From Psychroserpens mesophilus (GTDB lineage Bacteria; Bacteroidota; Bacteroidia; Flavobacteriales; Flavobacteriaceae): 64,000 nucleotides of DNA. Below are positions 1 through 64,000 of the stretch, piece after piece. Location of the stretch: contig NZ_JXJP01000014.1 in the NCBI RefSeq assembly GCF_000826645.1, forward strand, positions 124,001 through 188,000, read 5' to 3'. The notes under the pieces were generated by a model. The model was not told the DNA's origin. It saw only the letters and a list, made by a program, of their open reading frames with translations, and did not search any database. A program made the position numbers and the translations under genes. How positions within the stretch are numbered: position 1 is the first letter of the stretch; each line of letters opens with the position of its first letter.

Positions 1-61
1 TGAACGCTCCTAAAAAGAACAATCCAAATAAAATAACAATATTTATGTTAGTGATTTTCAC
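1..61 (-). CDS. start of an unidentified exported or membrane protein (truncated by window edge)
   Basis: Three bases after the MoxR stop codon, the minus strand opens with GTG and reads VKITNINIVILFGLFFLGAF before the window ends. A short polar start followed by an unbroken hydrophobic stretch looks like a signal peptide or membrane anchor. The tight spacing suggests it is the fourth gene of the DUF58-transglutaminase-MoxR operon. The start is GTG and no ATG is available nearby. With only 20 residues visible, no family can be assigned. Confidence 0.4.
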   Translation of the reverse strand, partial: MKITNINIVILFGLFFLGAF

Positions 62-64
62 GAG

Positions 65-1096
65 CTACTTTTTTAAATTAAGCCTAGACAAGCGATCAAT
101 TTCAGTTTTGACAATGCTTTGGATTGCATTACTTTCGGCACCAAGATTTTTAAATAAAAGTCGATGTTGAAGCACAGGCTTTACTAATGATGCCAAGTCG
201 TCTTCTATCACATAATTTCGTTTATGAATTACAGCGTATGCTCTTAAACATTTTAAAAGGATGATTCCTGATCTTACAGAGGCGCCAAGTAAGATTCCTG
301 AATGCTCTCTGGTTTGTCTTACAATGTTATTGATACTCACAATAATTTCATCATCTACATGCACTTCTTCTGCTTTGCTTCTGAGCATAAGAATATCTTT
401 CATGTCTAATACAGGCTCAACGGTGTCTTGTGACCTCTGGATTTCTAATTGTTTTTTATAAATTTCAAGCTCAATTTCCTTTGTGACATAACCGAAATTA
501 ATTTTCATAAAAAATCGATCTAATTGTGCATTTGGCAATGGATAAGTCCCTTCCATCTCGATGGGGTTTTGAGTTGCAATGACAAAGAATAAATCTTCAA
601 GCTTATAGGTTTTATCTCCAATAGAGATTTGGTTTTCAGCCATACATTCCAGTAAAGCCGACTGCACCTTTGGTGAAGCTCTGTTAATTTCATCTGCCAA
701 CAAAATATTTGAAAACAGTGGCCCTTTTTTGAATATAAAATCTTTGTTGCCTTCATCATACAAATGCGTTCCAATTAAGTCCATAGGCAATAAATCTGGT
801 GTGAACTGGATTCTTTTAAAATCGGAATGGCCATGTTTTCCAGATAACGAATACGCCAGAGTTTTAGCCATAACGGTTTTTCCAGAACCTGGATTATCTT
901 CTAATAAAATATGTCCTTTAGCAATAAGGCAGGTAACAATTTGAATAATCTGTTCTCTATGACCTTTTACAACCTTACCAATATTATCAATTAACAGGTC
1001 TATTTTAAATCCAGGAGAGTCTGGAGAACTAACTATACTTGATGGTGGAGCAAATCGTTGATGATCTGAATTTGTGTTTTCTATGTTCTCGTTCAT
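65..1096 (-). CDS. MoxR-family AAA+ ATPase
   Basis: A 343-residue AAA+ ATPase of the MoxR group, ATP-driven chaperones that help mature or activate partner proteins. The core is complete: Walker A (NPGSGKT, about residues 68-74), Walker B (LLADEINRA, about 132-140), sensor-1 (ATQNP, about 174-178) and an LDRF arginine-finger region near 192. Length is normal for MoxR. It lies 9 bp after the transglutaminase gene, which overlaps the DUF58 gene by 4 bp, so the three form one transcription unit. MoxR beside DUF58 and transglutaminase-like membrane proteins is a recurring bacterial arrangement. The client is unknown; an envelope role is inferred from the neighbours. Confidence 0.93.
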   Translation of the reverse strand: MNENIENTNSDHQRFAPPSSIVSSPDSPGFKIDLLIDNIGKVVKGHREQIIQIVTCLIAKGHILLEDNPGSGKTVMAKTLAYSLSGKHGHSDFKRIQFTPDLLPMDLIGTHLYDEGNKDFIFKKGPLFSNILLADEINRASPKVQSALLECMAENQISIGDKTYKLEDLFFVIATQNPIEMEGTYPLPNAQLDRFFMKINFGYVTKEIELEIYKKQLEIQRSQDTVEPVLDMKDILMLRSKAEEVHVDDEIIVSINNIVRQTREHSGILLGASVRSGIILLKCLRAYAVIHKRNYVIEDDLASLVKPVLQHRLLFKNLGAESNAIQSIVKTEIDRLSRLNLKK

Positions 1097-1105
1097 AATT
1101 GTAAG

Positions 1106-3766
1106 CTATTTTTTTAGATTAAGATTCAACATGTAATGAATCCATTTATTAGGTTTAATAAAATTCAAAATGCGTTCTGATTTACTATATTGAGATAAGA
1201 CTTTTTTATTAAAATCTGAATGAAATCCGCGAATGAATTTAACCTCATCGTCGGTAGGTTTATCTCCACTATATTTCAACTTTTGATAAATGCTAATAAA
1301 GGCTTCGAAGTATGTCCCAAATTTAGGATCTACAACATCTCGTGCATAAACCATCGATGTTTGTGATCCTCTTGGAATTCCCATCTGATTGAGGAGAAAA
1401 TGTGCGTTTTTATAATTTACTTCTGAAACTACATAAGCCGACTTGTTATTTTTTGCCTTGTTAGATAACCACCAAAAGTAACAGATTGGTGAGCACATCA
1501 ATATCAACAATATAAGAAGAATACTTGCAAGAATGTAAATAGACCAGTCGGTTATAGTTTCAATTACACTTTCCTCATCTTCTTTCGGTTCTTCTCCTAA
1601 GGTTTCTTCTTCAAGTTTTGGAACATGAACTTCCATAATCGTTAAAGGATCTGGAAAGAGTTTCATATAGTTTTCTATACTTTCGTTTTCTCTTTGAGGT
1701 CGAATACTTCCTAGTTTGTAATCAAATGACACCATTACTGCAGTATCGCCAAGCTTTACATTTTGAAGTGAAATAGCTTGTTCGCCTGCGAAAACTTTCG
1801 CCTGATTTACATCAAAATCCATTTCCATAATAGAAGCACTATCAAGAGAAATACCAATGTCGTTTATAATCATTTGATCCACCCGAAGTTCCATTTTTTT
1901 GCTAATCGTATCGACCACAGTAATGAGACCTTTACCTACAAAGGTTTCTTTAGTAGGAGGCGTTGGAGGTGTTCCATCAGGTTGAGGCCCTTCTTCTGCT
2001 TCCTGATTACTTACGGTCATATCAAAATCTAACCAACCATATTCAGGAATATAAACTTGCGTCCAAGCGTGAGCCTGATCTGCATAAAACCAATACCATC
2101 CTGGAGTTTTATAACTTCTATCGACAGTCATAAATCCTACAGCGACCCTTGAAGGAATACCTAAAGACCTGAGCATAAATAATGAAGACGTGGCATAATA
2201 CGTACAATAGCCCTCATGTGTGTTAAACAAAAATTCGCCTAACATACTTGCATTTGGAATATTGGGATCAGTAGGTTTTCCTGGAGTTAACGTATAAGTA
2301 TAAAGTGGTTCACCATTTTCATCTTCGGATAAAAAGTAATTTCTAATACTCAAGATTTTATCAATAGTGGTTTGATTATCTTGAGCGAGACTATCGGCTA
2401 GCTGACCTATTTGATTGTAGAGATCACCTTCAGGAATTTCAGTGTAATAGCTCATGAAAGCATCATCTTCATCATCGTAATTCTTGGCTTGTCTTAAGGT
2501 GCGATATCGATTTTCCTGATAATCAATAATAGATTGGTTATTCGTGTTGTAAACAAAGTAGGCGCTATTTAATTCTGATACTTCTGAATAGACATTATAA
2601 GCAAATTTATACTCCTCTTGAAATGCTTCTTCTATTGAAATAGGCTGACATGCATAAGCTGTACTTGGCGCTACAAAAACTTCAGGATCAAGACCAGCAA
2701 TATAGATTGTGCTTTTAACTTGCTTTGTGGCGCGTTCCATCTTATCATAGACCAGAACCGAGTCGTTTTGCTGACTAAAATATTGTGGTATTTTGGTTGG
2801 ATTCGGCAAGAATAAATCACGAACAATACTATCTGGATCAATTTCAAATTGCTCTAAAGTTGGATTATATTGGTTAAGATGGTATAAAGTAATGTATTGC
2901 GGATTAGGCGTTGATTCATTTATAAAATTATCAATGTTGGCACAAAAAAGAAGTTCATCAGAAACTTTTAAGCGATCACGCAACCCTAAATAATCATCTA
3001 AATTAAATCTTGCGCCAGAAGAGCCGTTTTTATCTTTTTCAGAATCATTTTTACCATCTTTATCGTCATCTCCTGAACCGTCTTCATCGCCTTCATTTTT
3101 TGATTTGGTAATCTCATTTTGAATATGATCTAACTTAGTATCTAAAAGTTGAATGGTTAGCCAAAACAGAAAAAAAGCAATCAATGCGAATAACAGAATT
3201 CTCAATACGACCATTATGTAATTTGTGTTTTCCTGCTGCTTTATCGTTTTAAGTAACTCCTTCACAAAAAGTCCGTAAAAGAGGAAAAGCACTGTTGGTG
3301 CAATTAACCAAATCATCTCATTGACGTTAGACATTTCTAAATCTGAAATGAGAAATACCGATACTGTTGTAAGTACTATTGAAAACACGATTAAATAGTA
3401 TCTCCATCTGGATATTGCAAACCCAGAAAACCAACCAAAAACGAATATGATGGTGTTTATTTTGAATCTATTGGCAACGTAATACGCATCAAATTCATTA
3501 AATGGAACTGAACTAATAGAATTATAAAGGATGTTTATGACTAACACCAGCAATCCAAAGATAATTAAGAACCTAATTTTAGTTGTATGTAGTAAGTAAG
3601 CGGTAACTATTCCAATAGCGAAAACACTAACCAAGAAATGCTTATTTATAAATAGTAATGAATAATATTCTGCTAAAAAGTCCAGCAAGGGATACATGAT
3701 AAGTATCGTAGGCAGAATTAAGAAAATTAATCCAAATGCCAGCTCTTTATAGTTGATGTTTTTCAT
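1106..3766 (-). CDS. multi-pass membrane protein with extracytoplasmic transglutaminase-like domain
   Basis: An 886-residue membrane protein. About six N-terminal transmembrane helices (residues 10-215) precede a very acidic Asp/Glu/Gly/Lys linker (about 222-258). The transglutaminase-like core carries a Cys-His-Asp triad: Cys in GYCTYYATSS (about 518), His in HAWTQVYIPE (about 566) and Asp in WLDFDM (about 580). A C-terminal transmembrane helix lies near 745-770, followed by a cytoplasmic tail of about 110 residues. The family includes peptidases and amide-bond-forming enzymes; the substrate here is unknown. The start overlaps the end of the DUF58 gene by 4 bp, implying translational coupling. 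The acidic linker could bind divalent cations, but that is speculation. Confidence 0.9.
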   Translation of the reverse strand: MKNINYKELAFGLIFLILPTILIMYPLLDFLAEYYSLLFINKHFLVSVFAIGIVTAYLLHTTKIRFLIIFGLLVLVINILYNSISSVPFNEFDAYYVANRFKINTIIFVFGWFSGFAISRWRYYLIVFSIVLTTVSVFLISDLEMSNVNEMIWLIAPTVLFLFYGLFVKELLKTIKQQENTNYIMVVLRILLFALIAFFLFWLTIQLLDTKLDHIQNEITKSKNEGDEDGSGDDDKDGKNDSEKDKNGSSGARFNLDDYLGLRDRLKVSDELLFCANIDNFINESTPNPQYITLYHLNQYNPTLEQFEIDPDSIVRDLFLPNPTKIPQYFSQQNDSVLVYDKMERATKQVKSTIYIAGLDPEVFVAPSTAYACQPISIEEAFQEEYKFAYNVYSEVSELNSAYFVYNTNNQSIIDYQENRYRTLRQAKNYDDEDDAFMSYYTEIPEGDLYNQIGQLADSLAQDNQTTIDKILSIRNYFLSEDENGEPLYTYTLTPGKPTDPNIPNASMLGEFLFNTHEGYCTYYATSSLFMLRSLGIPSRVAVGFMTVDRSYKTPGWYWFYADQAHAWTQVYIPEYGWLDFDMTVSNQEAEEGPQPDGTPPTPPTKETFVGKGLITVVDTISKKMELRVDQMIINDIGISLDSASIMEMDFDVNQAKVFAGEQAISLQNVKLGDTAVMVSFDYKLGSIRPQRENESIENYMKLFPDPLTIMEVHVPKLEEETLGEEPKEDEESVIETITDWSIYILASILLILLILMCSPICYFWWLSNKAKNNKSAYVVSEVNYKNAHFLLNQMGIPRGSQTSMVYARDVVDPKFGTYFEAFISIYQKLKYSGDKPTDDEVKFIRGFHSDFNKKVLSQYSKSERILNFIKPNKWIHYMLNLNLKK

Positions 3767-5100
3767 AAGATTTGTCCTATAAAATTTGAGTTAGACACTA
3801 ATTTCTCAATTTCTTTTTCATTCCTTTTGACCTTTCCTCGAGTCGATGATATATACCAACTTAATTTGCTCAATTCGCTTTTTTGGTCTTTCCTTAAAAA
3901 TAAATTTTTGAAGTTAAACAAATTCTGATAGTCTAAATGGCGTGATACTTTTACAATAATGATGTTTGAAGACCCTTTTTCTATTAACGTTGATAATTCT
4001 TCTGAACTAATTAAAGAAGACACACATATTATCGATTCTCCTGAGGCCTTAATTTCATTAACCGAATAATTATTTTGCCAATTTGCTGAACTAAGTTGAA
4101 ATCCGACACGATCTTTTTCATTTACACTCACAAACTCATTAACGGCTTGATCGATATTAAATTCTACTTTCTTATCCATTTTTTTAATGTTCAAGCAAAT
4201 GTTGTAAACGACATCTTTGAAATAATTAAGCATGCTAATGGCATATACTGAAGTTAAGTCTTTGGATATTAAATTATAAAAACTTGTATGGAATTTAATA
4301 TGAGAGGCATAAGGATTGATAACTTCAGGCGTTCTTATGACGAGTTCTCTGTTTTTTGCAAAAATTTTCCAGACGATTCTTCGTACATCGTCACCCATTT
4401 CAAAATCCTTATAGTTTAGAAAATCGCCTTCTACTTTTCTAGACGTTTTTATTTTTTCTACTTCTTCTTTCGTTTTTGAAGGATTAATTTCCTGAAGATC
4501 AATATCGATTTCAGCTGAATGGAGATAAAAAGAATTTTGAGATTTCTTGTAAACGGTAAATCGAAAAAATTGTAAATAATCAATAAAACTAATTAGAAAT
4601 CCCTTCGCATGATATTGTTTTCTATCCGGAAGCCAAACCAGTGTAGAACCTTCTTTTGGAAGTAATTTTTCGAAACCTTTTGAGAATTTGTTGATGACGA
4701 TCGTATCTGAAAGGTTACCGTTTTCAAATTCAATTTTTATTTTAATATATCCTAGTAATGGAAGTAATGCTTTCGGTAAGGAAATCATCACAGGTACTAA
4801 TCCAGCTTCACCTTTAATATTGCCCTCGAGTCCTATATCTATTTTCGGCTCAATATGTTTTCTATTGGTAACAAAATGGAAATAACATATCAATGTGTGA
4901 ATGAAACCAATACCTACAAGAATCATTATGAAAAAGCCTATTAACCAAGCAAATAATTCAAGGTAAAGCCTAATACTATCCTCTTCTACGAAGAACTCAT
5001 TTTTAATAAAATAAACTACAATTAATAATACTAATGCAAAGATTATTGCATTCCGTTTGAGAGGAAAAAAACTAATAATTCTATTGAAATTAATTTTCAA
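3763..5100 (-). CDS. DUF58 domain membrane protein
   Basis: A 445-residue protein with two N-terminal membrane helices (about 15-35 and 45-70) and a long soluble part. The DUF58 signature reads GDDVRRIVWKIFAKN (about residues 232-246) followed by LVIRTPE. DUF58 proteins are often co-encoded with MoxR ATPases and have a von Willebrand A-like fold. This is the first gene of the minus-strand operon, 83 bp downstream of a complete promoter-like pair. No enzymatic role can be read from it; it is probably a membrane partner or client of the MoxR protein. Confidence 0.88.
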   Translation of the reverse strand: MKINFNRIISFFPLKRNAIIFALVLLIVVYFIKNEFFVEEDSIRLYLELFAWLIGFFIMILVGIGFIHTLICYFHFVTNRKHIEPKIDIGLEGNIKGEAGLVPVMISLPKALLPLLGYIKIKIEFENGNLSDTIVINKFSKGFEKLLPKEGSTLVWLPDRKQYHAKGFLISFIDYLQFFRFTVYKKSQNSFYLHSAEIDIDLQEINPSKTKEEVEKIKTSRKVEGDFLNYKDFEMGDDVRRIVWKIFAKNRELVIRTPEVINPYASHIKFHTSFYNLISKDLTSVYAISMLNYFKDVVYNICLNIKKMDKKVEFNIDQAVNEFVSVNEKDRVGFQLSSANWQNNYSVNEIKASGESIICVSSLISSEELSTLIEKGSSNIIIVKVSRHLDYQNLFNFKNLFLRKDQKSELSKLSWYISSTRGKVKRNEKEIEKLVSNSNFIGQIL

Positions 5101-5183
5101 AGTGAACTGTATTTGATTAATAACATCGAATGTTGCGCCTAACTATTTTTAAGATTAATCAAATTTTAGATTTGCTTAAACTA

Positions 5184-5213
5184 CAAAAATACACAAGTGT
5201 GCGACATCACAAA
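5184..5213 (-). promoter_or_regulatory. Bacteroidota-type promoter of the DUF58-transglutaminase-MoxR operon
   Basis: On the minus strand, TTTG (complement of 5210-5213), 18 bases, then TATTTTTG (complement of 5184-5191). This fits the Bacteroidota consensus TTTG-N17-19-TAnnTTTG. It predicts a leader of about 80 nt before the DUF58 start. Confidence 0.6.
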
Positions 5214-5263
5214 ATAATTTTTCGAACGACACATAATATTTAACCTTTCCTTAGGCTTAGCCA

Positions 5264-5292
5264 TAAAAAAAGCCCTACATCTTTGTAAGGCT
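5264..5292 (-). terminator. rho-independent terminator after the CAU tRNA
   Basis: On the minus strand a 7-bp stem (GCCTTAC / GTAGGGC, one G-U pair) with a 6-nt loop is followed directly by a T-run (complement of the A-run at 5264-5271). It lies just past the tRNA 3' end. Confidence 0.8.
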
Positions 5293-5305
5293 TGTTTTTA
5301 ATTTG

Positions 5306-5379
5306 TGGTCCCACTTGGGCTCGAACCAAGGACCACCTGATTATGAGTCAGGTGCTCTAACCAACTGAGCTATGGGACC
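5306..5379 (-). tRNA. tRNA with CAU anticodon (elongator Met or lysidine-type Ile2)
   Basis: A 74-nt cloverleaf on the minus strand. The acceptor stem GGTCCCA pairs with TGGGACC, the D-arm is AGCTCAGTTGGTTAGAGC, the anticodon stem CCTGA/TCAGG encloses loop CTCATAA, the T-loop is GTTCGAG, and the discriminator is A. CCA is not encoded. The paired first base (G1-C72) argues against an initiator tRNA. CAU is shared by elongator tRNA-Met and by tRNA-Ile2, whose C34 is changed to lysidine by TilS; I cannot settle which from sequence alone. Confidence 0.93.
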
Positions 5380-5464
5380 ATTGACATTTGTCAATATCTT
5401 TATGACTAAAGAGTGTGCAATATTACTACATATTTTAAAACTCCACAAAGAAAATAGCATCAAT

Positions 5465-5869
5465 TTATTTATCAATATCCTGACACAACTCAATGAGAAC
5501 GCCATTTGTAGCTTTTGGATGCAAGAAAGCAATCAACTTATTATCAGCACCTTTCTTGGGTTTTTCATGAATCATTCTGAAACCTTCTCCTTTTAGTCGT
5601 TCAATTTCCGACACAATATCTTCAACCGCAAACGCAATATGATGTATGCCTTCTCCTTTTTTTTCTATAAATTTCGCTATCGGACTCTCGTCATGTGTTG
5701 CCTGAAGTAGTTCTATTTTGTTTGGACCAACTTTAAAAAAAGATGTCATGACACCTTCACTCTCGACCGTTTCTGTCTTGTAATGGTTCTTATTAAACAA
5801 TTTTCCAAATAAATCATTAGAGGCTTCTATGTCTTTGACTGCAATGCCTATATGCTCAATTTTTTTCAT
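5465..5869 (-). CDS. mce: methylmalonyl-CoA epimerase
   Basis: A 134-residue protein of the vicinal-oxygen-chelate (glyoxalase-like) fold, the normal length for methylmalonyl-CoA epimerase. This enzyme interconverts the R and S forms of methylmalonyl-CoA between propionyl-CoA carboxylase and methylmalonyl-CoA mutase. The two betaalphabetabetabeta modules are visible: HIGIAVKDIEAS at the N-terminus and HHIAFAVEDI near residue 77, with conserved metal-ligand His and Glu positions, and KPKKGADNKLIAFLHP toward the end. It stands alone after the tRNA gene; the carboxylase and mutase are not in this window. Confidence 0.9.
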   Translation of the reverse strand: MKKIEHIGIAVKDIEASNDLFGKLFNKNHYKTETVESEGVMTSFFKVGPNKIELLQATHDESPIAKFIEKKGEGIHHIAFAVEDIVSEIERLKGEGFRMIHEKPKKGADNKLIAFLHPKATNGVLIELCQDIDK

Positions 5870-5958
5870 TTTAGGTATTTAAGTTTATGTTTAAACCAAA
5901 TTCTTATTCTAAGGTATGAATTTTGCTATCAAAAACAAGATAATACTTAAATATCCTC

Positions 5959-5966
5959 TACTTTTG
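5959..5966 (+). promoter_or_regulatory. -7 promoter box before rbfA
   Basis: TACTTTTG matches the Bacteroidota -7 consensus TAnnTTTG and ends 25 bp before the rbfA ATG. No TTG at the expected -33 spacing was found. Confidence 0.45.
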
Positions 5967-5991
5967 CAAAGGATTATGTATACTAGTAACT

Positions 5992-6390
5992 ATGGAAGAA
6001 TTAACTCAACGACAGAAAAAAATTGGCGGACTTTTACAAAAAGATCTTGCAGATATATTACAAAAAGCAGCTAAGGATGGCGGAATGCGAGGCGTTATTA
6101 TTTCAGTAAGCAAGGTGAATGTTACAACAGATTTATCGGTTGCTAAAGTGTATCTCAGTGTGTTTCCTAATAATAAAGGAAAGGAATTAATTGAAGGTAT
6201 TCGCTCAAACACACCTTTAATTCGTCATGAAATGGCGCAACGTACCAAAAATCAACTGCGACGTATGCCTAATTTAGAGTTTTTTATTGATGATTCTCTG
6301 GAGTATATTGATGGTATTGAAAGATCACTTAAAGGTGAAGAAAATCCAATAAAAGATGAAGACCTTTTGGGAAGACGTAAAAAATCTTAA
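5992..6390 (+). CDS. rbfA: ribosome-binding factor A
   Basis: A 132-residue RbfA homologue, a KH-type RNA-binding protein that helps late 16S rRNA processing and 30S maturation in the cytoplasm. Visible family features are the N-terminal EELTQRQKKIGGLLQKDLAD helix, ISVSKVNVTTDLSVAKVYLS in the first strand region, and RTKNQLRRMPNLEFFIDDS, matching the usual R-ktaPel-F-D pattern. It is followed after 24 bp by an FtsX-like permease, so the two are probably co-transcribed. Confidence 0.93.
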   Translation: MEELTQRQKKIGGLLQKDLADILQKAAKDGGMRGVIISVSKVNVTTDLSVAKVYLSVFPNNKGKELIEGIRSNTPLIRHEMAQRTKNQLRRMPNLEFFIDDSLEYIDGIERSLKGEENPIKDEDLLGRRKKS

Positions 6391-6414
6391 GCGTCTGTTT
6401 TACAACACTTAAAA

Positions 6415-7620
6415 ATGAACTTCTCATTGTACATAGCAAAACGTTACTTGTTTTCAAAAAGCAGTAATAATGCTATCAATATCATGACCATTATTGCAGC
6501 CTCAGGAACCATAATTGCTTCTGCAGCTTTATTTGTCGTGCTTTCAGGTTTTGCTGGTTTAAAAGAGTTTAGCCTCAGGTTTTCTTCTTTGGTCGATCCC
6601 GATTTGAAAGCTGTTCCTTTTCAGGGTAAATCATTATCTCTTAGCGAAAAACAATTAGAAGCTCTAAACAACATCGATGCTATTGCGTCGTATTCTAAAA
6701 TTATTGAAGAACGCGCCATTGTACAATTTGATCAAAAACAACAAATCATTACCTTAAAAGGTGTCGATGCGAACTACAAAAAAGTAACGTCAATAGATTC
6801 TATGATCATGTACGGACGTTGGTTAGAAAACGGTACTTCTCAAATTGTATCTGGAGGCGGAATTTCAAATGCTTTATCTTTTGGTGTGCTTGATATGACA
6901 AAGAGCCTTACCATTTCTGTACCTAAACCTGGAAAAGGACAAATTACCTCTGTTAAAGGTGCTTTCAACACAATTAAGGTGTTTAATATTGGTGTTTTTA
7001 ACATCAACGAAGCCCTAAACTACGACTACATTTATGCCGATATTGAAACTGTAAAGCAACTTCTCAACTATAACGACAATCAGGTATCTGCATTAGAATT
7101 TAAATTGCAACCTAATGCAGATAAAACTCAAGTTAGCGAAGCATTACAGACTATTTTAGGAACTAACATTCAAATCAAAAATCGCAGTCAGCTTAACGAT
7201 GCGCTCTACAAAATGCTTAATACTGAAAACGTAGCTGTCTATCTTATATTCACCTTAGTGATAATCATTGCGTTATTTAATGTAATTGGTGCTTTAATCA
7301 TGATGATTCTCGACAAAAAAGAATCGCTACACACCCTTTTCAATTTAGGCGCAACCACAAAAGACATCAGACGTATATTCTTTCTTCAAGGAAGTTTAAT
7401 GACGATTCTTGGTGGACTTATCGGACTCATTTTAGGGTTCGTCATTGTCTTTCTGCAACAGCAATTTTCGTTGGTTATGATTATTCCTTCAGAGCCTTAT
7501 CCTGTGGTCTTAAAAACCATAAACTTCATTCTTGTGTTGGTAACCATCACCATACTTGGCTTGCTGGCGTCAAAATTGGCATCACAGCGAATTACAAAAC
7601 ATTTAGTGAAATCTAATTAA
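6415..7620 (+). CDS. FtsX/LolE-type ABC transporter permease
   Basis: A 401-residue membrane protein with the four-helix layout of MacB/LolE/FtsX permeases: one N-terminal helix (about residues 22-48), a large periplasmic domain (about 50-265), then three C-terminal helices (about 270-300, 320-355 and 365-390). The opening NFSLYIAKRYLFSKSSNNAINIM is typical of the LolC/E group, which extracts lipoproteins from the inner membrane. No ATPase gene is adjacent, so the partner LolD-like subunit must be elsewhere. Its position just after rbfA is common in flavobacteria. Confidence 0.87.
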   Translation: MNFSLYIAKRYLFSKSSNNAINIMTIIAASGTIIASAALFVVLSGFAGLKEFSLRFSSLVDPDLKAVPFQGKSLSLSEKQLEALNNIDAIASYSKIIEERAIVQFDQKQQIITLKGVDANYKKVTSIDSMIMYGRWLENGTSQIVSGGGISNALSFGVLDMTKSLTISVPKPGKGQITSVKGAFNTIKVFNIGVFNINEALNYDYIYADIETVKQLLNYNDNQVSALEFKLQPNADKTQVSEALQTILGTNIQIKNRSQLNDALYKMLNTENVAVYLIFTLVIIIALFNVIGALIMMILDKKESLHTLFNLGATTKDIRRIFFLQGSLMTILGGLIGLILGFVIVFLQQQFSLVMIIPSEPYPVVLKTINFILVLVTITILGLLASKLASQRITKHLVKSN

Positions 7621-7667
7621 GATTATTGGGGCAAGTTGCTCAGGCAAACAGGCTCTCGCAACTCGCT

Positions 7668-7728
7668 TCTAGACAAAAACGTCTAGAGAGCTCAAACATA
7701 TCGCCTGCACTGAGCGCAGTCGAAGTGC
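7668..7728. repeat. palindrome plus one stem-loop repeat unit (unit 1)
   Basis: Unit 1 of the dispersed stem-loop family: arm GCACT (7707-7711), core GAGCGCAGTCGA (7712-7723), complementary arm AGTGC (7724-7728). The flanking GTC/CTC trinucleotides of other copies are not kept. A separate perfect 7-bp palindrome, TCTAGAC/GTCTAGA with a 6-nt loop, lies at 7668-7687. Both are in the gap between the convergent permease and dusB genes. Confidence 0.75.
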
Positions 7729-7750
7729 TCCATCCTTCTTGCAAAACCTA

Positions 7751-8752
7751 CTAAGTAGCAAACTGGTAACCTGAAAACTTATCTAACACCTCATCAAAAG
7801 CAGCAAACACATCTTTTGAATCATCGCTTGTTACCATTTTCATTCGGTATTCCTTGAAGTTTGGAATCCCTTTAAAATAATTAGTATAATGTCGTCTGGT
7901 TTCAAATACACCTAGTTTTTCACCTTTCCAGTCAATCGACATTTGCAAATGACGCCTGGCTGCATCCACACGTTCTTCCATTGAAATTGGAGCTAAATGC
8001 TCTCCAGTTTCAAAAAAGTGTTTGACTTGTTTAAAAAACCAAGGGTTGCCAATTGTTGCACGACCAATCATTGCGCCATCTAAACCGAAACTATCTCGCA
8101 TTAACATGGCTTTTTCCGGAGTATCAACATCACCATTTCCAAAGACAGGAATGTGCATTCTCGGATTGTTTTTTACCGCAGCAATAGGTTTCCAATCGGC
8201 TTCCCCTTTATACATTTGAGCACGTGTTCTTCCGTGGATTGAAATCGCTTTGCAACCTACATCTTGTAAACGTTCAGCAACCTCAACAATTTTTATCGAA
8301 TCGTGATCCCAACCCAATCGGGTTTTTACAGTTACTGGTAAATTGGTGCGTTTAACCATTTCAGCAGTTAACTGTTCCATCAGACAAATGTCTTTCAGAA
8401 TTCCTGCACCTGCACCTTTACTCACAACTTTCTTAACTGGACAGCCAAAATTGATGTCTATGATATCTGGATTTGATTTCTCAACAATATCAATGGTTTG
8501 CAACATGCTTTCCATATTGGCTCCAAAAATCTGAATCCCAACAGGACGCTCCTTTTCATATATATCGAGCTTCATAACACTTTTAGAAGCGTTACGAATC
8601 AAGCCTTCGCTAGATACAAATTCAGTGTATACTACATCTGCTCCTTGCTCCTTACACAATGCACGAAACGGAGGATCACTAACATCTTCCATTGGTGCCA
8701 GAAGCAACGGAAAATAAGGAAGTTCTATGTTTCCAATTTTTACCAAAGTCAA
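7751..8752 (-). CDS. dusB: tRNA-dihydrouridine synthase, DusB type
   Basis: A 333-residue flavin-dependent TIM-barrel enzyme that reduces uridine to dihydrouridine in tRNA D-loops. Motifs in order are LLAPMEDVSDPPFR at the FMN site, INFGCPVKKV with the catalytic cysteine (about residue 101), TVKTRLGWD, ISIHGRTRAQMYKG, and FGNGDVDTPEKA plus DGAMIGRATIGNPWFF for phosphate binding. The C-terminal helical tRNA-binding region begins near residue 255. Length and order fit DusB. A promoter-like pair lies just upstream. Confidence 0.94.
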   Translation of the reverse strand: MTLVKIGNIELPYFPLLLAPMEDVSDPPFRALCKEQGADVVYTEFVSSEGLIRNASKSVMKLDIYEKERPVGIQIFGANMESMLQTIDIVEKSNPDIIDINFGCPVKKVVSKGAGAGILKDICLMEQLTAEMVKRTNLPVTVKTRLGWDHDSIKIVEVAERLQDVGCKAISIHGRTRAQMYKGEADWKPIAAVKNNPRMHIPVFGNGDVDTPEKAMLMRDSFGLDGAMIGRATIGNPWFFKQVKHFFETGEHLAPISMEERVDAARRHLQMSIDWKGEKLGVFETRRHYTNYFKGIPNFKEYRMKMVTSDDSKDVFAAFDEVLDKFSGYQFAT

Positions 8753-8763
8753 TTTATTTTGCG

Positions 8764-8793
8764 CAAAATTACAGTTTTTTATATTGTATTCAA
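8764..8793 (-). promoter_or_regulatory. promoter of dusB
   Basis: On the minus strand, TTG (complement of 8791-8793), 19 bases, then TAATTTTG (complement of 8764-8771), 11 bp before the dusB ATG. It matches the Bacteroidota TTG-N17-19-TAnnTTTG pattern and overlaps the end of the upstream DUF4345 gene region. Confidence 0.55.
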
Positions 8794-9176
8794 GGGGCTA
8801 CTCTTTTCAAAACCCAAATACCATAAATTCCCAAAAATAATTCTGCTACAGTTCCGAAAACATAACCTAAGGTTGGCACACCATCAAAAAGCAAACTCAA
8901 TACTCTTCCTGACCCCAAACCAAGCATAAAAATAATATTAGTAATGATGGCTAATTTTAAGTAGGTAGATTTAAAAACACCTATTATCCACAATATTGCA
9001 AAACCTAAATACAGACCCATGATGGCTTTGTAAAAATTGTGCTCATCAATAGTCTCCAAAAACATATCAAAACATAACTCTGGTTTTAAACCATAAACAA
9101 AAGCTACAGGAATTACCACACATATTGAAATGATAAGATGGATTTTGGTGATGATATCGTCTTTAGATTTTAACAC
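8790..9176 (-). CDS. DUF4345-like four-helix membrane protein
   Basis: A 128-residue hydrophobic protein with about four membrane helices (residues 10-30, 45-67, 73-95 and 103-123) and a charged turn after each. It resembles DUF4345 proteins, small membrane proteins of unknown function. The start is GTG; no early in-frame ATG exists. It begins 9 bp after the M28 peptidase stop codon, so the two are probably one transcript. No catalytic motif is visible. Confidence 0.72.
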   Translation of the reverse strand: MLKSKDDIITKIHLIISICVVIPVAFVYGLKPELCFDMFLETIDEHNFYKAIMGLYLGFAILWIIGVFKSTYLKLAIITNIIFMLGLGSGRVLSLLFDGVPTLGYVFGTVAELFLGIYGIWVLKRVAP

Positions 9177-9185
9177 CTACAAAAT

Positions 9186-10421
9186 CTAAAATTCAATCTC
9201 TGCTTCAACCTCATCAGCTCCACGTTTCACAACTACTTTAGTCTTATCACCTGTATCAAAAGCCGACAAAGCTCGCATATAACTCATCATATCTGTAACT
9301 AAACTATCACCAAGTTTCACAACGATGTCACCTTTTTGAAGTCCGGCTTTTTGAGCTGGTTTGTCTTCGCTAACACCATCGATTCGCATGCCTTTTCCGT
9401 CGTACAAATAGTCTGGAATTACGCCTAATCCAACTTTAAATCTTGGCACATCTTCACTTTCATTTTTGGTTTTTCTAAAAGGAAGTTTTCCGTTATCATC
9501 AAGATCAGAAATGATATCAAAAATATAGGTTGAAATAGTCTCCATACCTTTATAATTGAGCTTTTCAATGTCATCTCCTGGTTTGTGATAATCTTCGTGC
9601 TGACCAGTAAAAAAGTGTAATACTGGGATTTCACTGTTATAAAATGAAGTATGATCACTTGGACCCACTCCAGATTCGTTTTCAATAATTTTGAATTTAG
9701 AATTATTGGCTTTGACCACTTGTTTCAAAATTGGAGAGGTCCCAACACCGTAAACGGCTAACGTACTGTCTTTTTTTAAACGACCAACCATGTCCATATT
9801 CAGCATATAATTAGCTTTCGATAAATCAATAGTTGAATGTTTGGTAAAATAATTTGAACCTAATAATCCCATTTCTTCTCCCGAAAATGCAATAAACAAG
9901 TAGTTATTACCTTTATTCTTCTTTTTTAATTTCTGAGCTAAATTTAATAGTACTGCAATTCCGCTAGCATTGTCGTCTGCACCATTATGAATTTCTTGCG
10001 ATTCTCCTCTATATAAAGATCCTTCAGCGCCATAACCTAAATGATCGTAGTGTGCACCAATAATGATGGTGTTTTCTGCATTATTATCAAGAAATCCAAT
10101 CACATTTGTTCCTGTAATTGTACTGTCACCATCCTTAACCGTATAATTAACCTCTTGATGTGGATCAGTTTTAGGTTTAAAGGTAAACGTCTGAAAATAA
10201 CCATCTGGACCTTTAGTTGAAAGTCCGAGCGCTTCAAAACGTTCTGCTATATAATCTGCTGCTGCTAATTCACCATCGCTTCCTGTTTGTCTGCCTTCAA
10301 GCTTGTCATCAGCCAAAAAAGCAACATCCTCTTTAATGGTGATGTCCTTCATTTTTTTGTTAGAATCTGTTTTACAGGCTATCAACACCAACAAAAAAAG
10401 TATAAATAATATGTTTTTCAT
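9186..10421 (-). CDS. M28-family metallopeptidase lipoprotein with PDZ domain
   Basis: A 411-residue exported peptidase. The N-terminus (MKNILFILFLLVLIAC) is a lipoprotein signal with Cys16. The M28 zinc ligands are readable: His in GAHYDHLG, Asp in GADDNASG, the catalytic Glu-Glu pair in SGEEMGLLGS, Asp in MLNMDMVG and His in VLHFFTGQHEDYH. A PDZ domain covers about residues 325-405 (GVSEDKPAQKAGLQKGDIVV). It probably trims peptides as a membrane-anchored aminopeptidase. It is transcribed divergently from the PD40 protein and is followed by the DUF4345 gene. Confidence 0.92.
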   Translation of the reverse strand: MKNILFILFLLVLIACKTDSNKKMKDITIKEDVAFLADDKLEGRQTGSDGELAAADYIAERFEALGLSTKGPDGYFQTFTFKPKTDPHQEVNYTVKDGDSTITGTNVIGFLDNNAENTIIIGAHYDHLGYGAEGSLYRGESQEIHNGADDNASGIAVLLNLAQKLKKKNKGNNYLFIAFSGEEMGLLGSNYFTKHSTIDLSKANYMLNMDMVGRLKKDSTLAVYGVGTSPILKQVVKANNSKFKIIENESGVGPSDHTSFYNSEIPVLHFFTGQHEDYHKPGDDIEKLNYKGMETISTYIFDIISDLDDNGKLPFRKTKNESEDVPRFKVGLGVIPDYLYDGKGMRIDGVSEDKPAQKAGLQKGDIVVKLGDSLVTDMMSYMRALSAFDTGDKTKVVVKRGADEVEAEIEF

Positions 10422-10433
10422 CTTATGAAGTCT

Positions 10434-10451
10434 TAATTTTGAACAAATTTA
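10434..10451. promoter_or_regulatory. divergent -7 promoter boxes for the M28 and PD40 genes
   Basis: TAATTTTG (10434-10441, plus) ends 22 bp before the PD40-protein ATG. TAAATTTG on the minus strand (complement of 10444-10451) lies 22 bp before the M28 ATG. Both fit TAnnTTTG; neither has a clear -33 TTG. Confidence 0.45.
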
Positions 10452-10463
10452 GTTAATTATAGG

Positions 10464-11576
10464 ATGAAACACACATACTTTGTCATATTGGTATCGGCTT
10501 TTTTAAGTTGCAAAAACGACCCAAAATCTACATCAGAAACAGTAAAGGACACACAACCTGAAATGACTGACGTTTTAAAAGATTCATTGATTTATCCTGG
10601 TGAAAAACACTTTAAATCGATTCGTCAGGTTACTTTTGGTGGAGATAATGCTGAAGCTTATTGGAGTTTTGATGACAAGCAATTAGTGTTTCAATCTAAT
10701 AATAAAGCATGGAATGTTGGTTGTGATCAGATGTTCTTAATGAATGCTGACGAAACCTTTAAGGGCAATATGCCTCCTATGGTTAGTACTGGAAATGGAC
10801 GCACAACGTGTGCGTATTTCTTACCAGACAATAAACACATCATTTATGCGTCTACGCATTTAAAACAAGACGAATGTCCCGAAACGCCTTTACGCAAAAA
10901 CGGAAAATACATCTGGCCAATTTATGACAGCTACGACATTTTTGTGGCTGATTTAGAAGGCAATATTGTAAAGCAATTAACAAATGAAGAGGGTTATGAT
11001 GCCGAACCAACGGTTTCTCCTAAAGGTGATAAAATTGTATTTACCTCTACAAGAAGTGGTGATTTAGAATTATATACTATGAATATCGACGGAAGTGACG
11101 TCAAACAAATCACCAACGAATTGGGTTATGATGGAGGTGCATTCTTTTCGCCTGATGGCACCAAATTAATTTTCCGTTCATCACGACCAAAAACAGAACA
11201 AGAGATTAAAGAATATAAAGATTTACTGGCTGAAGGTTTAGTTGAGCCAACCGAAATGGAATTATATATTTGCAATGCTGATGGCAGTGATTTGCGCCAA
11301 TTAACCGATTTAGGAAACGCTAATTGGAGTCCGTTTTTTCATCCTTCGGGAAAGAAAGTTTTATTCTCTTCTAACTTTGAAGCTGAACGTGGTTTCCCTT
11401 TTAATTTATACTTAATCGATATTGATGGTAAAAACCTGGAGCGTGTCACTCATAGTGAAACCTTTGATGCCTTTCCTGTGTTTTCTAATGATGGAAAATA
11501 TTTAGCATTTTCATCCAACAGAAATAATGGAGGTGGAAGAGATACGAATCTATTTATTGCAGAATGGCAAGATTAA
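10464..11576 (+). CDS. TolB-like PD40 beta-propeller lipoprotein
   Basis: A 370-residue protein with a short lipoprotein-like signal (MKHTYFVILVSAFLSC, Cys16) and repeated PD40/TolB strands. Repeats such as EPTVSPKGDKIVFTSTRSGD, GAFFSPDGTKLIFRSSRP, SPFFHPSGKKVLFSSN and FPVFSNDGKYLAFSSNR indicate a six-bladed propeller. These proteins usually bind other proteins or small ligands in the periplasm. It is divergent from the M28 peptidase, so the pair may act together in peptide turnover, but that is inferred from position only. No catalytic residues were identified. Confidence 0.85.
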   Translation: MKHTYFVILVSAFLSCKNDPKSTSETVKDTQPEMTDVLKDSLIYPGEKHFKSIRQVTFGGDNAEAYWSFDDKQLVFQSNNKAWNVGCDQMFLMNADETFKGNMPPMVSTGNGRTTCAYFLPDNKHIIYASTHLKQDECPETPLRKNGKYIWPIYDSYDIFVADLEGNIVKQLTNEEGYDAEPTVSPKGDKIVFTSTRSGDLELYTMNIDGSDVKQITNELGYDGGAFFSPDGTKLIFRSSRPKTEQEIKEYKDLLAEGLVEPTEMELYICNADGSDLRQLTDLGNANWSPFFHPSGKKVLFSSNFEAERGFPFNLYLIDIDGKNLERVTHSETFDAFPVFSNDGKYLAFSSNRNNGGGRDTNLFIAEWQD

Positions 11577-11750
11577 GAGATTCTTCGCTTTGCTCTGAAT
11601 GACATCCGAGAAGACTTTGTCATTCAGAACGTAGTGAAGACAAAAAGTCACATGATGTTGTCATTTTGAGCCAGCCGAGAAACAGTAAGGTTCAGCGTAG
11701 CTAAATCTCAAATAAACTTAATAAGATTCCTCCATTTCAGTCGGAATGAC
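11577..11750. repeat. four stem-loop repeat units filling a convergent intergenic gap (units 2-5)
   Basis: Unit 2 (minus, 11577-11603): arms ATTC/GAAT with flanking GAG and GAC. Unit 3 (plus, 11619-11641): starts GTCATTC but its right arm is decayed. Unit 4 (plus, 11660-11709): arms ATTT/AAAT around a longer core, ends CTC. Unit 5 (minus, 11724-11750): arms ATTCC/GGAAT. Units 4 and 5 form an inverted pair with GTC ends outward. Together they cover nearly the whole space between two convergent genes; no separate rho-independent terminator was seen. Confidence 0.8.
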
Positions 11751-11763
11751 AAATAAACTCGAA

Positions 11764-14178
11764 TTAATTGCCTTTCTTTTCTAATCGATCTCGTTCTTCA
11801 GTATCAATAGCGCGAACATTGCTATTTAATTTAGTGTTTCCGAATTTATATCTGAAACCTAATCTTACATAGCGATCATCAACATCAACAAACTGTGTGT
11901 TGAACTGGTTTTGATATTTTGTTGACAAATCAAAATCATGTTGATTAAAGATATCGCTTACAGAAAGTGAAAGTGTTCCTTGTTTCTTTAAGATTGTTTT
12001 TGAAATAGCGAGTTCTGAAAAGAATCGGTTTTCTACAATTTGAAACCCTTGTAGATTTTTTCCAACCCAAGTCAAAGCACAGCTAATATTTAAACTATTA
12101 TCCTTCAACAAGGTCACACTGTTTTGCAATTCTGAATAATTAGACCATTGATCTTGTTTAACAAAGCCCAATCCGAAATTGGTTTGTTCTTCAAAATTAT
12201 AAAAAGAGGTCACAGCGTACACAGACCATCTGTTTGTGACATTAAAATTGGTGATAAAATCAAATCCAAACTCAACTGTTTTATCGAAGTTTACTGAAAT
12301 ATATTCAATAACATTGGTTGCATTATTTTGTCTGGGAATTTCAGAAATGGCACCATCATAATTTTTATAGTAGGCTTCAAATGTAAAGTAATCTGTAATA
12401 TTTGTTCCTACTACAAAATGGTCGGTAAACGTTGGCACTAAAAACGGATTACCAGTTACGACATAATTATCATTTAAGAAAAACTGAAACGGATTTAAAG
12501 CCGCATAACTTGGTCGTGCTATGCTTCGTTTATAGTTTATATATGCATTATAATTATCAGAAATGTTGTATTGCAGACTTGCATTTGGAAACCATTCTAA
12601 ATAGTCTTGAGAATTTGTAATATTTGTTGATGGTGAAACACCTTCAATATTAGTTTGTTCAGCACGTAATCCTGCATTTATGCTCCACTTTTCAGTGTTT
12701 AAATCGTAATTGATATAGCCTGCGAAAATGCGTTCATCATAGTTAAAAGCATCAGAGTTTAAAACATCAACGGTTTCGTTTCCAGTATTAAGATCTACAT
12801 CAAACTGAGTAATATCACTTTCGGTATTGGTGCTTGAAAATTTTAGTCCTGTTTCAAAATTTGAAGATTCATTAATTGGTAAGTTATAGTCTATCTTTCC
12901 TGCAAAAATATTGGTGTCCTGGTTATTATTAGTGTTAAAAGCACTCGCATTTTGGAAGGTATTATTCGCATCAAAAAAGTTACTAATCACTCCTTGATTT
13001 CTCTCATAATTATATGTTGTGTAGTGTGCATTTACAACCAATTCTCCTTTGGTAAATTTATGATTGAAATCTATATCAAACGCTAAATTGTACTTGTTGT
13101 CTCTCGATAAATTATCTGCTGTAAATCGTGATAAAAAATTACCATTGTCATCAGTAATCATTGTGTTATTGGCTATTTTGTACTTAAAATATGGCAAATA
13201 CAAAACATTTGATGACAGACTTAAGGTGTTCTTATCATTAATAAAATAATCGAAATTAGTATTTAAGTTGTGTGTTTCAGACCAGGTATTTCTATTGGTA
13301 AACGAACGCCAGCTTTGATCAAGATTATTTGAATTATCTAAGAAATTTACAGTGTCGTCTCCTTCTCTGTTAATTTTATCTTTAGAATAGCTGTAATTCA
13401 CATTTAAGCTGATGTCTTCATTTTTAAAAAAATGACTTGTTCCTGCATTATACCTCGGAAAAACACCTTGTGTGTAATTTGTAAAAACACTTCCTCTGTA
13501 ACCTGTAACCAGATTTTTAGTCATAATGATATTAATGACGACTCCACTTTCTGCATCATATCTTGCAGATGGATTTGTGATGACCTCAACTGATTTTATA
13601 GAATTTGCAGACGATCCTTCAAGCAACTGATTTAAATCTTCAGAAGATAAATTAACTTTTCTGTTATTGATATAAACTGTAGGATTAGAATTTTTAACCG
13701 TTATCTCATCTCCTATCACCAAAACGCCAGGAGTGCTTTTTAGCACCTGAAGCATATTTCCTTCTACTAAAGCTGTCTGTTCTATGTTAAAAACCAATCG
13801 ATCTGCCTCTCTCTTAATGGTTGGCTTCTTCGCAATAATACTAACTTCGTCTAAACGCTCTGAAGCTTCATTCAGTTGAATCGTTTGCAAATCTAAATTA
13901 CCTCTTAGAATAATCTTTTGATTAAAACTTTCAAAACCTATATAGCTGATTTTTAAAACGTAAGTAGCTTCTTCCAAATTAAGAATACTGAAAAACCCAT
14001 TGTCGTCCGTAGATGTTCCCTTTAAGACCTCGCTCTCATCTTCACTTAACAGAATGATATTTGCAAATTCAATGGAGATATTATCAGCATCAATTACAGT
14101 TCCTGAAACAGAAAAACTCTGGCCATAGCTCGTTAATGAGCATAGCATCAAGACTATAAAATTGAGTAGGGATTTCAA
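11764..14178 (-). CDS. outer-membrane beta-barrel receptor of the TonB-dependent type
   Basis: An 804-residue outer-membrane protein. A signal peptide (ending SLTSYGQS) is followed by a CarboxypepD-regulatory-like domain (about 22-105: SGTVIDADNISIEFANI, YVLKISYIGFESF), a plug-like domain (about 120-215, with LQVLKSTPGVLVIGDEITVK and NPSARYDAESGVVINIIM), then a long beta-barrel. This is the Bacteroidota OMP beta-barrel group. The start is TTG: an in-frame TAA lies three codons upstream, and only TTG gives a full signal peptide. No SusD-like partner is adjacent, so the ligand is unknown. Confidence 0.88.
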   Translation of the reverse strand: MKSLLNFIVLMLCSLTSYGQSFSVSGTVIDADNISIEFANIILLSEDESEVLKGTSTDDNGFFSILNLEEATYVLKISYIGFESFNQKIILRGNLDLQTIQLNEASERLDEVSIIAKKPTIKREADRLVFNIEQTALVEGNMLQVLKSTPGVLVIGDEITVKNSNPTVYINNRKVNLSSEDLNQLLEGSSANSIKSVEVITNPSARYDAESGVVINIIMTKNLVTGYRGSVFTNYTQGVFPRYNAGTSHFFKNEDISLNVNYSYSKDKINREGDDTVNFLDNSNNLDQSWRSFTNRNTWSETHNLNTNFDYFINDKNTLSLSSNVLYLPYFKYKIANNTMITDDNGNFLSRFTADNLSRDNKYNLAFDIDFNHKFTKGELVVNAHYTTYNYERNQGVISNFFDANNTFQNASAFNTNNNQDTNIFAGKIDYNLPINESSNFETGLKFSSTNTESDITQFDVDLNTGNETVDVLNSDAFNYDERIFAGYINYDLNTEKWSINAGLRAEQTNIEGVSPSTNITNSQDYLEWFPNASLQYNISDNYNAYINYKRSIARPSYAALNPFQFFLNDNYVVTGNPFLVPTFTDHFVVGTNITDYFTFEAYYKNYDGAISEIPRQNNATNVIEYISVNFDKTVEFGFDFITNFNVTNRWSVYAVTSFYNFEEQTNFGLGFVKQDQWSNYSELQNSVTLLKDNSLNISCALTWVGKNLQGFQIVENRFFSELAISKTILKKQGTLSLSVSDIFNQHDFDLSTKYQNQFNTQFVDVDDRYVRLGFRYKFGNTKLNSNVRAIDTEERDRLEKKGN

Positions 14179-14296
14179 ATTTAATTAGGGTTTTGCATCG
14201 CAATATAACATTTGTTTTTAAATACTATTTACGGTTTTTGCTCATATGTTAGGCTTTTTGTAAACAATAATATGATTTTATGCGTAAGAAATCAAT

Positions 14297-14304
14297 TATA
14301 TTTG
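14297..14304 (+). promoter_or_regulatory. -7 promoter box before lepA
   Basis: TATATTTG matches TAnnTTTG and ends 27 bp before the lepA ATG. No TTG was seen at the -33 position. Confidence 0.5.
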
Positions 14305-14331
14305 CAGCATCTTTTAAAGAAGATTTGATTT

Positions 14332-16128
14332 ATGAAGAACATCAGGAATTTTTGCATTATTGCACATATTGATCACGGAAAAAGTACATTGGCCGATCGT
14401 TTGCTCGATTTTACAGGTTCTGTTACTGCTCGTGAAAAACAAGACCAGCTTTTAGACAGTATGGATCTGGAGCGTGAGCGTGGCATTACTATCAAATCGC
14501 ATGCTATTCAAATGGATTATCATTATGAAGGTCAAGACTATGTACTTAACCTGATTGATACGCCAGGACACGTTGATTTTTCATACGAAGTGTCGCGTTC
14601 CATTGCGGCTTGTGAAGGTGCATTATTAATTGTTGATGCTGCTCAAAGTATTCAAGCCCAAACTATTTCTAATCTCTATCTGGCTTTAGAAAATGATTTA
14701 GAAATTATTCCTGTACTTAACAAAGTAGATTTGCCAAGCGCTAATCCGGAAGAAGTTACAGATGACATCGTTGATCTTTTAGGGTGTGATCCTGAAGAAG
14801 TGATTCATGCCAGTGGAAAAACAGGCTTTGGTGTTGATAATATTTTAAAAGCAATTATCGAACGAGTTCCTGCACCAAAAGGAGATCCTGAAGCACCTCT
14901 TCAGGCTTTAATTTTTGATTCAGTTTACAATACATTTAGAGGAATTGAAACTTATTTTAGAGTCTTCAATGGCGAAATTAAAAAAGGACAAAAAATCAAA
15001 TTTGTCGCTACAGATAAAGAATATTATGCTGATGAGGTTGGTACTTTAAAACTACATCAGGTTCCGAAAAAAAGTGTTAAAGCAGGTGATGTTGGTTATT
15101 TAATTACAGGAATAAAAACGGCTAAGGAAGTTAAAGTAGGTGATACAATTACAGACTTCGCCAATCCGACAACTAATATTGTTGAAGGTTTTGAAGATGT
15201 AAAACCTATGGTTTTTGCTGGAATTTATCCTGTAGATACTGAAGATTACGAAGAGCTTCGTAACTCCATGGAAAAATTACAGTTAAATGATGCCTCTTTG
15301 GTATTTCAACCTGAAAGTTCAGCAGCCTTAGGTTTTGGTTTCCGTTGTGGGTTTTTAGGAATGCTTCACATGGAAATTATACAGGAACGTTTAGAACGTG
15401 AATTTGATATGACTGTGATTACAACAGTTCCTAACGTGTCGTATCACGCTTTCACCAATAAAAATCCAGACGAAGCTTTTATTGTCAATAATCCGTCAGA
15501 TTTACCTGAGCCAACGACTGTAAACCGTGTTGAAGAACCGTTTATAAAAGCAACGATTATCACCAAATCTGATTTTGTTGGTAATGTCATGTCGCTTTGT
15601 ATTGAAAAACGAGGTATGGTTTTAAATCAAACCTATTTAACACCTGAGCGTGTTGAATTAACTTTTGAAATGCCATTAGCAGAAATTGTTTTCGATTTTT
15701 ACGATCGCTTAAAAACAGTCTCAAAAGGTTATGCGTCTTTTGATTATTCTCCTATTGGAATGAAAGTTTCAAAACTGGTTCGTTTAGATATTTTACTTAA
15801 CGCACAACCAGTAGATGCGCTTTCTGCTTTAATTCATGCTGATAACGCGCAACACATTGGTAAAAAAATGTGTGAAAAACTTAAAGAGCTTATTCCAAGA
15901 CAGCAATTTGATATTCCAATTCAGGCTGCAATTGGTGCAAAAATTATTTCCAGAGAAACCATTAAAGCGTTACGTAAAGATGTAACAGCAAAATGTTATG
16001 GTGGAGATATTTCGCGTAAACGTAAGCTTTTAGAAAAACAGAAAAAAGGTAAAAAACGTATGAGACAAGTTGGTAATGTTGAAATTCCGCAACAAGCATT
16101 TATGGCTGTGTTAAAATTGAATGATTAA
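14332..16128 (+). CDS. lepA: elongation factor 4 (LepA)
   Basis: A 598-residue translational GTPase, the normal LepA length, which acts on stalled or mis-translocated ribosomes. The G motifs are complete: [13 protein letters not shown] (G1), RGITIKS (G2), [11 protein letters not shown] (G3), NKVDLP (G4) and SGKTGFGV (G5). Domain III/V regions follow, and the LepA-specific C-terminal domain ends in [19 protein letters not shown], the highly conserved basic tail. It is flanked by a -7 box and a strong terminator, so it is probably monocistronic. Confidence 0.97.
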
Positions 16129-16154
16129 TCTTACAAACCTGTCTTAATGATATA

Positions 16155-16182
16155 AACCGAAGTATTTCACTTCGGTTTTTTT
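16155..16182 (+). terminator. rho-independent terminator of lepA
   Basis: An 8-bp stem ACCGAAGT/ACTTCGGT with a 5-nt loop is followed by a seven-T run, 27 bp past the lepA stop codon. Confidence 0.88.
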
Positions 16183-16292
16183 AAGCTTATTTTTTTATAA
16201 AAGACTACGGCGATAGTGATTATTTAGTTATTTAAAAGAAATGAATAACACTAGAGGAATTGGGAATTGGATTTCAATAACATTGCTTTTAA

Positions 16293-18149
16293 TTAGGTAG
16301 AAACCTCTTTGTTTTGAAGATCTTCAATGTCGAAATGTTTTCCAAGATATACGAGTTTATAACCTTCTCTAATAGCATCAATGTCTTTGCTAAAGGATGA
16401 AATAATTTCTAAATCACCTGCATCACTCTTAATAAAAAGCGGAATGACATTTTTGTCTTTATTAGCCATGTCTATCAAAGAATCATAGTGTTCCTTGTCG
16501 TGTATGTCTATTTCATGAATTGCCGGATAATTTCGAGCGACTTCTGTAAGTCTAATATAATCGTCTGTATGAGAAAATAAGCCTTCTACAGGGTTGTTTT
16601 TATCATCATTCATTTCTTCGGCAGAAACTAATCTGAAGCTTCCATGTTCACCAAAAATTTTGCCGAACCGGTTAATGGTATATGAATTAATATCTGAATT
16701 ACCGGTCATTGCCATTAAGTATCCAACATCATTAAGTTCAATATTGTCTGACAATGTATCTGAGTAAATATTCGTGTTTATTGCATCTAATCCTAACTCT
16801 TTAGCTCTACTAATATTATTCTGATTGCTATCTATCATAACAACACTTCTGTTATTTTCTTCTAAATAAAGACCAATAAGTCGGGAAAATTTTGAAGCGC
16901 CAACGATTAATATTCCTTCTGATTTTGTTAAAAATACTCCCACTAATTTAGCAAATAATCGTGCAGTTGTTGCATTTAATAAAACCGTACCTAATACAAT
17001 TACAAATACTAATGGAGTAATATATTTTGCATCAACAACTCCTAAGCTTGCAAGTTTAAGTCCGAATAAAGATGCAATACCTGCTGCAACAATACCTCTT
17101 GGTCCTACCCAACTAATGAATAATTTTTCATTTAATTTAAGAGTAGATCCTATAGTGCTTAAAAAGACGCCTAATGGTCTAATCAAAAAGACAATAACGG
17201 CAAAAAGTATTGCAGTTTTCCAATTATAAATAAGCAGAAGTTCGTCAAAATTAATATTGGCTGCTAGGAGGATAAATAAAATAGAAATTAATAATACGCT
17301 AAGTGATTCTTTAAAGTAAAGAATGTCTTTTAAATAAGGAGAGTTAGAATTGCCAAGAACCATTCCCATAACAACAACTGCTAATAATCCCGACTCGTGT
17401 GCAAATACATCTGATAAGACAAAAACGCCTAATACAGCAGCAAGCGAAAAGACATTTATTAAATAATGAGGGACTAGTTTTTTATTTAGTATAAAGTTGA
17501 GTCCATGAGCAAATGTAAAACCAAATGTGGTCCCAAAAAGTACAATTTTACCAAACTCTATAAGTGCTGTTTTTGTAAACTCACCACCAGCATCAACACT
17601 AATAAACTCATAAACCAATACTGCAACCAAAGCTCCAATAGGATCGATAAGAATCCCTTCCCATTTTAAAACTGCTGATATGTCTTTTTTTAATGGAATA
17701 TTTCTTAAAATAGGTGTAATAACTGTTGGACCAGTAACGATGATTAAACCAGAGAACAAGAATGAAATTTCCCAGCTTAAATCAAAAATAAAATGGGCCG
17801 CTACAGCTGCACCAAAAAAGGTAACTAATGAGCCTATAGTGATGAGTTTGGTAATTACGGGACCAACATTTTTTATTTCACTTAATTTTAGGGTAAGACC
17901 ACCTTCAAACAGAATGATACTAATTGCTAACGACACAAAGTAAAATAAGCTTTCGCCAGGAAACAAGCCTTCTTCGTCATTCCAAATGGGTTCAATCCAT
18001 TTTGTTCCATCATGGGATAAATATTCAGCAGCAATTGGACCTACTAGAAGTCCGATTAAAATCAACGGTAAAATTGCAGGAATTTTAAATTTCCAAGCAA
18101 CCCATTGCGCTAATATTCCTAAAATAATAATTCCCGCTAATTCTAACAT
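16293..18149 (-). CDS. CPA-type cation/proton antiporter with TrkA-N (RCK) domain
   Basis: A 618-residue membrane protein. About twelve helices (residues 1-405) form a sodium/proton exchanger domain with GLLVGP, ILFEGGLTLKLSEIKN, GLIIVTGPTVITPILR and WEGILIDPIGALVAVLVYE, the last carrying the acidic pair expected in CPA1/NhaP transporters. A cytoplasmic TrkA-N Rossmann domain follows (about 413-520: GILIVGASKFSRLIGLYLEE), then a tail of about 90 residues. The nucleotide-binding domain suggests gating by NAD(H) or similar ligands. The adjacent SLC13-type permease also has RCK-type domains. It probably helps sodium and pH homeostasis. Confidence 0.88.
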   Translation of the reverse strand: MLELAGIIILGILAQWVAWKFKIPAILPLILIGLLVGPIAAEYLSHDGTKWIEPIWNDEEGLFPGESLFYFVSLAISIILFEGGLTLKLSEIKNVGPVITKLITIGSLVTFFGAAVAAHFIFDLSWEISFLFSGLIIVTGPTVITPILRNIPLKKDISAVLKWEGILIDPIGALVAVLVYEFISVDAGGEFTKTALIEFGKIVLFGTTFGFTFAHGLNFILNKKLVPHYLINVFSLAAVLGVFVLSDVFAHESGLLAVVVMGMVLGNSNSPYLKDILYFKESLSVLLISILFILLAANINFDELLLIYNWKTAILFAVIVFLIRPLGVFLSTIGSTLKLNEKLFISWVGPRGIVAAGIASLFGLKLASLGVVDAKYITPLVFVIVLGTVLLNATTARLFAKLVGVFLTKSEGILIVGASKFSRLIGLYLEENNRSVVMIDSNQNNISRAKELGLDAINTNIYSDTLSDNIELNDVGYLMAMTGNSDINSYTINRFGKIFGEHGSFRLVSAEEMNDDKNNPVEGLFSHTDDYIRLTEVARNYPAIHEIDIHDKEHYDSLIDMANKDKNVIPLFIKSDAGDLEIISSFSKDIDAIREGYKLVYLGKHFDIEDLQNKEVST

Positions 18150-18265
18150 GTATTCATTTTTTTGAAAGCTAAAGATAAATCAATTTTAATAACTTAAAAA
18201 TTAACAATTACGGGCTAATCTGTATAATCTATTAGTAAGCCTAAAAATCGTTATTCAAAAATCAA

Positions 18266-20044
18266 TTAATTCAAATTAAAAGGGAAAAAATAAGGTATAA
18301 TAAACGATGCTGCTATCCAAATTAAGAGGTTAAGTGGTGTACCCATTTTTAAAAAATCATTGAATTTATAATTTCCCGGAGCATAAACCATAGTGTTTGT
18401 TGGATAACTCATTGGTGTCATAAATGTGAGCGAGCACGCAAACATGACAGCTACCAAAAATGGACGATTACTAATTTGCATAGCCTCAGACAAACTTATA
18501 ACTATTGGAGCCATCAAAGCTGCTGTTGCTTTACTCGAAATTAAATTGGTACAAATAAAAGTGACTAAATAAATTAAACTTAAGGTGATTTGGGCGTTAT
18601 ATTGACCAAGTGTTTCCATGATATAGTTTGCTATTAAGCTTGCACCTCCAACTTTTTCAAGTGCTGTTCCCATAGAAAGAACACCTGCCATCATAAAAAT
18701 CACTTTCCATTCTACGGCTTTGTATGCCTCCATGGGCTTTAAAATACCTGTCAACACCATCAGTAATGCACCTATCATTGCGCTAATTAATATTGATGTA
18801 ATATTTAGCGATGCTGCTAATACAACGGCAATACCAATTAATACAGCTGGTATGGCTTTTTTATAGTTGGTTTGTTTTTTTACGTATTCTGAGAGTCTAA
18901 CAATTGTCTTACTTGATTCTAAATTATTGACATCCTCTTCTTGACCTAAAATCAGTAACATATCGCCCTCTTTTAATGCGATATGACTTAATTTATCGTA
19001 TTTATTTTGACCTCTGTGTCGTATCGCTATTACAGACGAATTATATTGTTTTCTGAAATTGATTTCTTTCAATGATACACCCGATAAACTTGAGCCATAA
19101 GGAATAATTACTTCGTAAAGATTGAAGGATTTGAACTTCTCCTCTGCGACCTTCATACGATTTGAACCCTTAATACTGTAGCCTTTCATATCTAAAAGTC
19201 TCGATAAGGTTTCTGGAGGTGCAATAATTTTTAAAATATCACCTTTCAGTATTCTGGTATCTAAGCCAAAATTATGCTTTAAAACATCATTTCTGAGAAT
19301 CGAAAGCACATTGACATTGTAGTCTTGTACCAATTGAGATTTTCCCAAATATGAATTTATATCTTCACAGTGATCTTCAACATAAAGTTCTGTAATATAT
19401 GTTTCTGCCTTTTTTGTAAACTCGTTGTTTTCTCCTCTGTTTTTTGGCAATAGTAACGGACCAAATATAAAAATATAAGCAAATCCAATGGCTAAAAGGC
19501 ATAATGCTGCTCCGCTAAATTCAAACATTCCAAACTCTTCAACACCATACTTTTTAGCGTAACTACTTACTAGTATATTTGTTGAGGTACCAATTAAAGT
19601 ACATGTACCACCAAATAATGCAGCGAACGAAATTGGCATGAGCAACATACTAGGTCTAATATTCGTTTCTCTACAAACTGTTAAGGCAATGGGAAGTAAT
19701 AGCGCAACGACTGCTGTATCATTAATAAACGCTGAAAATAAACCAGAAATACAGCAACAAACAACGAGTGCAATACTGTAATGAATTTTAGCAAGTTTAA
19801 TAATTTTAAAACTGAGTCCGTCTAATATGCCTGAGCTAAAAACACCTCCACTAACAACAAAAATACAACCCAAGGTAATAGTGGCAGGATGATTAAACCC
19901 TGAGAAACCTTCCTCAGGACTCAGTATTCCTGCGACAATAAACATTGCCATAATTAATATGGATGTTGTGTCAATAGAAAAATAGTCTTTCACAAAGAGA
20001 AAAACACCAACTAAAATAATAGCAAATGTTATTAGTAAATCCAT
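18266..20044 (-). CDS. SLC13/DASS-type permease with two TrkA-C domains
   Basis: A 592-residue transporter. Hydrophobic halves (about 1-180 and 395-592) flank two TrkA-C (RCK_C) modules: about 205-290 (YVEDHCEDINSYLGKSQLV...GDILKIIAPPE) and about 300-385 (EVIIPYGSSLSGVSLKEINF...EGDMLLILGQEE). The motifs SAFINDTAVVALLLPIAL and LISSKATAALMAPIVISLSE fit the divalent anion/sodium symporter family. Substrate may be sulfate, dicarboxylate or another anion and is not readable. It is 116 bp upstream of the antiporter on the same strand. Confidence 0.87.
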   Translation of the reverse strand: MDLLITFAIILVGVFLFVKDYFSIDTTSILIMAMFIVAGILSPEEGFSGFNHPATITLGCIFVVSGGVFSSGILDGLSFKIIKLAKIHYSIALVVCCCISGLFSAFINDTAVVALLLPIALTVCRETNIRPSMLLMPISFAALFGGTCTLIGTSTNILVSSYAKKYGVEEFGMFEFSGAALCLLAIGFAYIFIFGPLLLPKNRGENNEFTKKAETYITELYVEDHCEDINSYLGKSQLVQDYNVNVLSILRNDVLKHNFGLDTRILKGDILKIIAPPETLSRLLDMKGYSIKGSNRMKVAEEKFKSFNLYEVIIPYGSSLSGVSLKEINFRKQYNSSVIAIRHRGQNKYDKLSHIALKEGDMLLILGQEEDVNNLESSKTIVRLSEYVKKQTNYKKAIPAVLIGIAVVLAASLNITSILISAMIGALLMVLTGILKPMEAYKAVEWKVIFMMAGVLSMGTALEKVGGASLIANYIMETLGQYNAQITLSLIYLVTFICTNLISSKATAALMAPIVISLSEAMQISNRPFLVAVMFACSLTFMTPMSYPTNTMVYAPGNYKFNDFLKMGTPLNLLIWIAASFIIPYFFPFNLN

Positions 20045-20078
20045 AATAGACTACATATAATAGTTCAGATTAATGGCG

Positions 20079-20411
20079 TTATTGTTTTTCTTCAGATTTG
20101 TAATATACCCTTTTCAAACTCTTCTTAAGTAAGGTAAATCTATAGATTCCAATGACAAAAAAAACACCACTAAAAATTAATGATAGTAAAGCCAAATACT
20201 TAAAATTTGTGAACTCTTTGAGTTGAAAAAACGCAATACCTCCTAAAAGCAAATAAAGTGATGATCTAATATAAGATAGCAACGTACGCTCATTAGCCAA
20301 TCTGGTTCGCTCAATAGCTAAGTAGTCTCGCAAAATAACTTGTTCGTCTGGATTAAAGTCACGACCAAACCTCAACAATTTCATTTTTTTAATTTTGGGA
20401 GTTGTTTTCAT
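20079..20411 (-). CDS. DUF202 small membrane protein
   Basis: A 110-residue protein with the DUF202 pattern: LAIERTRLANERTLLSYIRS (about residues 30-49) before two membrane helices (about 50-66 and 72-92). DUF202 occurs in YidH-like bacterial proteins and in the yeast Vtc complex membrane region; its bacterial function is unknown. It ends 35 bp upstream of the SLC13 permease, so they may share a transcript. Two possible ATG codons exist at residues 1 and 10. Confidence 0.82.
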   Translation of the reverse strand: MKTTPKIKKMKLLRFGRDFNPDEQVILRDYLAIERTRLANERTLLSYIRSSLYLLLGGIAFFQLKEFTNFKYLALLSLIFSGVFFVIGIYRFTLLKKSLKRVYYKSEEKQ

Positions 20412-20550
20412 TCGGTAAAATTTTCATTAATATAAGTAAATACTTTAGATAAATAATTTATTAAAAATGTTAAAAATCCCTCAATAAATGGTACTTAAAT
20501 GAAATAATGTTTAATGCTTTTAGTAATTTGCATGTCAATTATCTTCTCAT

Positions 20551-21411
20551 ATGAATTTATATCCTATAAACGCTGGAAATTTTAAACTTGATGGTGGTGC
20601 CATGTTTGGCGTTGTTCCTAAATCAATTTGGTCAAGAACTAATCCTGCCGATGCCAATAACATGATTGATATCGCAGCACGTTGTTTGTTAATTGAAGAT
20701 GGCAAACGATTAATTTTAATTGATACTGGTATGGGAAACAAACAAAGCGACAAGTTTTATGGATACTACTTTCTCTGGGGAAATGATACCATTGATAGTT
20801 CGCTTAAAGCTCATGGTTTTCATCGTGATGATATAACCGATGTGTTTATGACGCATCTACATTTTGATCATTGTGGAGGCAGTATTCAATGGAACAAAGA
20901 CCGAACAGGTTATGAGCCTGCTTTCAAAAATGCGCAGTTTTGGAGCAATAAAGAGCATTGGAAATGGGCCACTCAACCAAACAATCGTGAAAAAGCATCA
21001 TTTCTAAAAGAAAATATTTTACCAATGGAAGAAAGTGGTCAATTGAAATTTACTTCGCTTCCTGAAATAGATATCTTAAAAAATTCTGAACTTGGTTTTG
21101 ATATCTTTTTTGCTAATGGTCATACCGATAAGCAAATGATTCCAATGATACGGTATAACGATAAAACCATTTGTTTTATGGCAGATTTATTGCCTACTGC
21201 TGGTCATTTACCACTTCCATTTGTAATGGGTTACGATACAAGACCTCTGCTCACATTGGATGAGAAAGAAAAATTCTTAAATCTTGCTGCAGATCAAAAT
21301 TTTTATTTGTTTTTAGAGCATGATGCACACAACGAAATTATTACGGTTCAGCACACAGAAAAAGGTGTCAGACTTAAAGAAGTTTATACTACAAATGTTG
21401 TTTTTAATTAA
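20551..21411 (+). CDS. metallo-beta-lactamase-fold hydrolase
   Basis: A 286-residue cytoplasmic enzyme with the MBL signature THLHFDHCGG (about residues 101-110), IDTGMG before it, a later metal ligand in FANGHTDKQM (about 190), FMADLLPTAGH (about 213) and a terminal FLEHDAHNE. Family members cleave lactones, thioesters, phosphodiesters and other bonds; the substrate cannot be told. Its stop codon is one base before the S8 peptidase start, so they are co-transcribed. Confidence 0.88.
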   Translation: MNLYPINAGNFKLDGGAMFGVVPKSIWSRTNPADANNMIDIAARCLLIEDGKRLILIDTGMGNKQSDKFYGYYFLWGNDTIDSSLKAHGFHRDDITDVFMTHLHFDHCGGSIQWNKDRTGYEPAFKNAQFWSNKEHWKWATQPNNREKASFLKENILPMEESGQLKFTSLPEIDILKNSELGFDIFFANGHTDKQMIPMIRYNDKTICFMADLLPTAGHLPLPFVMGYDTRPLLTLDEKEKFLNLAADQNFYLFLEHDAHNEIITVQHTEKGVRLKEVYTTNVVFN

Positions 21412-21412
21412 A

Positions 21413-23023
21413 ATGCACTACTCCCTAAAATCGTTTTCTCTACTAGTTTGTTTATCGTTTCTGCTTTTTGGTTGCGGAAGTTCTTCCGGAATTATTTCGA
21501 CACCTGTCGAAAACATTGATAGTTCTCCTTTAAAAGTGTCTCCTTTAACCGAAAATGAACGACATACTTGGTCGCATTTAGATTTGGTAAAAGACACGAT
21601 TCCAGGAATGAGTGTTGAAAAAGCGTATTCAGAAGTTATAAAAAACAAAAAAGGAAAAACAGTTATAGTCGCTGTCATCGATTCGGCAACTGATATAGAT
21701 CATGAGGATTTAGATGATGTACTCTGGGTTAACGAAGACGAAATTCCTAATAACGGAAAAGACGACGATAATAATGGTTACATCGACGATATTCATGGTT
21801 GGAATTTTATAGGAGAAACGTATTACGAACAGTTTGAATATGTTAGATTATTAGCATCTGGTGATAAAAGTCATCCAAGATATGCTGAAGCTGAAGAAAA
21901 ATACAATCTTGAATTTCAAAAATACTCGCAGCTCAAAATTAATTCTAACAAACTATTGCAAGACGTCATTAGTTCGGATAATGCTGTTTCAGACTTCTTA
22001 AAAAAGAAAGATTATACTAAGAAGGAGGTTGCTGCTATCAAAACCGAAGATAAAGCGTTAAGTGAATCTGTTGCGCTCATAAATTATATCTTTAGTTTAG
22101 ATTATGGTTCTGTTACCGCATTTAAAGCTGCTGTTGAAGGTGATTTGGTAAATATCAATACGCGATTAGATTATCACTTAAACAAAAATTTTAAAGGTAG
22201 AAAAACTGGTGATAATCCAAACGATATTTATGACGTTGGTTATGGTAATAATAATCCGAGACCTACTGAAGAAAACGAAAGCCATGGCACTCACGTCAGT
22301 GGAATTATTTTAGCTGAACGCGATAACAATACAGGGATCAAAGGCGTTGCTAATAATGCAAAACTTATGGCAATCCGTTCTACACCAAATGGTGATGAAT
22401 ATGATAAAGATGTCGCTTTAGCAATTCGATATGCTGCCGATAATGGTGCACATATAATAAACATGAGTTTTGGCAAGGCGTTTTCTCCTCACAGTGATTG
22501 GGTTAAAGAGGCTATTGCCTATGCCGCAACTAAAGATGTCCTTATTGTGCATGGTTCTGGAAATGATGGTCACGATATTGACATACATAAAAATTTTCCT
22601 AATGATGCCACTGGAAACGGAAATGAAGTAGCTGATAATTTCATTACTGTTGGCGCTTTAACTCCCAGATATGGCTCTGGAATGGTAGCCTACTATTCGA
22701 ACTACGGAAAAGTGAATGTTGATATATTTGCTCCTGGATCTGAAATTTATTCCGCAATACCTGAAAATAAATACAAATTACAAAACGGAACATCGATGTC
22801 TGCACCAAATGTTACTGGTGTTGCTGCATTAATTCGATCCCAATACCCAAAGTTAACAGCTTCCCAGGTGAAACAAATTATTATGGATTCGGGATTGCCT
22901 ATTGAGACTAAAGTTGTGGTCGGAGAATCTCGTGAGATTAAAAATCTAACTGAAATTTCAAAATCTGGCAAAATTGCAAATGCCTACAACGCTTTGATTA
23001 TGGCTGCTCAAATAAAGAATTAA
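21413..23023 (+). CDS. S8 (subtilisin-like) serine protease lipoprotein
   Basis: A 536-residue secreted protease. I place the start at the ATG one base after the MBL gene: it gives a clean lipoprotein signal (MHYSLKSFSLLVCLSFLLFGC, lipobox LLFGC), while a longer frame upstream only overlaps the neighbour. The triad is complete: Asp in VIDSATDIDHED, His in ESHGTHVSG and Ser in NGTSMSAPNVTG. About 210 residues separate Asp and His, much longer than in subtilisin, including a charged helical insert. It is followed 25 bp later by an M1 peptidase, so the MBL-S8-M1 genes may be one operon. Confidence 0.92.
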   Translation: MHYSLKSFSLLVCLSFLLFGCGSSSGIISTPVENIDSSPLKVSPLTENERHTWSHLDLVKDTIPGMSVEKAYSEVIKNKKGKTVIVAVIDSATDIDHEDLDDVLWVNEDEIPNNGKDDDNNGYIDDIHGWNFIGETYYEQFEYVRLLASGDKSHPRYAEAEEKYNLEFQKYSQLKINSNKLLQDVISSDNAVSDFLKKKDYTKKEVAAIKTEDKALSESVALINYIFSLDYGSVTAFKAAVEGDLVNINTRLDYHLNKNFKGRKTGDNPNDIYDVGYGNNNPRPTEENESHGTHVSGIILAERDNNTGIKGVANNAKLMAIRSTPNGDEYDKDVALAIRYAADNGAHIINMSFGKAFSPHSDWVKEAIAYAATKDVLIVHGSGNDGHDIDIHKNFPNDATGNGNEVADNFITVGALTPRYGSGMVAYYSNYGKVNVDIFAPGSEIYSAIPENKYKLQNGTSMSAPNVTGVAALIRSQYPKLTASQVKQIIMDSGLPIETKVVVGESREIKNLTEISKSGKIANAYNALIMAAQIKN

Positions 23024-23048
23024 ACATCTCTAAAATTAAACCCTACTT

Positions 23049-24911
23049 ATGAAACAGCTTATTGTTTTTCTATTGTGTTATACCTGTTTCAGTACTTCTA
23101 TAACTGTTGCTCAAGTTCCTCAAATGGTTTACAAAACAGATAATTACTGGCAGCAACAAGCCAATTATACCATGGAAATTGATATGGATGTGACATCGTA
23201 TCAGTTTGAAGGACAACAAAACATTGTTTATACTAACAATTCTCCTGATGTTCTAAATAAAGTGTTTTATCATTTATACTTTAATGCCTTTCAACCAGGC
23301 AGTGATATGGATATAAGAGCACAAACTATTTCAGATCCTAGTCGGCGTTTATCTCATAATACAGGAACTAAGGAAGATCCTGTTTATGAAAGTAAAATAG
23401 CAGGATTACAACCTGATGAGATAGGATATATCAAAGTAAAATCACTTCTTCAAAATGGAAAATCGGTTAATTACAAAGTTGAAGGAACGCTTCTTGAAGT
23501 TCAATTAAATCAAGCCATTCAACCAGGAGAACAAGTAAATTTTGATATGGTTTTTACAGGTCAGGTACCTATTCAAATTCGACGTTCTGGAAGAAACAAC
23601 AAAGAAGGTGTTGCCTTGTCAATGGCGCAATGGTATCCAAAATTAGCCGAATACGATGAGGAAGGATGGCATGCTTACTCTTACATCGCTAGAGAATTTT
23701 ACAGTGTTTGGGGAAATTATGACGTTAAAATCACAATCGATAAAGACTATACTATTGGAGGTACTGGTTATTTGCAAAACCCAGAAACCATTGGACATGG
23801 TTATGCTCAAAAAACAGTTAAAACTGAAGGTGAAAAGCTAACCTGGCATTTTATTGCTCCAAATATTCATGACTTTACTTGGGCTGCAGATCCAAATTAT
23901 AAGCACGATACCTTACAAGTAGAAAATGGTCCATTGCTACACTTCTTCTATAAAAACACGATGTCCGAAGAACAATTGAAAAACTGGAAAGAACTACAAC
24001 CAAAAGCTGCTAATCTAATGACCTACTTTAGCAATTTAATCGGACCATATCCATACAAACAATACTCTATAATTCAAGCAGGTGATTCAGGCATGGAATA
24101 TGGCATGTGTACGTTTATTCGAGGTGAAGTTGAACTCGAAAGTATGTTAAGAAGTACTGTATCTCACGAAATGGCGCACACCTGGTTTCAGTTTTTACTG
24201 GCTTCAAATGAAGCAAAACACGAATGGATGGATGAAGGCTTTGCAACCTATGCAGAATACAAAGCTATGGATGTTTTCTACGATGAAAACAAATTAAACC
24301 CTTGGGAAAAATCCTATAATCGATATATCGAATTAGCGCAGTCTGGTTTAGAACAACCGCTTACAACCTATGCAGATCGCTATGAATTAAATCGTTCATA
24401 TAGTACAGCAGCTTATCATAAAGGCTGTGTGTTTTTAGCGCAATTAGGTTATATCATTGGAGAACACAATTTAGATAAGACCATTAAAACCTATTACAAC
24501 GAATTTGTGTTTAAACATCCTAAACCTTTAGACATTATTCGTACTGCTGAAAAAGTTTCCGGAATTGAACTCGACTGGTATCTAATCGATTTTGCTCAAA
24601 CTACAAATACCATAGATTATGCAGTTAAAAGTATTAACAAAAACGAGGTGATACTAGAGCGTATCGGAAAAATGGCAATGCCATTAGACATTCAGGTAAC
24701 TTATACAGATGGTGCCACTGAAGATTTTTACATTCCTTTACGAGAAATGCTAGGCGATAAACCTACCTCTGCAACCATTCTAAAAGATTGGACTTGGGTG
24801 CTACCTACCTATAGTTTTGAGACCTCTAAAAAAATTAGATCTGTTCAAATTGATTCTTCAGGTTTAATGGCAGATGTAAATAGTAAAAATAACAGGCTAT
24901 CTTTAAAATAA
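23049..24911 (+). CDS. M1-family metallopeptidase (aminopeptidase)
   Basis: A 620-residue exported peptidase with a signal peptide (ending ITVAQV). The N-terminal beta-saddle precedes a thermolysin-like domain with HEMAHTWFQ (zinc His pair and catalytic Glu, about residues 375-380) and the third ligand Glu in DEGFATYAE. The substrate-binding motif reads GMEYGM rather than GAMEN, a variant I recall from other bacterial M1 enzymes. It probably degrades peptides in the periplasm, next to the S8 protease. Confidence 0.91.
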   Translation: MKQLIVFLLCYTCFSTSITVAQVPQMVYKTDNYWQQQANYTMEIDMDVTSYQFEGQQNIVYTNNSPDVLNKVFYHLYFNAFQPGSDMDIRAQTISDPSRRLSHNTGTKEDPVYESKIAGLQPDEIGYIKVKSLLQNGKSVNYKVEGTLLEVQLNQAIQPGEQVNFDMVFTGQVPIQIRRSGRNNKEGVALSMAQWYPKLAEYDEEGWHAYSYIAREFYSVWGNYDVKITIDKDYTIGGTGYLQNPETIGHGYAQKTVKTEGEKLTWHFIAPNIHDFTWAADPNYKHDTLQVENGPLLHFFYKNTMSEEQLKNWKELQPKAANLMTYFSNLIGPYPYKQYSIIQAGDSGMEYGMCTFIRGEVELESMLRSTVSHEMAHTWFQFLLASNEAKHEWMDEGFATYAEYKAMDVFYDENKLNPWEKSYNRYIELAQSGLEQPLTTYADRYELNRSYSTAAYHKGCVFLAQLGYIIGEHNLDKTIKTYYNEFVFKHPKPLDIIRTAEKVSGIELDWYLIDFAQTTNTIDYAVKSINKNEVILERIGKMAMPLDIQVTYTDGATEDFYIPLREMLGDKPTSATILKDWTWVLPTYSFETSKKIRSVQIDSSGLMADVNSKNNRLSLK

Positions 24912-25012
24912 AGAATAAAACCAACGTTGTAATTAATTATAACAAATGTTTGGTATTGCTACACTTTTAGTATCTTGCTCTAACATCCAAATAAGAGATA
25001 ATTCAGTGCGAT

Positions 25013-25813
25013 ATGCTTCAAATAGATGAAAAAATAACAGCTATAATTCATCGGTTTAACCTCAACAACTATGCATTTTCAAAACGTATAGGTGTTACAG
25101 GAACTACCATAGATAGCATTGTTAATGGTCGTCCACAAAATGATGGCTCTCGTAAAAAAACCAAACCAGGTTACGATGTGCTTTTGGCAATCATAGACGC
25201 TTTTGATATTAATCCTGATTACCTCTTCGGAAAAAGTGATGTGATGTTAAACTCTGAAATTAAATCCATTCCAACATATTCTGGAATGCCTCATGTGATT
25301 TCAGCAACAACTGAAGGTCATGAAAATGTGGTTTTCATATCTACCAAGGCAAGAGCTGGATATTTAAATGGTTATGGTGATCCCGATTTTATTGAAACGC
25401 TTCCGTCGTTTAAAATGCCTTTGTTAACCAATGGAACTTTCCGATGTTTTGAAGTTCAGGGAAATTCTATGGTACAAACATTTTACAATGGAGATTTGGT
25501 CTTCGGAAAATACGTAGAAGCCCTTTCAGATATTAAAAATAATGAGGTCTATATTGTGATTAGCAAAAATGATGGTGTCGTTTTAAAACGCGTTATTAAT
25601 CATTCAGAAGACCAACAAAAACTCATTCTGAAAAGTGATAACCAAGATGGAAATTTTCCAAATTATGAAATTTCTTCCGAAGATATAATGGAAGTCTGGC
25701 AAGTGGTTATGTATGCCTCAGGTCAAATTCCAAAACCCATTGATGTCTTTGATAAACTTCAGGAACTTGAAAGTAAAATCTTTAATATCGAAAGTAAAAT
25801 TCAAAAGCATTAA
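25013..25813 (+). CDS. LexA/phage-repressor-like S24 regulator with XRE helix-turn-helix
   Basis: A 266-residue transcription factor. Residues 8-75 form an XRE-type helix-turn-helix (FSKRIGVTGTTIDSIVNGR). The C-terminal S24 domain has Ser152 in QGNSMVQ and Lys192 in VVLKRV, the Ser-Lys dyad used for self-cleavage, and an Ala115-Gly116 bond in the linker where LexA-like proteins cut. It could therefore be a cleavable repressor. A TTTG-N18-TATCTTGC element at 24949-24978 is a weak promoter candidate. Its TAA is followed at once by the rnpA ATG, so the genes are translationally coupled. A short coiled coil ends the protein. Confidence 0.88.
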   Translation: MLQIDEKITAIIHRFNLNNYAFSKRIGVTGTTIDSIVNGRPQNDGSRKKTKPGYDVLLAIIDAFDINPDYLFGKSDVMLNSEIKSIPTYSGMPHVISATTEGHENVVFISTKARAGYLNGYGDPDFIETLPSFKMPLLTNGTFRCFEVQGNSMVQTFYNGDLVFGKYVEALSDIKNNEVYIVISKNDGVVLKRVINHSEDQQKLILKSDNQDGNFPNYEISSEDIMEVWQVVMYASGQIPKPIDVFDKLQELESKIFNIESKIQKH

Positions 25814-26191
25814 ATGTCGTTTTCCTACCCAAAAAAAGAAAAACTGAAAAGTCAGAAATTAATAGAACAACTATTTTCTGAAGGAAAATCTGTTTCTGCG
25901 TTTCCGCTTCGAATGGTTTATCTGAAAACAGAGTTTGATGATGACACTCAATTTAAAACTGGTGTTTCTACCAGCAAACGAAATTTCAAAAAAGCAGTCG
26001 ATAGAAACCATATCAAACGCTTGCTTAGAGAAGCTTACAGACTTAACAAAACTCCATATTTTAACAACATTTCTGGGTCTTATGCGTTAATGATTTTGTA
26101 CATTAGTAAAGATGGAACAGATTTTGACGCTGTAGAAACGAAAATGAAACAACTTCTAGATGCTTTTTCTAAAAAAGTGTCCCAAAACTAA
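25814..26191 (+). CDS. rnpA: ribonuclease P protein component
   Basis: A 125-residue basic protein that assists RNase P RNA in tRNA 5' maturation. The signature is KAVDRNHIKRLLREAYR (about residues 55-71), preceded by FKTGVSTSKRNFK; length is normal. In many bacteria rnpA sits between rpmH and yidC near the origin; here it is butt-joined between an S24 regulator and an S41 protease with zero bases at each junction. Confidence 0.94.
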   Translation: MSFSYPKKEKLKSQKLIEQLFSEGKSVSAFPLRMVYLKTEFDDDTQFKTGVSTSKRNFKKAVDRNHIKRLLREAYRLNKTPYFNNISGSYALMILYISKDGTDFDAVETKMKQLLDAFSKKVSQN

Positions 26192-27841
26192 ATGCTGAAA
26201 AAGATGAAAAAACGATTACATAAACGACTGCTTATTCCTGTTTTAGCAGTTGCTATATTTTTTGGAGGAACTGCTTTTAAAAGTGAGTTTTTTGAAATTG
26301 CAAAACAAATTGAAATCTTCACAACTGTGTTTAAGGAACTCAACATGAACTATGTTGATGATACTAATCCAGGAGATTTAATGGATACTGCGATTAAAAG
26401 CATGTTAAATGATCTTGATCCTTATACCAACTATTACAACGAACAAGATGTTGAAGCTTCGAGAATTAATAACTCTGGAGATTACACAGGAATTGGTGCC
26501 AACGTTTTAACACTTAAGGATAAATTAGTCATTGTTGAACCATATAAAGGCTATGCTGCTGATAAGGCAGGTTTAAAAGCTGGAGACGAAATTATAAAAG
26601 TTGATAACGTGGTGGTTGCCGATTTTAAAGATGATGCAGGTAATCTTCTTCAAGGTGGTGCAGGTTCTGAAGTTACTGTGACTTATGTAAGACAGGGAAA
26701 AACAGATACTGCAACAATTAAAAGAGAAGCCGTAGAAATAAATGCTGTCCCACATTTTTCAATGATTGATGACGAAACAGGCTATATTGTTCTTCGAAAG
26801 TTTACACGTAAAGCCTCTTCTGAAACCATAAGTGCAGTAAGAGCCTTAAAAAATCAAGGTGCCAAACAACTTATATTAGATCTGAGAGGAAATCCAGGCG
26901 GTTTATTAACAGAAGCAGTAAATGTGACTAATATTTTTGTCCCTAAAAACCAGTTGGTAGTGACTACTAAATCGAAAGTTAAAAAGTATAACAAAACCTA
27001 TTACACTCAAAAAGATCCTGTAGATACCGAAATTCCTGTGGTGGTTCTTATCGATGGAAGTAGTGCATCAGCCAGTGAAATTGTTTCAGGAGCACTTCAG
27101 GATTTAGATCGCGCTGTTGTAATTGGAGCACGAAGCTTCGGAAAAGGCTTGGTACAGCGTCCGAAACCGTTGATCTACGGAACACAAATAAAAGTGACAA
27201 TCTCACGCTATTACACACCTTCAGGAAGATGTATTCAAGCTTTAGATTACTGGAACAGAGATGAAAACGGAAAAGCCACTCGAACCAAGCGAGAAAATTA
27301 TAACGCTTTTAAAACTAAAAAAGGAAGAACCGTTTACGATGGTGGAGGCATTCAACCAGATTTAGAATTAGAAGCTTCAAAACAGAGTCCGATAACGAAT
27401 GCTATTTTAGCTGAAAACTTAATTTTTAAGTACGCAACAGATTATTATTACAATCATCCTGAGCCTGCAGATATTACTCAATTTGAATTAACTGATGCTG
27501 AATTTAATAGTTTTAAAAACTTCCTGAGAAGTAACAATTTTAATTTTGAAACCAAAGCTGAAAAAGCCTTTGCTGAAGCATTTTTAATTGCAAAAGAGGA
27601 AAAAATAGGAACAGCAATTGATTCAGATTATGAAGATTTATTGAACGCTTTAAATTCCTATAAAAACCAGGCTATTGATGCCAACAAAACTGAAATTTTA
27701 GCCTTATTATCTGATGAAATTGTAAAACGTTACTTTTACAGAGAAGGACTTTACACCTATTATAAAGCTACAAATCCAGAAATTCAGAAAGGAAAAGAAA
27801 TACTAAATTCTAGCTCAAATTACAACGGGTATTTAGATTAA
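26192..27841 (+). CDS. S41 (C-terminal processing) peptidase with PDZ domain
   Basis: A 549-residue protease with an N-terminal membrane anchor or signal (about 11-27), a helical region, a PDZ domain (about 90-175: GIGANVLTLKDKLVIVEPYKGYAADKAGLKAGDEI is its core) and the tail-specific protease domain. The catalytic Ser lies in GSSASASEI (about 288) and the Lys in GARSFGKGLVQ (about 313). Such enzymes cut envelope proteins from the C-terminus. A tail of about 150 residues follows the catalytic domain. Its ATG directly follows the rnpA stop codon. Confidence 0.92.
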   Translation: MLKKMKKRLHKRLLIPVLAVAIFFGGTAFKSEFFEIAKQIEIFTTVFKELNMNYVDDTNPGDLMDTAIKSMLNDLDPYTNYYNEQDVEASRINNSGDYTGIGANVLTLKDKLVIVEPYKGYAADKAGLKAGDEIIKVDNVVVADFKDDAGNLLQGGAGSEVTVTYVRQGKTDTATIKREAVEINAVPHFSMIDDETGYIVLRKFTRKASSETISAVRALKNQGAKQLILDLRGNPGGLLTEAVNVTNIFVPKNQLVVTTKSKVKKYNKTYYTQKDPVDTEIPVVVLIDGSSASASEIVSGALQDLDRAVVIGARSFGKGLVQRPKPLIYGTQIKVTISRYYTPSGRCIQALDYWNRDENGKATRTKRENYNAFKTKKGRTVYDGGGIQPDLELEASKQSPITNAILAENLIFKYATDYYYNHPEPADITQFELTDAEFNSFKNFLRSNNFNFETKAEKAFAEAFLIAKEEKIGTAIDSDYEDLLNALNSYKNQAIDANKTEILALLSDEIVKRYFYREGLYTYYKATNPEIQKGKEILNSSSNYNGYLD

Positions 27842-27907
27842 AAATCAAAGGGTTTTTGATATAAGAATGAAAATAGATTATATTAGAAACACTGTTTTAT
27901 TTACACC

Positions 27908-28756
27908 ATGAAAAAAATACAACTCATCATATTACTTTTTACGTCATTTATGTTTGCTCAAACAGAAATCAAGACGCATGAAGTTTATTTTGAAACTGAT
28001 CAGTTTGAAATACCTCCTACAGAACACTACAGATTACTGTTATTTCTATCTGAAATTGAAGGACTTGACATAAAAAAGGTGTCTATTTACGGATTTACTG
28101 ATGATCGTGGAAGCGACTCGTATAACCTTGTACTATCGCAAAATAGAGCAAATTCTATAAAAACTATTTTTTCAAATAATGAGTTCGATGAATCAATTAT
28201 AACTAATGTTGATGGAAAAGGTGAGATTCTTTTAAAATTGGTAAAAGAAGAAGATATTCATAAAATTAGAGGCCTTAACCGAAAAGTCGAAATTATTGTA
28301 GAACCTTACAGTCCGCCTCGAGTTAAAAAAGTTGTCGCTGAAAAACGAAAAGTAGAAGATATTATAAAAGGCGAATTAAAAGCTGGTGATAAATTCACCC
28401 TAGATAATATTTTGTTTAAAACAGGTTATAGTAAATTACTACCAGAATCAAAATCAACACTAGAAAGTTTAGCACAAGCATTATTAGAACGAAAAGATAT
28501 CTATTTTACCATTCAAGGTCATGTGTGTTGTACGCAAAATAGTAGAGATGCGATAGATCGTCAAACCAAAAAAAGGAATCTGTCTGTTGCCAGAGCTAAA
28601 TTTATTTACGATTATCTGGCAAAAAAAGGTGTTGATAAACGACGCATGAAATATGTTGGTATGCGGCGTAAATTTCCCTTAGGAGGTGAACCAAAGTTTG
28701 ATCGTCGTGTCGAAATTTTAGTGACTTATGTTGGTACTGCTAGTCAGCGCGATTAA
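27908..28756 (+). CDS. periplasmic protein with two OmpA-like domains
   Basis: A 282-residue protein with a signal peptide (ending FMFAQ) and two consecutive OmpA C-terminal-like peptidoglycan-binding domains: about 25-138 (YFETDQFEIPPTEHYRLL...GFTDDRGSDSYNLVLSQNRA) and about 160-278 (ILFKTGYSKLLPESKSTLES...RRVEIL). There is no beta-barrel, unlike classic OmpA. The second domain carries an unusual Cys-Cys pair (GHVCCTQNS). It presumably tethers to peptidoglycan. Its TAA overlaps the stop codon of the convergent GNAT gene. Confidence 0.85.
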   Translation: MKKIQLIILLFTSFMFAQTEIKTHEVYFETDQFEIPPTEHYRLLLFLSEIEGLDIKKVSIYGFTDDRGSDSYNLVLSQNRANSIKTIFSNNEFDESIITNVDGKGEILLKLVKEEDIHKIRGLNRKVEIIVEPYSPPRVKKVVAEKRKVEDIIKGELKAGDKFTLDNILFKTGYSKLLPESKSTLESLAQALLERKDIYFTIQGHVCCTQNSRDAIDRQTKKRNLSVARAKFIYDYLAKKGVDKRRMKYVGMRRKFPLGGEPKFDRRVEILVTYVGTASQRD

Positions 28757-29196
28757 TGTTTAAGCATTCCAATATGTGGAATACCATCTTCAAGATACTC
28801 CTCTCCTACTTCAAAAAATTCTAAAGTGTTATAAAAACGTTTCAAATACGTTTGAGCAGAAATTTTAATAGTCGTTACATTAAAATGTGTTTTTATCGCT
28901 TCAACTGAAGCTTTCATAATCTCATATCCATATTGATGTTGACGTTCTGAGGCTCTAACCACTACTCTACCAATACTGGCTTCTTTGAAATAATCACCTG
29001 GTTTAAAAACTCTTGTGTAAGCGACTAATTTTTCATTTTTATAACCAAGTACATGAAGTGCATTTTGATCTTTTCCGTCGATATCCTGATACACACAATC
29101 TTGTTCAACAACAAAGACTTCACTTCTTAGTTGAAGCAAATCATATAACTCCTGAGTTGTCAATTCCTGATAGATTTTGACTTTTATTTTTAGCAT
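28753..29196 (-). CDS. ElaA-like GNAT N-acetyltransferase
   Basis: A 147-residue GNAT protein resembling E. coli ElaA: YDLLQLRSEVFVVEQDCVYQDIDG near the start, VAYTRVF, and the acetyl-CoA loop region IGRVVVRASERQHQYGYEIM. The substrate is unknown. It is the last gene of a minus-strand set after rpiB and the CDF transporter, separated from the latter by a repeat pair. Its stop codon overlaps that of the convergent OmpA-domain gene. Confidence 0.86.
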   Translation of the reverse strand: MLKIKVKIYQELTTQELYDLLQLRSEVFVVEQDCVYQDIDGKDQNALHVLGYKNEKLVAYTRVFKPGDYFKEASIGRVVVRASERQHQYGYEIMKASVEAIKTHFNVTTIKISAQTYLKRFYNTLEFFEVGEEYLEDGIPHIGMLKH

Positions 29197-29211
29197 TATT
29201 TCGAATGGTTT

Positions 29212-29272
29212 GTCATCCTGAACTTATTTCAGGATCTCATTATTTTGGATTCTACATCAATTTTAGAATGAC
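29212..29272. repeat. inverted pair of stem-loop repeat units (units 6 and 7)
   Basis: Unit 6 (plus, 29212-29238): GTC, arm ATCCTGAA, loop, arm TTCAGGAT, CTC. Unit 7 (minus, 29247-29272): arms ATTCTA/TAGAAT, ending GAC. The GTC ends face outward. Different arm sequences in the two units are each self-complementary. Confidence 0.8.
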
Positions 29273-29285
29273 AGTTTCACATTGG

Positions 29286-30203
29286 TTAATCCTGCACAAT
29301 AACATCTTTAGAATCCGCTTTATTAAATTCTGGCTGAATCGTAACATGATTGATTTCAAATGTATCGTGTAATAAGGATTCAATGTCATGTAATACCTTA
29401 TCAAATTCAGTAATAGTAATATTCTCTTTTAAATCTAAATGTGCTTCTAAGTGCAATTCATCATCATTGAGACACCAGACGTGAACATGGTGTAATTTAC
29501 TAACTTCTGGTAATTGATTAACAACTCTAACGAGCTCTTTGACATTAATTTGTTCTGGTGTAAAAAGCATTAGAATTTTAGTCGATTTCTTCAGAAGATC
29601 ATAACCTACCCAAATGAGATAGAGCGCAATTAAAAATGTTAAGACACTATCGACCCAAAACAATTGATAATACTTCATTAATAAACCACCTATTAATACT
29701 GCGACACTTGCCATCATATCTGTTAATAAGTGTAAATAGGCAGAACGCATATTGAGATTAGAATTCGCGTCTTTTTTTAACAAAAGTACACTCGCACCAT
29801 TACCTATAATGGCAATAAGTGAGAGCCAAATCACTAAAGTAGATTCAATTTCTTCGGGATTTTTAAAGCGTTTTACAGCTTCTATAATTAATAAAACAGC
29901 TACGATAACTAAAGTCGATGCATTAATAAATGCGGCTAAAATTTCAGCACGTTTATAACCAAACGTTCTATGAATAGAGGCTTTTTGTCGAGATAATTTG
30001 GAAGCTATATAACTTACAACCAAAGAAATGACATCACTAAAATTATGAAGAGCATCACTTAGTAAGGCTAAGCTTCCTGAAAGCAATCCACCAATCACTT
30101 GAGCAGCTGTAATGACTATATTTAAAGCGATAGAAATTAAAAGATTTCTACCTTTAAAATCGCTGTGAGAATGTGAGTGATTATGAGAATGTGAATGACC
30201 CAT
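29286..30203 (-). CDS. cation diffusion facilitator (zinc/cobalt-type efflux)
   Basis: A 305-residue CDF transporter with six membrane helices. The N-terminus is His-rich (GHSHSHNHSHSHSD). Helix II and V metal sites are visible as SDALHNFSDVISL and HLLTDMMASVAVL. A cytoplasmic domain (about 210-290) contains HHVHVWCLNDDELHLEAHLD. It exports zinc, cobalt or cadmium using the proton gradient. Its start abuts the rpiB stop codon, so it is in the same operon; the metabolic link is unclear. Confidence 0.93.
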   Translation of the reverse strand: MGHSHSHNHSHSHSDFKGRNLLISIALNIVITAAQVIGGLLSGSLALLSDALHNFSDVISLVVSYIASKLSRQKASIHRTFGYKRAEILAAFINASTLVIVAVLLIIEAVKRFKNPEEIESTLVIWLSLIAIIGNGASVLLLKKDANSNLNMRSAYLHLLTDMMASVAVLIGGLLMKYYQLFWVDSVLTFLIALYLIWVGYDLLKKSTKILMLFTPEQINVKELVRVVNQLPEVSKLHHVHVWCLNDDELHLEAHLDLKENITITEFDKVLHDIESLLHDTFEINHVTIQPEFNKADSKDVIVQD

Positions 30204-30638
30204 TTAACATGACATAGGAATCTTATCTATTCGATTTTGATGACGACCACCTTCAAATGCAGTATTTAAAAAAGTATCAACCATTTCAATAACTTGTTGT
30301 TCTGCTGTAAAACGCGCCGGAATACTTAAAACATTTGCGTTATTGTGTTGTCTTGCTAAAGCTGTAATTTCTTTAGTCCAACATAAAGCAGATCGCACAC
30401 CTTGATGTTTATTAGCAGTCATATTGGCGCCATTTCCGCTTCCACAAACAATAATTCCAAAATCAACTTTTTTTGCTTCGACATCTTGTGCTACTGGATG
30501 GACAAAATCAGGATAATCTACACTATCATTTGAATCTGTTCCGTAGTTATTAACAGTATAGCCTTTTGCTTTTAAATGCTTTACAATTGCCTGTTTATAC
30601 TCGGTTCCTGCGTGATCGTTACCTATAGAAATAGTCAT
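30204..30638 (-). CDS. rpiB: ribose-5-phosphate isomerase B
   Basis: A 144-residue RpiB that interconverts ribose 5-phosphate and ribulose 5-phosphate in the pentose phosphate pathway. Motifs are SIGNDHAGTEYKQAI (substrate site), DYPDFVHPVAQDV, and IIVCGSGNGANMTANKHQGVR, the catalytic Cys being in CGSGNG. The final RIDKIPMSC is typical. It is the first gene of the rpiB-CDF-GNAT set, divergent from the long gap to the T9SS genes. Confidence 0.94.
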   Translation of the reverse strand: MTISIGNDHAGTEYKQAIVKHLKAKGYTVNNYGTDSNDSVDYPDFVHPVAQDVEAKKVDFGIIVCGSGNGANMTANKHQGVRSALCWTKEITALARQHNNANVLSIPARFTAEQQVIEMVDTFLNTAFEGGRHQNRIDKIPMSC

Positions 30639-31249
30639 GGTTATGAGGTGTTGTTTAAAAGTATAAAGTTAATAATTGCTTACAAATAATCCGAAGGATA
30701 TTAACGTTAGTTATTCATAATACTTAGGTTTGAAATTTATGTTCGAGACCTGAGTATTACAGCATGTTAACATCTAAGTCTTTTACAACTCATTACTTGT
30801 TGATATCTTATCTTAAGTATTTAAAACTTTTGTTAGGATTATCTGATAATTTTTACAAACCAAAACTTAAATGAAATGACCTAAAAAGTTAATCATTTTT
30901 TTTAGCGAAGTTATCAGTATCAAAATCATTACATACAAACACTAAAAATTTAATTATTTATTAAATATGAGTTGTCAACATAGGTTATGAACAGCTGTTA
31001 ATAGCTTTCAAAAAAGTATTATAAATGAGTTATTTAAAGATTTATAAATTGTTAACTTCCTATTAATCGAATTCTATAAATCATTAATCAAAATAAATTA
31101 AACTAAAGTTATACCGTTATTAACACCCTATAATAATCATCATTTATTTTTTTAAATTTTAAAAGAAAAAAGATGATAGTGTTATATGTGTTGATAAGTA
31201 ATTTTTTTGTTGGATTATTAAATTAACTTACTTTTAAAGAAAATAATCG
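30639..31249. other. 611-bp AT-rich gene-free stretch
   Basis: I see no ORF of useful length, tRNA, stem-loop unit or clear promoter here. The DNA is very AT-rich with many TTAAT, ATTAAT and TTGTTAAC-like runs. It separates rpiB from the first T9SS cargo gene on the opposite strand and must hold both promoters. It could carry an unrecognised small RNA or long leader; nothing in it looks like DnaA-box clusters. Confidence 0.6.
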
Positions 31250-33082
31250 ATGATGAAAAAATTACTACTACTTTTAATTTTAACACCTTTTTTAGGATTA
31301 GGTCAAACTTTTAATGATGGCGTTTTAGAATATACGGTTACAGATGGTCTTAATGTATCTGTCAATAGATTTAATGATGTATGCCCAACAGGTGATGTAA
31401 TAATTGAAGAAACAGTTATTAATAATGGGGTAACTTATACTGTTACTAGTATTTCTGAGTTTGCATTTTATGATTGTACTGGATTAACAAGCATTATTTT
31501 ACCTAACTCACTGACTTCTATTAATAATTGGGCTTTTTATAGCTGTACAGGATTAACAAGTTTAGTTTTACCTGACTCATTAACTACATTAGGTTTTAAT
31601 ATTTTTAAGAATTGTACAAATTTAGTTAATGTTACTTTACCAAGTTCTCCTTTATTAAGTTTAGGAGATGCTATGTTTTCAAATTGTACAAGTTTATCAA
31701 ATATTAATTTACCAGACTCATTAATTAGTATAGGAAATTCTACATTTTATAATTGTACAAGCTTATCAAATATTGATTTACCAGACTCATTAATTACTAT
31801 AGGAGATTCTACATTTTCAGGTTGTACAGGATTAACAAGTGTAAATTTACCAGACTCTCTCTCAAGCATAGGTGATTATGTTTTTGATTTTTGTACAGGA
31901 TTAACAAGTGTAGATTTACCAGAATCTCTCTCTAGTATAGGTTATGGTACATTCACTTATTGCGAGGGATTAACGAATATAGTATTACCCAATTCTCTAA
32001 CTAGCATAGGAGATTATTCTTTTTTTGGTTGTATAGGATTAACAAGTATAACTATTCCAAACTCTTTAACAAGTGTAGGTGATCATGTTTTTGAAGTTTG
32101 TACAGGGTTAACAAGCATAAATTTACCAGAATCTCTTACTAGTATAGGGGATTATACCTTTAGGGGTTGTTCAGGATTAACTAGTATAGATTTACCAGAA
32201 TCTCTAACAACGATTGGAAATCAAACATTTTTACAATGTACAGGATTAGAATGTATTACGCTTCCAGATTCAATTACTGAATTAGGTAATGGTACTTTTC
32301 AAGCTTGTACAGGTTTAATAAATATAAACTTACCAGCATCACTTTCTAATATTACTCTTGCAACTTTTGGAGATTGTGAAGCATTAACTAATATAAATCT
32401 TCCAGCATCACTTACCAATATTGGAGGTTTCTCTTTCTTTGATTGTCATAGTTTAGAAAGTGTTACTGTAAACAATGAAACACCATTAACAATAAACAGT
32501 TCTGTTTTTAATTTAGTACCTGTAGAAAACGTAACACTATATGTACCAATTGGTACTGTAACAGATTATCAAACAAGTCCTGAGTGGGAAAATTTTAATC
32601 CAATTTTAGAGCAATTATCAGAAGCAGAATTAGGTTTAATAGAAGTTGTTGATGATATATTAGGTAATACAAATTGTTTTGAAATTACAGCAACACAGCT
32701 CAACGCTATAGAAGGCGTTTCAGGAGCAATTGATGGCGTTAACTATACAACAGCCTTACAAAACGGTACTTATGCAGACCCAAATAATCCAACAGCAGCA
32801 GAAATACAAGCTGTTATTGATGCTGTTAATAATTTCTTGAGTTTAGAAGAGAATTCACTTTCAGTAATAAAACTCTACCCAAACCCAGCAAAAAACCAAT
32901 TTACCATTCAGTTAAATGATGCATCAAGTTTAGAACAAGTTATCATTTACAACACTTTAGGTCAAGAAGTATTAATTTTAAAAGACACCATTGTTGATAT
33001 TTCAACATTAGCTTCAGGATCATATATTGTTGAAATCACAACTAATAACGGAAAAGCGTCTAAAAAACTCATTATTGAATAG
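31250..33082 (+). CDS. secreted BspA-like leucine-rich-repeat protein with T9SS sorting domain
   Basis: A 610-residue secreted protein. A signal peptide (KKLLLLLILTPFLGLGQ) is followed by about fourteen 23-residue BspA/TpLRR-like repeats (about residues 65-410), consensus TFxxCTGLTSIxLPDSLTSIGDY. A short beta domain with VTLYVPIGTVTDYQ follows, then a linker about 465-525 (EGVSGAIDGVNYTTALQN, NPTAAEIQAVIDAVN), and a type A T9SS sorting domain (KLYPNPAKNQFTIQL...GSYIVEITTNNGK) at the C-terminus. It is probably displayed on the cell surface and may bind proteins or polysaccharides. Codons are strongly AT-biased. The linker and sorting domain are nearly identical to those of the next gene. Confidence 0.93.
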   Translation: MMKKLLLLLILTPFLGLGQTFNDGVLEYTVTDGLNVSVNRFNDVCPTGDVIIEETVINNGVTYTVTSISEFAFYDCTGLTSIILPNSLTSINNWAFYSCTGLTSLVLPDSLTTLGFNIFKNCTNLVNVTLPSSPLLSLGDAMFSNCTSLSNINLPDSLISIGNSTFYNCTSLSNIDLPDSLITIGDSTFSGCTGLTSVNLPDSLSSIGDYVFDFCTGLTSVDLPESLSSIGYGTFTYCEGLTNIVLPNSLTSIGDYSFFGCIGLTSITIPNSLTSVGDHVFEVCTGLTSINLPESLTSIGDYTFRGCSGLTSIDLPESLTTIGNQTFLQCTGLECITLPDSITELGNGTFQACTGLININLPASLSNITLATFGDCEALTNINLPASLTNIGGFSFFDCHSLESVTVNNETPLTINSSVFNLVPVENVTLYVPIGTVTDYQTSPEWENFNPILEQLSEAELGLIEVVDDILGNTNCFEITATQLNAIEGVSGAIDGVNYTTALQNGTYADPNNPTAAEIQAVIDAVNNFLSLEENSLSVIKLYPNPAKNQFTIQLNDASSLEQVIIYNTLGQEVLILKDTIVDISTLASGSYIVEITTNNGKASKKLIIE

Positions 33083-33118
33083 CTCTCTATTTTTATTAGC
33101 TATAAACCAAATATTATT

Positions 33119-34792
33119 ATGAAAAAATTATTATTCCTTTTTTTTATTATGCCTTTGTTAGGACTAGGTCAAACTCAAATCCATCAAGAAATATTAGGAA
33201 CTCCTAATAATTATTATTTTGCAACTAGTATTGCTTTATCTCATGATGGTAATACTGTAGTTATTAGTACACCTGGTTTAGGTGCTCCTTCTGGGGCTTC
33301 TGGTTATATTGAGGTTTATGAAATTTCTAATGATTTATGGACACCAGTAAGTAGTGCTATTCACGGAGGTTATAATGGTGATCTTTTTGGAGAAAGTGTA
33401 GCTTTATCTAGTGATGGTAGTATTATTGCTGTTGGCGCTCCAGGTAGTCAATATACTCAAAGTTATGCAGGTTTAGTACGTGTCTATAAGAATGAAAATG
33501 GAACACTTACTCAATTAGGTTCAGATGTAATTGGAAATAATCAAATCTATAGTAAGTTTGGTTCTAGTGTATCTCTATCTGATGATGGAAATACACTAGC
33601 TATAGGAGCAATTGATGCATTTCCTGGTGGAGGTATAGTTAGCGTTTATAGATTAGTTAATAATGACTGGACTTTAATTGGTCAAAATATTAATGATTTA
33701 GATACTTATTATGATGCTAATTTTGGCGCAAGCGTTGCCTTATCATCAGATGGTTCAAAAATAGCAATAGGTGCAACTAAAGGTAATTTTTCTGAAGCAG
33801 GGTACGTGGTTGTTTTTGAAAATATTAATGATACTTGGGTACAAGTTGGTGATGTAATTAATGGTGATAGTATAGGAGATCAATTTGGAAGAGAAATAAG
33901 TATATCATCAGATGGAACTATTATTGCTATAGGAGCTCCTTATAATGATGATAATCAAACAGCTTCTGGTCATGTAAAAGTTTTTGAAAATATAAATAAC
34001 ACTTGGACTCAAATTGGCAATACTATAATTGGAGATAATTTACAAAGTAATTGTGGTAGTGGTGTTGCACTATCATCTGATGGTTCAATTCTTGCAATAG
34101 GTTCTGAAGGTAATTGGGATCCTACGCCAAGTACACAAGGTCTAATTAGAATTTATAAAAATATTAATAATGATTGGATTCAGGTTGGTAATGATATTTT
34201 TGGACAAAGTAATGCTAGTGAATTTGGAGCTAGTGTAGGAATTAATCAAAATGGTGAAAAAATTGTGGTTGGCGCACCACGATATTATGATGGTACTAAT
34301 TTAATAGGTCATGTTTTAACTTTTAGTTATGCTTCAGAATTAGCACTATTAGAAGTTGTAGATGATATTTTTGGTAATTCTAATGGAGACAATATATCTG
34401 CAAGACAACTCAACAATATAGAAGGCGTTTCAGGAGCAATTGATGGTGTTAATTATACAACAGCTTTACAAAATGCAACTTATGCAGATCCTTACAATCC
34501 AACAGCTGCAGAAATTCAAGCTGTAATTGATGCTGTTAATGACTCCTTAAGTTTAGAAGAGAATTCACTTTCAGTATTTAAACTCTATCCTAATCCAGCA
34601 AAAAATCAATTTACAATCCAGTTCACTACCTCACTAAGTTTAGAAAAAGTAACCATTTACAACACTTTAGGTCAGGAAGTATTAACTTCAAAAAATACCA
34701 TTGTTGATACCTCAACCTTAACTTCAGGATCATATATTGTAGAAATCACAACCAATAATGGAAAAGCGTCTAAAAATCTCATTATTGAATAA
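33119..34792 (+). CDS. secreted seven-bladed propeller-like protein with T9SS sorting domain
   Basis: A 557-residue secreted protein. A signal peptide (KKLLFLFFIMPLLGLGQ) is followed by seven repeats of an FG-GAP/integrin-alpha-like motif, for example FGESVALSSDGSIIAVGAPG and FGSSVSLSDDGNTLAIGA, each trailed by a xVxVYxNxNxTWxQxG strand, suggesting a seven-bladed propeller (about 25-400). The C-terminus repeats the linker (EGVSGAIDGVNYTTALQN) and T9SS sorting domain of the preceding gene. It starts 36 bp after that gene, so they are co-transcribed, and ends at a strong terminator. A surface adhesion role is plausible but not shown. Confidence 0.92.
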   Translation: MKKLLFLFFIMPLLGLGQTQIHQEILGTPNNYYFATSIALSHDGNTVVISTPGLGAPSGASGYIEVYEISNDLWTPVSSAIHGGYNGDLFGESVALSSDGSIIAVGAPGSQYTQSYAGLVRVYKNENGTLTQLGSDVIGNNQIYSKFGSSVSLSDDGNTLAIGAIDAFPGGGIVSVYRLVNNDWTLIGQNINDLDTYYDANFGASVALSSDGSKIAIGATKGNFSEAGYVVVFENINDTWVQVGDVINGDSIGDQFGREISISSDGTIIAIGAPYNDDNQTASGHVKVFENINNTWTQIGNTIIGDNLQSNCGSGVALSSDGSILAIGSEGNWDPTPSTQGLIRIYKNINNDWIQVGNDIFGQSNASEFGASVGINQNGEKIVVGAPRYYDGTNLIGHVLTFSYASELALLEVVDDIFGNSNGDNISARQLNNIEGVSGAIDGVNYTTALQNATYADPYNPTAAEIQAVIDAVNDSLSLEENSLSVFKLYPNPAKNQFTIQFTTSLSLEKVTIYNTLGQEVLTSKNTIVDTSTLTSGSYIVEITTNNGKASKNLIIE

Positions 34793-34816
34793 AAATCAAA
34801 GTATATTATTTTTATA

Positions 34817-34846
34817 AAGACCTGTTAATTTAACAGGTCTTTTTTA
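34817..34846 (+). terminator. rho-independent terminator after the T9SS gene pair
   Basis: An 11-bp stem AGACCTGTTAA/TTAACAGGTCT with a minimal loop is followed by a T-run, 25 bp past the stop codon. Confidence 0.9.
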
Positions 34847-34887
34847 TTAATTTAACAGTATCGAAACACTATTAAATAATTAAACCG

Positions 34888-34895
34888 TAGATTTG
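34888..34895 (+). promoter_or_regulatory. -7 promoter box possibly serving rnr
   Basis: TAGATTTG fits TAnnTTTG. It lies 135 bp before the rnr ATG, so a transcript from here would carry repeat units 8 and 9 in its leader. Confidence 0.4.
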
Positions 34896-34943
34896 CAGAA
34901 ACTTAATGACTTCTCTTCTCTAAAATTAAGTTGAATAATAATT

Positions 34944-35008
34944 GTCATTGCGAGCAAAGCGTGGCAATCTCTTTTAAAAATGAGATGCTTCGTTCCACTC
35001 TGAATGAC
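34944..35008. repeat. inverted pair of stem-loop repeat units (units 8 and 9)
   Basis: Unit 8 (plus, 34944-34971): GTC, arm ATTGC, core GAGCAAAGCGTG, arm GCAAT, CTC. Unit 9 (minus, 34982-35008): GAG, ATGC, core, GAAT, GAC; its arm has one mismatch. GTC ends face outward. The pair lies 22 bp before the rnr start codon. Confidence 0.8.
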
Positions 35009-35030
35009 GCACAATTAGATTACAAATTAA

Positions 35031-37265
35031 ATGACAAAAAAGAAAAAAAGGAAACCTTCACATAATAAGATTTCCAACCTTACAAATACCATTCTTAGTA
35101 TTTTAAAAAAAGAAAGAACTAAAACTTTTAACTATAAACAAATTGCTGCTATTCTTGGTGTTAACGATGCCAGTAGTAGAAATCAAATTATAAAAAAACT
35201 CGCCGAACTCAAAGCTAAGAAAGAGATTGAAGAAATAGATCGCGGTAAATTTAAAGCCATCGTTAATACCGAATACCATACAGGACGCGTAGATATGGCT
35301 TCTCGTGGGTCTGGTTATATCATTAGTGACGATTTTGAAGATGATGTGTACATTGCCTCAAACAATATGAACAAAGCCCTTCATGGAGATGAGGTCGAAT
35401 TTTATGCCTACAAACGCAGAAAAAGAGGCAAGCTTGAAGGAGAAATCACAAGCATTATCAAACGCGCGAAAAGCGAATATGTTGGTGTGATTCAAATCCA
35501 TGATAAGAAAAATTTTGCATTCGTGATTCCTGATGGAAACAAAATGTACACTGATATTTTTGTACCAATCAACAAAATTAATAAAGCTGAAGATGGTGAT
35601 AAAGTATTAGTGTCTTTAGAAGACTGGCCAGAAAAAGCCGATTCACCTCACGGACGCGTTCTCAAAGTACTCGGGAAACCAGGAGAACACAATACCGAAA
35701 TCCATGCTATTTTAGCCGAATATGGCTTACCTCTCGAATTTCCTCACGATGTCGAGGAGTTTGCGAACAAAATTAACACGTCAATTACTAAAGAAGAAAT
35801 TGCAAAACGTCGTGATATGCGTAAAGATTTAACCTTTACCATTGATCCTAAAGATGCAAAGGATTTTGACGATGCCTTATCGTTTAAAGTCTTAGACAAC
35901 GGCTTGTTTGAAATCGGAATTCACATCGCAGATGTCTCGCATTACTTACAGGAAAACACCATCTTAGATGACGAAGCTTACGAACGCGCAACTTCGGTAT
36001 ATTTGGTAGATCGAGTCGTACCAATGTTGCCTGAAATCTTATCAAATGGCGCGTGTTCCTTACGTCCACATGAAGAAAAATATACCTTTTCTGCGGTGTT
36101 CAAAATGAACGATAAAGCTGAAATTAAAGACCAGTGGTTCGGAAGAACAGTGACCTATTCTGATGCGCGTTTTGCCTACGAAGAAGCACAAGCTATCATA
36201 GAAAATAATGTCACGTCGAGCGCAGTCGAGACGTCTCAGATTAATACCACAATTCCAGTTGAAGTTTCACTATCAGGAAAAGAATACCAAACACCAAAAG
36301 ACATTGCATTTGCTGTGTTAAAAATGGATAAACTCGCTAAAATCATGCGTCGTAAACGTATGAGCCAAGGAGCGATTTCTTTTGATAAAGTCGAAGTAAA
36401 ATTCAATTTAGATGAAGAGGCTAATCCAGTTGGTGTGTTTTTTAAAACCAGTAAAGATGCTAATAAATTGATTGAAGAATTTATGCTTTTAGCCAATAAA
36501 AAAGTAGCAGAATTCATTGGTAAACAGAATCCAAAAAAGACCTTTGTCTATCGTGTTCACGACGAACCAGACGATAGCAAACTGGCTGCCTTGCAAAATG
36601 TAGTCGGGCGTTTCGGTTATAAACTCAATTTTAAAGATCGTAAAAGTGTTGCTGCATCGTTAAATAATTTATTATCTGAAGTTGTTGGTAAAAAGGAGCA
36701 AAATTTAGTCGATACGCTTACCATTCGTACCATGAGTAAAGCCGAATATACCACACATAATATTGGACATTACGGACTCGCATTTGATTACTATACGCAT
36801 TTTACATCGCCAATTCGTCGTTATCCAGATGTGATGGTACATCGCTTGTTACAGCACTATCTCGATGGTGGGAAATCTCCAAACGAAGACATTTACGAAG
36901 ACAAGTGTAACCACTCTAGTAATATGGAAAATCTGGCCACTAAAGCAGAACGTGATTCTATAAAATACATGCAGATTCGCTTTATGGAAGACCATAAAAA
37001 CGAAAATTTTGTTGGTGTGATTTCAGGTGTTACAGATTGGGGAATTTATGTTGAAATCATCGAAAATAAATGTGAAGGTATGGTGAGTGTTAGAGATATG
37101 AAAGATGATCATTACGCCTTTGATGAAGATCATTATGCGCTCATCGGTAAAAACTCAAAAATCATGTATCAGCTTGGTGATGAGGTCGTTGTTAAAGTGA
37201 AAAATACCGATTTAGTTAAAAAGCATTTAGATTTTACATTGATAGGAAAACACGTCGAAGATTAA
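35031..37265 (+). CDS. rnr: ribonuclease R, with an in-frame stem-loop repeat
   Basis: A 744-residue 3'-5' exoribonuclease that degrades structured RNA. Order: N-terminal winged helix (about 14-75), cold-shock domains (about 80-235), RNB catalytic domain with IDPKDAKDFDDAL (about 271-283), YxxxTSPIRRYPDVMVHRLL later, and a C-terminal S1 domain (about 660-740, FVGVISGVTDWGIYVEI). Residues about 394-403 (NVTSSAVETS) are encoded by a complete stem-loop repeat unit, in a loop after the ARFAYEEAQAIIE helix; the roughly 15 residues after it are also atypical. The frame stays open, so the enzyme is probably active. Confidence 0.95.
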   Translation: MTKKKKRKPSHNKISNLTNTILSILKKERTKTFNYKQIAAILGVNDASSRNQIIKKLAELKAKKEIEEIDRGKFKAIVNTEYHTGRVDMASRGSGYIISDDFEDDVYIASNNMNKALHGDEVEFYAYKRRKRGKLEGEITSIIKRAKSEYVGVIQIHDKKNFAFVIPDGNKMYTDIFVPINKINKAEDGDKVLVSLEDWPEKADSPHGRVLKVLGKPGEHNTEIHAILAEYGLPLEFPHDVEEFANKINTSITKEEIAKRRDMRKDLTFTIDPKDAKDFDDALSFKVLDNGLFEIGIHIADVSHYLQENTILDDEAYERATSVYLVDRVVPMLPEILSNGACSLRPHEEKYTFSAVFKMNDKAEIKDQWFGRTVTYSDARFAYEEAQAIIENNVTSSAVETSQINTTIPVEVSLSGKEYQTPKDIAFAVLKMDKLAKIMRRKRMSQGAISFDKVEVKFNLDEEANPVGVFFKTSKDANKLIEEFMLLANKKVAEFIGKQNPKKTFVYRVHDEPDDSKLAALQNVVGRFGYKLNFKDRKSVAASLNNLLSEVVGKKEQNLVDTLTIRTMSKAEYTTHNIGHYGLAFDYYTHFTSPIRRYPDVMVHRLLQHYLDGGKSPNEDIYEDKCNHSSNMENLATKAERDSIKYMQIRFMEDHKNENFVGVISGVTDWGIYVEIIENKCEGMVSVRDMKDDHYAFDEDHYALIGKNSKIMYQLGDEVVVKVKNTDLVKKHLDFTLIGKHVED
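36211..36238 (+). repeat. stem-loop repeat unit inside rnr (unit 13)
   Basis: A full unit: GTC, arm ACGTC (36214-36218), core GAGCGCAGTCGA, arm GACGT (36231-36235), CTC. The core is identical to those of unit 1 and unit 12. It is read in frame by rnr. Confidence 0.88.
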
Positions 37266-37378
37266 TGAGTTTGGCGTTACCTAAAGGTCAGGCTATCCGT
37301 TAAATCTTTTGGTAAAAAAACCAAAAGGATACCACTGCTATCCTTAACGCAATTTATCATATATACAATAATAAAGCT

Positions 37379-37410
37379 GTCATTCCGAACGAAGTATGAG
37401 GAGGAATCTC
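37379..37410 (+). repeat. single stem-loop repeat unit (unit 10)
   Basis: GTC, arm ATTCC, a 16-nt core (GAACGAAGTATGAGGA), arm GGAAT, CTC. It lies in the gap between rnr and the YbjQ-like gene; no clear inverted partner follows. Confidence 0.8.
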
Positions 37411-37469
37411 TTAAATTTGATTCTGTAACATTACATGTAAAATAAATACCAATTAGTAAACAATTTATC

Positions 37470-37766
37470 ATGATTCTAACCACAACCAATTCAATCGAAG
37501 GCTTTAAAATATCAGATTATAAAGGTATTGTCACAGGTGTTTCCTTATTTGATGGAAAGATTGCCATGGGATTTAGTATGTCAAAATATCTTAAATCTAT
37601 TCAAGAGAGTATTGATACAACAAAAGAAAAAGCATTCCAAACGCTTACTCAAAATGCAAAAAAACTTGGCGCTAATGCTGTTGTAGGTATTAAAGTAGAA
37701 ATAGAATTAACCACGAGTAATACTGCAATGGTTTCGGTTACTGGAACAGCAGTTTCAGTGGCTTAA
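37470..37766 (+). CDS. YbjQ-family (putative heavy-metal-binding) protein
   Basis: A 98-residue protein with the YbjQ pattern: ILTTTNSIEGFKISDYKGIVTGV at the start, a central helix with ESIDTTKEKAFQTLTQNAKKLGANAVVGIK, and a closing strand region. YbjQ proteins form pentameric rings; the heavy-metal-binding label is historical and function is unknown. It stands alone between rnr and the GIN-domain gene. Confidence 0.87.
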   Translation: MILTTTNSIEGFKISDYKGIVTGVSLFDGKIAMGFSMSKYLKSIQESIDTTKEKAFQTLTQNAKKLGANAVVGIKVEIELTTSNTAMVSVTGTAVSVA

Positions 37767-37856
37767 TTCTGATTTTTTTCTAAAACTGTAACAATTTGAT
37801 TTTTGTTTGCTCTTTAATAACAGAATCAAAGATGAATCTCATAAATACATATTCAA

Positions 37857-38531
37857 ATGAAAACTATTTTAACCATTGCATTGCTAGTCGTAACTTCTGT
37901 ATTAACTGCTCAAAACCCTAAAGAAAAAGGTGTTGGCGATTTTTCCGAAGTTAAAGTTTACGACCTAATAGAAGTCAATTTAATTAAATCTGACACCAAT
38001 AGCGTAGAAATTACTGGTGAAGATATTGAAGATGTTGAAGTCATCAATAAAAATGGCAAGCTCAAAATACGAATGAAGTTAGACAAAATCTTCAATGGCG
38101 AAAAAACATTTGTAGCTGTATATTATACCAAGCTAAATATAATTGATGGTAATGAAGGTGCTTTTATTTCTTCAAACGAATTAATCACACAAGATTATAT
38201 CGAGCTTAGAGCGCAAGAAGGCGCACGTCTTAAAATTGGTTTAGATGTCGATAAAGTAGATATAAGAGCTGTTACTGGTGGCATTATCGAAACCAGAGGT
38301 AAAGCTATTTCACAAGATATTACCTTAAACACAGGTGGCATTTATGAAGGTAAATCTTTTGAAACCCAAAATACATCTGTAAACATTAAAGCAGCTGGTG
38401 AAGCCGATGTTCATGCATCTAAAGTGGTGAACGCCAAAGTACTTGCTGGAGGTGATGTGTTTATTTATGGTAATCCAGAAAATATTCAGGAAAAAACAAC
38501 CCTTGGTGGTCGTGTTAAGCGCATGAACTAA
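37857..38531 (+). CDS. exported GIN-domain (DUF2807) auto-transporter-like adhesin head protein
   Basis: A 224-residue protein with a signal peptide (MKTILTIALLVVTSVLTAQ) and a GIN domain: FSEVKVYDLIEVNLIKSD, VTGEDIEDVEV-like strands, KLKIRMKL, and repeated beta-strand rungs (FISSNELITQDYIELRAQEGA, VDIRAVTGGIIETRGKA). This Bacteroidota domain folds as a right-handed beta-helix and is of unknown function. It ends 67 bp before the LysE gene. Confidence 0.83.
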   Translation: MKTILTIALLVVTSVLTAQNPKEKGVGDFSEVKVYDLIEVNLIKSDTNSVEITGEDIEDVEVINKNGKLKIRMKLDKIFNGEKTFVAVYYTKLNIIDGNEGAFISSNELITQDYIELRAQEGARLKIGLDVDKVDIRAVTGGIIETRGKAISQDITLNTGGIYEGKSFETQNTSVNIKAAGEADVHASKVVNAKVLAGGDVFIYGNPENIQEKTTLGGRVKRMN

Positions 38532-38547
38532 TCCTCAAGCTATTCAG

Positions 38548-38577
38548 TTGATGAAGCGTCTTTTTTTATTAGCTTTG
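38548..38577 (+). promoter_or_regulatory. promoter of the LysE-like gene
   Basis: TTG (38548-38550), 19 bases, TAGCTTTG (38570-38577), 21 bp before the ATG; matches the Bacteroidota promoter plan. Confidence 0.55.
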
Positions 38578-38598
38578 TAGGAAAGAGATGCACCTAAC

Positions 38599-39273
38599 AT
38601 GTTTGATGATATTTTAGCAGCAATTCCCTTCGGAATTATCCTTGCCTTTACGATTGGTCCAGTATTTTTTGTACTGCTCGAAACTAGTGCTACCAAAGGA
38701 TTTAAAAGCGCTCTTATTTTTGACTTAGGCGTTATTTTTGCTGATATTGTTTTTATTCTTCTGGCATTTTATAGTACCAATAAACTTATTGATAAAATAA
38801 AAGACGATCCTAATTTCTTAATCTTTGGAGGTGTTTTGCTTGTGGTTTATGGTATCATTTCATTTACGAAAACTTCAAAATCGTTTCGATCAATTGTGAG
38901 GGAATATCATAAGGTTGAAATGCAAAAAAATGACTTCGGAAAGTTATTCGTTAAAGGTTTTTTATTGAATTTTATCAATATTGGTGTGCTTTTGGGATGG
39001 TTAGGCTTTATAGTTATAGGAAGCTCAATCACAGAATCTGAAAATGGAGTCACCATTTTTATCATTACGATGCTAACGGTTTACTTTTTAACAGATTTAG
39101 TCAAAATAGCGGTTGCTAAGCGATTGAAAAATAAATTGACACCTCGATTGATTTACAAAACAAAAAAAATAATTGCTTTAGTTATTCTAGGTTTTGGTGT
39201 GCTGCTTCTTGTTCAGGGTTTATTTCCTGCTGGCAAAGAAAAAATTCAAGAGCAAATCGAAAATCGTTTGTAA
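38599..39273 (+). CDS. LysE-family amino-acid exporter
   Basis: A 224-residue membrane protein with about six helices. The N-terminal pattern IPFGIILAFTIGPVFFVLLETSATKGFKSALIFDLG matches the LysE/RhtB fold (here split: IGPVFFVLLETS is the key motif). Family members export amino acids such as lysine, threonine or homoserine; the substrate is not readable. It is followed after 4 bp by a GIY-YIG-like gene, so both share a transcript. Confidence 0.86.
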   Translation: MFDDILAAIPFGIILAFTIGPVFFVLLETSATKGFKSALIFDLGVIFADIVFILLAFYSTNKLIDKIKDDPNFLIFGGVLLVVYGIISFTKTSKSFRSIVREYHKVEMQKNDFGKLFVKGFLLNFINIGVLLGWLGFIVIGSSITESENGVTIFIITMLTVYFLTDLVKIAVAKRLKNKLTPRLIYKTKKIIALVILGFGVLLLVQGLFPAGKEKIQEQIENRL

Positions 39274-39277
39274 TATT

Positions 39278-39628
39278 ATGGCTAAAACAGAATATCGTAT
39301 TTATGTCGTTGAACTCTCTAAAAGAGTATTTACTCAAAATAGTAAGTTTAGAGAGGCTAATCCGCAATTTAATGGTGTTTTAGAATGCCTGTATGTTGGT
39401 ATGACAAGTAAATCGCCAAAAGAACGTTTTCAACAACATAAAACAGGTTATAGAAACAATAAGGGTTACAAGCTGTCGTCATCTATTGTTGAAAAATACG
39501 GATCGTATCTAAGGCCAAGTTTGTATAATCATATTCCACCTTTAACAACAAGAGCTGAAGCTTTAAAAATGGAAGAAACTCTAGCCTTGGAGTTGCGAAG
39601 ACAGCGCTATGCTGTTTGGTTTAATTAA
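39278..39628 (+). CDS. small GIY-YIG-like nuclease-fold protein
   Basis: A 116-residue protein. I start it at the ATG 4 bp after the LysE stop codon. The first strand reads YRIYVVEL, followed by LECLYVGMTSKSPKERFQQH (second strand YVG, Arg in the helix), then TTRAEALKMEETLALELRRQ with the conserved Glu. This matches the GIY-YIG fold with a diverged first motif. The fold is used by DNA repair enzymes, homing nucleases and uncharacterised UPF0213-like proteins. No partner gene suggests a pathway. Confidence 0.7.
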   Translation: MAKTEYRIYVVELSKRVFTQNSKFREANPQFNGVLECLYVGMTSKSPKERFQQHKTGYRNNKGYKLSSSIVEKYGSYLRPSLYNHIPPLTTRAEALKMEETLALELRRQRYAVWFN

Positions 39629-39652
39629 ATATCAGTAACAATTTTCTACATC

Positions 39653-39838
39653 GTCATGCTGAACTGGTTTCAGCATCTTACTTTAAGACGATATATATTT
39701 CTTTATTGGTCGCAAACCAAAACCAAATTAAAATAACAAAACGTATGCTTAACTAAATAAAGCAGCTCTTCAAGTTAATATTTAAAGATTCTTAAAACCC
39801 CAGAGTTATAATTAGGTTTCGACTGCGCTCAACCTGAC
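39653..39838. repeat. stem-loop repeat units 11 and 12 in inverted orientation
   Basis: Unit 11 (plus, about 39653-39679): GTC, arm ATGCTGAA, loop CTGG, arm TTCAGCAT, CTT. Unit 12 (minus, 39814-39838): arm AGGTT, reverse complement of the core GAGCGCAGTCGA (39819-39830), arm AACCT, GAC. They are about 135 bp apart with GTC ends outward. Confidence 0.78.
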
Positions 39839-39954
39839 ATATTTTATAAACTTCTAATTCCAATTAACAATATGAACATTTATATCGAACACACGTTAAA
39901 ATATCATAAAATCAATAAAAAAACACTTTCAAGCCTTATTTAAAGGTTCATGAT

Positions 39955-39978
39955 GCGCCTAGCGGATTCGAATCGCTG
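39955..39978 (-). pseudogene. fragment of a tRNA-Cys 3' end
   Basis: These 24 bases match positions 40052-40075 of the intact tRNA-Cys at 22 of 24, covering the 3' acceptor strand and T-arm. One change breaks a T-stem pair. No anticodon or D-arm follows, so it cannot be a working tRNA. It lies 97 bp beyond the same site in the intact gene. Confidence 0.75.
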
Positions 39979-40012
39979 ACAATATTTAATTAATTTTTTA
40001 TAAAAATTAAAA

Positions 40013-40041
40013 CAAAAAAAACCTTCAACAACAGTTGAAGG
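40013..40041 (-). terminator. rho-independent terminator of tRNA-Cys
   Basis: On the minus strand a perfect 8-bp stem CCTTCAAC/GTTGAAGG with a 4-nt loop is followed by eight Ts. It starts 9 bp past the tRNA 3' end. Confidence 0.88.
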
Positions 40042-40049
40042 CTCCTTCG

Positions 40050-40120
40050 AGGCGTCTAGCGGATTCGAACCGCTGTAGAAGGTTTTGCAGACCTCTGCCT
40101 AGCCACTCGGCCAAGACGCC
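40050..40120 (-). tRNA. tRNA-Cys (GCA)
   Basis: A 71-nt cloverleaf on the minus strand: acceptor GGCGTCT/AGACGCC, anticodon loop CTGCAAA with anticodon GCA, T-arm AGCGG-TTCGAAT-CCGCT, discriminator U, the known identity base for tRNA-Cys. CCA is not encoded. Confidence 0.95.
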
Positions 40121-40189
40121 AATATAAATCTCGTTATTCCTAGCGAGTCAGCAAATGTAAAAAAAATTACCATTTTACACTATTAACCC

Positions 40190-40552
40190 TTACTTTTTTC
40201 GTCTTTCGGTCATTTTTATCGTTACCATTTCAACATCTCCACCTATGGGTGGATTGAGTTTACTCACACTAACCGAAGCTTTTCTAACCAGAGAATCTTC
40301 ATTAAAAATACGGGTTAAAATACGCTTTGCAACTGTTTCCAGTAATTTTGAGGGTTGTTGCATTTCTTCTTTAACGATGTTATTCAACAATACATAGTCA
40401 ACGGTATCTTTTAATTCATCAGATAGCGCAGAGTCTTGCAAATCGGCTTTAACTTCCAAATCAACCCGATAATCACTACCAATTTTGGTTTCTTCTTTTA
40501 AGCAGCCATGAAAGGCATAAACACGTATGTTTTCAACTTTAATTATTCCCAA
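40190..40552 (-). CDS. folB: dihydroneopterin aldolase
   Basis: A 120-residue FolB, which converts 7,8-dihydroneopterin to 6-hydroxymethyl-dihydropterin and glycolaldehyde in folate synthesis. Motifs are IRVYAFHGCLKEETKIG (active-site Glu region), DYRVDLEVKADL, DTVDYVLLNNIVKEEM, and KLLETVAKRI with the pterin-contact Glu; the end KLNPPIGGDVEMVTIKM is typical with the catalytic Lys. It is divergent from glnS. Confidence 0.92.
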   Translation of the reverse strand: MGIIKVENIRVYAFHGCLKEETKIGSDYRVDLEVKADLQDSALSDELKDTVDYVLLNNIVKEEMQQPSKLLETVAKRILTRIFNEDSLVRKASVSVSKLNPPIGGDVEMVTIKMTERRKK

Positions 40553-40568
40553 AGCATTCTATTTTTAG

Positions 40569-40600
40569 CAAATATATGACGCAAATATTTAATAACTTTG
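40569..40600. promoter_or_regulatory. divergent -7 boxes for folB and glnS
   Basis: Minus-strand TATATTTG (complement of 40569-40576) lies 16 bp before the folB ATG. Plus-strand TAACTTTG (40593-40600) ends 17 bp before the glnS ATG at 40618 and falls inside an upstream extension of that frame, which supports the later start. Confidence 0.5.
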
Positions 40601-40617
40601 TCCATTATTTTAAAAAC

Positions 40618-42621
40618 ATGTCTGAAGAAACAAAATCGCTTAATTTTATTGAGCACATTATAGAAGAAGATTTAGCAAACGGTTTATCAAAAGATAAACT
40701 TCGTTTTCGTTTCCCTCCTGAACCTAATGGATATCTGCATATTGGTCATACCAAAGCCATCGGAATTAGTTTTGGTTTGGGTGAAGCGTATAATGCACCT
40801 GTCAACCTTCGTTTTGATGATACCAATCCAGCAAAAGAAGAACAGGAATACGTTGATGCGATTAAACGGGATATTGAATGGTTAGGTTATAAATGGGCAA
40901 ATGAATTGTATTCTTCAGATTACTTTCATAAACTCTATGAATGGGCTGTTAAACTAATTAAAGATGGAAAGGCTTATGTCGATTCTCAGTCCAGTGAAGC
41001 GATGGCCGAACAAAAAGGCACGCCAACGCAACCTGGTGTTGATGGTCCATATCGCAACAGAAGTGTAGAAGAAAACCTCGACTTGTTTGAGCGTATGAAA
41101 AATGGTGAGTTTGATGAAGGCGAACACATTCTTCGTGCTAAAATCGATATGCAGCATCCCAATATGCTCATGCGTGATCCAATCATGTATCGTATTTTAA
41201 AGAAACACCATCACAGAACAGGAAATGAGTGGTGCATTTATCCAATGTACGATTGGACGCATGGTGAAAGCGACTACATCGAACAAATTTCACATTCACT
41301 ATGTTCGCTTGAATTTAAGCCTCATAGAGAGCTTTACGACTGGTTTAAGGAACACGTTTACGATTATGCCTCTGAAACGCTTCCAATGCTTCCTAAACAG
41401 CGTGAGTTTGCACGTTTGAATTTAAGTTATACCATCATGAGTAAACGTAAATTACTTAAATTGGTTGAAGAAGGTCACGTTTCAGGTTGGGACGATCCTA
41501 GAATGCCAACCATTTCAGGATTACGTCGTCGTGGTTATACGCCAAATTCTATTCGTCAGTTTATTGAAAAAGTTGGTGTTGCTAAACGTGAAAACGTCAT
41601 TGATGTGTCTCTTTTAGAATTTTGTGTTCGTGAAGATTTAAATCAAACAGCACCAAGAGTGATGGCAGTTTTAGATCCTGTGAAATTGGTTATCACTAAC
41701 TATCCTGAAGGTAAAGAAGAATGGTTAGAAGCCGAAAACAACCCTGAAGATGATAGGGCTGGATTTAGAAAAGTTCCGTTTTCTAAAGAGCTTTATATTG
41801 AACGAGAAGATTTTAAAGAAGCAGCAGGTAATAAATTCTTCAGATTAACATTAGGTGGTGAAGTGCGCTTAAAAAATGCGTATATCATCAAAGGAGAAAG
41901 TGTTGTTAAAGATACTCAAGGTAACATTACTGAAATCCATTGCACCTATTCAACAGATACCGAAAAGAGAGTCAAAGGAACTTTGCATTGGGTATCTATA
42001 AAACATGCCATAAAAGCAGAAGTAAGAGAGTACGACCGACTCTTTTTAGATGAAGCACCAGATAGCCATCAGGATAAAGATTTTATGGATTTTATTAATC
42101 CAGATTCTTTAAAAATTATTGAAGCTTACGTTGAACCGAGCCTTGCAAATGCGAAACCGGGAGACCGTTTTCAATTTCAGAGAATTGGATATTTTAATGT
42201 TGATGATGATTCTACTTCAGAGCATTTAGTCTTCAATAAAACAGTTGGGTTGAGAGATTCTTGGGCAAAACAAAAGCCAAAACCACAGCAGGCTCAGAAT
42301 AAGTCGCAACAAGCACAACAAAAGCGTCCTGCCATTGAAGTCATTAAGCAATTAGGTAAAAAATATACCAATCTTCCTGAAGCTAAACAAGCAAAATCTA
42401 AAGCCGAAATTTTAAAATTAGCAGAACAGATTAGTTATGAAGATTTACAACCGCTTTTCAATACAGCTGCTAAAAAAGTAGGTACTCGTATAGCAACCAT
42501 GATTGCTTTACGTGTATTGTTGAAAAACGGACTCGAAAGAAATGACGATATCAGTGCATTTATAGCTAAAGCGTTAGAAGATGATAATGAACTCTTGTTA
42601 GCAGAAGCTAGAGCATTATAG
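40618..42621 (+). CDS. glnS: glutaminyl-tRNA synthetase with C-terminal extension
   Basis: A 667-residue class I synthetase that charges tRNA-Gln. It has the HIGH motif (PNGYLHIGHTKA), DDTNPAKEEQEY, and the KMSKS-type motif as IMSKRKLLKL, followed by the two anticodon-binding beta-barrels. After about residue 555, where E. coli GlnS ends, there is a Gln/Ala/Lys-rich linker and a helical domain of about 90 residues. The start is the ATG preceded by a -7 box. Direct GlnRS use fits the separate gltX in the same window. Confidence 0.95.
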   Translation: MSEETKSLNFIEHIIEEDLANGLSKDKLRFRFPPEPNGYLHIGHTKAIGISFGLGEAYNAPVNLRFDDTNPAKEEQEYVDAIKRDIEWLGYKWANELYSSDYFHKLYEWAVKLIKDGKAYVDSQSSEAMAEQKGTPTQPGVDGPYRNRSVEENLDLFERMKNGEFDEGEHILRAKIDMQHPNMLMRDPIMYRILKKHHHRTGNEWCIYPMYDWTHGESDYIEQISHSLCSLEFKPHRELYDWFKEHVYDYASETLPMLPKQREFARLNLSYTIMSKRKLLKLVEEGHVSGWDDPRMPTISGLRRRGYTPNSIRQFIEKVGVAKRENVIDVSLLEFCVREDLNQTAPRVMAVLDPVKLVITNYPEGKEEWLEAENNPEDDRAGFRKVPFSKELYIEREDFKEAAGNKFFRLTLGGEVRLKNAYIIKGESVVKDTQGNITEIHCTYSTDTEKRVKGTLHWVSIKHAIKAEVREYDRLFLDEAPDSHQDKDFMDFINPDSLKIIEAYVEPSLANAKPGDRFQFQRIGYFNVDDDSTSEHLVFNKTVGLRDSWAKQKPKPQQAQNKSQQAQQKRPAIEVIKQLGKKYTNLPEAKQAKSKAEILKLAEQISYEDLQPLFNTAAKKVGTRIATMIALRVLLKNGLERNDDISAFIAKALEDDNELLLAEARAL

Positions 42622-42646
42622 TTTTTAAATAAACAATTCTTTTCAA

Positions 42647-42677
42647 AACCTCAAAATGCCCTCTTTGAGGTTTTTTT
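42647..42677 (+). terminator. rho-independent terminator of glnS
   Basis: Stem AACCTCAAA/TTTGAGGTT with an 8-nt loop followed by seven Ts, 25 bp past the stop codon. Confidence 0.88.
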
Positions 42678-42713
42678 GTACATTTAGCACACTAACTATA
42701 ATCAATTTACATC

Positions 42714-43202
42714 ATGGAATTTAATTTTTTAGCAATTTTAGTTGCAGCAATCGTACCAATTGTTCTTGGGTTTGTTTGGTATAATCCTAAAACATTCGGA
42801 ACAGCTTGGGCTCGTGAAGCCGAAATGACTGAAGAAAAAATGAAAAGTGGTAATATGCCTGTTATTTTTTTAGTCTCTTTACTATTATCATTTATTCTTG
42901 CTTTTTTTATTCAAATGTTAACTATTCATCAATTTGGTGCTTTAGGTATGATTGGAGGAGACCCAATGGCAGAAGGTGTTTTACCTTCTTATCAGGTTTT
43001 TATGGACGACTATGGAAATGCGTTTAGAACTTTTAAGCATGGCGCATTACATGGTGCAATAGCTGGAATATTTTTGTTTATGCCTGTCATTGCGATTAAT
43101 GCCATGTTTGAACGTAAAAGCTGGAAATATATCATCATTAATTCCTTGTATTGGACAGTATGCCTAACAATTATGGGAGCCATCGTTTGTGGTTGGGTGT
43201 AA
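42714..43202 (+). CDS. DUF1761 membrane protein
   Basis: A 162-residue protein with four membrane helices (about 5-24, 48-70, 98-125 and 135-158). The N-terminal pattern IVPIVLGFVWYNPKTFGTAW with WAREAEMTEEKM matches DUF1761. Function is unknown. It lies between terminators, so it is probably monocistronic. A near-match box TACATTTA lies 28 bp upstream. Confidence 0.85.
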   Translation: MEFNFLAILVAAIVPIVLGFVWYNPKTFGTAWAREAEMTEEKMKSGNMPVIFLVSLLLSFILAFFIQMLTIHQFGALGMIGGDPMAEGVLPSYQVFMDDYGNAFRTFKHGALHGAIAGIFLFMPVIAINAMFERKSWKYIIINSLYWTVCLTIMGAIVCGWV

Positions 43203-43224
43203 TGTTGTAACATAAACAACTGAT

Positions 43225-43258
43225 AAAAGACTGATGACATAAGTTTTCAGTCTTTTTT
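43225..43258 (+). terminator. rho-independent terminator of the DUF1761 gene
   Basis: Stem AAAGACTGA/TTCAGTCTTT with a short loop followed by Ts. It ends only 12 bp before the next start codon. Confidence 0.8.
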
Positions 43259-43269
43259 AATTAATTCTT

Positions 43270-44424
43270 TTGACACACTTTAAATTATATCATTCTACAG
43301 CAGACTTACCAGAATCTTGGGATACACTTCCCGTTCAGGATATCTTTTTAAAAACGTCTTTCTTAAGAGCTTTAGAACAGTCTAGTCCTGCTAATATTTC
43401 AACCTATTTCTTGGGTGTTTTTTCTTCGGAAACTTTGGTTGGGATTGCAATTATTCAGCGCGTCGAAATGTATTTAGATGATGTCTTTAGAAAAACCTCT
43501 CACCAATTTTTCAAACGCTTTGGAAAGTTTCTTATTTCAAAGATTGTTAAAGGAAATGCCTTAATCGTTGGAAATCTCATGCATACTGGTCAGCATGGCT
43601 TGTATTGTAATACCGAATATATCTCAGAAGAGGTTTATCTACATCAAATTTCTCAAGGATTAGATGCTCTTAAAAAAGTAATCAAAGATAAATTCAACAA
43701 AAAAATAAGAATTATAGGTTTTAAAGACTACTTTGAAAACGACTCAATTCATATGAATCAAGCGTTTTTTAAAAATGAAAACCTTTTTAAAGCACGAGTG
43801 CAACCGAATATGATTTTTCAAGTTAGAACAACTTGGACTTCACCTGAACACTACATAGCAGATTTTAATAAAAAGTACAGAAGACGTTATAAAACGGCTC
43901 GAAAAAAAAGTCAAGATATTATATGCAAGGAGTTTTGCCTTGATGACATCGAAAACTTTTCTGATGCGATTTATAATTTATACGAAAATGTATCAGATAA
44001 TGCAGGCGTCAATTCTTTTAAACTACATCACAACCATTTCTACCAACTAAAACAACAACTCCAAGATAATTTTAAAATTTATGGATATTTTTTAAATGAA
44101 AATTTGATTGGATTCTACTCATTCATCAAAAACTATGACAAACTTGAGACTTATTTTTTGGGCTATAATCAAGAATTACAACACCAGTATCAAATGTATT
44201 TAAATATGTTGTTTGATATGGCATCTTTCGGAATTCAGCATCAATACAAAGAAGTCGTTTTTGCCAGAACAGCGATGGAAATTAAAAGCTCAATTGGAGC
44301 CAGACCTTTCGACATGTATATTTATTTAAAACACACCAATAATTTTATGGCCAATATGCTGTTAAAATTAGTAGTTAAATATGCAAATCCAGTAAGAGAT
44401 TGGGATGAAAGGCATCCATTTTAG
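43270..44424 (+). CDS. FemAB/BioF2-like acyltransferase-fold protein (TTG start)
   Basis: A 384-residue protein with a GNAT-related region (about 195-355): FNKKYRRRYKTARKKSQDI, IYGYFLNENLIGFYSFI and LGYNQELQHQYQMYLNMLFDMA, resembling BioF2-like/FemAB acyltransferases and peptidogalycan-type families. The substrate is not known. An in-frame TAA lies four codons upstream, and the only plausible start is TTG; the next ATG would remove over 50 residues. It lacks a signal peptide, so it acts in the cytoplasm. Confidence 0.72.
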   Translation: MTHFKLYHSTADLPESWDTLPVQDIFLKTSFLRALEQSSPANISTYFLGVFSSETLVGIAIIQRVEMYLDDVFRKTSHQFFKRFGKFLISKIVKGNALIVGNLMHTGQHGLYCNTEYISEEVYLHQISQGLDALKKVIKDKFNKKIRIIGFKDYFENDSIHMNQAFFKNENLFKARVQPNMIFQVRTTWTSPEHYIADFNKKYRRRYKTARKKSQDIICKEFCLDDIENFSDAIYNLYENVSDNAGVNSFKLHHNHFYQLKQQLQDNFKIYGYFLNENLIGFYSFIKNYDKLETYFLGYNQELQHQYQMYLNMLFDMASFGIQHQYKEVVFARTAMEIKSSIGARPFDMYIYLKHTNNFMANMLLKLVVKYANPVRDWDERHPF

Positions 44425-44509
44425 AGTGTGAAAGCAACGTTAAATCAACAAAATGCCTTTGTAAAATCGTCTTTTTTAAGTACTTTATTACGGTAAAAAC
44501 ACGTAATAA

Positions 44510-44713
44510 ATGGAGAACTCAAGTCAAATACTTACCGAAATTTCTAACATAACTCGTGACATTCAAGAAAATTATCCTGAACTTCAAAAGTATCTAGATG
44601 AAACTCGAAGCACATTGCCTAAATCCTATAGCGATGATTCCATGAATCAAGACCTTCAAGATTATTTGACAGGTCTAAAGGAAATGGTAAAGAAATATAA
44701 AGAAGGACATTAA
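44510..44713 (+). CDS. small acidic helical protein, function unknown
   Basis: A 67-residue protein, mostly predicted helix, acidic and without cysteine or membrane segment: SQILTEISNITRDIQENYPE then LQDYLTGLKEMVKKYKEGH. I do not recognise a named family; I believe similar short proteins occur in other flavobacteria. It is 85 bp after the FemAB-like gene and ends at a bidirectional-looking hairpin. Confidence 0.6.
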   Translation: MENSSQILTEISNITRDIQENYPELQKYLDETRSTLPKSYSDDSMNQDLQDYLTGLKEMVKKYKEGH

Positions 44714-44739
44714 AAAAGCCCCAAATACGATTTGAGGCC
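44712..44739 (-). terminator. rho-independent terminator of the SPFH gene
   Basis: On the minus strand stem GCCTCAAAT/ATTTGGGGC (one wobble) with a 3-nt loop is followed by a T-run. It also lies at the end of the convergent small gene. Confidence 0.78.
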
Positions 44740-44765
44740 TTAAGTTATTTCAGAGACTAATATAA

Positions 44766-45692
44766 TTACTCTTCTTTTTTCTTTTTAGCGTTTTTCATTG
44801 CTTCTCCAATTTGGTTGCTTGCTGCAAAACTTGCCACCATATCGTTAAGCATGTTACTTCCCGCTTGTGGCGCATTTGGTAGCAAAATGAGATTACTATT
44901 CGTTTCTTCACCTAAAGATTGTAAGGTGTCATAATGCTGTGTTACCACAATAAGAGCCGAAGCTTCTTGTGAATTAATACCAACACGATTCAACACTTCA
45001 ACAGACTCTTCTAAACCACGTGCGATCTCACGACGCTGATCAGCAATTCCTTGTCCTTGTAAACGTTTGCTTTCAGCTTCTGCTTTTGCTTTTTCAACAA
45101 TTAAAATACGAGCGGCATCACCTTCAAATTGAGCTGCGGTTTTTTCTCTGTCTGCAGCATTAATTCTATTCATGGCTGCTTTAACTTGGGCATCCGGATC
45201 AATATCTGTGACTAAGGTTTTGATAATGTCATAACCGTATTCCATCATGGCATCATTTAATTCTGCTTTAACAGCCAAGGCAATATCATCTTTTTTAACG
45301 AAAACATCATCCAGTTTCATTTTTGGTACTTCCGCACGAACCACATCAAATACATATGAAGTGATTTGATCATGTGGATAATCAAGCATATAGAAAGCAT
45401 CATAAACTTTATTTCTAATGACCTTATACTGAACCGATACTTTTAAACGTACGAATACATCGTCTAAGGTTTTGGTTTCAATAATCACATCCAGTTGCTG
45501 AATTTTTAAACTTAATTTTCCAGCAATACGATCTACTAGTGGAATTTTAAGCTGTAATCCTGAGTGCCTAATACTCTGAAACTTTCCAAAACGCTCAATA
45601 ATAGCAGAGGTTTGTTGTTTGACTACAAAGAATGACGAAATCAAAATAATTAAGCCGAAAAATAGAATTGGTATAAAAATGAATGAACCCAT
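44766..45692 (-). CDS. SPFH/band-7 membrane protein (stomatin/QmcA-like)
   Basis: A 308-residue protein with an N-terminal membrane helix (about 5-25) and a band-7/SPFH domain (about 25-190: VKQQTSAIIERFGKFQSIRHSGL, IPLVDRI, IETKTLDDVFVRLKVSVQYK). A long Glu/Ala/Lys-rich coiled coil follows (about 180-235). Such proteins form oligomeric membrane scaffolds, often regulating FtsH or NfeD-like proteases. No NfeD gene is adjacent. Confidence 0.9.
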   Translation of the reverse strand: MGSFIFIPILFFGLIILISSFFVVKQQTSAIIERFGKFQSIRHSGLQLKIPLVDRIAGKLSLKIQQLDVIIETKTLDDVFVRLKVSVQYKVIRNKVYDAFYMLDYPHDQITSYVFDVVRAEVPKMKLDDVFVKKDDIALAVKAELNDAMMEYGYDIIKTLVTDIDPDAQVKAAMNRINAADREKTAAQFEGDAARILIVEKAKAEAESKRLQGQGIADQRREIARGLEESVEVLNRVGINSQEASALIVVTQHYDTLQSLGEETNSNLILLPNAPQAGSNMLNDMVASFAASNQIGEAMKNAKKKKEE

Positions 45693-45740
45693 AACAGTGT
45701 TTTTAATGTTTAAATGAAATAATCAGTTACTAAATTAAGT

Positions 45741-45748
45741 TATATTTG
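45741..45748 (+). promoter_or_regulatory. -7 promoter box before the porin-like gene
   Basis: TATATTTG ends 21 bp before the ATG at 45770 and overlaps a possible TTG start upstream, which supports the later start. Confidence 0.5.
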
Positions 45749-45769
45749 CTCAAATCACACATTTTAGAG

Positions 45770-46450
45770 ATGCAAAAAAAGCAGTTTATTTTATTAGTAG
45801 CCTTTTGTATGGCTTTTGTTACATTAGTTTCAGCTCAACATACGCGCTACACAATAAAAAACGGAATAGGAGTTGTCGGTGGTCTTACTCAATATGATAT
45901 TATAACTGATAATTTCAAAACGACAAGTGGCTCTGGTTTTCTTGGAGGAATGATTGCTACTGTTGATATTCCTCACAAATGGTACACAGTAAGTTACGGA
46001 TTACAATTTTCTCAGAATTCTATTGAAATTGAAGGTCGTTCTTTAGCAAATCCGCTTCAGGTTGAACAATTGGAATATGATTTAATGGCTGTTCAATTAG
46101 CCTTTATGCTCCACGTGAAACTATTAAGTGATAACCTTACTTTAGATCTTGGTCCGCAATTACAATACAACGGTCAGTTAGATCTCAAAAACAGTAATCA
46201 GGAAGATTTTATAATTAATGGTTACGATGTATTAAAAGCAAAAGATATTAGTGAAATCTCACCATTTAATGTCAATGGTGTCGTAGGCGCTTCAGCAGGA
46301 ATAGCGAATTTTAGATTAAGAGCGACGTATAGTTACGGATTTACAAATATTTTGAAAAAACTTAACGATAACGATTATAATCTTAATAATTCCGATCGTT
46401 TTGAAGGCAACCAGACCATGCTGGCTTTTGCTTTAATGATAACTTTTTAA
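45770..46450 (+). CDS. outer-membrane beta-barrel protein (PorT/OMP-b-barrel-like)
   Basis: A 226-residue protein with a signal peptide (MQKKQFILLVAFCMAFVTLVSA) and alternating beta-strands ending in MLAFALMITF, a typical outer-membrane C-terminus. It resembles the small beta-barrel group that includes PorT of the T9SS, but I cannot confirm PorT identity. The start at 45770 gives the proper signal peptide; a TTG 24 bases upstream overlaps the promoter box. Confidence 0.75.
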   Translation: MQKKQFILLVAFCMAFVTLVSAQHTRYTIKNGIGVVGGLTQYDIITDNFKTTSGSGFLGGMIATVDIPHKWYTVSYGLQFSQNSIEIEGRSLANPLQVEQLEYDLMAVQLAFMLHVKLLSDNLTLDLGPQLQYNGQLDLKNSNQEDFIINGYDVLKAKDISEISPFNVNGVVGASAGIANFRLRATYSYGFTNILKKLNDNDYNLNNSDRFEGNQTMLAFALMITF

Positions 46451-46462
46451 ATTGACAAGATT

Positions 46463-46554
46463 GCAATTCAGAGCGTAAGCGAAGAATCTCAGATATATTA
46501 TTAAACTAAACGTTTTAGTTTGTTTGAAAACTTTCAGAGCAACTTCTGAATGAC
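46463..46554. repeat. inverted pair of stem-loop repeat units (units 14 and 15)
   Basis: Unit 14 (plus, 46463-46490): arms ATTC/GAAT, CTC end kept, 5' GTC changed to GCA. Unit 15 (minus, 46531-46554): arms TTCAGA/TCTGAA, GAC end kept. Between them is a separate palindrome, AAACTAAAACG-type (AAACTAAA/TTTAGTTT). The whole block lies between the convergent porin-like and gltX genes. Confidence 0.72.
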
Positions 46555-46563
46555 CTTAATTGT

Positions 46564-48075
46564 TTAAGAATTAGCTATTAAATTATCAATTCGCTTCAAC
46601 GTTTCCGCTTTTCCAATCATATAGATGATATCAAAAACATCAGGACCTTGTAAAGCTCCAACTAATGCTAATCGTAATGGCATCATCACTTTTCCGAAGC
46701 CAATATCATTAGATGTAATCCATCCTTTAATGGTATTTTGAAGGTTTTCCACCGTAAAATCTTCTACACCATCAACCAGTGTTTTAACCTGAGTTAAAAT
46801 ATCTGCAGTGTCCTCTTTAACTGCTTTTTTAGATGCTTTCTCATCATATTCAGAAGGCGCAACAAAGAAGAAATGACTTAAATCCCAAAAATCACTTACA
46901 AACGTAGCACGCTCTTTAATTAAAGCCACTACCATTTCGATATATTGAGAATCAATCTCTTTTAATTCAGTTCTTAAATTTTGAAACGAAAGAGCTAAAC
47001 CATGAATGTCCTGCACTTGCATGTAGTGATGATTAAACCACTTGATTTTATCTGGATCAAAACGTGCTCCAGCTTTGTTAACGCGCTCTAATTCAAAAGC
47101 CGCAACAAGCTCCTCTAAACTAAAAATTTCTTGCTCTGTACCTGGATTCCATCCTAAAAACGATAAGAAGTTAACCATCGCATCAGCAAAATAGCCATCT
47201 TCTTTATAACCTCTTGAAACATCTCCTGTTTTCGGGTCTGTCCACTCTAAAGGAAATACAGGAAATCCTAATTTATCGCCATCACGTTTACTTAATTTTC
47301 CTTTTCCAGTTGGTTTTAAAATCAAGGGCAAGTGTGCAAATTCTGGAGCTTCCCAACCAAAAGCAGAGTATAACTGATAATGTAAAGCCAAACTTGGCAA
47401 CCATTCTTCACCTCGAATCACGTGAGAGATTTCCATTAAATGATCATCAACAATATTTGCCAAGTGATAGGTTGGCATACCATCACTTTTAAAGAGCACC
47501 TTGTCATCAAGAATGTTAGTGTCAATTTTTATATCTCCACGAATAATATCTTTAAGATGTAACGTTTCGTCTTGAGGCGATTTAAACCGAATGACATAGT
47601 CGTCTCCAGCTTTTAGTTTAGCGTTTACTTCGTCTTGAGAAAGTGATAATGAATTGCTTAATTTTAATCGGTTATGCCAGTTGTAAATAAAGGTTTTTCC
47701 TTTTGCCTCATGATCTTTTCTGTGAAAATCTAAGGTTTCAGCAGTATCAAAAGCATAATATGCATGACCTTTTTCAATAAGCTCATCTGCATATTGTTTG
47801 TATAAATGTTTACGTTCACTTTGTCTGTAAGGACCAAATTTTTCGTTTCTGTTCGGACCTTCGTCAAAAGGAATATTGCACCAATCTAATGACTTTACGA
47901 TATAATCTTCAGCACCTTCAACATAACGTGTTTGATCAGTATCTTCTATTCGAAGAATAAAAGTTCCGTTGTATTTTTTTGCGAATAAATAGTTGAAAAG
48001 CGCTGTTCTAACACCTCCAATATGTAAAGGTCCTGTTGGGCTTGGTGCAAAACGCACTCTAACGAGTTTGGTCAT
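46564..48075 (-). CDS. gltX: glutamyl-tRNA synthetase
   Basis: A 503-residue class I synthetase. HIGH motif: PSPTGPLHIGGVRTALFNYL (residues about 11-30); EDTDQTRYVEGAE follows; KMSKS region: KLSKRDGDKLGF. The C-terminal helical anticodon-binding part runs from about 330. I place the start at MTKLVRVRFAP because a complete promoter lies just upstream within a longer open frame. It charges tRNA-Glu; glnS supplies Gln-tRNA separately. Confidence 0.95.
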   Translation of the reverse strand: MTKLVRVRFAPSPTGPLHIGGVRTALFNYLFAKKYNGTFILRIEDTDQTRYVEGAEDYIVKSLDWCNIPFDEGPNRNEKFGPYRQSERKHLYKQYADELIEKGHAYYAFDTAETLDFHRKDHEAKGKTFIYNWHNRLKLSNSLSLSQDEVNAKLKAGDDYVIRFKSPQDETLHLKDIIRGDIKIDTNILDDKVLFKSDGMPTYHLANIVDDHLMEISHVIRGEEWLPSLALHYQLYSAFGWEAPEFAHLPLILKPTGKGKLSKRDGDKLGFPVFPLEWTDPKTGDVSRGYKEDGYFADAMVNFLSFLGWNPGTEQEIFSLEELVAAFELERVNKAGARFDPDKIKWFNHHYMQVQDIHGLALSFQNLRTELKEIDSQYIEMVVALIKERATFVSDFWDLSHFFFVAPSEYDEKASKKAVKEDTADILTQVKTLVDGVEDFTVENLQNTIKGWITSNDIGFGKVMMPLRLALVGALQGPDVFDIIYMIGKAETLKRIDNLIANS

Positions 48076-48430
48076 GAGTTTTATTTTAATGACTGCAAAG
48101 ATAGAATAGAGTAGAAGAAGAACAAAGAAAATAAAGTAGAGACTAAAAAACGACTCATAAACCATTTCTTCCGCTATTACTTTTTCGACGATTGACCTTA
48201 TGAGAATGAAATAATCATATATAATTAATTTAAATACTATAACTTAATTACCGCATTTAATCTTTATTGATTAATGTTCTCGTCATACGTCTCAGAGTAA
48301 GAGCTAGCGAGAGGGAAGAAAGAATAAAATAATTATAAATTTAGGATCAAAATCTTTCTATAGGTTATGATTTTTTATCATAGCATTTTAATTATATTCG
48401 GTTTTTTAAATTTTAGAATATTATTTTATT
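48076..48430. other. 355-bp gap between gltX and the MORN-repeat gene
   Basis: It holds the gltX promoter at 48096-48126. The rest is AT-rich with a short purine-rich segment near 48300-48325 and no coding frame, tRNA or clear stem-loop unit that I can support. Confidence 0.6.
48096..48126 (-). promoter_or_regulatory. promoter of gltX
   Basis: Minus-strand TTTG (complement of 48123-48126), 19 bases, TATCTTTG (complement of 48096-48103), 20 bp before the gltX ATG. A full match to the Bacteroidota promoter plan. Confidence 0.65.
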
Positions 48431-49519
48431 ATGAAAACATTATTTATTGTTTTATCTCTTTTTTTTAGTTTAAACTCTTTATCTCAAACAAAAGAACAAT
48501 TTATTAAAGAGTTTAATAATAATGCACACAAAAGATTTGATAAGCAAATTAAAAAGATTAAGAATGGAGAGCTTAAATTACTTCATCCCAATGGTGAATT
48601 GCAATTTTTAATTGAAATTAAAAACAAAAAAGTTCAAGGAAAATTTATTGAATATAACACTGATGGAAAAGTAATTCACATTGCAAATTATAACAATGGA
48701 AAACCCGATGGAGTGATAAAAGAGTTTTATAATTCAGGTCAATTGAAGTTTATTTATAGGTTTGATAAAGGAGAAATGTTACCGAATTTTCAAAATTATT
48801 ATGAAAATAACCAAATTGAAGCTAAAGCATATTTTGATAACAATAAAGAAGTAAACGTGCTAGAGGTGCATTATAGAAATGGTTATCCAAAATCCACTTC
48901 CAGTTATACAGTAAAAAATAATAAAATAAGCGGTGATTTTATTACATATGATAAAAATGTAAAGAATCAAGTTACTTCGAGCTATAGTCTTTTAGATGGT
49001 GAATATCATGGAGTCAGTCTGAATTATTTTTATAACGGTCAGTTGAATGTATTAAAAAACTACAATAACGGAAAGTTAGAAGGAGAGTCAAAAGTTTATT
49101 ATTCCGACGGGAGTTTGAAAATATCACGCTTTTATAAAAATGATAGATTTTCAGGAGAATTAAAGATGTTTTACAAATCTGGACAACTAGAAAATTTAAG
49201 TTTTTACACTAATGGTATTCAAGAAGGAGAAAGTAAAAAGTTCTTTGAAAGTGGAGCCATAAAGGAGTCTATAATTTTTAAGAATGATAAAAGGATAGGC
49301 TTTACAACAGTATATTATGAAAATGGTAATGTTCGTAAAAAAACTTCGTTCAAAAATGGGGCTGCTGAAGGTTCTTTTTATAGTTTTTATGAAGATGGAA
49401 CTCCTGAATCAAAAGGTAATTATAGCAATAATCAACCAAATGGAGAATGGACATTTTACGATAAAAATGGAGACATATCTAAAGTTGAGTATTATGATGA
49501 AGGTGAAAAACAGCGCTAA
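48431..49519 (+). CDS. secreted MORN-repeat (YwqK-like) protein
   Basis: A 362-residue protein with a signal peptide (MKTLFIVLSLFFSLNSLS) and about twelve MORN-like repeats, such as HPNGELQFLIEIKNKKVQGK, FYNSGQLKFIYRFDKGE and YYENGNVRKKTSFKNGAAEG. Annotation pipelines label such repeats as YwqK-family antitoxin, but no toxin lies next to it and the protein is exported, so I do not assign that role. DNA is notably AT-rich. Function is unknown. Confidence 0.82.
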   Translation: MKTLFIVLSLFFSLNSLSQTKEQFIKEFNNNAHKRFDKQIKKIKNGELKLLHPNGELQFLIEIKNKKVQGKFIEYNTDGKVIHIANYNNGKPDGVIKEFYNSGQLKFIYRFDKGEMLPNFQNYYENNQIEAKAYFDNNKEVNVLEVHYRNGYPKSTSSYTVKNNKISGDFITYDKNVKNQVTSSYSLLDGEYHGVSLNYFYNGQLNVLKNYNNGKLEGESKVYYSDGSLKISRFYKNDRFSGELKMFYKSGQLENLSFYTNGIQEGESKKFFESGAIKESIIFKNDKRIGFTTVYYENGNVRKKTSFKNGAAEGSFYSFYEDGTPESKGNYSNNQPNGEWTFYDKNGDISKVEYYDEGEKQR

Positions 49520-49564
49520 TTACAACTTCATAGTAATTGACTTGTCAAAGCCACTATATATGTC

Positions 49565-50605
49565 TTAAATAACCATAGTTCTAGGGACACGCTTATTCAT
49601 AATCTTAAACCATAAAGGAGGAATCATTGCCAAAACCATAGATGTAGGATAACCATATGGCATTTGCGGACTCTCATCATGACAATCTAAAATTTGATAT
49701 TTTTTTGAAGACTTAAAGTGATGATCACTGTGTCTGGTTAGTTCGTATAGCACTATTCTTCCAATCACATGGTTTGAATTCCAAGAATGCATTTCTTTTA
49801 CGCGCTCATATCTGCCAGATTTTGTTTTGAGACGCAATAATCCGTAATGTTCAATATAATTTACAGATTCCAGTAGTAAAATCCCAACAAGAGCAGAAGA
49901 TATGGCGAACAATAATCCCATTGTTCCGAAGACAAGTAAGACAGTCAGTAAATAGCTAATTTGAAGTAAAATGAACCAAAACATGTCGTTTTTTACCGAA
50001 AAGAAGCCCTTTTTACTGTTTTTTAGTAGTTTTTGCTGAATTTTCCATGCTTTTACATATTGTCTAAAAATAGAGGTAAACCAGAATGAATACACACTTT
50101 GATTATATCTTGCTGTTGCAGGATCTTCAGGCGTTGCAGCATGCAAATGATGACCAAAATTATGTTCAATATAAAAATGCATGTATTGTGAGGGTAGAAG
50201 TAAAGCCTTTCCAATAAATCGCTCGTTAGTAGTTTGTCTGTGCCCAAGTTCGTGAGCGACATTTATTCCGTTTACACCTAAAACGATTCCAACAGAAAGT
50301 ATCATTCCGACAAGTTCATAATTTGCAATAGTTGTCATTGAAGCTTGGTAGATTCCGAAGCCTACTAATCCGTAAACAATAGGTAAATTAAGATAAAGCA
50401 ACCAGTCGAAAACCCTTCTTTTTAGTTTATCATCGACTTCATCAGAAGATAAATTTTCAGTACTCACCGGACAAATAAGCTCTAATATAGGGATGATTAC
50501 AAAAGCGTAAACAGGAGTTAAAAACACAAAATTTCCCTTAAAATATAAACCCAAAAAGGCAGCAATTGGTATGGAGAATGCAGTGAGATATTTAAGGTCT
50601 TTCAT
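49565..50605 (-). CDS. alkB: AlkB-type integral membrane alkane monooxygenase
   Basis: A 346-residue membrane di-iron enzyme. The His boxes of AlkB are in place: HELGHRQ, EHNFGHHLHAATPEDPATAR, the AlkB-specific NYIEHYGLLR, and TRHSDHHFKSS. Six or more hydrophobic helices surround them. Classic AlkB proteins are about 400 residues, so this is a compact version. The family hydroxylates terminal carbons of medium-chain alkanes with electrons from rubredoxin, but no rubredoxin or rubredoxin reductase gene is nearby. Substrate could also be a fatty acyl or other lipid. Confidence 0.85.
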   Translation of the reverse strand: MKDLKYLTAFSIPIAAFLGLYFKGNFVFLTPVYAFVIIPILELICPVSTENLSSDEVDDKLKRRVFDWLLYLNLPIVYGLVGFGIYQASMTTIANYELVGMILSVGIVLGVNGINVAHELGHRQTTNERFIGKALLLPSQYMHFYIEHNFGHHLHAATPEDPATARYNQSVYSFWFTSIFRQYVKAWKIQQKLLKNSKKGFFSVKNDMFWFILLQISYLLTVLLVFGTMGLLFAISSALVGILLLESVNYIEHYGLLRLKTKSGRYERVKEMHSWNSNHVIGRIVLYELTRHSDHHFKSSKKYQILDCHDESPQMPYGYPTSMVLAMIPPLWFKIMNKRVPRTMVI

Positions 50606-50725
50606 AGAAACACTATTGCGAGTTGGTCTTTATTTTGGCACAACTCCTCGAAATTAACAGAATCTTACCAAATTTAGGCATTTGCAGGTTAAAATAAAAT
50701 TGTAGTTTAGTGAGTTAAATAGTTA

Positions 50726-53700
50726 ATGTTGAATAATTTCAAGAACATACAATCTAAATTAGAGCAATTTATTAGAAGATATTACACTAATGAATTGGTG
50801 AAAGGCGCTATTTTGTTTTTTGCCATTGGCTTGCTGTATTTAATTGTTACCTTGTTAATCGAATATTTTTTGTGGCTTAACCCAACAGCACGAACAATTT
50901 TATTTTGGGTATTTATTGCTGTAGAATTGGCCTTATTTGCTAAGTTTATTGCATTTCCACTTGCGAAATTATTCAAACTTCAAAAAGGAATAGATTACGA
51001 AAAAGCTTCACAAATTATAGGAAACCATTTTCCTGAAGTGAGTGATAAGCTCCTTAATGTGCTTCAACTAAACCACAATAAAACACAATCAGAACTCCTT
51101 GAGGCAAGTATCGAACAGAAGTCTTTGGAATTAAGTCCGATTCCCTTCAAATTAGCTATAAATTTTAAAAAGAACACCAAATATTTAAAATATGCGGCCA
51201 TACCAATAGCGATATTGCTTATTTCTTATGTTACAGGTAAAATCAACTGGTTTAGTGATAGTTATGAGCGTGTTGTCAATTATCAAACAGCTTATGAGCC
51301 TCCTGCACCTTTTCAGTTCTATGTAGCGAATGAAGAGATGAATGCTATTGAAAATAAAGAGTTCAAATTAATGGTTAAAACGGCTGGTGAAGTCATTCCT
51401 GAAAATGCTCAAATTCATTACAACGGACAATCATATTTTTTACAGCAAACAGCTCCTGGACAGTTTGAATATGTGTTTCCACAATTTAAAGATGCACTGA
51501 GTTTTAATTTATCAGCCAACGACGTACGTTCTAAAGATTACAACATTGAAGTAACTAAGGTGCCTACTTTAGTGAATTTTGAAATGGTATTAGATTATCC
51601 AGCTTATACGCAAAAGAAGGATGAGGTTCTAAAAAGCACAGGAAACTCAACAATTCCTGAAGGTACAAATGTGACCTGGAAAGTTTCTACACGTTCTACA
51701 GACGAAGTGGCACTCTATGCAAAAGACACAATCAACTTCGAAAATAAATCACAAGGTAAATTTGAAGCTTCGAAGCGCATTTATAATAACACAGACTACA
51801 GCATTAGTACAAGCAATAAAAACTTAAAAGATTATGAGAACCTTGCGTTTTCATTGAGTGTAATTAAAGACAATTATCCAGAACTTAATCTGAAGATGGA
51901 AAAGGATTCTTTAGATAATCAAACACTGTATTTCTTTGGACAGGTTAGTGATGATTACGGACTTAGCAAACTGCAATTGGTGTATTATCCTTCGACCAAT
52001 CCGAATGAAAAATCTTTTGAAAGAATACCTGTTTCGAAATCAAATTTTGATGAGTTTGTTAGTGCATTTCCAAATCAGTTGAATTTGACAGATGGAGTTG
52101 ATTATGAATTCTATTTTCAGGTGTTTGATAATGATGCCATTCATAATTATAAAAGCACAAAAAGCACAGTTTTCAACTACAGAAAACTCACAAAAGAAGA
52201 GGAAGAGCAGAAACAACTTCAGGAGCAAAATGAAACCATCAAAGATATAGGTAAAACCTTTGATAAACTTAAAGAACAGGACAAACAACTTGAAGAGTTT
52301 TCTAAAACCCAAAAGGAAAAAGAGGAGCTCAATTTTAATGATAAAAAGAAGTTTGAGAATTTCTTAAAACGTCAGAAGGAGCAAGAACAGTTGATGCAGA
52401 ACTTCAACAAAAAGCTGAAAGAAAATCTTGAAGAGTTTCAAAATGAAAATGAAGAAAAAGACCAGTTTAAAGAAGACTTACAACAACGTCTTGAAGAAAA
52501 TGAAGAACAGCTTAAACAAGATGAAAAGCTGTTAGAAGAGCTTGAAAAAATGCAGGAGAAAATTCAGAAGGAAGAGTTTTCTCAAAAGCTTGAAGAATTG
52601 TCAAAACAAAATAAAAATAAAGAGCGAAGCCTGAAACAACTCTTAGAGTTAACCAAACGCTATTATGTAGCTAAGAAGGCTGAAAAACTTCAGCAAGAAT
52701 TAGAGCAATTGGCTGAAGAGCAAGAAAAACTTTCCGAAGAAAATGAAGAAAATAATACGAAAGAAGAGCAAGAAAAATTAAATAAAAAGTTTGAAGATTT
52801 CCAGAAAGAAATGGATGAACTTCAAAAAGAAAATAAGGAGCTTAAGAAGCCAATGGAGCTTCCTCAGGACAAACCAACTGAGGAATCTATAAAACAGGAT
52901 CAGCAGGAAGCCACAGATGCATTAGAACAAAAGGAACAGGAAGATAAAGAACAGCAGGAAGCAGGAGAGCAAGGAGAGCAAGGCGAAAAACAAGAACAAG
53001 GAGAGCAGCAGGAAAGTCAGCCACAAGATTCACAACAAAAGGCTAAGAAAAAACAGAAACAAGCTGCACAAAAAATGAAAGAGATGAGTGGTCAAATGGC
53101 CCAAATGATGCAAATGGGTGGAGGCGATCAGGCTCAGGAAGATGCGACAATGCTCAGACAGATTTTAGATAATTTAGTATTGTTTTCATTTGATCAGGAA
53201 AATTTAATGGATCAATTCAAAAGCATTGAAATCAACCATAATGAATATGGTAAATTCTTAAGAAAACAGAGTAATCTACGAGAACATTTTGAACATGTTG
53301 ATGACAGCTTATTCGCCTTATCATTGCGACAACCAAAAATTTCGGAACAGGTTAACAAACAAATCACTGAAGTCTTTTTTAATATTGATAAGTCGCTCGG
53401 ACAATTGTCTGAAAACCGCATATATCAAGGTGTTGCGGCTCAGCAATACACAATCACAGCAACCAATGAACTCGCTAGTTTTTTAAGTGATATTCTCGAT
53501 AATATGAATGCGCAAATGAATCCTTCAATGGGTCAAGGTGGAGGCGATATGCAATTACCAGATATTATTATGAGTCAGGAGCAATTGAATGAGCAAATGA
53601 AAGATGGCATGAAAAAAAGCCAGCAAGGAAAACCTAAAGAAGGAGAAGGAGAGAAAGAAGGCGAAGGCGAAGGTGAAAAGGAAGGTGAAAGCGAAAAATC

Positions 53701-54208
53701 TAAAAAAGGGAAAGAAGGAAAACAAGGAAAAGAAGGTGAAGGTGGAGAAAACGGAAACTCTCAAGGTGAAGGTGAAGGAAGTAATGAAGATTTAAATGGA
53801 GAGTTGTATCGTATTTATCAGCAACAACAACAACTGCGTCAGGCTCTTGAAAATAAATTGGGAGAACAAGGCAAACAAGGTCAAGGAGCTAAGTTGTTAA
53901 AGGACATGGAAGAAGTTGAATTGGACTTAATAAACAAAGGGTTTACAAATCAAACGCTTCAGAAAATGATGGATTTACAACATCAGTTATTAAAGATGGA
54001 GAATGCTACATTCATGCAAGGTGAAGATAATAAGCGTAAATCTGAAACTGATAACAACACGTTTAAAAATACAACCAATAATAAATTGCCAACAGCAAAA
54101 GAATATTTCAATACTACTGAAATTTTAAACAGGCAAGCACTACCTTTGCAGGACGTTTATAAAAAGAAAGTCCAAGAGTATTTTAAAAAAACAAATGATC
54201 AGCTTTAA
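50726..54208 (+). CDS. DUF4175-family large membrane protein with coiled-coil and acidic/Gln-rich regions
   Basis: An 1160-residue protein. Two to three membrane helices lie in the first 175 residues, then a beta-rich extracytoplasmic region (about 190-480), then a very long Glu/Gln/Lys coiled coil (about 490-800), a mid domain, and a low-complexity Gly/Glu/Lys block (about 970-1020: KEGEGEGEKEGE), ending in a helical tail. It matches DUF4175, a Bacteroidota family of unknown function. Its end overlaps the ybeY start by 14 bp. Confidence 0.86.
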   Translation: MLNNFKNIQSKLEQFIRRYYTNELVKGAILFFAIGLLYLIVTLLIEYFLWLNPTARTILFWVFIAVELALFAKFIAFPLAKLFKLQKGIDYEKASQIIGNHFPEVSDKLLNVLQLNHNKTQSELLEASIEQKSLELSPIPFKLAINFKKNTKYLKYAAIPIAILLISYVTGKINWFSDSYERVVNYQTAYEPPAPFQFYVANEEMNAIENKEFKLMVKTAGEVIPENAQIHYNGQSYFLQQTAPGQFEYVFPQFKDALSFNLSANDVRSKDYNIEVTKVPTLVNFEMVLDYPAYTQKKDEVLKSTGNSTIPEGTNVTWKVSTRSTDEVALYAKDTINFENKSQGKFEASKRIYNNTDYSISTSNKNLKDYENLAFSLSVIKDNYPELNLKMEKDSLDNQTLYFFGQVSDDYGLSKLQLVYYPSTNPNEKSFERIPVSKSNFDEFVSAFPNQLNLTDGVDYEFYFQVFDNDAIHNYKSTKSTVFNYRKLTKEEEEQKQLQEQNETIKDIGKTFDKLKEQDKQLEEFSKTQKEKEELNFNDKKKFENFLKRQKEQEQLMQNFNKKLKENLEEFQNENEEKDQFKEDLQQRLEENEEQLKQDEKLLEELEKMQEKIQKEEFSQKLEELSKQNKNKERSLKQLLELTKRYYVAKKAEKLQQELEQLAEEQEKLSEENEENNTKEEQEKLNKKFEDFQKEMDELQKENKELKKPMELPQDKPTEESIKQDQQEATDALEQKEQEDKEQQEAGEQGEQGEKQEQGEQQESQPQDSQQKAKKKQKQAAQKMKEMSGQMAQMMQMGGGDQAQEDATMLRQILDNLVLFSFDQENLMDQFKSIEINHNEYGKFLRKQSNLREHFEHVDDSLFALSLRQPKISEQVNKQITEVFFNIDKSLGQLSENRIYQGVAAQQYTITATNELASFLSDILDNMNAQMNPSMGQGGGDMQLPDIIMSQEQLNEQMKDGMKKSQQGKPKEGEGEKEGEGEGEKEGESEKSKKGKEGKQGKEGEGGENGNSQGEGEGSNEDLNGELYRIYQQQQQLRQALENKLGEQGKQGQGAKLLKDMEEVELDLINKGFTNQTLQKMMDLQHQLLKMENATFMQGEDNKRKSETDNNTFKNTTNNKLPTAKEYFNTTEILNRQALPLQDVYKKKVQEYFKKTNDQL

Positions 54209-54605
54209 TTACGAAACCAATTTTGAATTGCCATATGAACAAGAGTTTTCATCATGGATTTCTAAAGTGATCTCTTCTGAAAATTGTAAGGAAGGCGAAA
54301 TCAATTACATTTTTTGTGACGATGACTATTTACTTGATATCAATCAAAAATATCTCAATCACGACACATTAACTGATATTATTAGTTTTGATTACTCAGT
54401 AGGAAAAGAACTACATGGCGATATTTACATTTCGGTTGATCGTGTTAAAGAAAATGCCAAGGATTTTGAGGTTGATTTTAAAGATGAAATCCGTCGTGTT
54501 ATGGTTCATGGAGTTCTTCATTATTGTGGTTACAAAGATAAATCTAAAGAGGATAAGGAACTCATGCGATCCAAGGAAGATCACTACATCAAACAAGGAT
54601 CTTAG
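54195..54605 (+). CDS. ybeY: endoribonuclease YbeY (rRNA maturation)
   Basis: A 136-residue metallo-endoribonuclease of 16S rRNA 3' maturation and ribosome quality control. The motif DTLTDIISFDYS and the metal site HGVLHYCGYKDKSKED are present. Most YbeY proteins read H-x3-H-x5-H (GYDH); here the third His position is not His (GYKD). I believe this variant is common in Bacteroidota, with Asp as possible ligand. Translational coupling with DUF4175 is implied by the overlap. Confidence 0.9.
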   Translation: MISFNYETNFELPYEQEFSSWISKVISSENCKEGEINYIFCDDDYLLDINQKYLNHDTLTDIISFDYSVGKELHGDIYISVDRVKENAKDFEVDFKDEIRRVMVHGVLHYCGYKDKSKEDKELMRSKEDHYIKQGS

Positions 54606-54623
54606 TATATTGAGATTTAGATG

Positions 54624-54631
54624 TATATTTG
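54624..54631 (+). promoter_or_regulatory. -7 promoter box before mnmG
   Basis: TATATTTG fits TAnnTTTG and ends 52 bp before the mnmG ATG; the parS-like site lies within the predicted leader. Confidence 0.5.
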
Positions 54632-54655
54632 CAAACTGAAAAAAATAAAATCTAA

Positions 54656-54671
54656 TGTTCCACGTGGAACA
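54656..54671. promoter_or_regulatory. parS-like ParB-binding palindrome (upstream of mnmG)
   Basis: TGTTCCACGTGGAACA, a perfect 16-bp palindrome, matches the ParB/Spo0J parS plan TGTTnCACGTGnAACA. It lies 12 bp before the mnmG start codon. Confidence 0.8.
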
Positions 54672-54683
54672 ATACTATAAATT

Positions 54684-56555
54684 ATGTTTAACGATGTATA
54701 TGATGTCATAGTAGTTGGTGCTGGTCATGCAGGTAGTGAAGCTGCTGCAGCTGCTGCTAACATGGGAAGCAAAACATTGCTTATTACAATGAATCTGCAA
54801 AACATTGCGCAGATGTCTTGTAATCCTGCTATGGGAGGAATTGCGAAAGGACAAATCGTTAGAGAAATTGATGCTTTAGGTGGCTACAGTGGCATCGTAA
54901 GTGACACCTCTGCCATTCAATTTAAGATGCTTAATAAATCAAAAGGACCAGCAATGTGGAGTCCGAGAGTTCAAAGTGATCGTATGCGTTTTGCTGAAGA
55001 TTGGAGATTACTTTTAGAGCAAACCAAAAACCTCGATTTTTATCAGGAAATGGTGTCAGGATTAATTGTCGAAAATCATAAAATAATTGGTGTTAAAACA
55101 TCTCTTGGATTAGAAATTAAGGCCAAAACGGTTGTCCTTACCAACGGAACGTTTCTTAATGGATTGATTCATATTGGTGATAAGAATTTTGGTGGAGGAA
55201 GAGCAGGAGAAAGAGCCGCAACGGGAATCACAGAAGAACTTATTCAATTAGGTTTTGAATCAGGCCGAATGAAAACAGGAACACCTCCTAGAGTTGATGG
55301 TAGATCTTTAGATTATTCTAAAATGATTGAGCAACCAGGAGATGAACAACCTGAAAAGTTTTCCTATTTAGAGCACATTAAACCTTTGACTGAACAACGA
55401 TCATGTCACATGACTTATACAAGTCCTGAGGTTCATGATTTGTTGCGCGAAGGCTTTGATCGCTCCCCAATGTTCAACGGAAGAATTCAAAGTACTGGAC
55501 CAAGATATTGCCCGTCTATTGAAGATAAAATCAATCGCTTTGCAGACAAAGATCGTCATCAATTATTTGTAGAACCTGAAGGTTGGAATACAGTTGAAGT
55601 TTATGTTAATGGATTTTCTACTTCGCTTCCAGAAGACGTTCAGTATAAAGCTTTAAAATCGGTTGCAGGATTTGAAAATGTGAAATTTTTCAGACCAGGT
55701 TATGCTATAGAATATGATTACTTCCCACCAACGCAATTAAAACATACTTTAGAAACTAAACTGGTTGAAGGTTTGTATTTCGCAGGTCAGATTAATGGAA
55801 CAACGGGTTATGAGGAAGCTGCTTCTCAAGGTTTAATGGCAGGAATAAATGCTGCGCTTAAAGTACAAGAGAAAGATGAATTTATTCTAAAACGCAATGA
55901 GGCCTACATTGGAGTTTTAGTGGATGATTTAATCACCAAAGGAACTGAAGAGCCTTATCGCATGTTTACGTCCAGAGCGGAATACAGAACACTTTTAAGA
56001 CAAGACAATGCCGATTTTAGGCTAACGCCAAAAGGATATGAGCTTGGCTTAGCAAGTGAAAAGCGATTGCGTCGTATGGAGGAAAAGCAAAAGCAATCGG
56101 ATAATTTCGTCAATTTTTTCAGGGAGACTAGTGTGAAGCCTGAAGATGCTAATCCGGTTTTAGAAGCTAAATCTTCATCACCTGTTAAACAATCAGATAA
56201 GATGTTTAAATTGTTTTCTCGCCCGAATATTACTATTGAGGACATGCGGCAGTTTGAAGCTGTAGAACACTACATTCAGGAGCATGAATTAAATCGCGAA
56301 GTAATTGAGCAGACTGAAATTCAGATTAAGTATTCAGGTTATATTGATAAGGAAAAGAATAACGCAGATAAATTAAATCGTTTAGAAGACGTAAAAATCC
56401 CACGGAATTTTGATTACGAAAAATTGAAATCTATGAGTACTGAAGCGAAACAAAAACTTTCAAAAATACAACCGGTAACTATTTCTCAAGCGTCAAGAAT
56501 TTCAGGAGTTTCTCCAGCAGATGTTTCCGTATTGTTAGTTTATTTGGGACGATAA
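54684..56555 (+). CDS. mnmG: tRNA uridine-5-carboxymethylaminomethyl modification enzyme MnmG (GidA)
   Basis: A 623-residue FAD enzyme that works with MnmE to modify U34 of tRNAs. The FAD motif [19 protein letters not shown] is at the start; [32 protein letters not shown] (FAD/NADH region) and [36 protein letters not shown] follow, all MnmG hallmarks. The C-terminal helical domain binds MnmE and tRNA. Two parS-like sites flank the gene. MnmE is not in this window. Confidence 0.97.
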
Positions 56556-56564
56556 TTTTGATAA

Positions 56565-56580
56565 TGTTTCACGTGGAACA
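56565..56580. promoter_or_regulatory. second parS-like palindrome (downstream of mnmG)
   Basis: TGTTTCACGTGGAACA matches the parS plan, differing by one base from a perfect palindrome. It starts 10 bp after the mnmG stop codon. Confidence 0.75.
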
Positions 56581-56601
56581 CTAAATTCTATATTTAATTT
56601 T

Positions 56602-56628
56602 GTCATTCAGAACACACTGAAGAATCTC
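56602..56628 (+). repeat. single stem-loop repeat unit (unit 16)
   Basis: GTC, arm ATTC, a 13-nt core (AGAACACACTGAA), arm GAAT, CTC. It ends 5 bp before the methyltransferase start codon. Confidence 0.8.
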
Positions 56629-56633
56629 TTTCA

Positions 56634-57491
56634 ATGAAACATAATTCAACTTATCTTAACGTAAAAGATCACTCCGTTTCAGGAGAAGAATTTCAATTGG
56701 TTTATAATGAAAAGTTGGAAATGTTGGAGACTTTTCCGCAGCCTTCTAAATCAGAATTGCCAAAATATTACCAAAGCGAAGATTATATTTCCCATACAGA
56801 TGCTAAACGAAATGTGTTCGAAAAAGTCTACCATTTTGTAAAATCAATAGCCTTAAAGCAAAAACTAAAGTTGATTAATTCATTTGAAACTGAAGACAAA
56901 CGACTTTTAGATATTGGTTGTGGCACAGGAGATTTTTTAAAAGTTGCAAAAGATAATTATTGGAAGGTAACTGGAGTTGAACCAAATCCTGGTGCTAGAT
57001 TAATTGCTAATCAAAAAACTAATAATTCTGTTTATGATATCGAGCAATTATTAACGTTTGAAAAACAAAGTTTTGACGTCATTACACTCTGGCACGTTTT
57101 AGAACATTTACCAAATTTAGAAGACCATATTGAAATTTTTGAATCACTTTTAAAGCCCTATGGACGATTAATAATTGCTGTGCCTAATTATAAAAGTTTC
57201 GATGCTCAATATTATAAAACTTACTGGGCAGCTTTTGATGTTCCGAGACACCTTTGGCACTTTTCCCAAAAGGCTATTTCAAAACTTGTAAGTCAAAAAG
57301 GAATGAGCGTGATAAAAAAAGAACCCATGCTATTTGATGCCTACTACGTATCTCTGCTTTCAGAAAAATATAAAAATGGTTTTATGAATCCGATTAAGGC
57401 CTTTTGGATTGGTTGGCAATCAAATTTTAAAGCAAAGGGCTCAAAAGAGTTTTCTTCTTTGATTTATATTATAGAAAAGACTCAAAAATGA
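56634..57491 (+). CDS. class I SAM-dependent methyltransferase
   Basis: A 285-residue enzyme with a Rossmann methyltransferase core: motif I LLDIGCGTGDFLKVA (about residues 86-100), GVEPNPGARLIA, and LWHVLEHLPNLEDH (about 145-158). A UbiG/Methyltransf_23-like fold; substrate unknown. A charged N-terminal region precedes the core. It follows mnmG in a flavobacterial-type order. Confidence 0.87.
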   Translation: MKHNSTYLNVKDHSVSGEEFQLVYNEKLEMLETFPQPSKSELPKYYQSEDYISHTDAKRNVFEKVYHFVKSIALKQKLKLINSFETEDKRLLDIGCGTGDFLKVAKDNYWKVTGVEPNPGARLIANQKTNNSVYDIEQLLTFEKQSFDVITLWHVLEHLPNLEDHIEIFESLLKPYGRLIIAVPNYKSFDAQYYKTYWAAFDVPRHLWHFSQKAISKLVSQKGMSVIKKEPMLFDAYYVSLLSEKYKNGFMNPIKAFWIGWQSNFKAKGSKEFSSLIYIIEKTQK

Positions 57492-57673
57492 TTTTTAAGC
57501 GATTTAAGGCCTCTTTTGTTATGAAGAAGTCAAATTGTATTTCAAAAATTTTATAGTTCAAATTATAAGAGCTTTTGCACCTGATTTTCTATTGATATAA
57601 TTAATGTTGTTTTTATATACTATATGTATTATTTATAGTGAAAGATTTTAAAAAATTAATAGCAGCACTTTCA

Positions 57674-57681
57674 TACATTTG
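57674..57681 (+). promoter_or_regulatory. -7 promoter box before the Skp-like gene
   Basis: TACATTTG fits TAnnTTTG and ends 22 bp before the ATG at 57704, which supports that start over an upstream GTG. Confidence 0.55.
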
Positions 57682-57703
57682 CAAAAATTTAAAAGAACAT
57701 AAA

Positions 57704-58222
57704 ATGAAAAAATTATTTGGAGTACTTGTAATAGTATTTGTGTTAACATCTTGTCAGGAGCAGCAAAAAATTGCTTACATCGATAACGCCAAAGTTGTAA
57801 ATGAATTTAAGAAGAAAGTAGATTTCGAAAAGACATTTCAAGTGAAAGTCACAGCATTCAACAAAAAAGCTGATAGTTTAGATAAAGCCATTCAAATGGA
57901 AGCTCAACTATTTCAAGCAAAGGCAGCTAAGATGTCTCAAAAAAACGCTGAAACTGAGTATCAAGCCCTACTTCAGAAAAAACAAATGCAAGATTATCAG
58001 TTGCAAGCAGAAGAGCAAAGTCTTCAAGGTGAAGGTCAAAAGAAAATTGATACACTTATTAAAGAAGTCAAAGCTTTTGTTAAGGAATACGGTAAGAAAA
58101 ATGGTTATACATACATTCTAGGTGCTAATGATGCTGGAAGTGTTATGTATGGTGAAGAGTCTAATGATATTACTCAAACAGTTATTGATGCTTTAAATGC
58201 AGATGCTAAGAACGAGGAATAG
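57704..58222 (+). CDS. OmpH/Skp-like periplasmic chaperone lipoprotein
   Basis: A 172-residue protein with a lipoprotein signal (GVLVIVFVLTSC) and an Skp/OmpH pattern: KIAYIDNAKVVNEFKKK at the start, a long coiled coil (about 40-115, KNAETEYQALLQKKQMQDY), and YGKKNGYTYILGAND near the end. Skp-type proteins hold unfolded outer-membrane proteins. Being lipid-anchored is unusual for Skp but seen in Bacteroidota. The start at 57704 follows a -7 box. Confidence 0.87.
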   Translation: MKKLFGVLVIVFVLTSCQEQQKIAYIDNAKVVNEFKKKVDFEKTFQVKVTAFNKKADSLDKAIQMEAQLFQAKAAKMSQKNAETEYQALLQKKQMQDYQLQAEEQSLQGEGQKKIDTLIKEVKAFVKEYGKKNGYTYILGANDAGSVMYGEESNDITQTVIDALNADAKNEE

Positions 58223-58244
58223 TTTTTTAGTTCATGATAAACAC

Positions 58245-58279
58245 AAAAAAGCCGATTGAATCTCAATCGGCTTTTTTGT
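58245..58279. terminator. bidirectional terminator between the Skp-like gene and delta' gene
   Basis: Stem GCCGATTGA/TCAATCGGC (58251-58259 and 58263-58271), flanked by A and T runs on both sides, so it works in both directions. The delta' stop codon lies inside the stem. Confidence 0.92.
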
Positions 58280-59414
58280 GTAATAAACGCGTGAGTTTTA
58301 TGGAAAGATCTGTAAGGATGATTTTAGAATTTCCGTTGCGCTCAATATGGTAAATAGCCTCTTGAAGCTCGTTTGAAATATCAACGATATTATTTCCATG
58401 AACATAAGGCGCAAAATTTTCAAGTTTAAAAGACGTTTTAGGTTCCATATAAACCAATCCTTCTGCTTGGTAATTGAGTAATAAAGCTTGTCTGAAAAAA
58501 TCAAGACAAAAGTTTAAAAACTGCTTTTGAGTTTCGCGACCTGTTTTAGCAATGGTTTCGCTCCATGATATTAAATCGTGAATGGCACTTTTATTTCCTT
58601 TAGCTTTGAAAGCAGATCGAATCCAAAATACGAACCAATCTTCAAACTGCGTGTCTTCGCTGTCACTATAAACTAAGTCACAAGCTTTGTTATAATTTCC
58701 ATTAGCCTGATGTGCAATTTTAACAGCATCTGCCTCAGGAAGCTGATAGTTTTTAATTAAAGCCTCTTTTATAACATCTTCGGCTAAAGGTGGAAAATGT
58801 AAAACTTGACAACGAGAACGAATGGTATTTATAAGTTGTTCTTCATCTTCAGCAATGAGAATGAAGATGGTTTTATTTGGTGGTTCTTCAATAAGCTTCA
58901 AAAGTTTATTAGACGCTGGAGTATTCATTTTTTCTGCCATCCAAATCAACATCACTTTGTAACCACCTTCGTATGATTTTAATGATAAAGCCTTAACAAT
59001 ATCCTGAGCTTCATCTACGCCAATCTGACCTTGTTTATTATCAATACCCAAAATCCGATACCAATCAAATAGGTTTCCATAAGGCTGTCTATCAATGAGT
59101 TGTCGCCATTCTTCCATAAAATGATTAGAGACAGGGTGACTTTTCACTTTATCATTCGTAGCAACAGGAAAAGCAAAATGCAAATCGGGATGCGACAACT
59201 GTTTGAACTTCATGTTGCAAGCCTCATTGCCTTTAGTGTTTTCTCCTTCGGTATTTTTACATAGTAAGTATTGTGCATAAGCAATTGCCATGGGAAGCGT
59301 TCCAGATCCTTCGGGACCAACAAACAATTGTGCGTGTGGTACACGGCCATGATCTGCACTTTTCGTGAGGTGGTTTTTAATGTGTTCTTGTCCTAATATT
59401 TCTGAAAACAGCAT
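58263..59414 (-). CDS. holB: DNA polymerase III delta' subunit (clamp-loader)
   Basis: A 383-residue AAA+-related protein. FSEILGQEHIKNHL, HAQLFVGPEGSGT, DEAQDIVKALSLKSYEGGYKV, ASNKLLKLIEEPPNKTIFIL and TIRSRCQVLHFPPL match the delta'/gamma clamp-loader family. The Walker A lacks the usual Gly-Lys-Thr (GPEGSGTLPM), as expected for delta', which does not hydrolyse ATP. A cysteine-containing segment (CKNTEGENTKGNEAC) may replace the zinc module. The promoter box lies only 4 bp before the ATG. Confidence 0.9.
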   Translation of the reverse strand: MLFSEILGQEHIKNHLTKSADHGRVPHAQLFVGPEGSGTLPMAIAYAQYLLCKNTEGENTKGNEACNMKFKQLSHPDLHFAFPVATNDKVKSHPVSNHFMEEWRQLIDRQPYGNLFDWYRILGIDNKQGQIGVDEAQDIVKALSLKSYEGGYKVMLIWMAEKMNTPASNKLLKLIEEPPNKTIFILIAEDEEQLINTIRSRCQVLHFPPLAEDVIKEALIKNYQLPEADAVKIAHQANGNYNKACDLVYSDSEDTQFEDWFVFWIRSAFKAKGNKSAIHDLISWSETIAKTGRETQKQFLNFCLDFFRQALLLNYQAEGLVYMEPKTSFKLENFAPYVHGNNIVDISNELQEAIYHIERNGNSKIILTDLSIKLTRLLHKKAD

Positions 59415-59418
59415 GCCG

Positions 59419-59426
59419 CAAAGATA
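59419..59426 (-). promoter_or_regulatory. -7 promoter box of the delta' gene
   Basis: Minus-strand TATCTTTG (complement of 59419-59426), 4 bp before the ATG, implying a very short or absent 5' leader. A TTTG lies 24 bases further upstream. Confidence 0.5.
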
Positions 59427-59497
59427 CTTTTTTTATACGATTAATTTATGCAAACGTTTTCGTATAAAAACATCTTTTATCACTTTGTTTTATTGGT

Positions 59498-59505
59498 TAC
59501 ATTTG
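59498..59505 (+). promoter_or_regulatory. -7 promoter box before pgk
   Basis: TACATTTG fits TAnnTTTG and ends 26 bp before the pgk ATG, within an upstream extension of the frame, which supports the later start. Confidence 0.5.
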
Positions 59506-59531
59506 CTAAACAATTCTTTAAACGCAGACTT

Positions 59532-60719
59532 ATGAAAACCTTGAACGATTTTAATTTTGAAAATAAAAAAGCACTAATCCGAGTAGATTTTAATGTGCCT
59601 TTGAATGATGCATTTGAAGTGACCGACGCCACTCGAATTGTATCTGCTAAGCCTACTATTATTAAAATTTTAGAAGATGGAGGTAGCTGTGTTTTAATGT
59701 CGCATTTAGGTAGGCCAAAAGGTGTACAGGATAAATTTTCACTGCGTCATATTGTAAATAAGGTAGAAGATATTTTAGGTGTGGAAGTAAAATTTGTTTC
59801 GGACTGCATTGGACAAGATGCTGAAGACGCTTCAAAAAACTTAAAACCAGGAGAGATCCTCTTATTAGAAAACTTACGTTTCTATCCCGAAGAAACTGCA
59901 GGTGATGTTAATTTTGCAGAAGCCTTATCGAAACTTGGAGATATTTATGTTAACGATGCGTTTGGTACTGCACACAGAGCTCACGCGTCTACAACAATAA
60001 TTGCCCAATTTTTTCCTGCCCACAAGTGTTTCGGACATCTGCTTGCCCAAGAGATAGACAGTATCAAAAAAGTTATGGAAACCGGCGAAAAGCCAGTTTT
60101 AGCGGTTCTTGGAGGTGCAAAAGTATCTTCAAAAATTACCATTATTGAGAATATTCTGGATAAAGTTGATCATTTAATTATTGGAGGTGGAATGACATTC
60201 ACCTTTATAAAAGCACAAGGAGGTTCTATTGGTGATTCAATTTGTGAAGATGATAAAATGGAACTGGCTTTAGATATTATGAAGCAAGCGAAAGCAAAAA
60301 ATGTTCAGATTCATTTACCAGTAGATGTTGTTGCTGCCAATGCCTTTAGTAATGATGCAGATACTGAAATTATGGATGTTACTCAAATTCCTGATGGATG
60401 GCAAGGTCTTGATGCTGGACCAAAGTCTATAGCTAATTTTCACGATGTTGTTATGCAGAGTAAAACCATCTTATGGAATGGTCCTTTAGGTGTTTTTGAA
60501 ATGGAACGCTTTTCTGAAGGAACTATTGCTCTTGGTAATTCTATTGCTGAAGCGACTAAAAATGGAGCATTTTCCTTAGTTGGAGGTGGTGATTCTGTGG
60601 CTGCCGTGAAACAATTCGGATTTGAACACAAAGTTAGTTATGTTAGTACAGGAGGAGGAGCCATGCTTGAAAGTCTTGAAGGGAAAACATTACCTGGAAT
60701 AGCTGCAATTTTAGAATAG
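59532..60719 (+). CDS. pgk: phosphoglycerate kinase
   Basis: A 395-residue glycolytic kinase (1,3-bisphosphoglycerate + ADP to 3-phosphoglycerate + ATP). It has [44 protein letters not shown], the hinge [18 protein letters not shown] and the nucleotide site GGGDSVAAV. The start is set at [20 protein letters not shown], the normal N-terminus; upstream frame residues precede the promoter box. Confidence 0.97.
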
Positions 60720-60853
60720 CTGCAATTTTAGGCTCGTTTACAATTACGGAAGAATTGCTCATCTCTTGTTAAATTGTGTCGTCAAACTTTCATTTTAACT
60801 AAAAAAATACGATTTTAGCTGACCTATCGTTTTGATAGTTAAATAATCTACCA

Positions 60854-62446
60854 ATGAACCTAAAGCTTAAAACACTAACTTTTGGAATTCTGTTGAGTTG
60901 TATATTTAGTTTTGGTCAGGATAGTATACCTAAATCAACCAAGGTTAAACAGCCCATAGTATCTGACTCAATTGTCAATAGCACAGTACGTGTTGATTCA
61001 CTTATCGATGGCAAGAACATTTTAAAAACTGAAATTAAGGCAGAACCAGATTCTATTTCAATACGAAATCTGCAAGACCACCAACTTGCCTCTGAAATAG
61101 ACGAAAAATGGTTAGAAGAACTCTACAGTAATAATCTTTTTGATACGATTTACAAGTCGGTTTCAGAGCTTAAATACGAGCCTGTTGATTATCCAGAATT
61201 ACCTACAGATACGCTAAAAGCCAGACTTAAAATTTTAAATGCCAGAACGCCTTTTAACATTGAGTACAACCCTTCACTGGAGAGCGTCATAAAATCGTAT
61301 TTAAAAAACCGAAGACAATCCATGGAGCGACTAATGTCTTTAAGCGATTATTATTTTCCTTTATTTGAAGAATCACTTGATAATTATGACATTCCATTAG
61401 AGGTCAAATATTTAGCTATTGTAGAATCTGCATTAAAACCAAGGGCAAAATCGAGAGTAGGTGCGACGGGATTATGGCAGTTTATGTTCGGAACAGGAAA
61501 AGAATACGGACTTAATGTGAGTAGCTTTGTTGATGAACGAAGCGATCCTGTGAAATCTACAGTTGCAGCCAGTAAATATCTCGCGAGATTATACAAGATT
61601 TTTGGCGACTGGGATTTGGCTTTAGCAGCCTACAATTCAGGTCCAGGTAATGTTAGTAAAGCTATCAGACGCTCTGGAGGTTATGAGAATTATTGGAATA
61701 TAAGACCATATTTACCACGTGAAACAGCTGGATATTTACCAGCATTTTTAGCCACGATGTATATCTTTGAATTTGCCGAGGAGCACGGTTTTAAAAAAGA
61801 ACGCCCTAATTTTCATTATGTAGAAACCGATACTATTCACGTTAAAAAAATGATTTCTTTAGATCAGGTTTCAGAATTGCTAGACGTTCCCATTGAAGAG
61901 TTACAGTTTTTAAATCCATCCTATAAATTAGATGTTATACCTTATATTAAAGGAGAGGACTATACGTTGCGCTTACCGAGAGAGGTTGTTGGGAAATTTG
62001 TTACCAATGAAGATCAGATTTATGCCTTTGCTGAAAAAGAATTTAATAAACGTGAAAAGCCACTTCCTCAATTTTTTGACTCAGATTCAAAGGTAAGATA
62101 TCGGGTTCGTTCAGGTGATTATTTGGGTAAAATTGCACGACAATATGGTGTACGCGTGAGTCAGATAAAACAATGGAACGGCTTACGAAGCAATAATCTT
62201 AAAATCGGACAACGTTTAACAATTTACCCTAGGAAACCAGTTGTCTCTCAAAAAACAGCAACGACGTCAACTGTTAAGAAAACGATTAATACTGAAGGAA
62301 AATCTACATATAAAGTTCAAAAAGGAGATTCACTCTGGAGCATCTCACAAAAATTTCCAGGTGTTTCTGTTCAAAATATTAAAGATTGGAATGATATTAG
62401 CAGTAATAAGCTAAAAATAGGAATGACGCTTATCGTGTCTAATTAG
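60854..62446 (+). CDS. lytic murein transglycosylase with two LysM domains (MltD-like)
   Basis: A 530-residue exported enzyme with a signal peptide (ending FSFGQ). An SLT domain (about 165-300) has the catalytic Glu in IVESALKPRAKS, then GATGLWQFM and AYNSGPGNVSKAI. Two LysM modules lie near 414-460 (YRVRSGDYLGKIARQYGV) and 484-528 (YKVQKGDSLWSISQKFPGV). It cuts glycan strands of peptidoglycan, forming 1,6-anhydro ends. The following DUF4837 gene starts 16 bp later. Confidence 0.93.
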   Translation: MNLKLKTLTFGILLSCIFSFGQDSIPKSTKVKQPIVSDSIVNSTVRVDSLIDGKNILKTEIKAEPDSISIRNLQDHQLASEIDEKWLEELYSNNLFDTIYKSVSELKYEPVDYPELPTDTLKARLKILNARTPFNIEYNPSLESVIKSYLKNRRQSMERLMSLSDYYFPLFEESLDNYDIPLEVKYLAIVESALKPRAKSRVGATGLWQFMFGTGKEYGLNVSSFVDERSDPVKSTVAASKYLARLYKIFGDWDLALAAYNSGPGNVSKAIRRSGGYENYWNIRPYLPRETAGYLPAFLATMYIFEFAEEHGFKKERPNFHYVETDTIHVKKMISLDQVSELLDVPIEELQFLNPSYKLDVIPYIKGEDYTLRLPREVVGKFVTNEDQIYAFAEKEFNKREKPLPQFFDSDSKVRYRVRSGDYLGKIARQYGVRVSQIKQWNGLRSNNLKIGQRLTIYPRKPVVSQKTATTSTVKKTINTEGKSTYKVQKGDSLWSISQKFPGVSVQNIKDWNDISSNKLKIGMTLIVSN

Positions 62447-62462
62447 TAAATACAAAGATTCA

Positions 62463-63440
62463 ATGAAAAATATACTCGCATTATTGCTATTAACATTTAC
62501 TCTGTTTTATGGATGTAATGATGAAAATGCTAAACGAATTGTTCCAAAATCTTCAGGAGGTAGCCTCAATGATATTACTGTTGTGGTTGATAATTTGCTA
62601 TGGGAAAATAATGTAGGAGAAGTTATTAGAGATACACTGGCAGCCTCTGTAGAAGGTCTTTCAATTGATGAACCTCAATTTAGATTAAGACAAATGCCTC
62701 CTTCGGTATTTACGGGTTTTGCTACTAAGAACAGAACCGTTTTAAAAATTGAAAAAGGAAAGCCTGCAGGAACTTTATTTCTATCAGATGAGTTTGCTAA
62801 ACCTCAAACAGTTGTTGTAATTTCAGGGAACACAAATACCGAAATTATAGATCAAATTAATACTAATTCTGCTAAAATTGTTGATGCTTTTAAAAAGGAA
62901 GAGTTAAAAGAAAAACAGCGCAGAATAAAAAAATCACTGTTCAACGATAAAGATATTCAAGAGCAATTAGGTTTGTCTTTGAAGTTTCCTACGGCTTACA
63001 GAATTGCAAAAAATGAGGATGACTTTTTCTGGTTGCGAAGAGATATTGAAACCGGAACTGTTGACATGATGTTGTACGAAGTGCCTTTGTCTTCAGTTAG
63101 AAAAGGAGATAGCACAGTCGTTGATGTCGTGCGCCTAAGAGATTCTGTAGGTAAAATTCATATTGAAGGCCCTTTAGAAGGGTCTTATATGGGAACAGAA
63201 AGTGCGTTTACACCATTCATCTCTGAAACCATTTTAGATAACAAACCGGCTTTTGAAACCAAAGGACTTTGGGATGTTAAAAATGCATACATGTCTGGAC
63301 CTTTTATAAATTATGCTATTGAAGACAAGGTTAACAATAGAATGATAATTGTAGAAGGCTACGTCTTTGCGCCTTCAGTTAATAAACGAGATTATATGTT
63401 CGAATTAGAAGCCATTATAAAATCTATCAGCATTAAATAA
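62463..63440 (+). CDS. DUF4837 lipoprotein
   Basis: A 325-residue lipoprotein (signal MKNILALLLLTFTLFYGC, Cys18). The body has PKSSGGSLNDITVVVDNLLW near the start and a later LGLSLKFPTAYRIAKNEDDFFWLRRDIE region, matching DUF4837, a Bacteroidota family of unknown function. It follows the lytic transglycosylase by 16 bp, so an envelope role is likely. Confidence 0.88.
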   Translation: MKNILALLLLTFTLFYGCNDENAKRIVPKSSGGSLNDITVVVDNLLWENNVGEVIRDTLAASVEGLSIDEPQFRLRQMPPSVFTGFATKNRTVLKIEKGKPAGTLFLSDEFAKPQTVVVISGNTNTEIIDQINTNSAKIVDAFKKEELKEKQRRIKKSLFNDKDIQEQLGLSLKFPTAYRIAKNEDDFFWLRRDIETGTVDMMLYEVPLSSVRKGDSTVVDVVRLRDSVGKIHIEGPLEGSYMGTESAFTPFISETILDNKPAFETKGLWDVKNAYMSGPFINYAIEDKVNNRMIIVEGYVFAPSVNKRDYMFELEAIIKSISIK

Positions 63441-63474
63441 AAAAAAGCCAACATTTTAAATGTTGGCTTTTTTG
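63441..63474. terminator. bidirectional terminator between DUF4837 and tatA
   Basis: Stem GCCAACATTT/AAATGTTGGC (63447-63467, minimal loop) flanked by A and T runs on both sides. Confidence 0.93.
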
Positions 63475-63488
63475 TTGCTTTATAAACC

Positions 63489-63680
63489 TTAGTCTTTTTT
63501 ATCTGTAGTTGAAGGCTTGTCGTCTTCTTGTTTGCTGGCATCTTTAAATTCTTTAATACCACTGCCAAGACCTCTCATAAGTTCAGGGATTTTCTTCCCT
63601 CCAAACAATAATAATACCACAACAACGATTAAAACAATTTGCCATGCTCCAAAAGCCAAAAATATGCTAGATGCTATCAT
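63489..63680 (-). CDS. tatA: Sec-independent protein translocase subunit TatA
   Basis: A 63-residue protein: one membrane helix (about 7-26) then [21 protein letters not shown], the TatA hinge and amphipathic helix, and a charged tail. It forms the pore of the twin-arginine pathway. TatC is not in this window. Confidence 0.94.
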
Positions 63681-63781
63681 AATAATAAATTTTGAATTGC
63701 AAATTTAATAATTAAACTTAAGAATAAACGTTTTAATGCAAACTTTAAGATACTGCTTGTTCATGTCCTCTAAATTTTATT

Positions 63782-63789
63782 TAATTTTG
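63782..63789 (+). promoter_or_regulatory. -7 promoter box before the M23 peptidase
   Basis: TAATTTTG ends 7 bp before the ATG, implying a leaderless or nearly leaderless transcript. A TTG lies 22 bases upstream. Confidence 0.45.
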
Positions 63790-63796
63790 TTACACA

Positions 63797-64000
63797 ATGG
63801 CAAAAAAACAGAAAGAAAAAAGAATAGCTAGAAAACTGCTTCATAAGTACCGTTTGGTTGTTTTAAATGAGGATACGTTCGAAGAGCGCTTTGCTATCAA
63901 ATTAACGCGATTAAATGTTTTTGTTATTGTATCAATCTCTACAATTTTACTCGTTGCTGGAACTATCTTTTTAATTGCATTTACATCGCTAAAAGAATAT
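63797..64000 (+). CDS. start of a probable M23-family metallopeptidase (cut by window edge)
   Basis: The first 68 residues: a basic start (MAKKQKEKRIARKLLHKYRL), VVLNEDTFEERFAIKLTRLN, then a membrane helix (about 44-63). This N-terminus resembles flavobacterial membrane-anchored M23 endopeptidases that cut peptidoglycan cross-links; the LytM domain itself is outside the window, so the family is a recognition from the N-terminus only. Confidence 0.65.
   Translation, partial: MAKKQKEKRIARKLLHKYRLVVLNEDTFEERFAIKLTRLNVFVIVSISTILLVAGTIFLIAFTSLKEY

Follow-up and report, generated by a model that had tools for sequence, protein, structure and literature searches.

The window analysed here, a 64,000-nucleotide stretch of the Psychroserpens mesophilus genome, contains a set of short hairpin units dispersed between and within its genes, and raises the question of what these units are and by what means they have spread. 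A sequence-only reading had counted sixteen units at nine loci, each opening with GTC and closing with CTC; 14 units at eight loci were found here, 12 of which are matched by a covariance model at E < 0.1, with the units at 11619 (+) and 29246–29272 (−) scoring at noise level. The unit at 7704..7731 (+), of the first of the two classes described below, lies between convergent genes and has arms GCACT/AGTGC around the core GAGCGCAGTCGA; CCT replaces the GTC tag here. Four units cluster around 11.6 kb, namely one at 11577..11603 (−; core GAGCAAAGCGA, arms ATTC/GAAT), a degenerate unit identified by eye at 11619..11644 (+; E 4), the tag of which faces the tag at 11603, a second degenerate unit at 11660..11686 (+; E 0.095) and one located by the covariance model at 11723..11750 (−; arms ATTCC/GGAAT). 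A class II unit with a full 8-bp stem (ATCCTGAA/TTCAGGAT) at 29212..29238 (+) is accompanied, tags outward, by a degenerate partner at 29246..29272 (−; E 9.7). A further outward pair, both members of which were located by the covariance model, is formed by the units at 34944..34971 (+; arms ATTGC/GCAAT) and 34982..35008 (−), upstream of rnr (35031..37265, +), which encodes RNase R with its RNB domain and is itself host to an in-frame class I unit at 36210..36237 (+; arms ACGTC/GACGT) that encodes VTSSAVETS. The gap between rnr and ybjQ, which in other species holds different units or none, has a covariance-model unit at 37379..37410 (+; arms ATTCC/GGAAT). Finally, a class II unit at 39653..39679 (+; stem ATGCTGAA/TTCAGCAT) and a class I unit at 39811..39838 (−; arms AGGTT/AACCT) form an outward pair about 130 nt apart, and a unit at 56602..56628 (+; arms ATTC/GAAT) lies between two plus-strand genes.

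The abundance of the units across the genome is well above chance, the core GAGCGNAGNCGA having 45 exact matches against one for the reversed pattern that served as control. The covariance model returned at least 97 matches at E ≤ 1, a lower bound since 150 of the 471 candidates were scored, and the best 74 class I units among these matches were used for genome-wide analysis. Class I units consist of TGTC, an A, four variable pairs and a fixed core of 12 nt; the second, fully paired class, present in 12 exact copies, consists of TGTC, ATnCTGAA, a 5-nt loop and TTCAGnAT. A T lies directly before 67 of the 74 units, and the three letters that complete the TGTC tag are conserved as G (66/70), T (68/70) and C (65/70). 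The class I arm begins with A in 59 of 70 units, followed by C (33), T (21) or G (16), and just 50/70 retain an intact C(GNA)G loop. The CTC end expected of every unit proved not to be general, the CT-rich class I tail beginning with C in 44/70 and having T second in 51/70. These counts lean towards pairing, as do model R1 and five covariation measures, because the alignment behind the model and the measures held two units of the window together with 41 of the 45 core units, with L015 (probably not a REP), L022 and L025 (poorly paired in the register used) and one duplicate left out. Searched at gathering scores, Rfam has no family that covers the units, its matches in the window being two tRNAs and Flavo-1, and a literature search with core strings and two translated unit peptides gave nothing related, judged by the titles listed.

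Whether the hairpin itself is preserved was judged from counts free of that bias. The 45 core units were picked by exact core match, the arms playing no part, and show 30 distinct left arms. Complementary letters occupy 202 of their 225 arm positions, compared with 101.4 ± 7.4 (maximum 133) in 10,000 re-deals of the arms. In relatives, the nearest named of which are mostly Psychroserpens, Watson–Crick pairs make up 569 of the 600 inner arm positions (276 ± 12 expected), a count that covers the 150 listed of 171 tagged units, drawn entirely from five congeneric genomes. The free pair of class II is similarly Watson–Crick in 134/146 cases (46 ± 5 expected). All the arm pairs named in the earlier reading are present, and the core GAGCGCAGTCGA is indeed common to the copies at 7712, 36219 and 39819, which have three different complementary arm pairs. 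A dispersed family in which the hairpin is preserved, its arms covarying far beyond re-dealt arms, is thus supported. Two of the five alignment measures, namely pairs with a double change and further pair types, were no higher than shuffles. Vienna DNA energies for class II are well below those of shuffles (z −4.9); four units that lack a full stem show no such advantage over shuffles (z 1.13, −0.42, 0.20 and −0.53), and the 7704 unit is computed to reach its lowest energy in a different fold. We infer that the class I core may form a GNA triloop on two pairs, with a tandem G·A step beneath them. Additionally, the arm letters of the relatives' units are linked to one another (total correlation 1.22 against 0.32 ± 0.04), which is what copying of whole units in subfamilies would give.

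The hairpins had been thought to lack a formal description, but the kind of repeat has been published: REPs with a CGTC tag, for which TGTC is given as a variant, occur in five phyla including the Bacteroidetes (Di Nocera et al. 2013, PMC3733652). There the superfamily is characterised by an unpaired CGTC, or a TGTC or CCTC variant, at one end, a stem of 8–9 bp with A-T at the first and second positions, a loop of 4–5 nt, a mostly CCA tail, a predominance of HH dimers and no association with transposase genes (PMC3733652). The units described here share with that account the unpaired tag, the short hairpin, the dimers, the sites behind and inside genes and the host phylum, and are likewise not associated with genes for Y1 transposases, the one type looked for. 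Placement among the CGTC REPs rests on these described features rather than on the consensus of the paper's four families. Class II fits the stem rule (ATnCTGAA, 8 bp) and has a 5-nt loop; class I, conversely, departs from the superfamily rules for stem and tail, in that its second pair is variable, its 12-nt core is fixed and its tail is CT-rich as opposed to CCA. The class I core might be interpreted as a triloop of 3 nt together with a G·A step. Two of the Rickettsia palindromic elements, RPE-4 and RPE-6, are CGTC REPs according to the same text (PMC3733652), and resemble the present units, by description as opposed to alignment, in lying in frame within conserved protein genes (11 here); they differ in that the host is a flavobacterium and the encoded peptide is mostly V-[STMP]-[SL]-S-[ATE]-V-E.

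The arrangement of neighbouring units was examined also. Inverted pairs are present as claimed, although the tags are not always outward, those of 11577–11603 (−) and 11619 (+) being face to face. Genome-wide, six of the seven opposite-strand neighbours among the 74 class I units have outward tags, and three of the six are separated by exactly 14 nt. Two intragenic pairs combine a class I with a class II unit, outward in mfd and inward in the leucyl-tRNA synthetase (LeuRS) gene. The first variable arm letter differs between the partners of all 16 outward class I pairs tested (10.1 expected, p = 0.0004), 12 of them picked by hand and four being further outward pairs; the lack of identical arms among the same 16 is not significant (1.0 expected, p = 0.34).

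Gene context, taken from our own longest-ORF caller, bears on both the role and the movement of the units. Fifteen units were first scored within open reading frames and 11 counted as lying inside conserved genes; of the four left out, two lie ahead of the first polA domain, one precedes the E2 start and one falls in a frame of 81 codons. All 11 are in sense orientation and 10 share one codon phase, such that short hairpins have added peptides to conserved enzymes with the reading frame intact. At four of these genes (mfd, LeuRS, an IcmF-like gene and RNase R) the site in other species is empty or holds other REPs: with units read by eye, mfd has the short form in 16 of the 23 cases compared, the LeuRS loop is empty in 12/23 and the IcmF-like gene is without a recognisable unit in 9/23, and a quick tree of 89 RNase R genes (101 loci minus 12 duplicates) requires at least 16 state changes in the linker. 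These comparisons between species, as opposed to strains, indicate that units are gained and lost, in keeping with the REP-like, often paired family proposed earlier, and the turnover is probably due to mobile hairpins. Some units may arise by overwriting rather than clean insertion, because, in the IcmF-like gene, the class I form exceeds the most frequent empty form by just 6 nt, and the unit-bearing RNase R linkers of two relatives (G013 and G002) equal some unit-free linkers in length.

The reading that we favour, and consider probable, is that the units are REPs with a TGTC tag, forming a variant branch within the CGTC superfamily, i.e. short non-autonomous mobile DNA hairpins whose mobiliser is not a Y1 enzyme of the studied genome. 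Copying, either of one unit at a time or of two unlike units on opposite strands, would be the work of an agent that recognises the tag and core, presumably in a folded single strand and in trans. As proposed, only copies with complementary arms would spread, hence the covariation between copies, with drift following insertion; insertions would survive behind genes and, if sense-oriented and in frame, in those loops of conserved proteins that are permissive. It seems improbable by comparison that the arms regain their complementarity through replicative template switching at quasi-palindromes, as opposed to selection or the copying of whole units. The process is reported to create and maintain stems (PMC8794818), wobbles are few (9 of the 600 inner pairs in relatives), and what appears to be one RNase R site reads ACGCT/AGCGT, ATGCT/AGCAT and ACGTC/GACGT across species; however, the identity of that site is uncertain, single uncorrected changes occur in RNase R too (L111, G002), the linked arm subfamilies suggest copying, and dispersal with a fixed tag is left unexplained. 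We also regard it as unlikely that the units are RNA elements, 3′-end stabilisers or attenuators, maintained by selection on the transcript. Such a role could be the source of the sense bias of single units between tandem genes (28 sense to six antisense), and is consistent with the distribution of intergenic positions (41 tandem, 14 convergent and just three divergent) and the median of 25 nt from the upstream stop codon to the unit. Conversely, 11 units lie within coding sequence, units come and go between species, and among the departures from pairing G·T (18) is not favoured over A·C (14; p = 0.6, a comparison of low power). The suggestion that the hairpins mark transcript ends as intrinsic terminators was rejected, since runs of four T residues behind the units (9 of 74) are in no excess over those of shuffled tails (6.5 ± 2.0).

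REPINs are non-autonomous inverted pairs of REPs with a GTAG-type tag, served by RAYT transposases, and the present units resemble them in being short palindromes in inverted pairs, non-autonomous likewise. The earlier proposal that a Y1 (HUH) transposase of this kind moves the pairs is consistent with the REP-like shape, the outward pairs, half of them with the 14-nt gap, and the occurrence of PF01797 in 17 of 57 genomes (our own and 56 relatives), but is highly unlikely in view of the following. The tag is TGTC as opposed to GTAG; PF01797 has no match in the studied genome, which is 99.97% complete; and of the 12 genomes in which at least 15 cores occur, the studied one among them, eight lack Y1. 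These core counts mix families, 171 cores in G049 and 29 in G034 including just 0 and 4 with a GTC tag, respectively; without these two, seven of ten core-rich genomes lack Y1, the tag being unchecked in G017, G024 and G027. Core number and Y1 count are uncorrelated over the 57 genomes (rho 0.20, p = 0.13), and a single weak unit (E 0.012) lies in the 20 stretches taken from around Y1 genes, which account for 22 of the 56 listed matches. Association with a RAYT in the studied genome was therefore rejected, and its present-day action there is unlikely; a lost or very distant transposase is a possible mover.

The 2013 study could not say by what means CGTC REPs spread, having found no transposase adjacent to them (PMC3733652). 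The present genus has many intact copies, empty and filled sites in conserved genes and, in the studied genome, no Y1, and the question therefore becomes testable: filled genes mark gains, and a mobiliser, if any, is expected to be common to the filled species. One tentative candidate is a DUF559-type nuclease; it is doubtful, though conceivable, that TGTC REPs are moved by such a non-Y1/HUH enzyme, reading the folded single strand and reseeding the same protein loops in frame. If so, the nuclease might constitute a hairpin-homing system together with the hairpins, the TGTC units being its non-autonomous riders. There is no support for direct mobilisation of TGTC units by DUF559, which is absent from the studied genome and has a TGTC unit at just two of 30 loci, both in G013, and the titles listed in a literature search gave nothing on an association of DUF559 with repeats. 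In three relatives, a DUF559 domain with adjoining short palindromes occupies the same LeuRS loop in which seven other species, that studied here among them, have TGTC REPs, and DUF559 domains lie in frame also in MetH and RecG of other relatives.

The genome that holds the window (3.68 Mb in 72 contigs) contains 45 matches to the GAGCGNAGNCGA core, 23 on the forward and 22 on the reverse strand, against a single match to the reversed control pattern. The DNA around all 45 matches was taken, the arms playing no part in the choice, and at the five flanking positions Watson-Crick pairs were found in 202 of 225 cells, compared with 101.4 ± 7.4 (maximum 133) when the right arms were re-dealt 10,000 times; the left 5-mers comprised 30 distinct sequences. 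The structure count used 43 units, i.e. 41 of the 45 core units and two with another core, with two poorly pairing units omitted. Cells changed on both sides numbered 81 in this alignment against 25.2 ± 5.9 after shuffling, a level reached by none of 500 shuffles, and the covariation score was 0.659 as opposed to at most 0.126 for slid partners. Neither double-change pairs (5 versus 4.3) nor further pair types (11 versus 13.3) were in excess of shuffled values in the same 43 units. A covariance model of these class I units gave at least 97 matches at E values up to 1 in the same genome (150 of 471 candidates scored), the best 74 of which were used for gene context. Two genomes of the same order, G049 and G034, hold 171 and 29 GAGCGNAGNCGA cores, of which only 0 and 4, respectively, carry a GTC tag in register; these are probably another repeat family with a common core.

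Class I units follow the plan (T)GTC, A, four variable pairs, GAGCGNAGTCGA, four pairs and T. The core may form a sheared tandem G.A and a GNA triloop. Pyrimidines occupy both bases 5' of the core in 147 of 150 units from relatives, a pair that agrees with a sheared tandem G.A step (Py-GA-Pu), two pairs and a GNA triloop; of 70 P. mesophilus units, 50 have an intact C(GNA)G loop and 64 an intact tandem GA. Folding software gave class I units no advantage over shuffled sequence. Class II units, with fully paired stems, read (T)GTC, ATnCTGAA, five loop bases, TTCAGnAT and CT; exact copies number 12 in P. mesophilus and 146 across 22 of 57 genomes, while the control pattern had no match in any of the 57. 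Of the 146 copies, 134 have a Watson-Crick free pair (46 ± 5 expected), and the folded unit scored z -4.9 against shuffles. A separate hairpin-like stretch, TCTAGAC...GTCTAGA (window 7645-7700), lies just upstream of the class I unit at 7704..7731 (+).

Letters within an arm are interdependent in the relatives' units (total correlation 1.22 versus 0.32 ± 0.04), and the arms therefore fall into subfamilies, e.g. GGTC, CCTC, CACT and CCTT. Among the 74 units there are eight neighbour pairs less than 150 bp apart, six with tags outward (three spaced by exactly 14 nt), one inward and one tandem. Six genomes (P. mesophilus and its relatives G002, G008, G013, G014 and G016) supplied 16 outward class I pairs for a comparison of partners: the first variable arm letter differed in all 16 (10.1 expected, p 0.0004), and no pair had identical arms, which on its own is not significant. 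Such pairs of unlike units cannot build one long perfect palindrome. Heterodimers are common in some CGTC families, according to Di Nocera (PMC3733652).

By context, 41 of the 74 units lie in tandem-gene gaps, 14 in convergent and three in divergent gaps, 15 were first scored within ORFs and one was unassigned. Single units in tandem-gene gaps are sense in 28 cases versus antisense in six, and T-runs after units showed no excess in the P. mesophilus class I set. Selection on an RNA helix is expected to prefer G.U; departures from pairing comprised 18 G.T wobbles versus 14 A.C mismatches (p 0.6), a count of low power and in part biased. Eleven intragenic units each occupy a different conserved gene, encoding RNase R, Mfd, a 2-oxoacid dehydrogenase E2, an E1, LeuRS, a radical SAM/HemN_C protein, an AcrB-type pump, a fused methylmalonyl-CoA mutase (labelled IcmF-like here), PrmC, a 2-hydroxyacid dehydrogenase and an HI0933-like protein. 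Each unit lies in sense orientation (p 0.001), and 10 of the 11 have one codon phase in common (p 0.0001), biases which may be largely due to selection on the protein.

Filled and empty sites differ among species, indicating unit turnover on that scale. The mfd, LeuRS and IcmF-like sites were compared in 23 genomes of the genus, P. mesophilus included, with units identified by eye. The mfd site has a 66-nt form in 16 genomes; in P. mesophilus it spans 123 nt, a sense class I unit followed by an antisense class II unit with tags outward, while G013, G017 and G014 carry different units, G016 an apparent stub, and G002 and G003 a few extra codons without a unit. The LeuRS loop is short in 12 genomes, holds units of several kinds in seven, an odd insert in one and a DUF559 domain in three. 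The IcmF-like gene has class I in P. mesophilus and G013, antisense class II in four others, both classes in one, other hairpins in three, apparently decayed sequence in four and none in nine. Judged by RNase R, most of the nearest named relatives belong to Psychroserpens and the others to neighbouring genera of Flavobacteriaceae. Among 89 distinct RNase R genes the linker is short in 45, holds class I with pairing arms in 15 (12 in one frame, three in another), has a VIPA-type peptide in four, and is long with no paired unit in 25, including that of G016, though the latter keeps the exact core. The RNase R tree requires a minimum of 16 switches in unit state, counted without separating gains from losses. 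The class I unit of the IcmF-like gene adds 6 nt to the commonest empty form, and the RNase R linkers of G013 and G002 equal some unit-free linkers in length, so that clean insertion of 28 nt is not apparent for these units; they may have arisen by overwriting, or older units may have decayed in the other species. The best solved RNase R homologue, 8cdu, is shorter at the linker. A VIPA/VIPL insert occupies the same loop at L124, L146, L147 and L153 (Flavivirga, Winogradskyella, Seonamhaeicola and Lacinutrix). The rnr 3' gap has one unit in P. mesophilus, two different units at relatives' locus L089 and none at L090 to L092. Directly 3' of rnr lies the Rfam Flavo-1 RNA (RF01705; window 37282-37355, -), whose sequence, by eye, occurs in the rnr-ybjQ gap of some relatives and is missing from that of others, and which may too be gained and lost between species.

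A RAYT-type transposase was the first suspected mover of the units. The Y1 profile (PF01797) had no match in P. mesophilus; among 57 genomes, that one included, it was present in 17, and core number did not correlate with Y1 count (rho 0.20, p 0.13). Eight of the 12 genomes with at least 15 cores are without PF01797, a set in which the cores of G034 and G049 mostly or all lack the GTC tag. Twenty stretches around Y1 genes, covering 22 of the 56 matches listed, gave one class I model match (E 0.012). Bacteroidetes Y1 subclasses are described in PMC6006769, and a table in PMC12306157 includes two Flavobacterium species. According to PMC3733652, CGTC REPs occur in five phyla, Bacteroidetes among them, with G. 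forsetii a positive species, have TGTC as a frequent tag, include dimers and intragenic copies, and are without transposase association. Class I breaks the stem and tail rules given in the text of that paper and is thus taken as a new form of CGTC-type REP. Literature searches on the core strings, with subscription journals mostly outside their scope, found nothing relevant.

DUF559, which we take to be nuclease-like, was found within LeuRS at L323, L334 and L322 (genomes G003, G021 and G013), within MetH at L314 and L333 (G006 and G039), within RecG at L324 (G028) and at the C-terminus of HisD at L315 (G032). It is in frame at all seven enzyme loci, internal in six and terminal in HisD, and is overlapped by Pfam REase_MTES_1575 at a score below the cut-off of that profile. 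Searches on DUF559 with repeats, again with subscription journals mostly outside their scope, returned nothing relevant. By eye, short G+C-rich palindromes flank the six inserted cases on one or both sides; at L314 a TCCCCAAAGGGGA palindrome flanks DUF559 on both sides.
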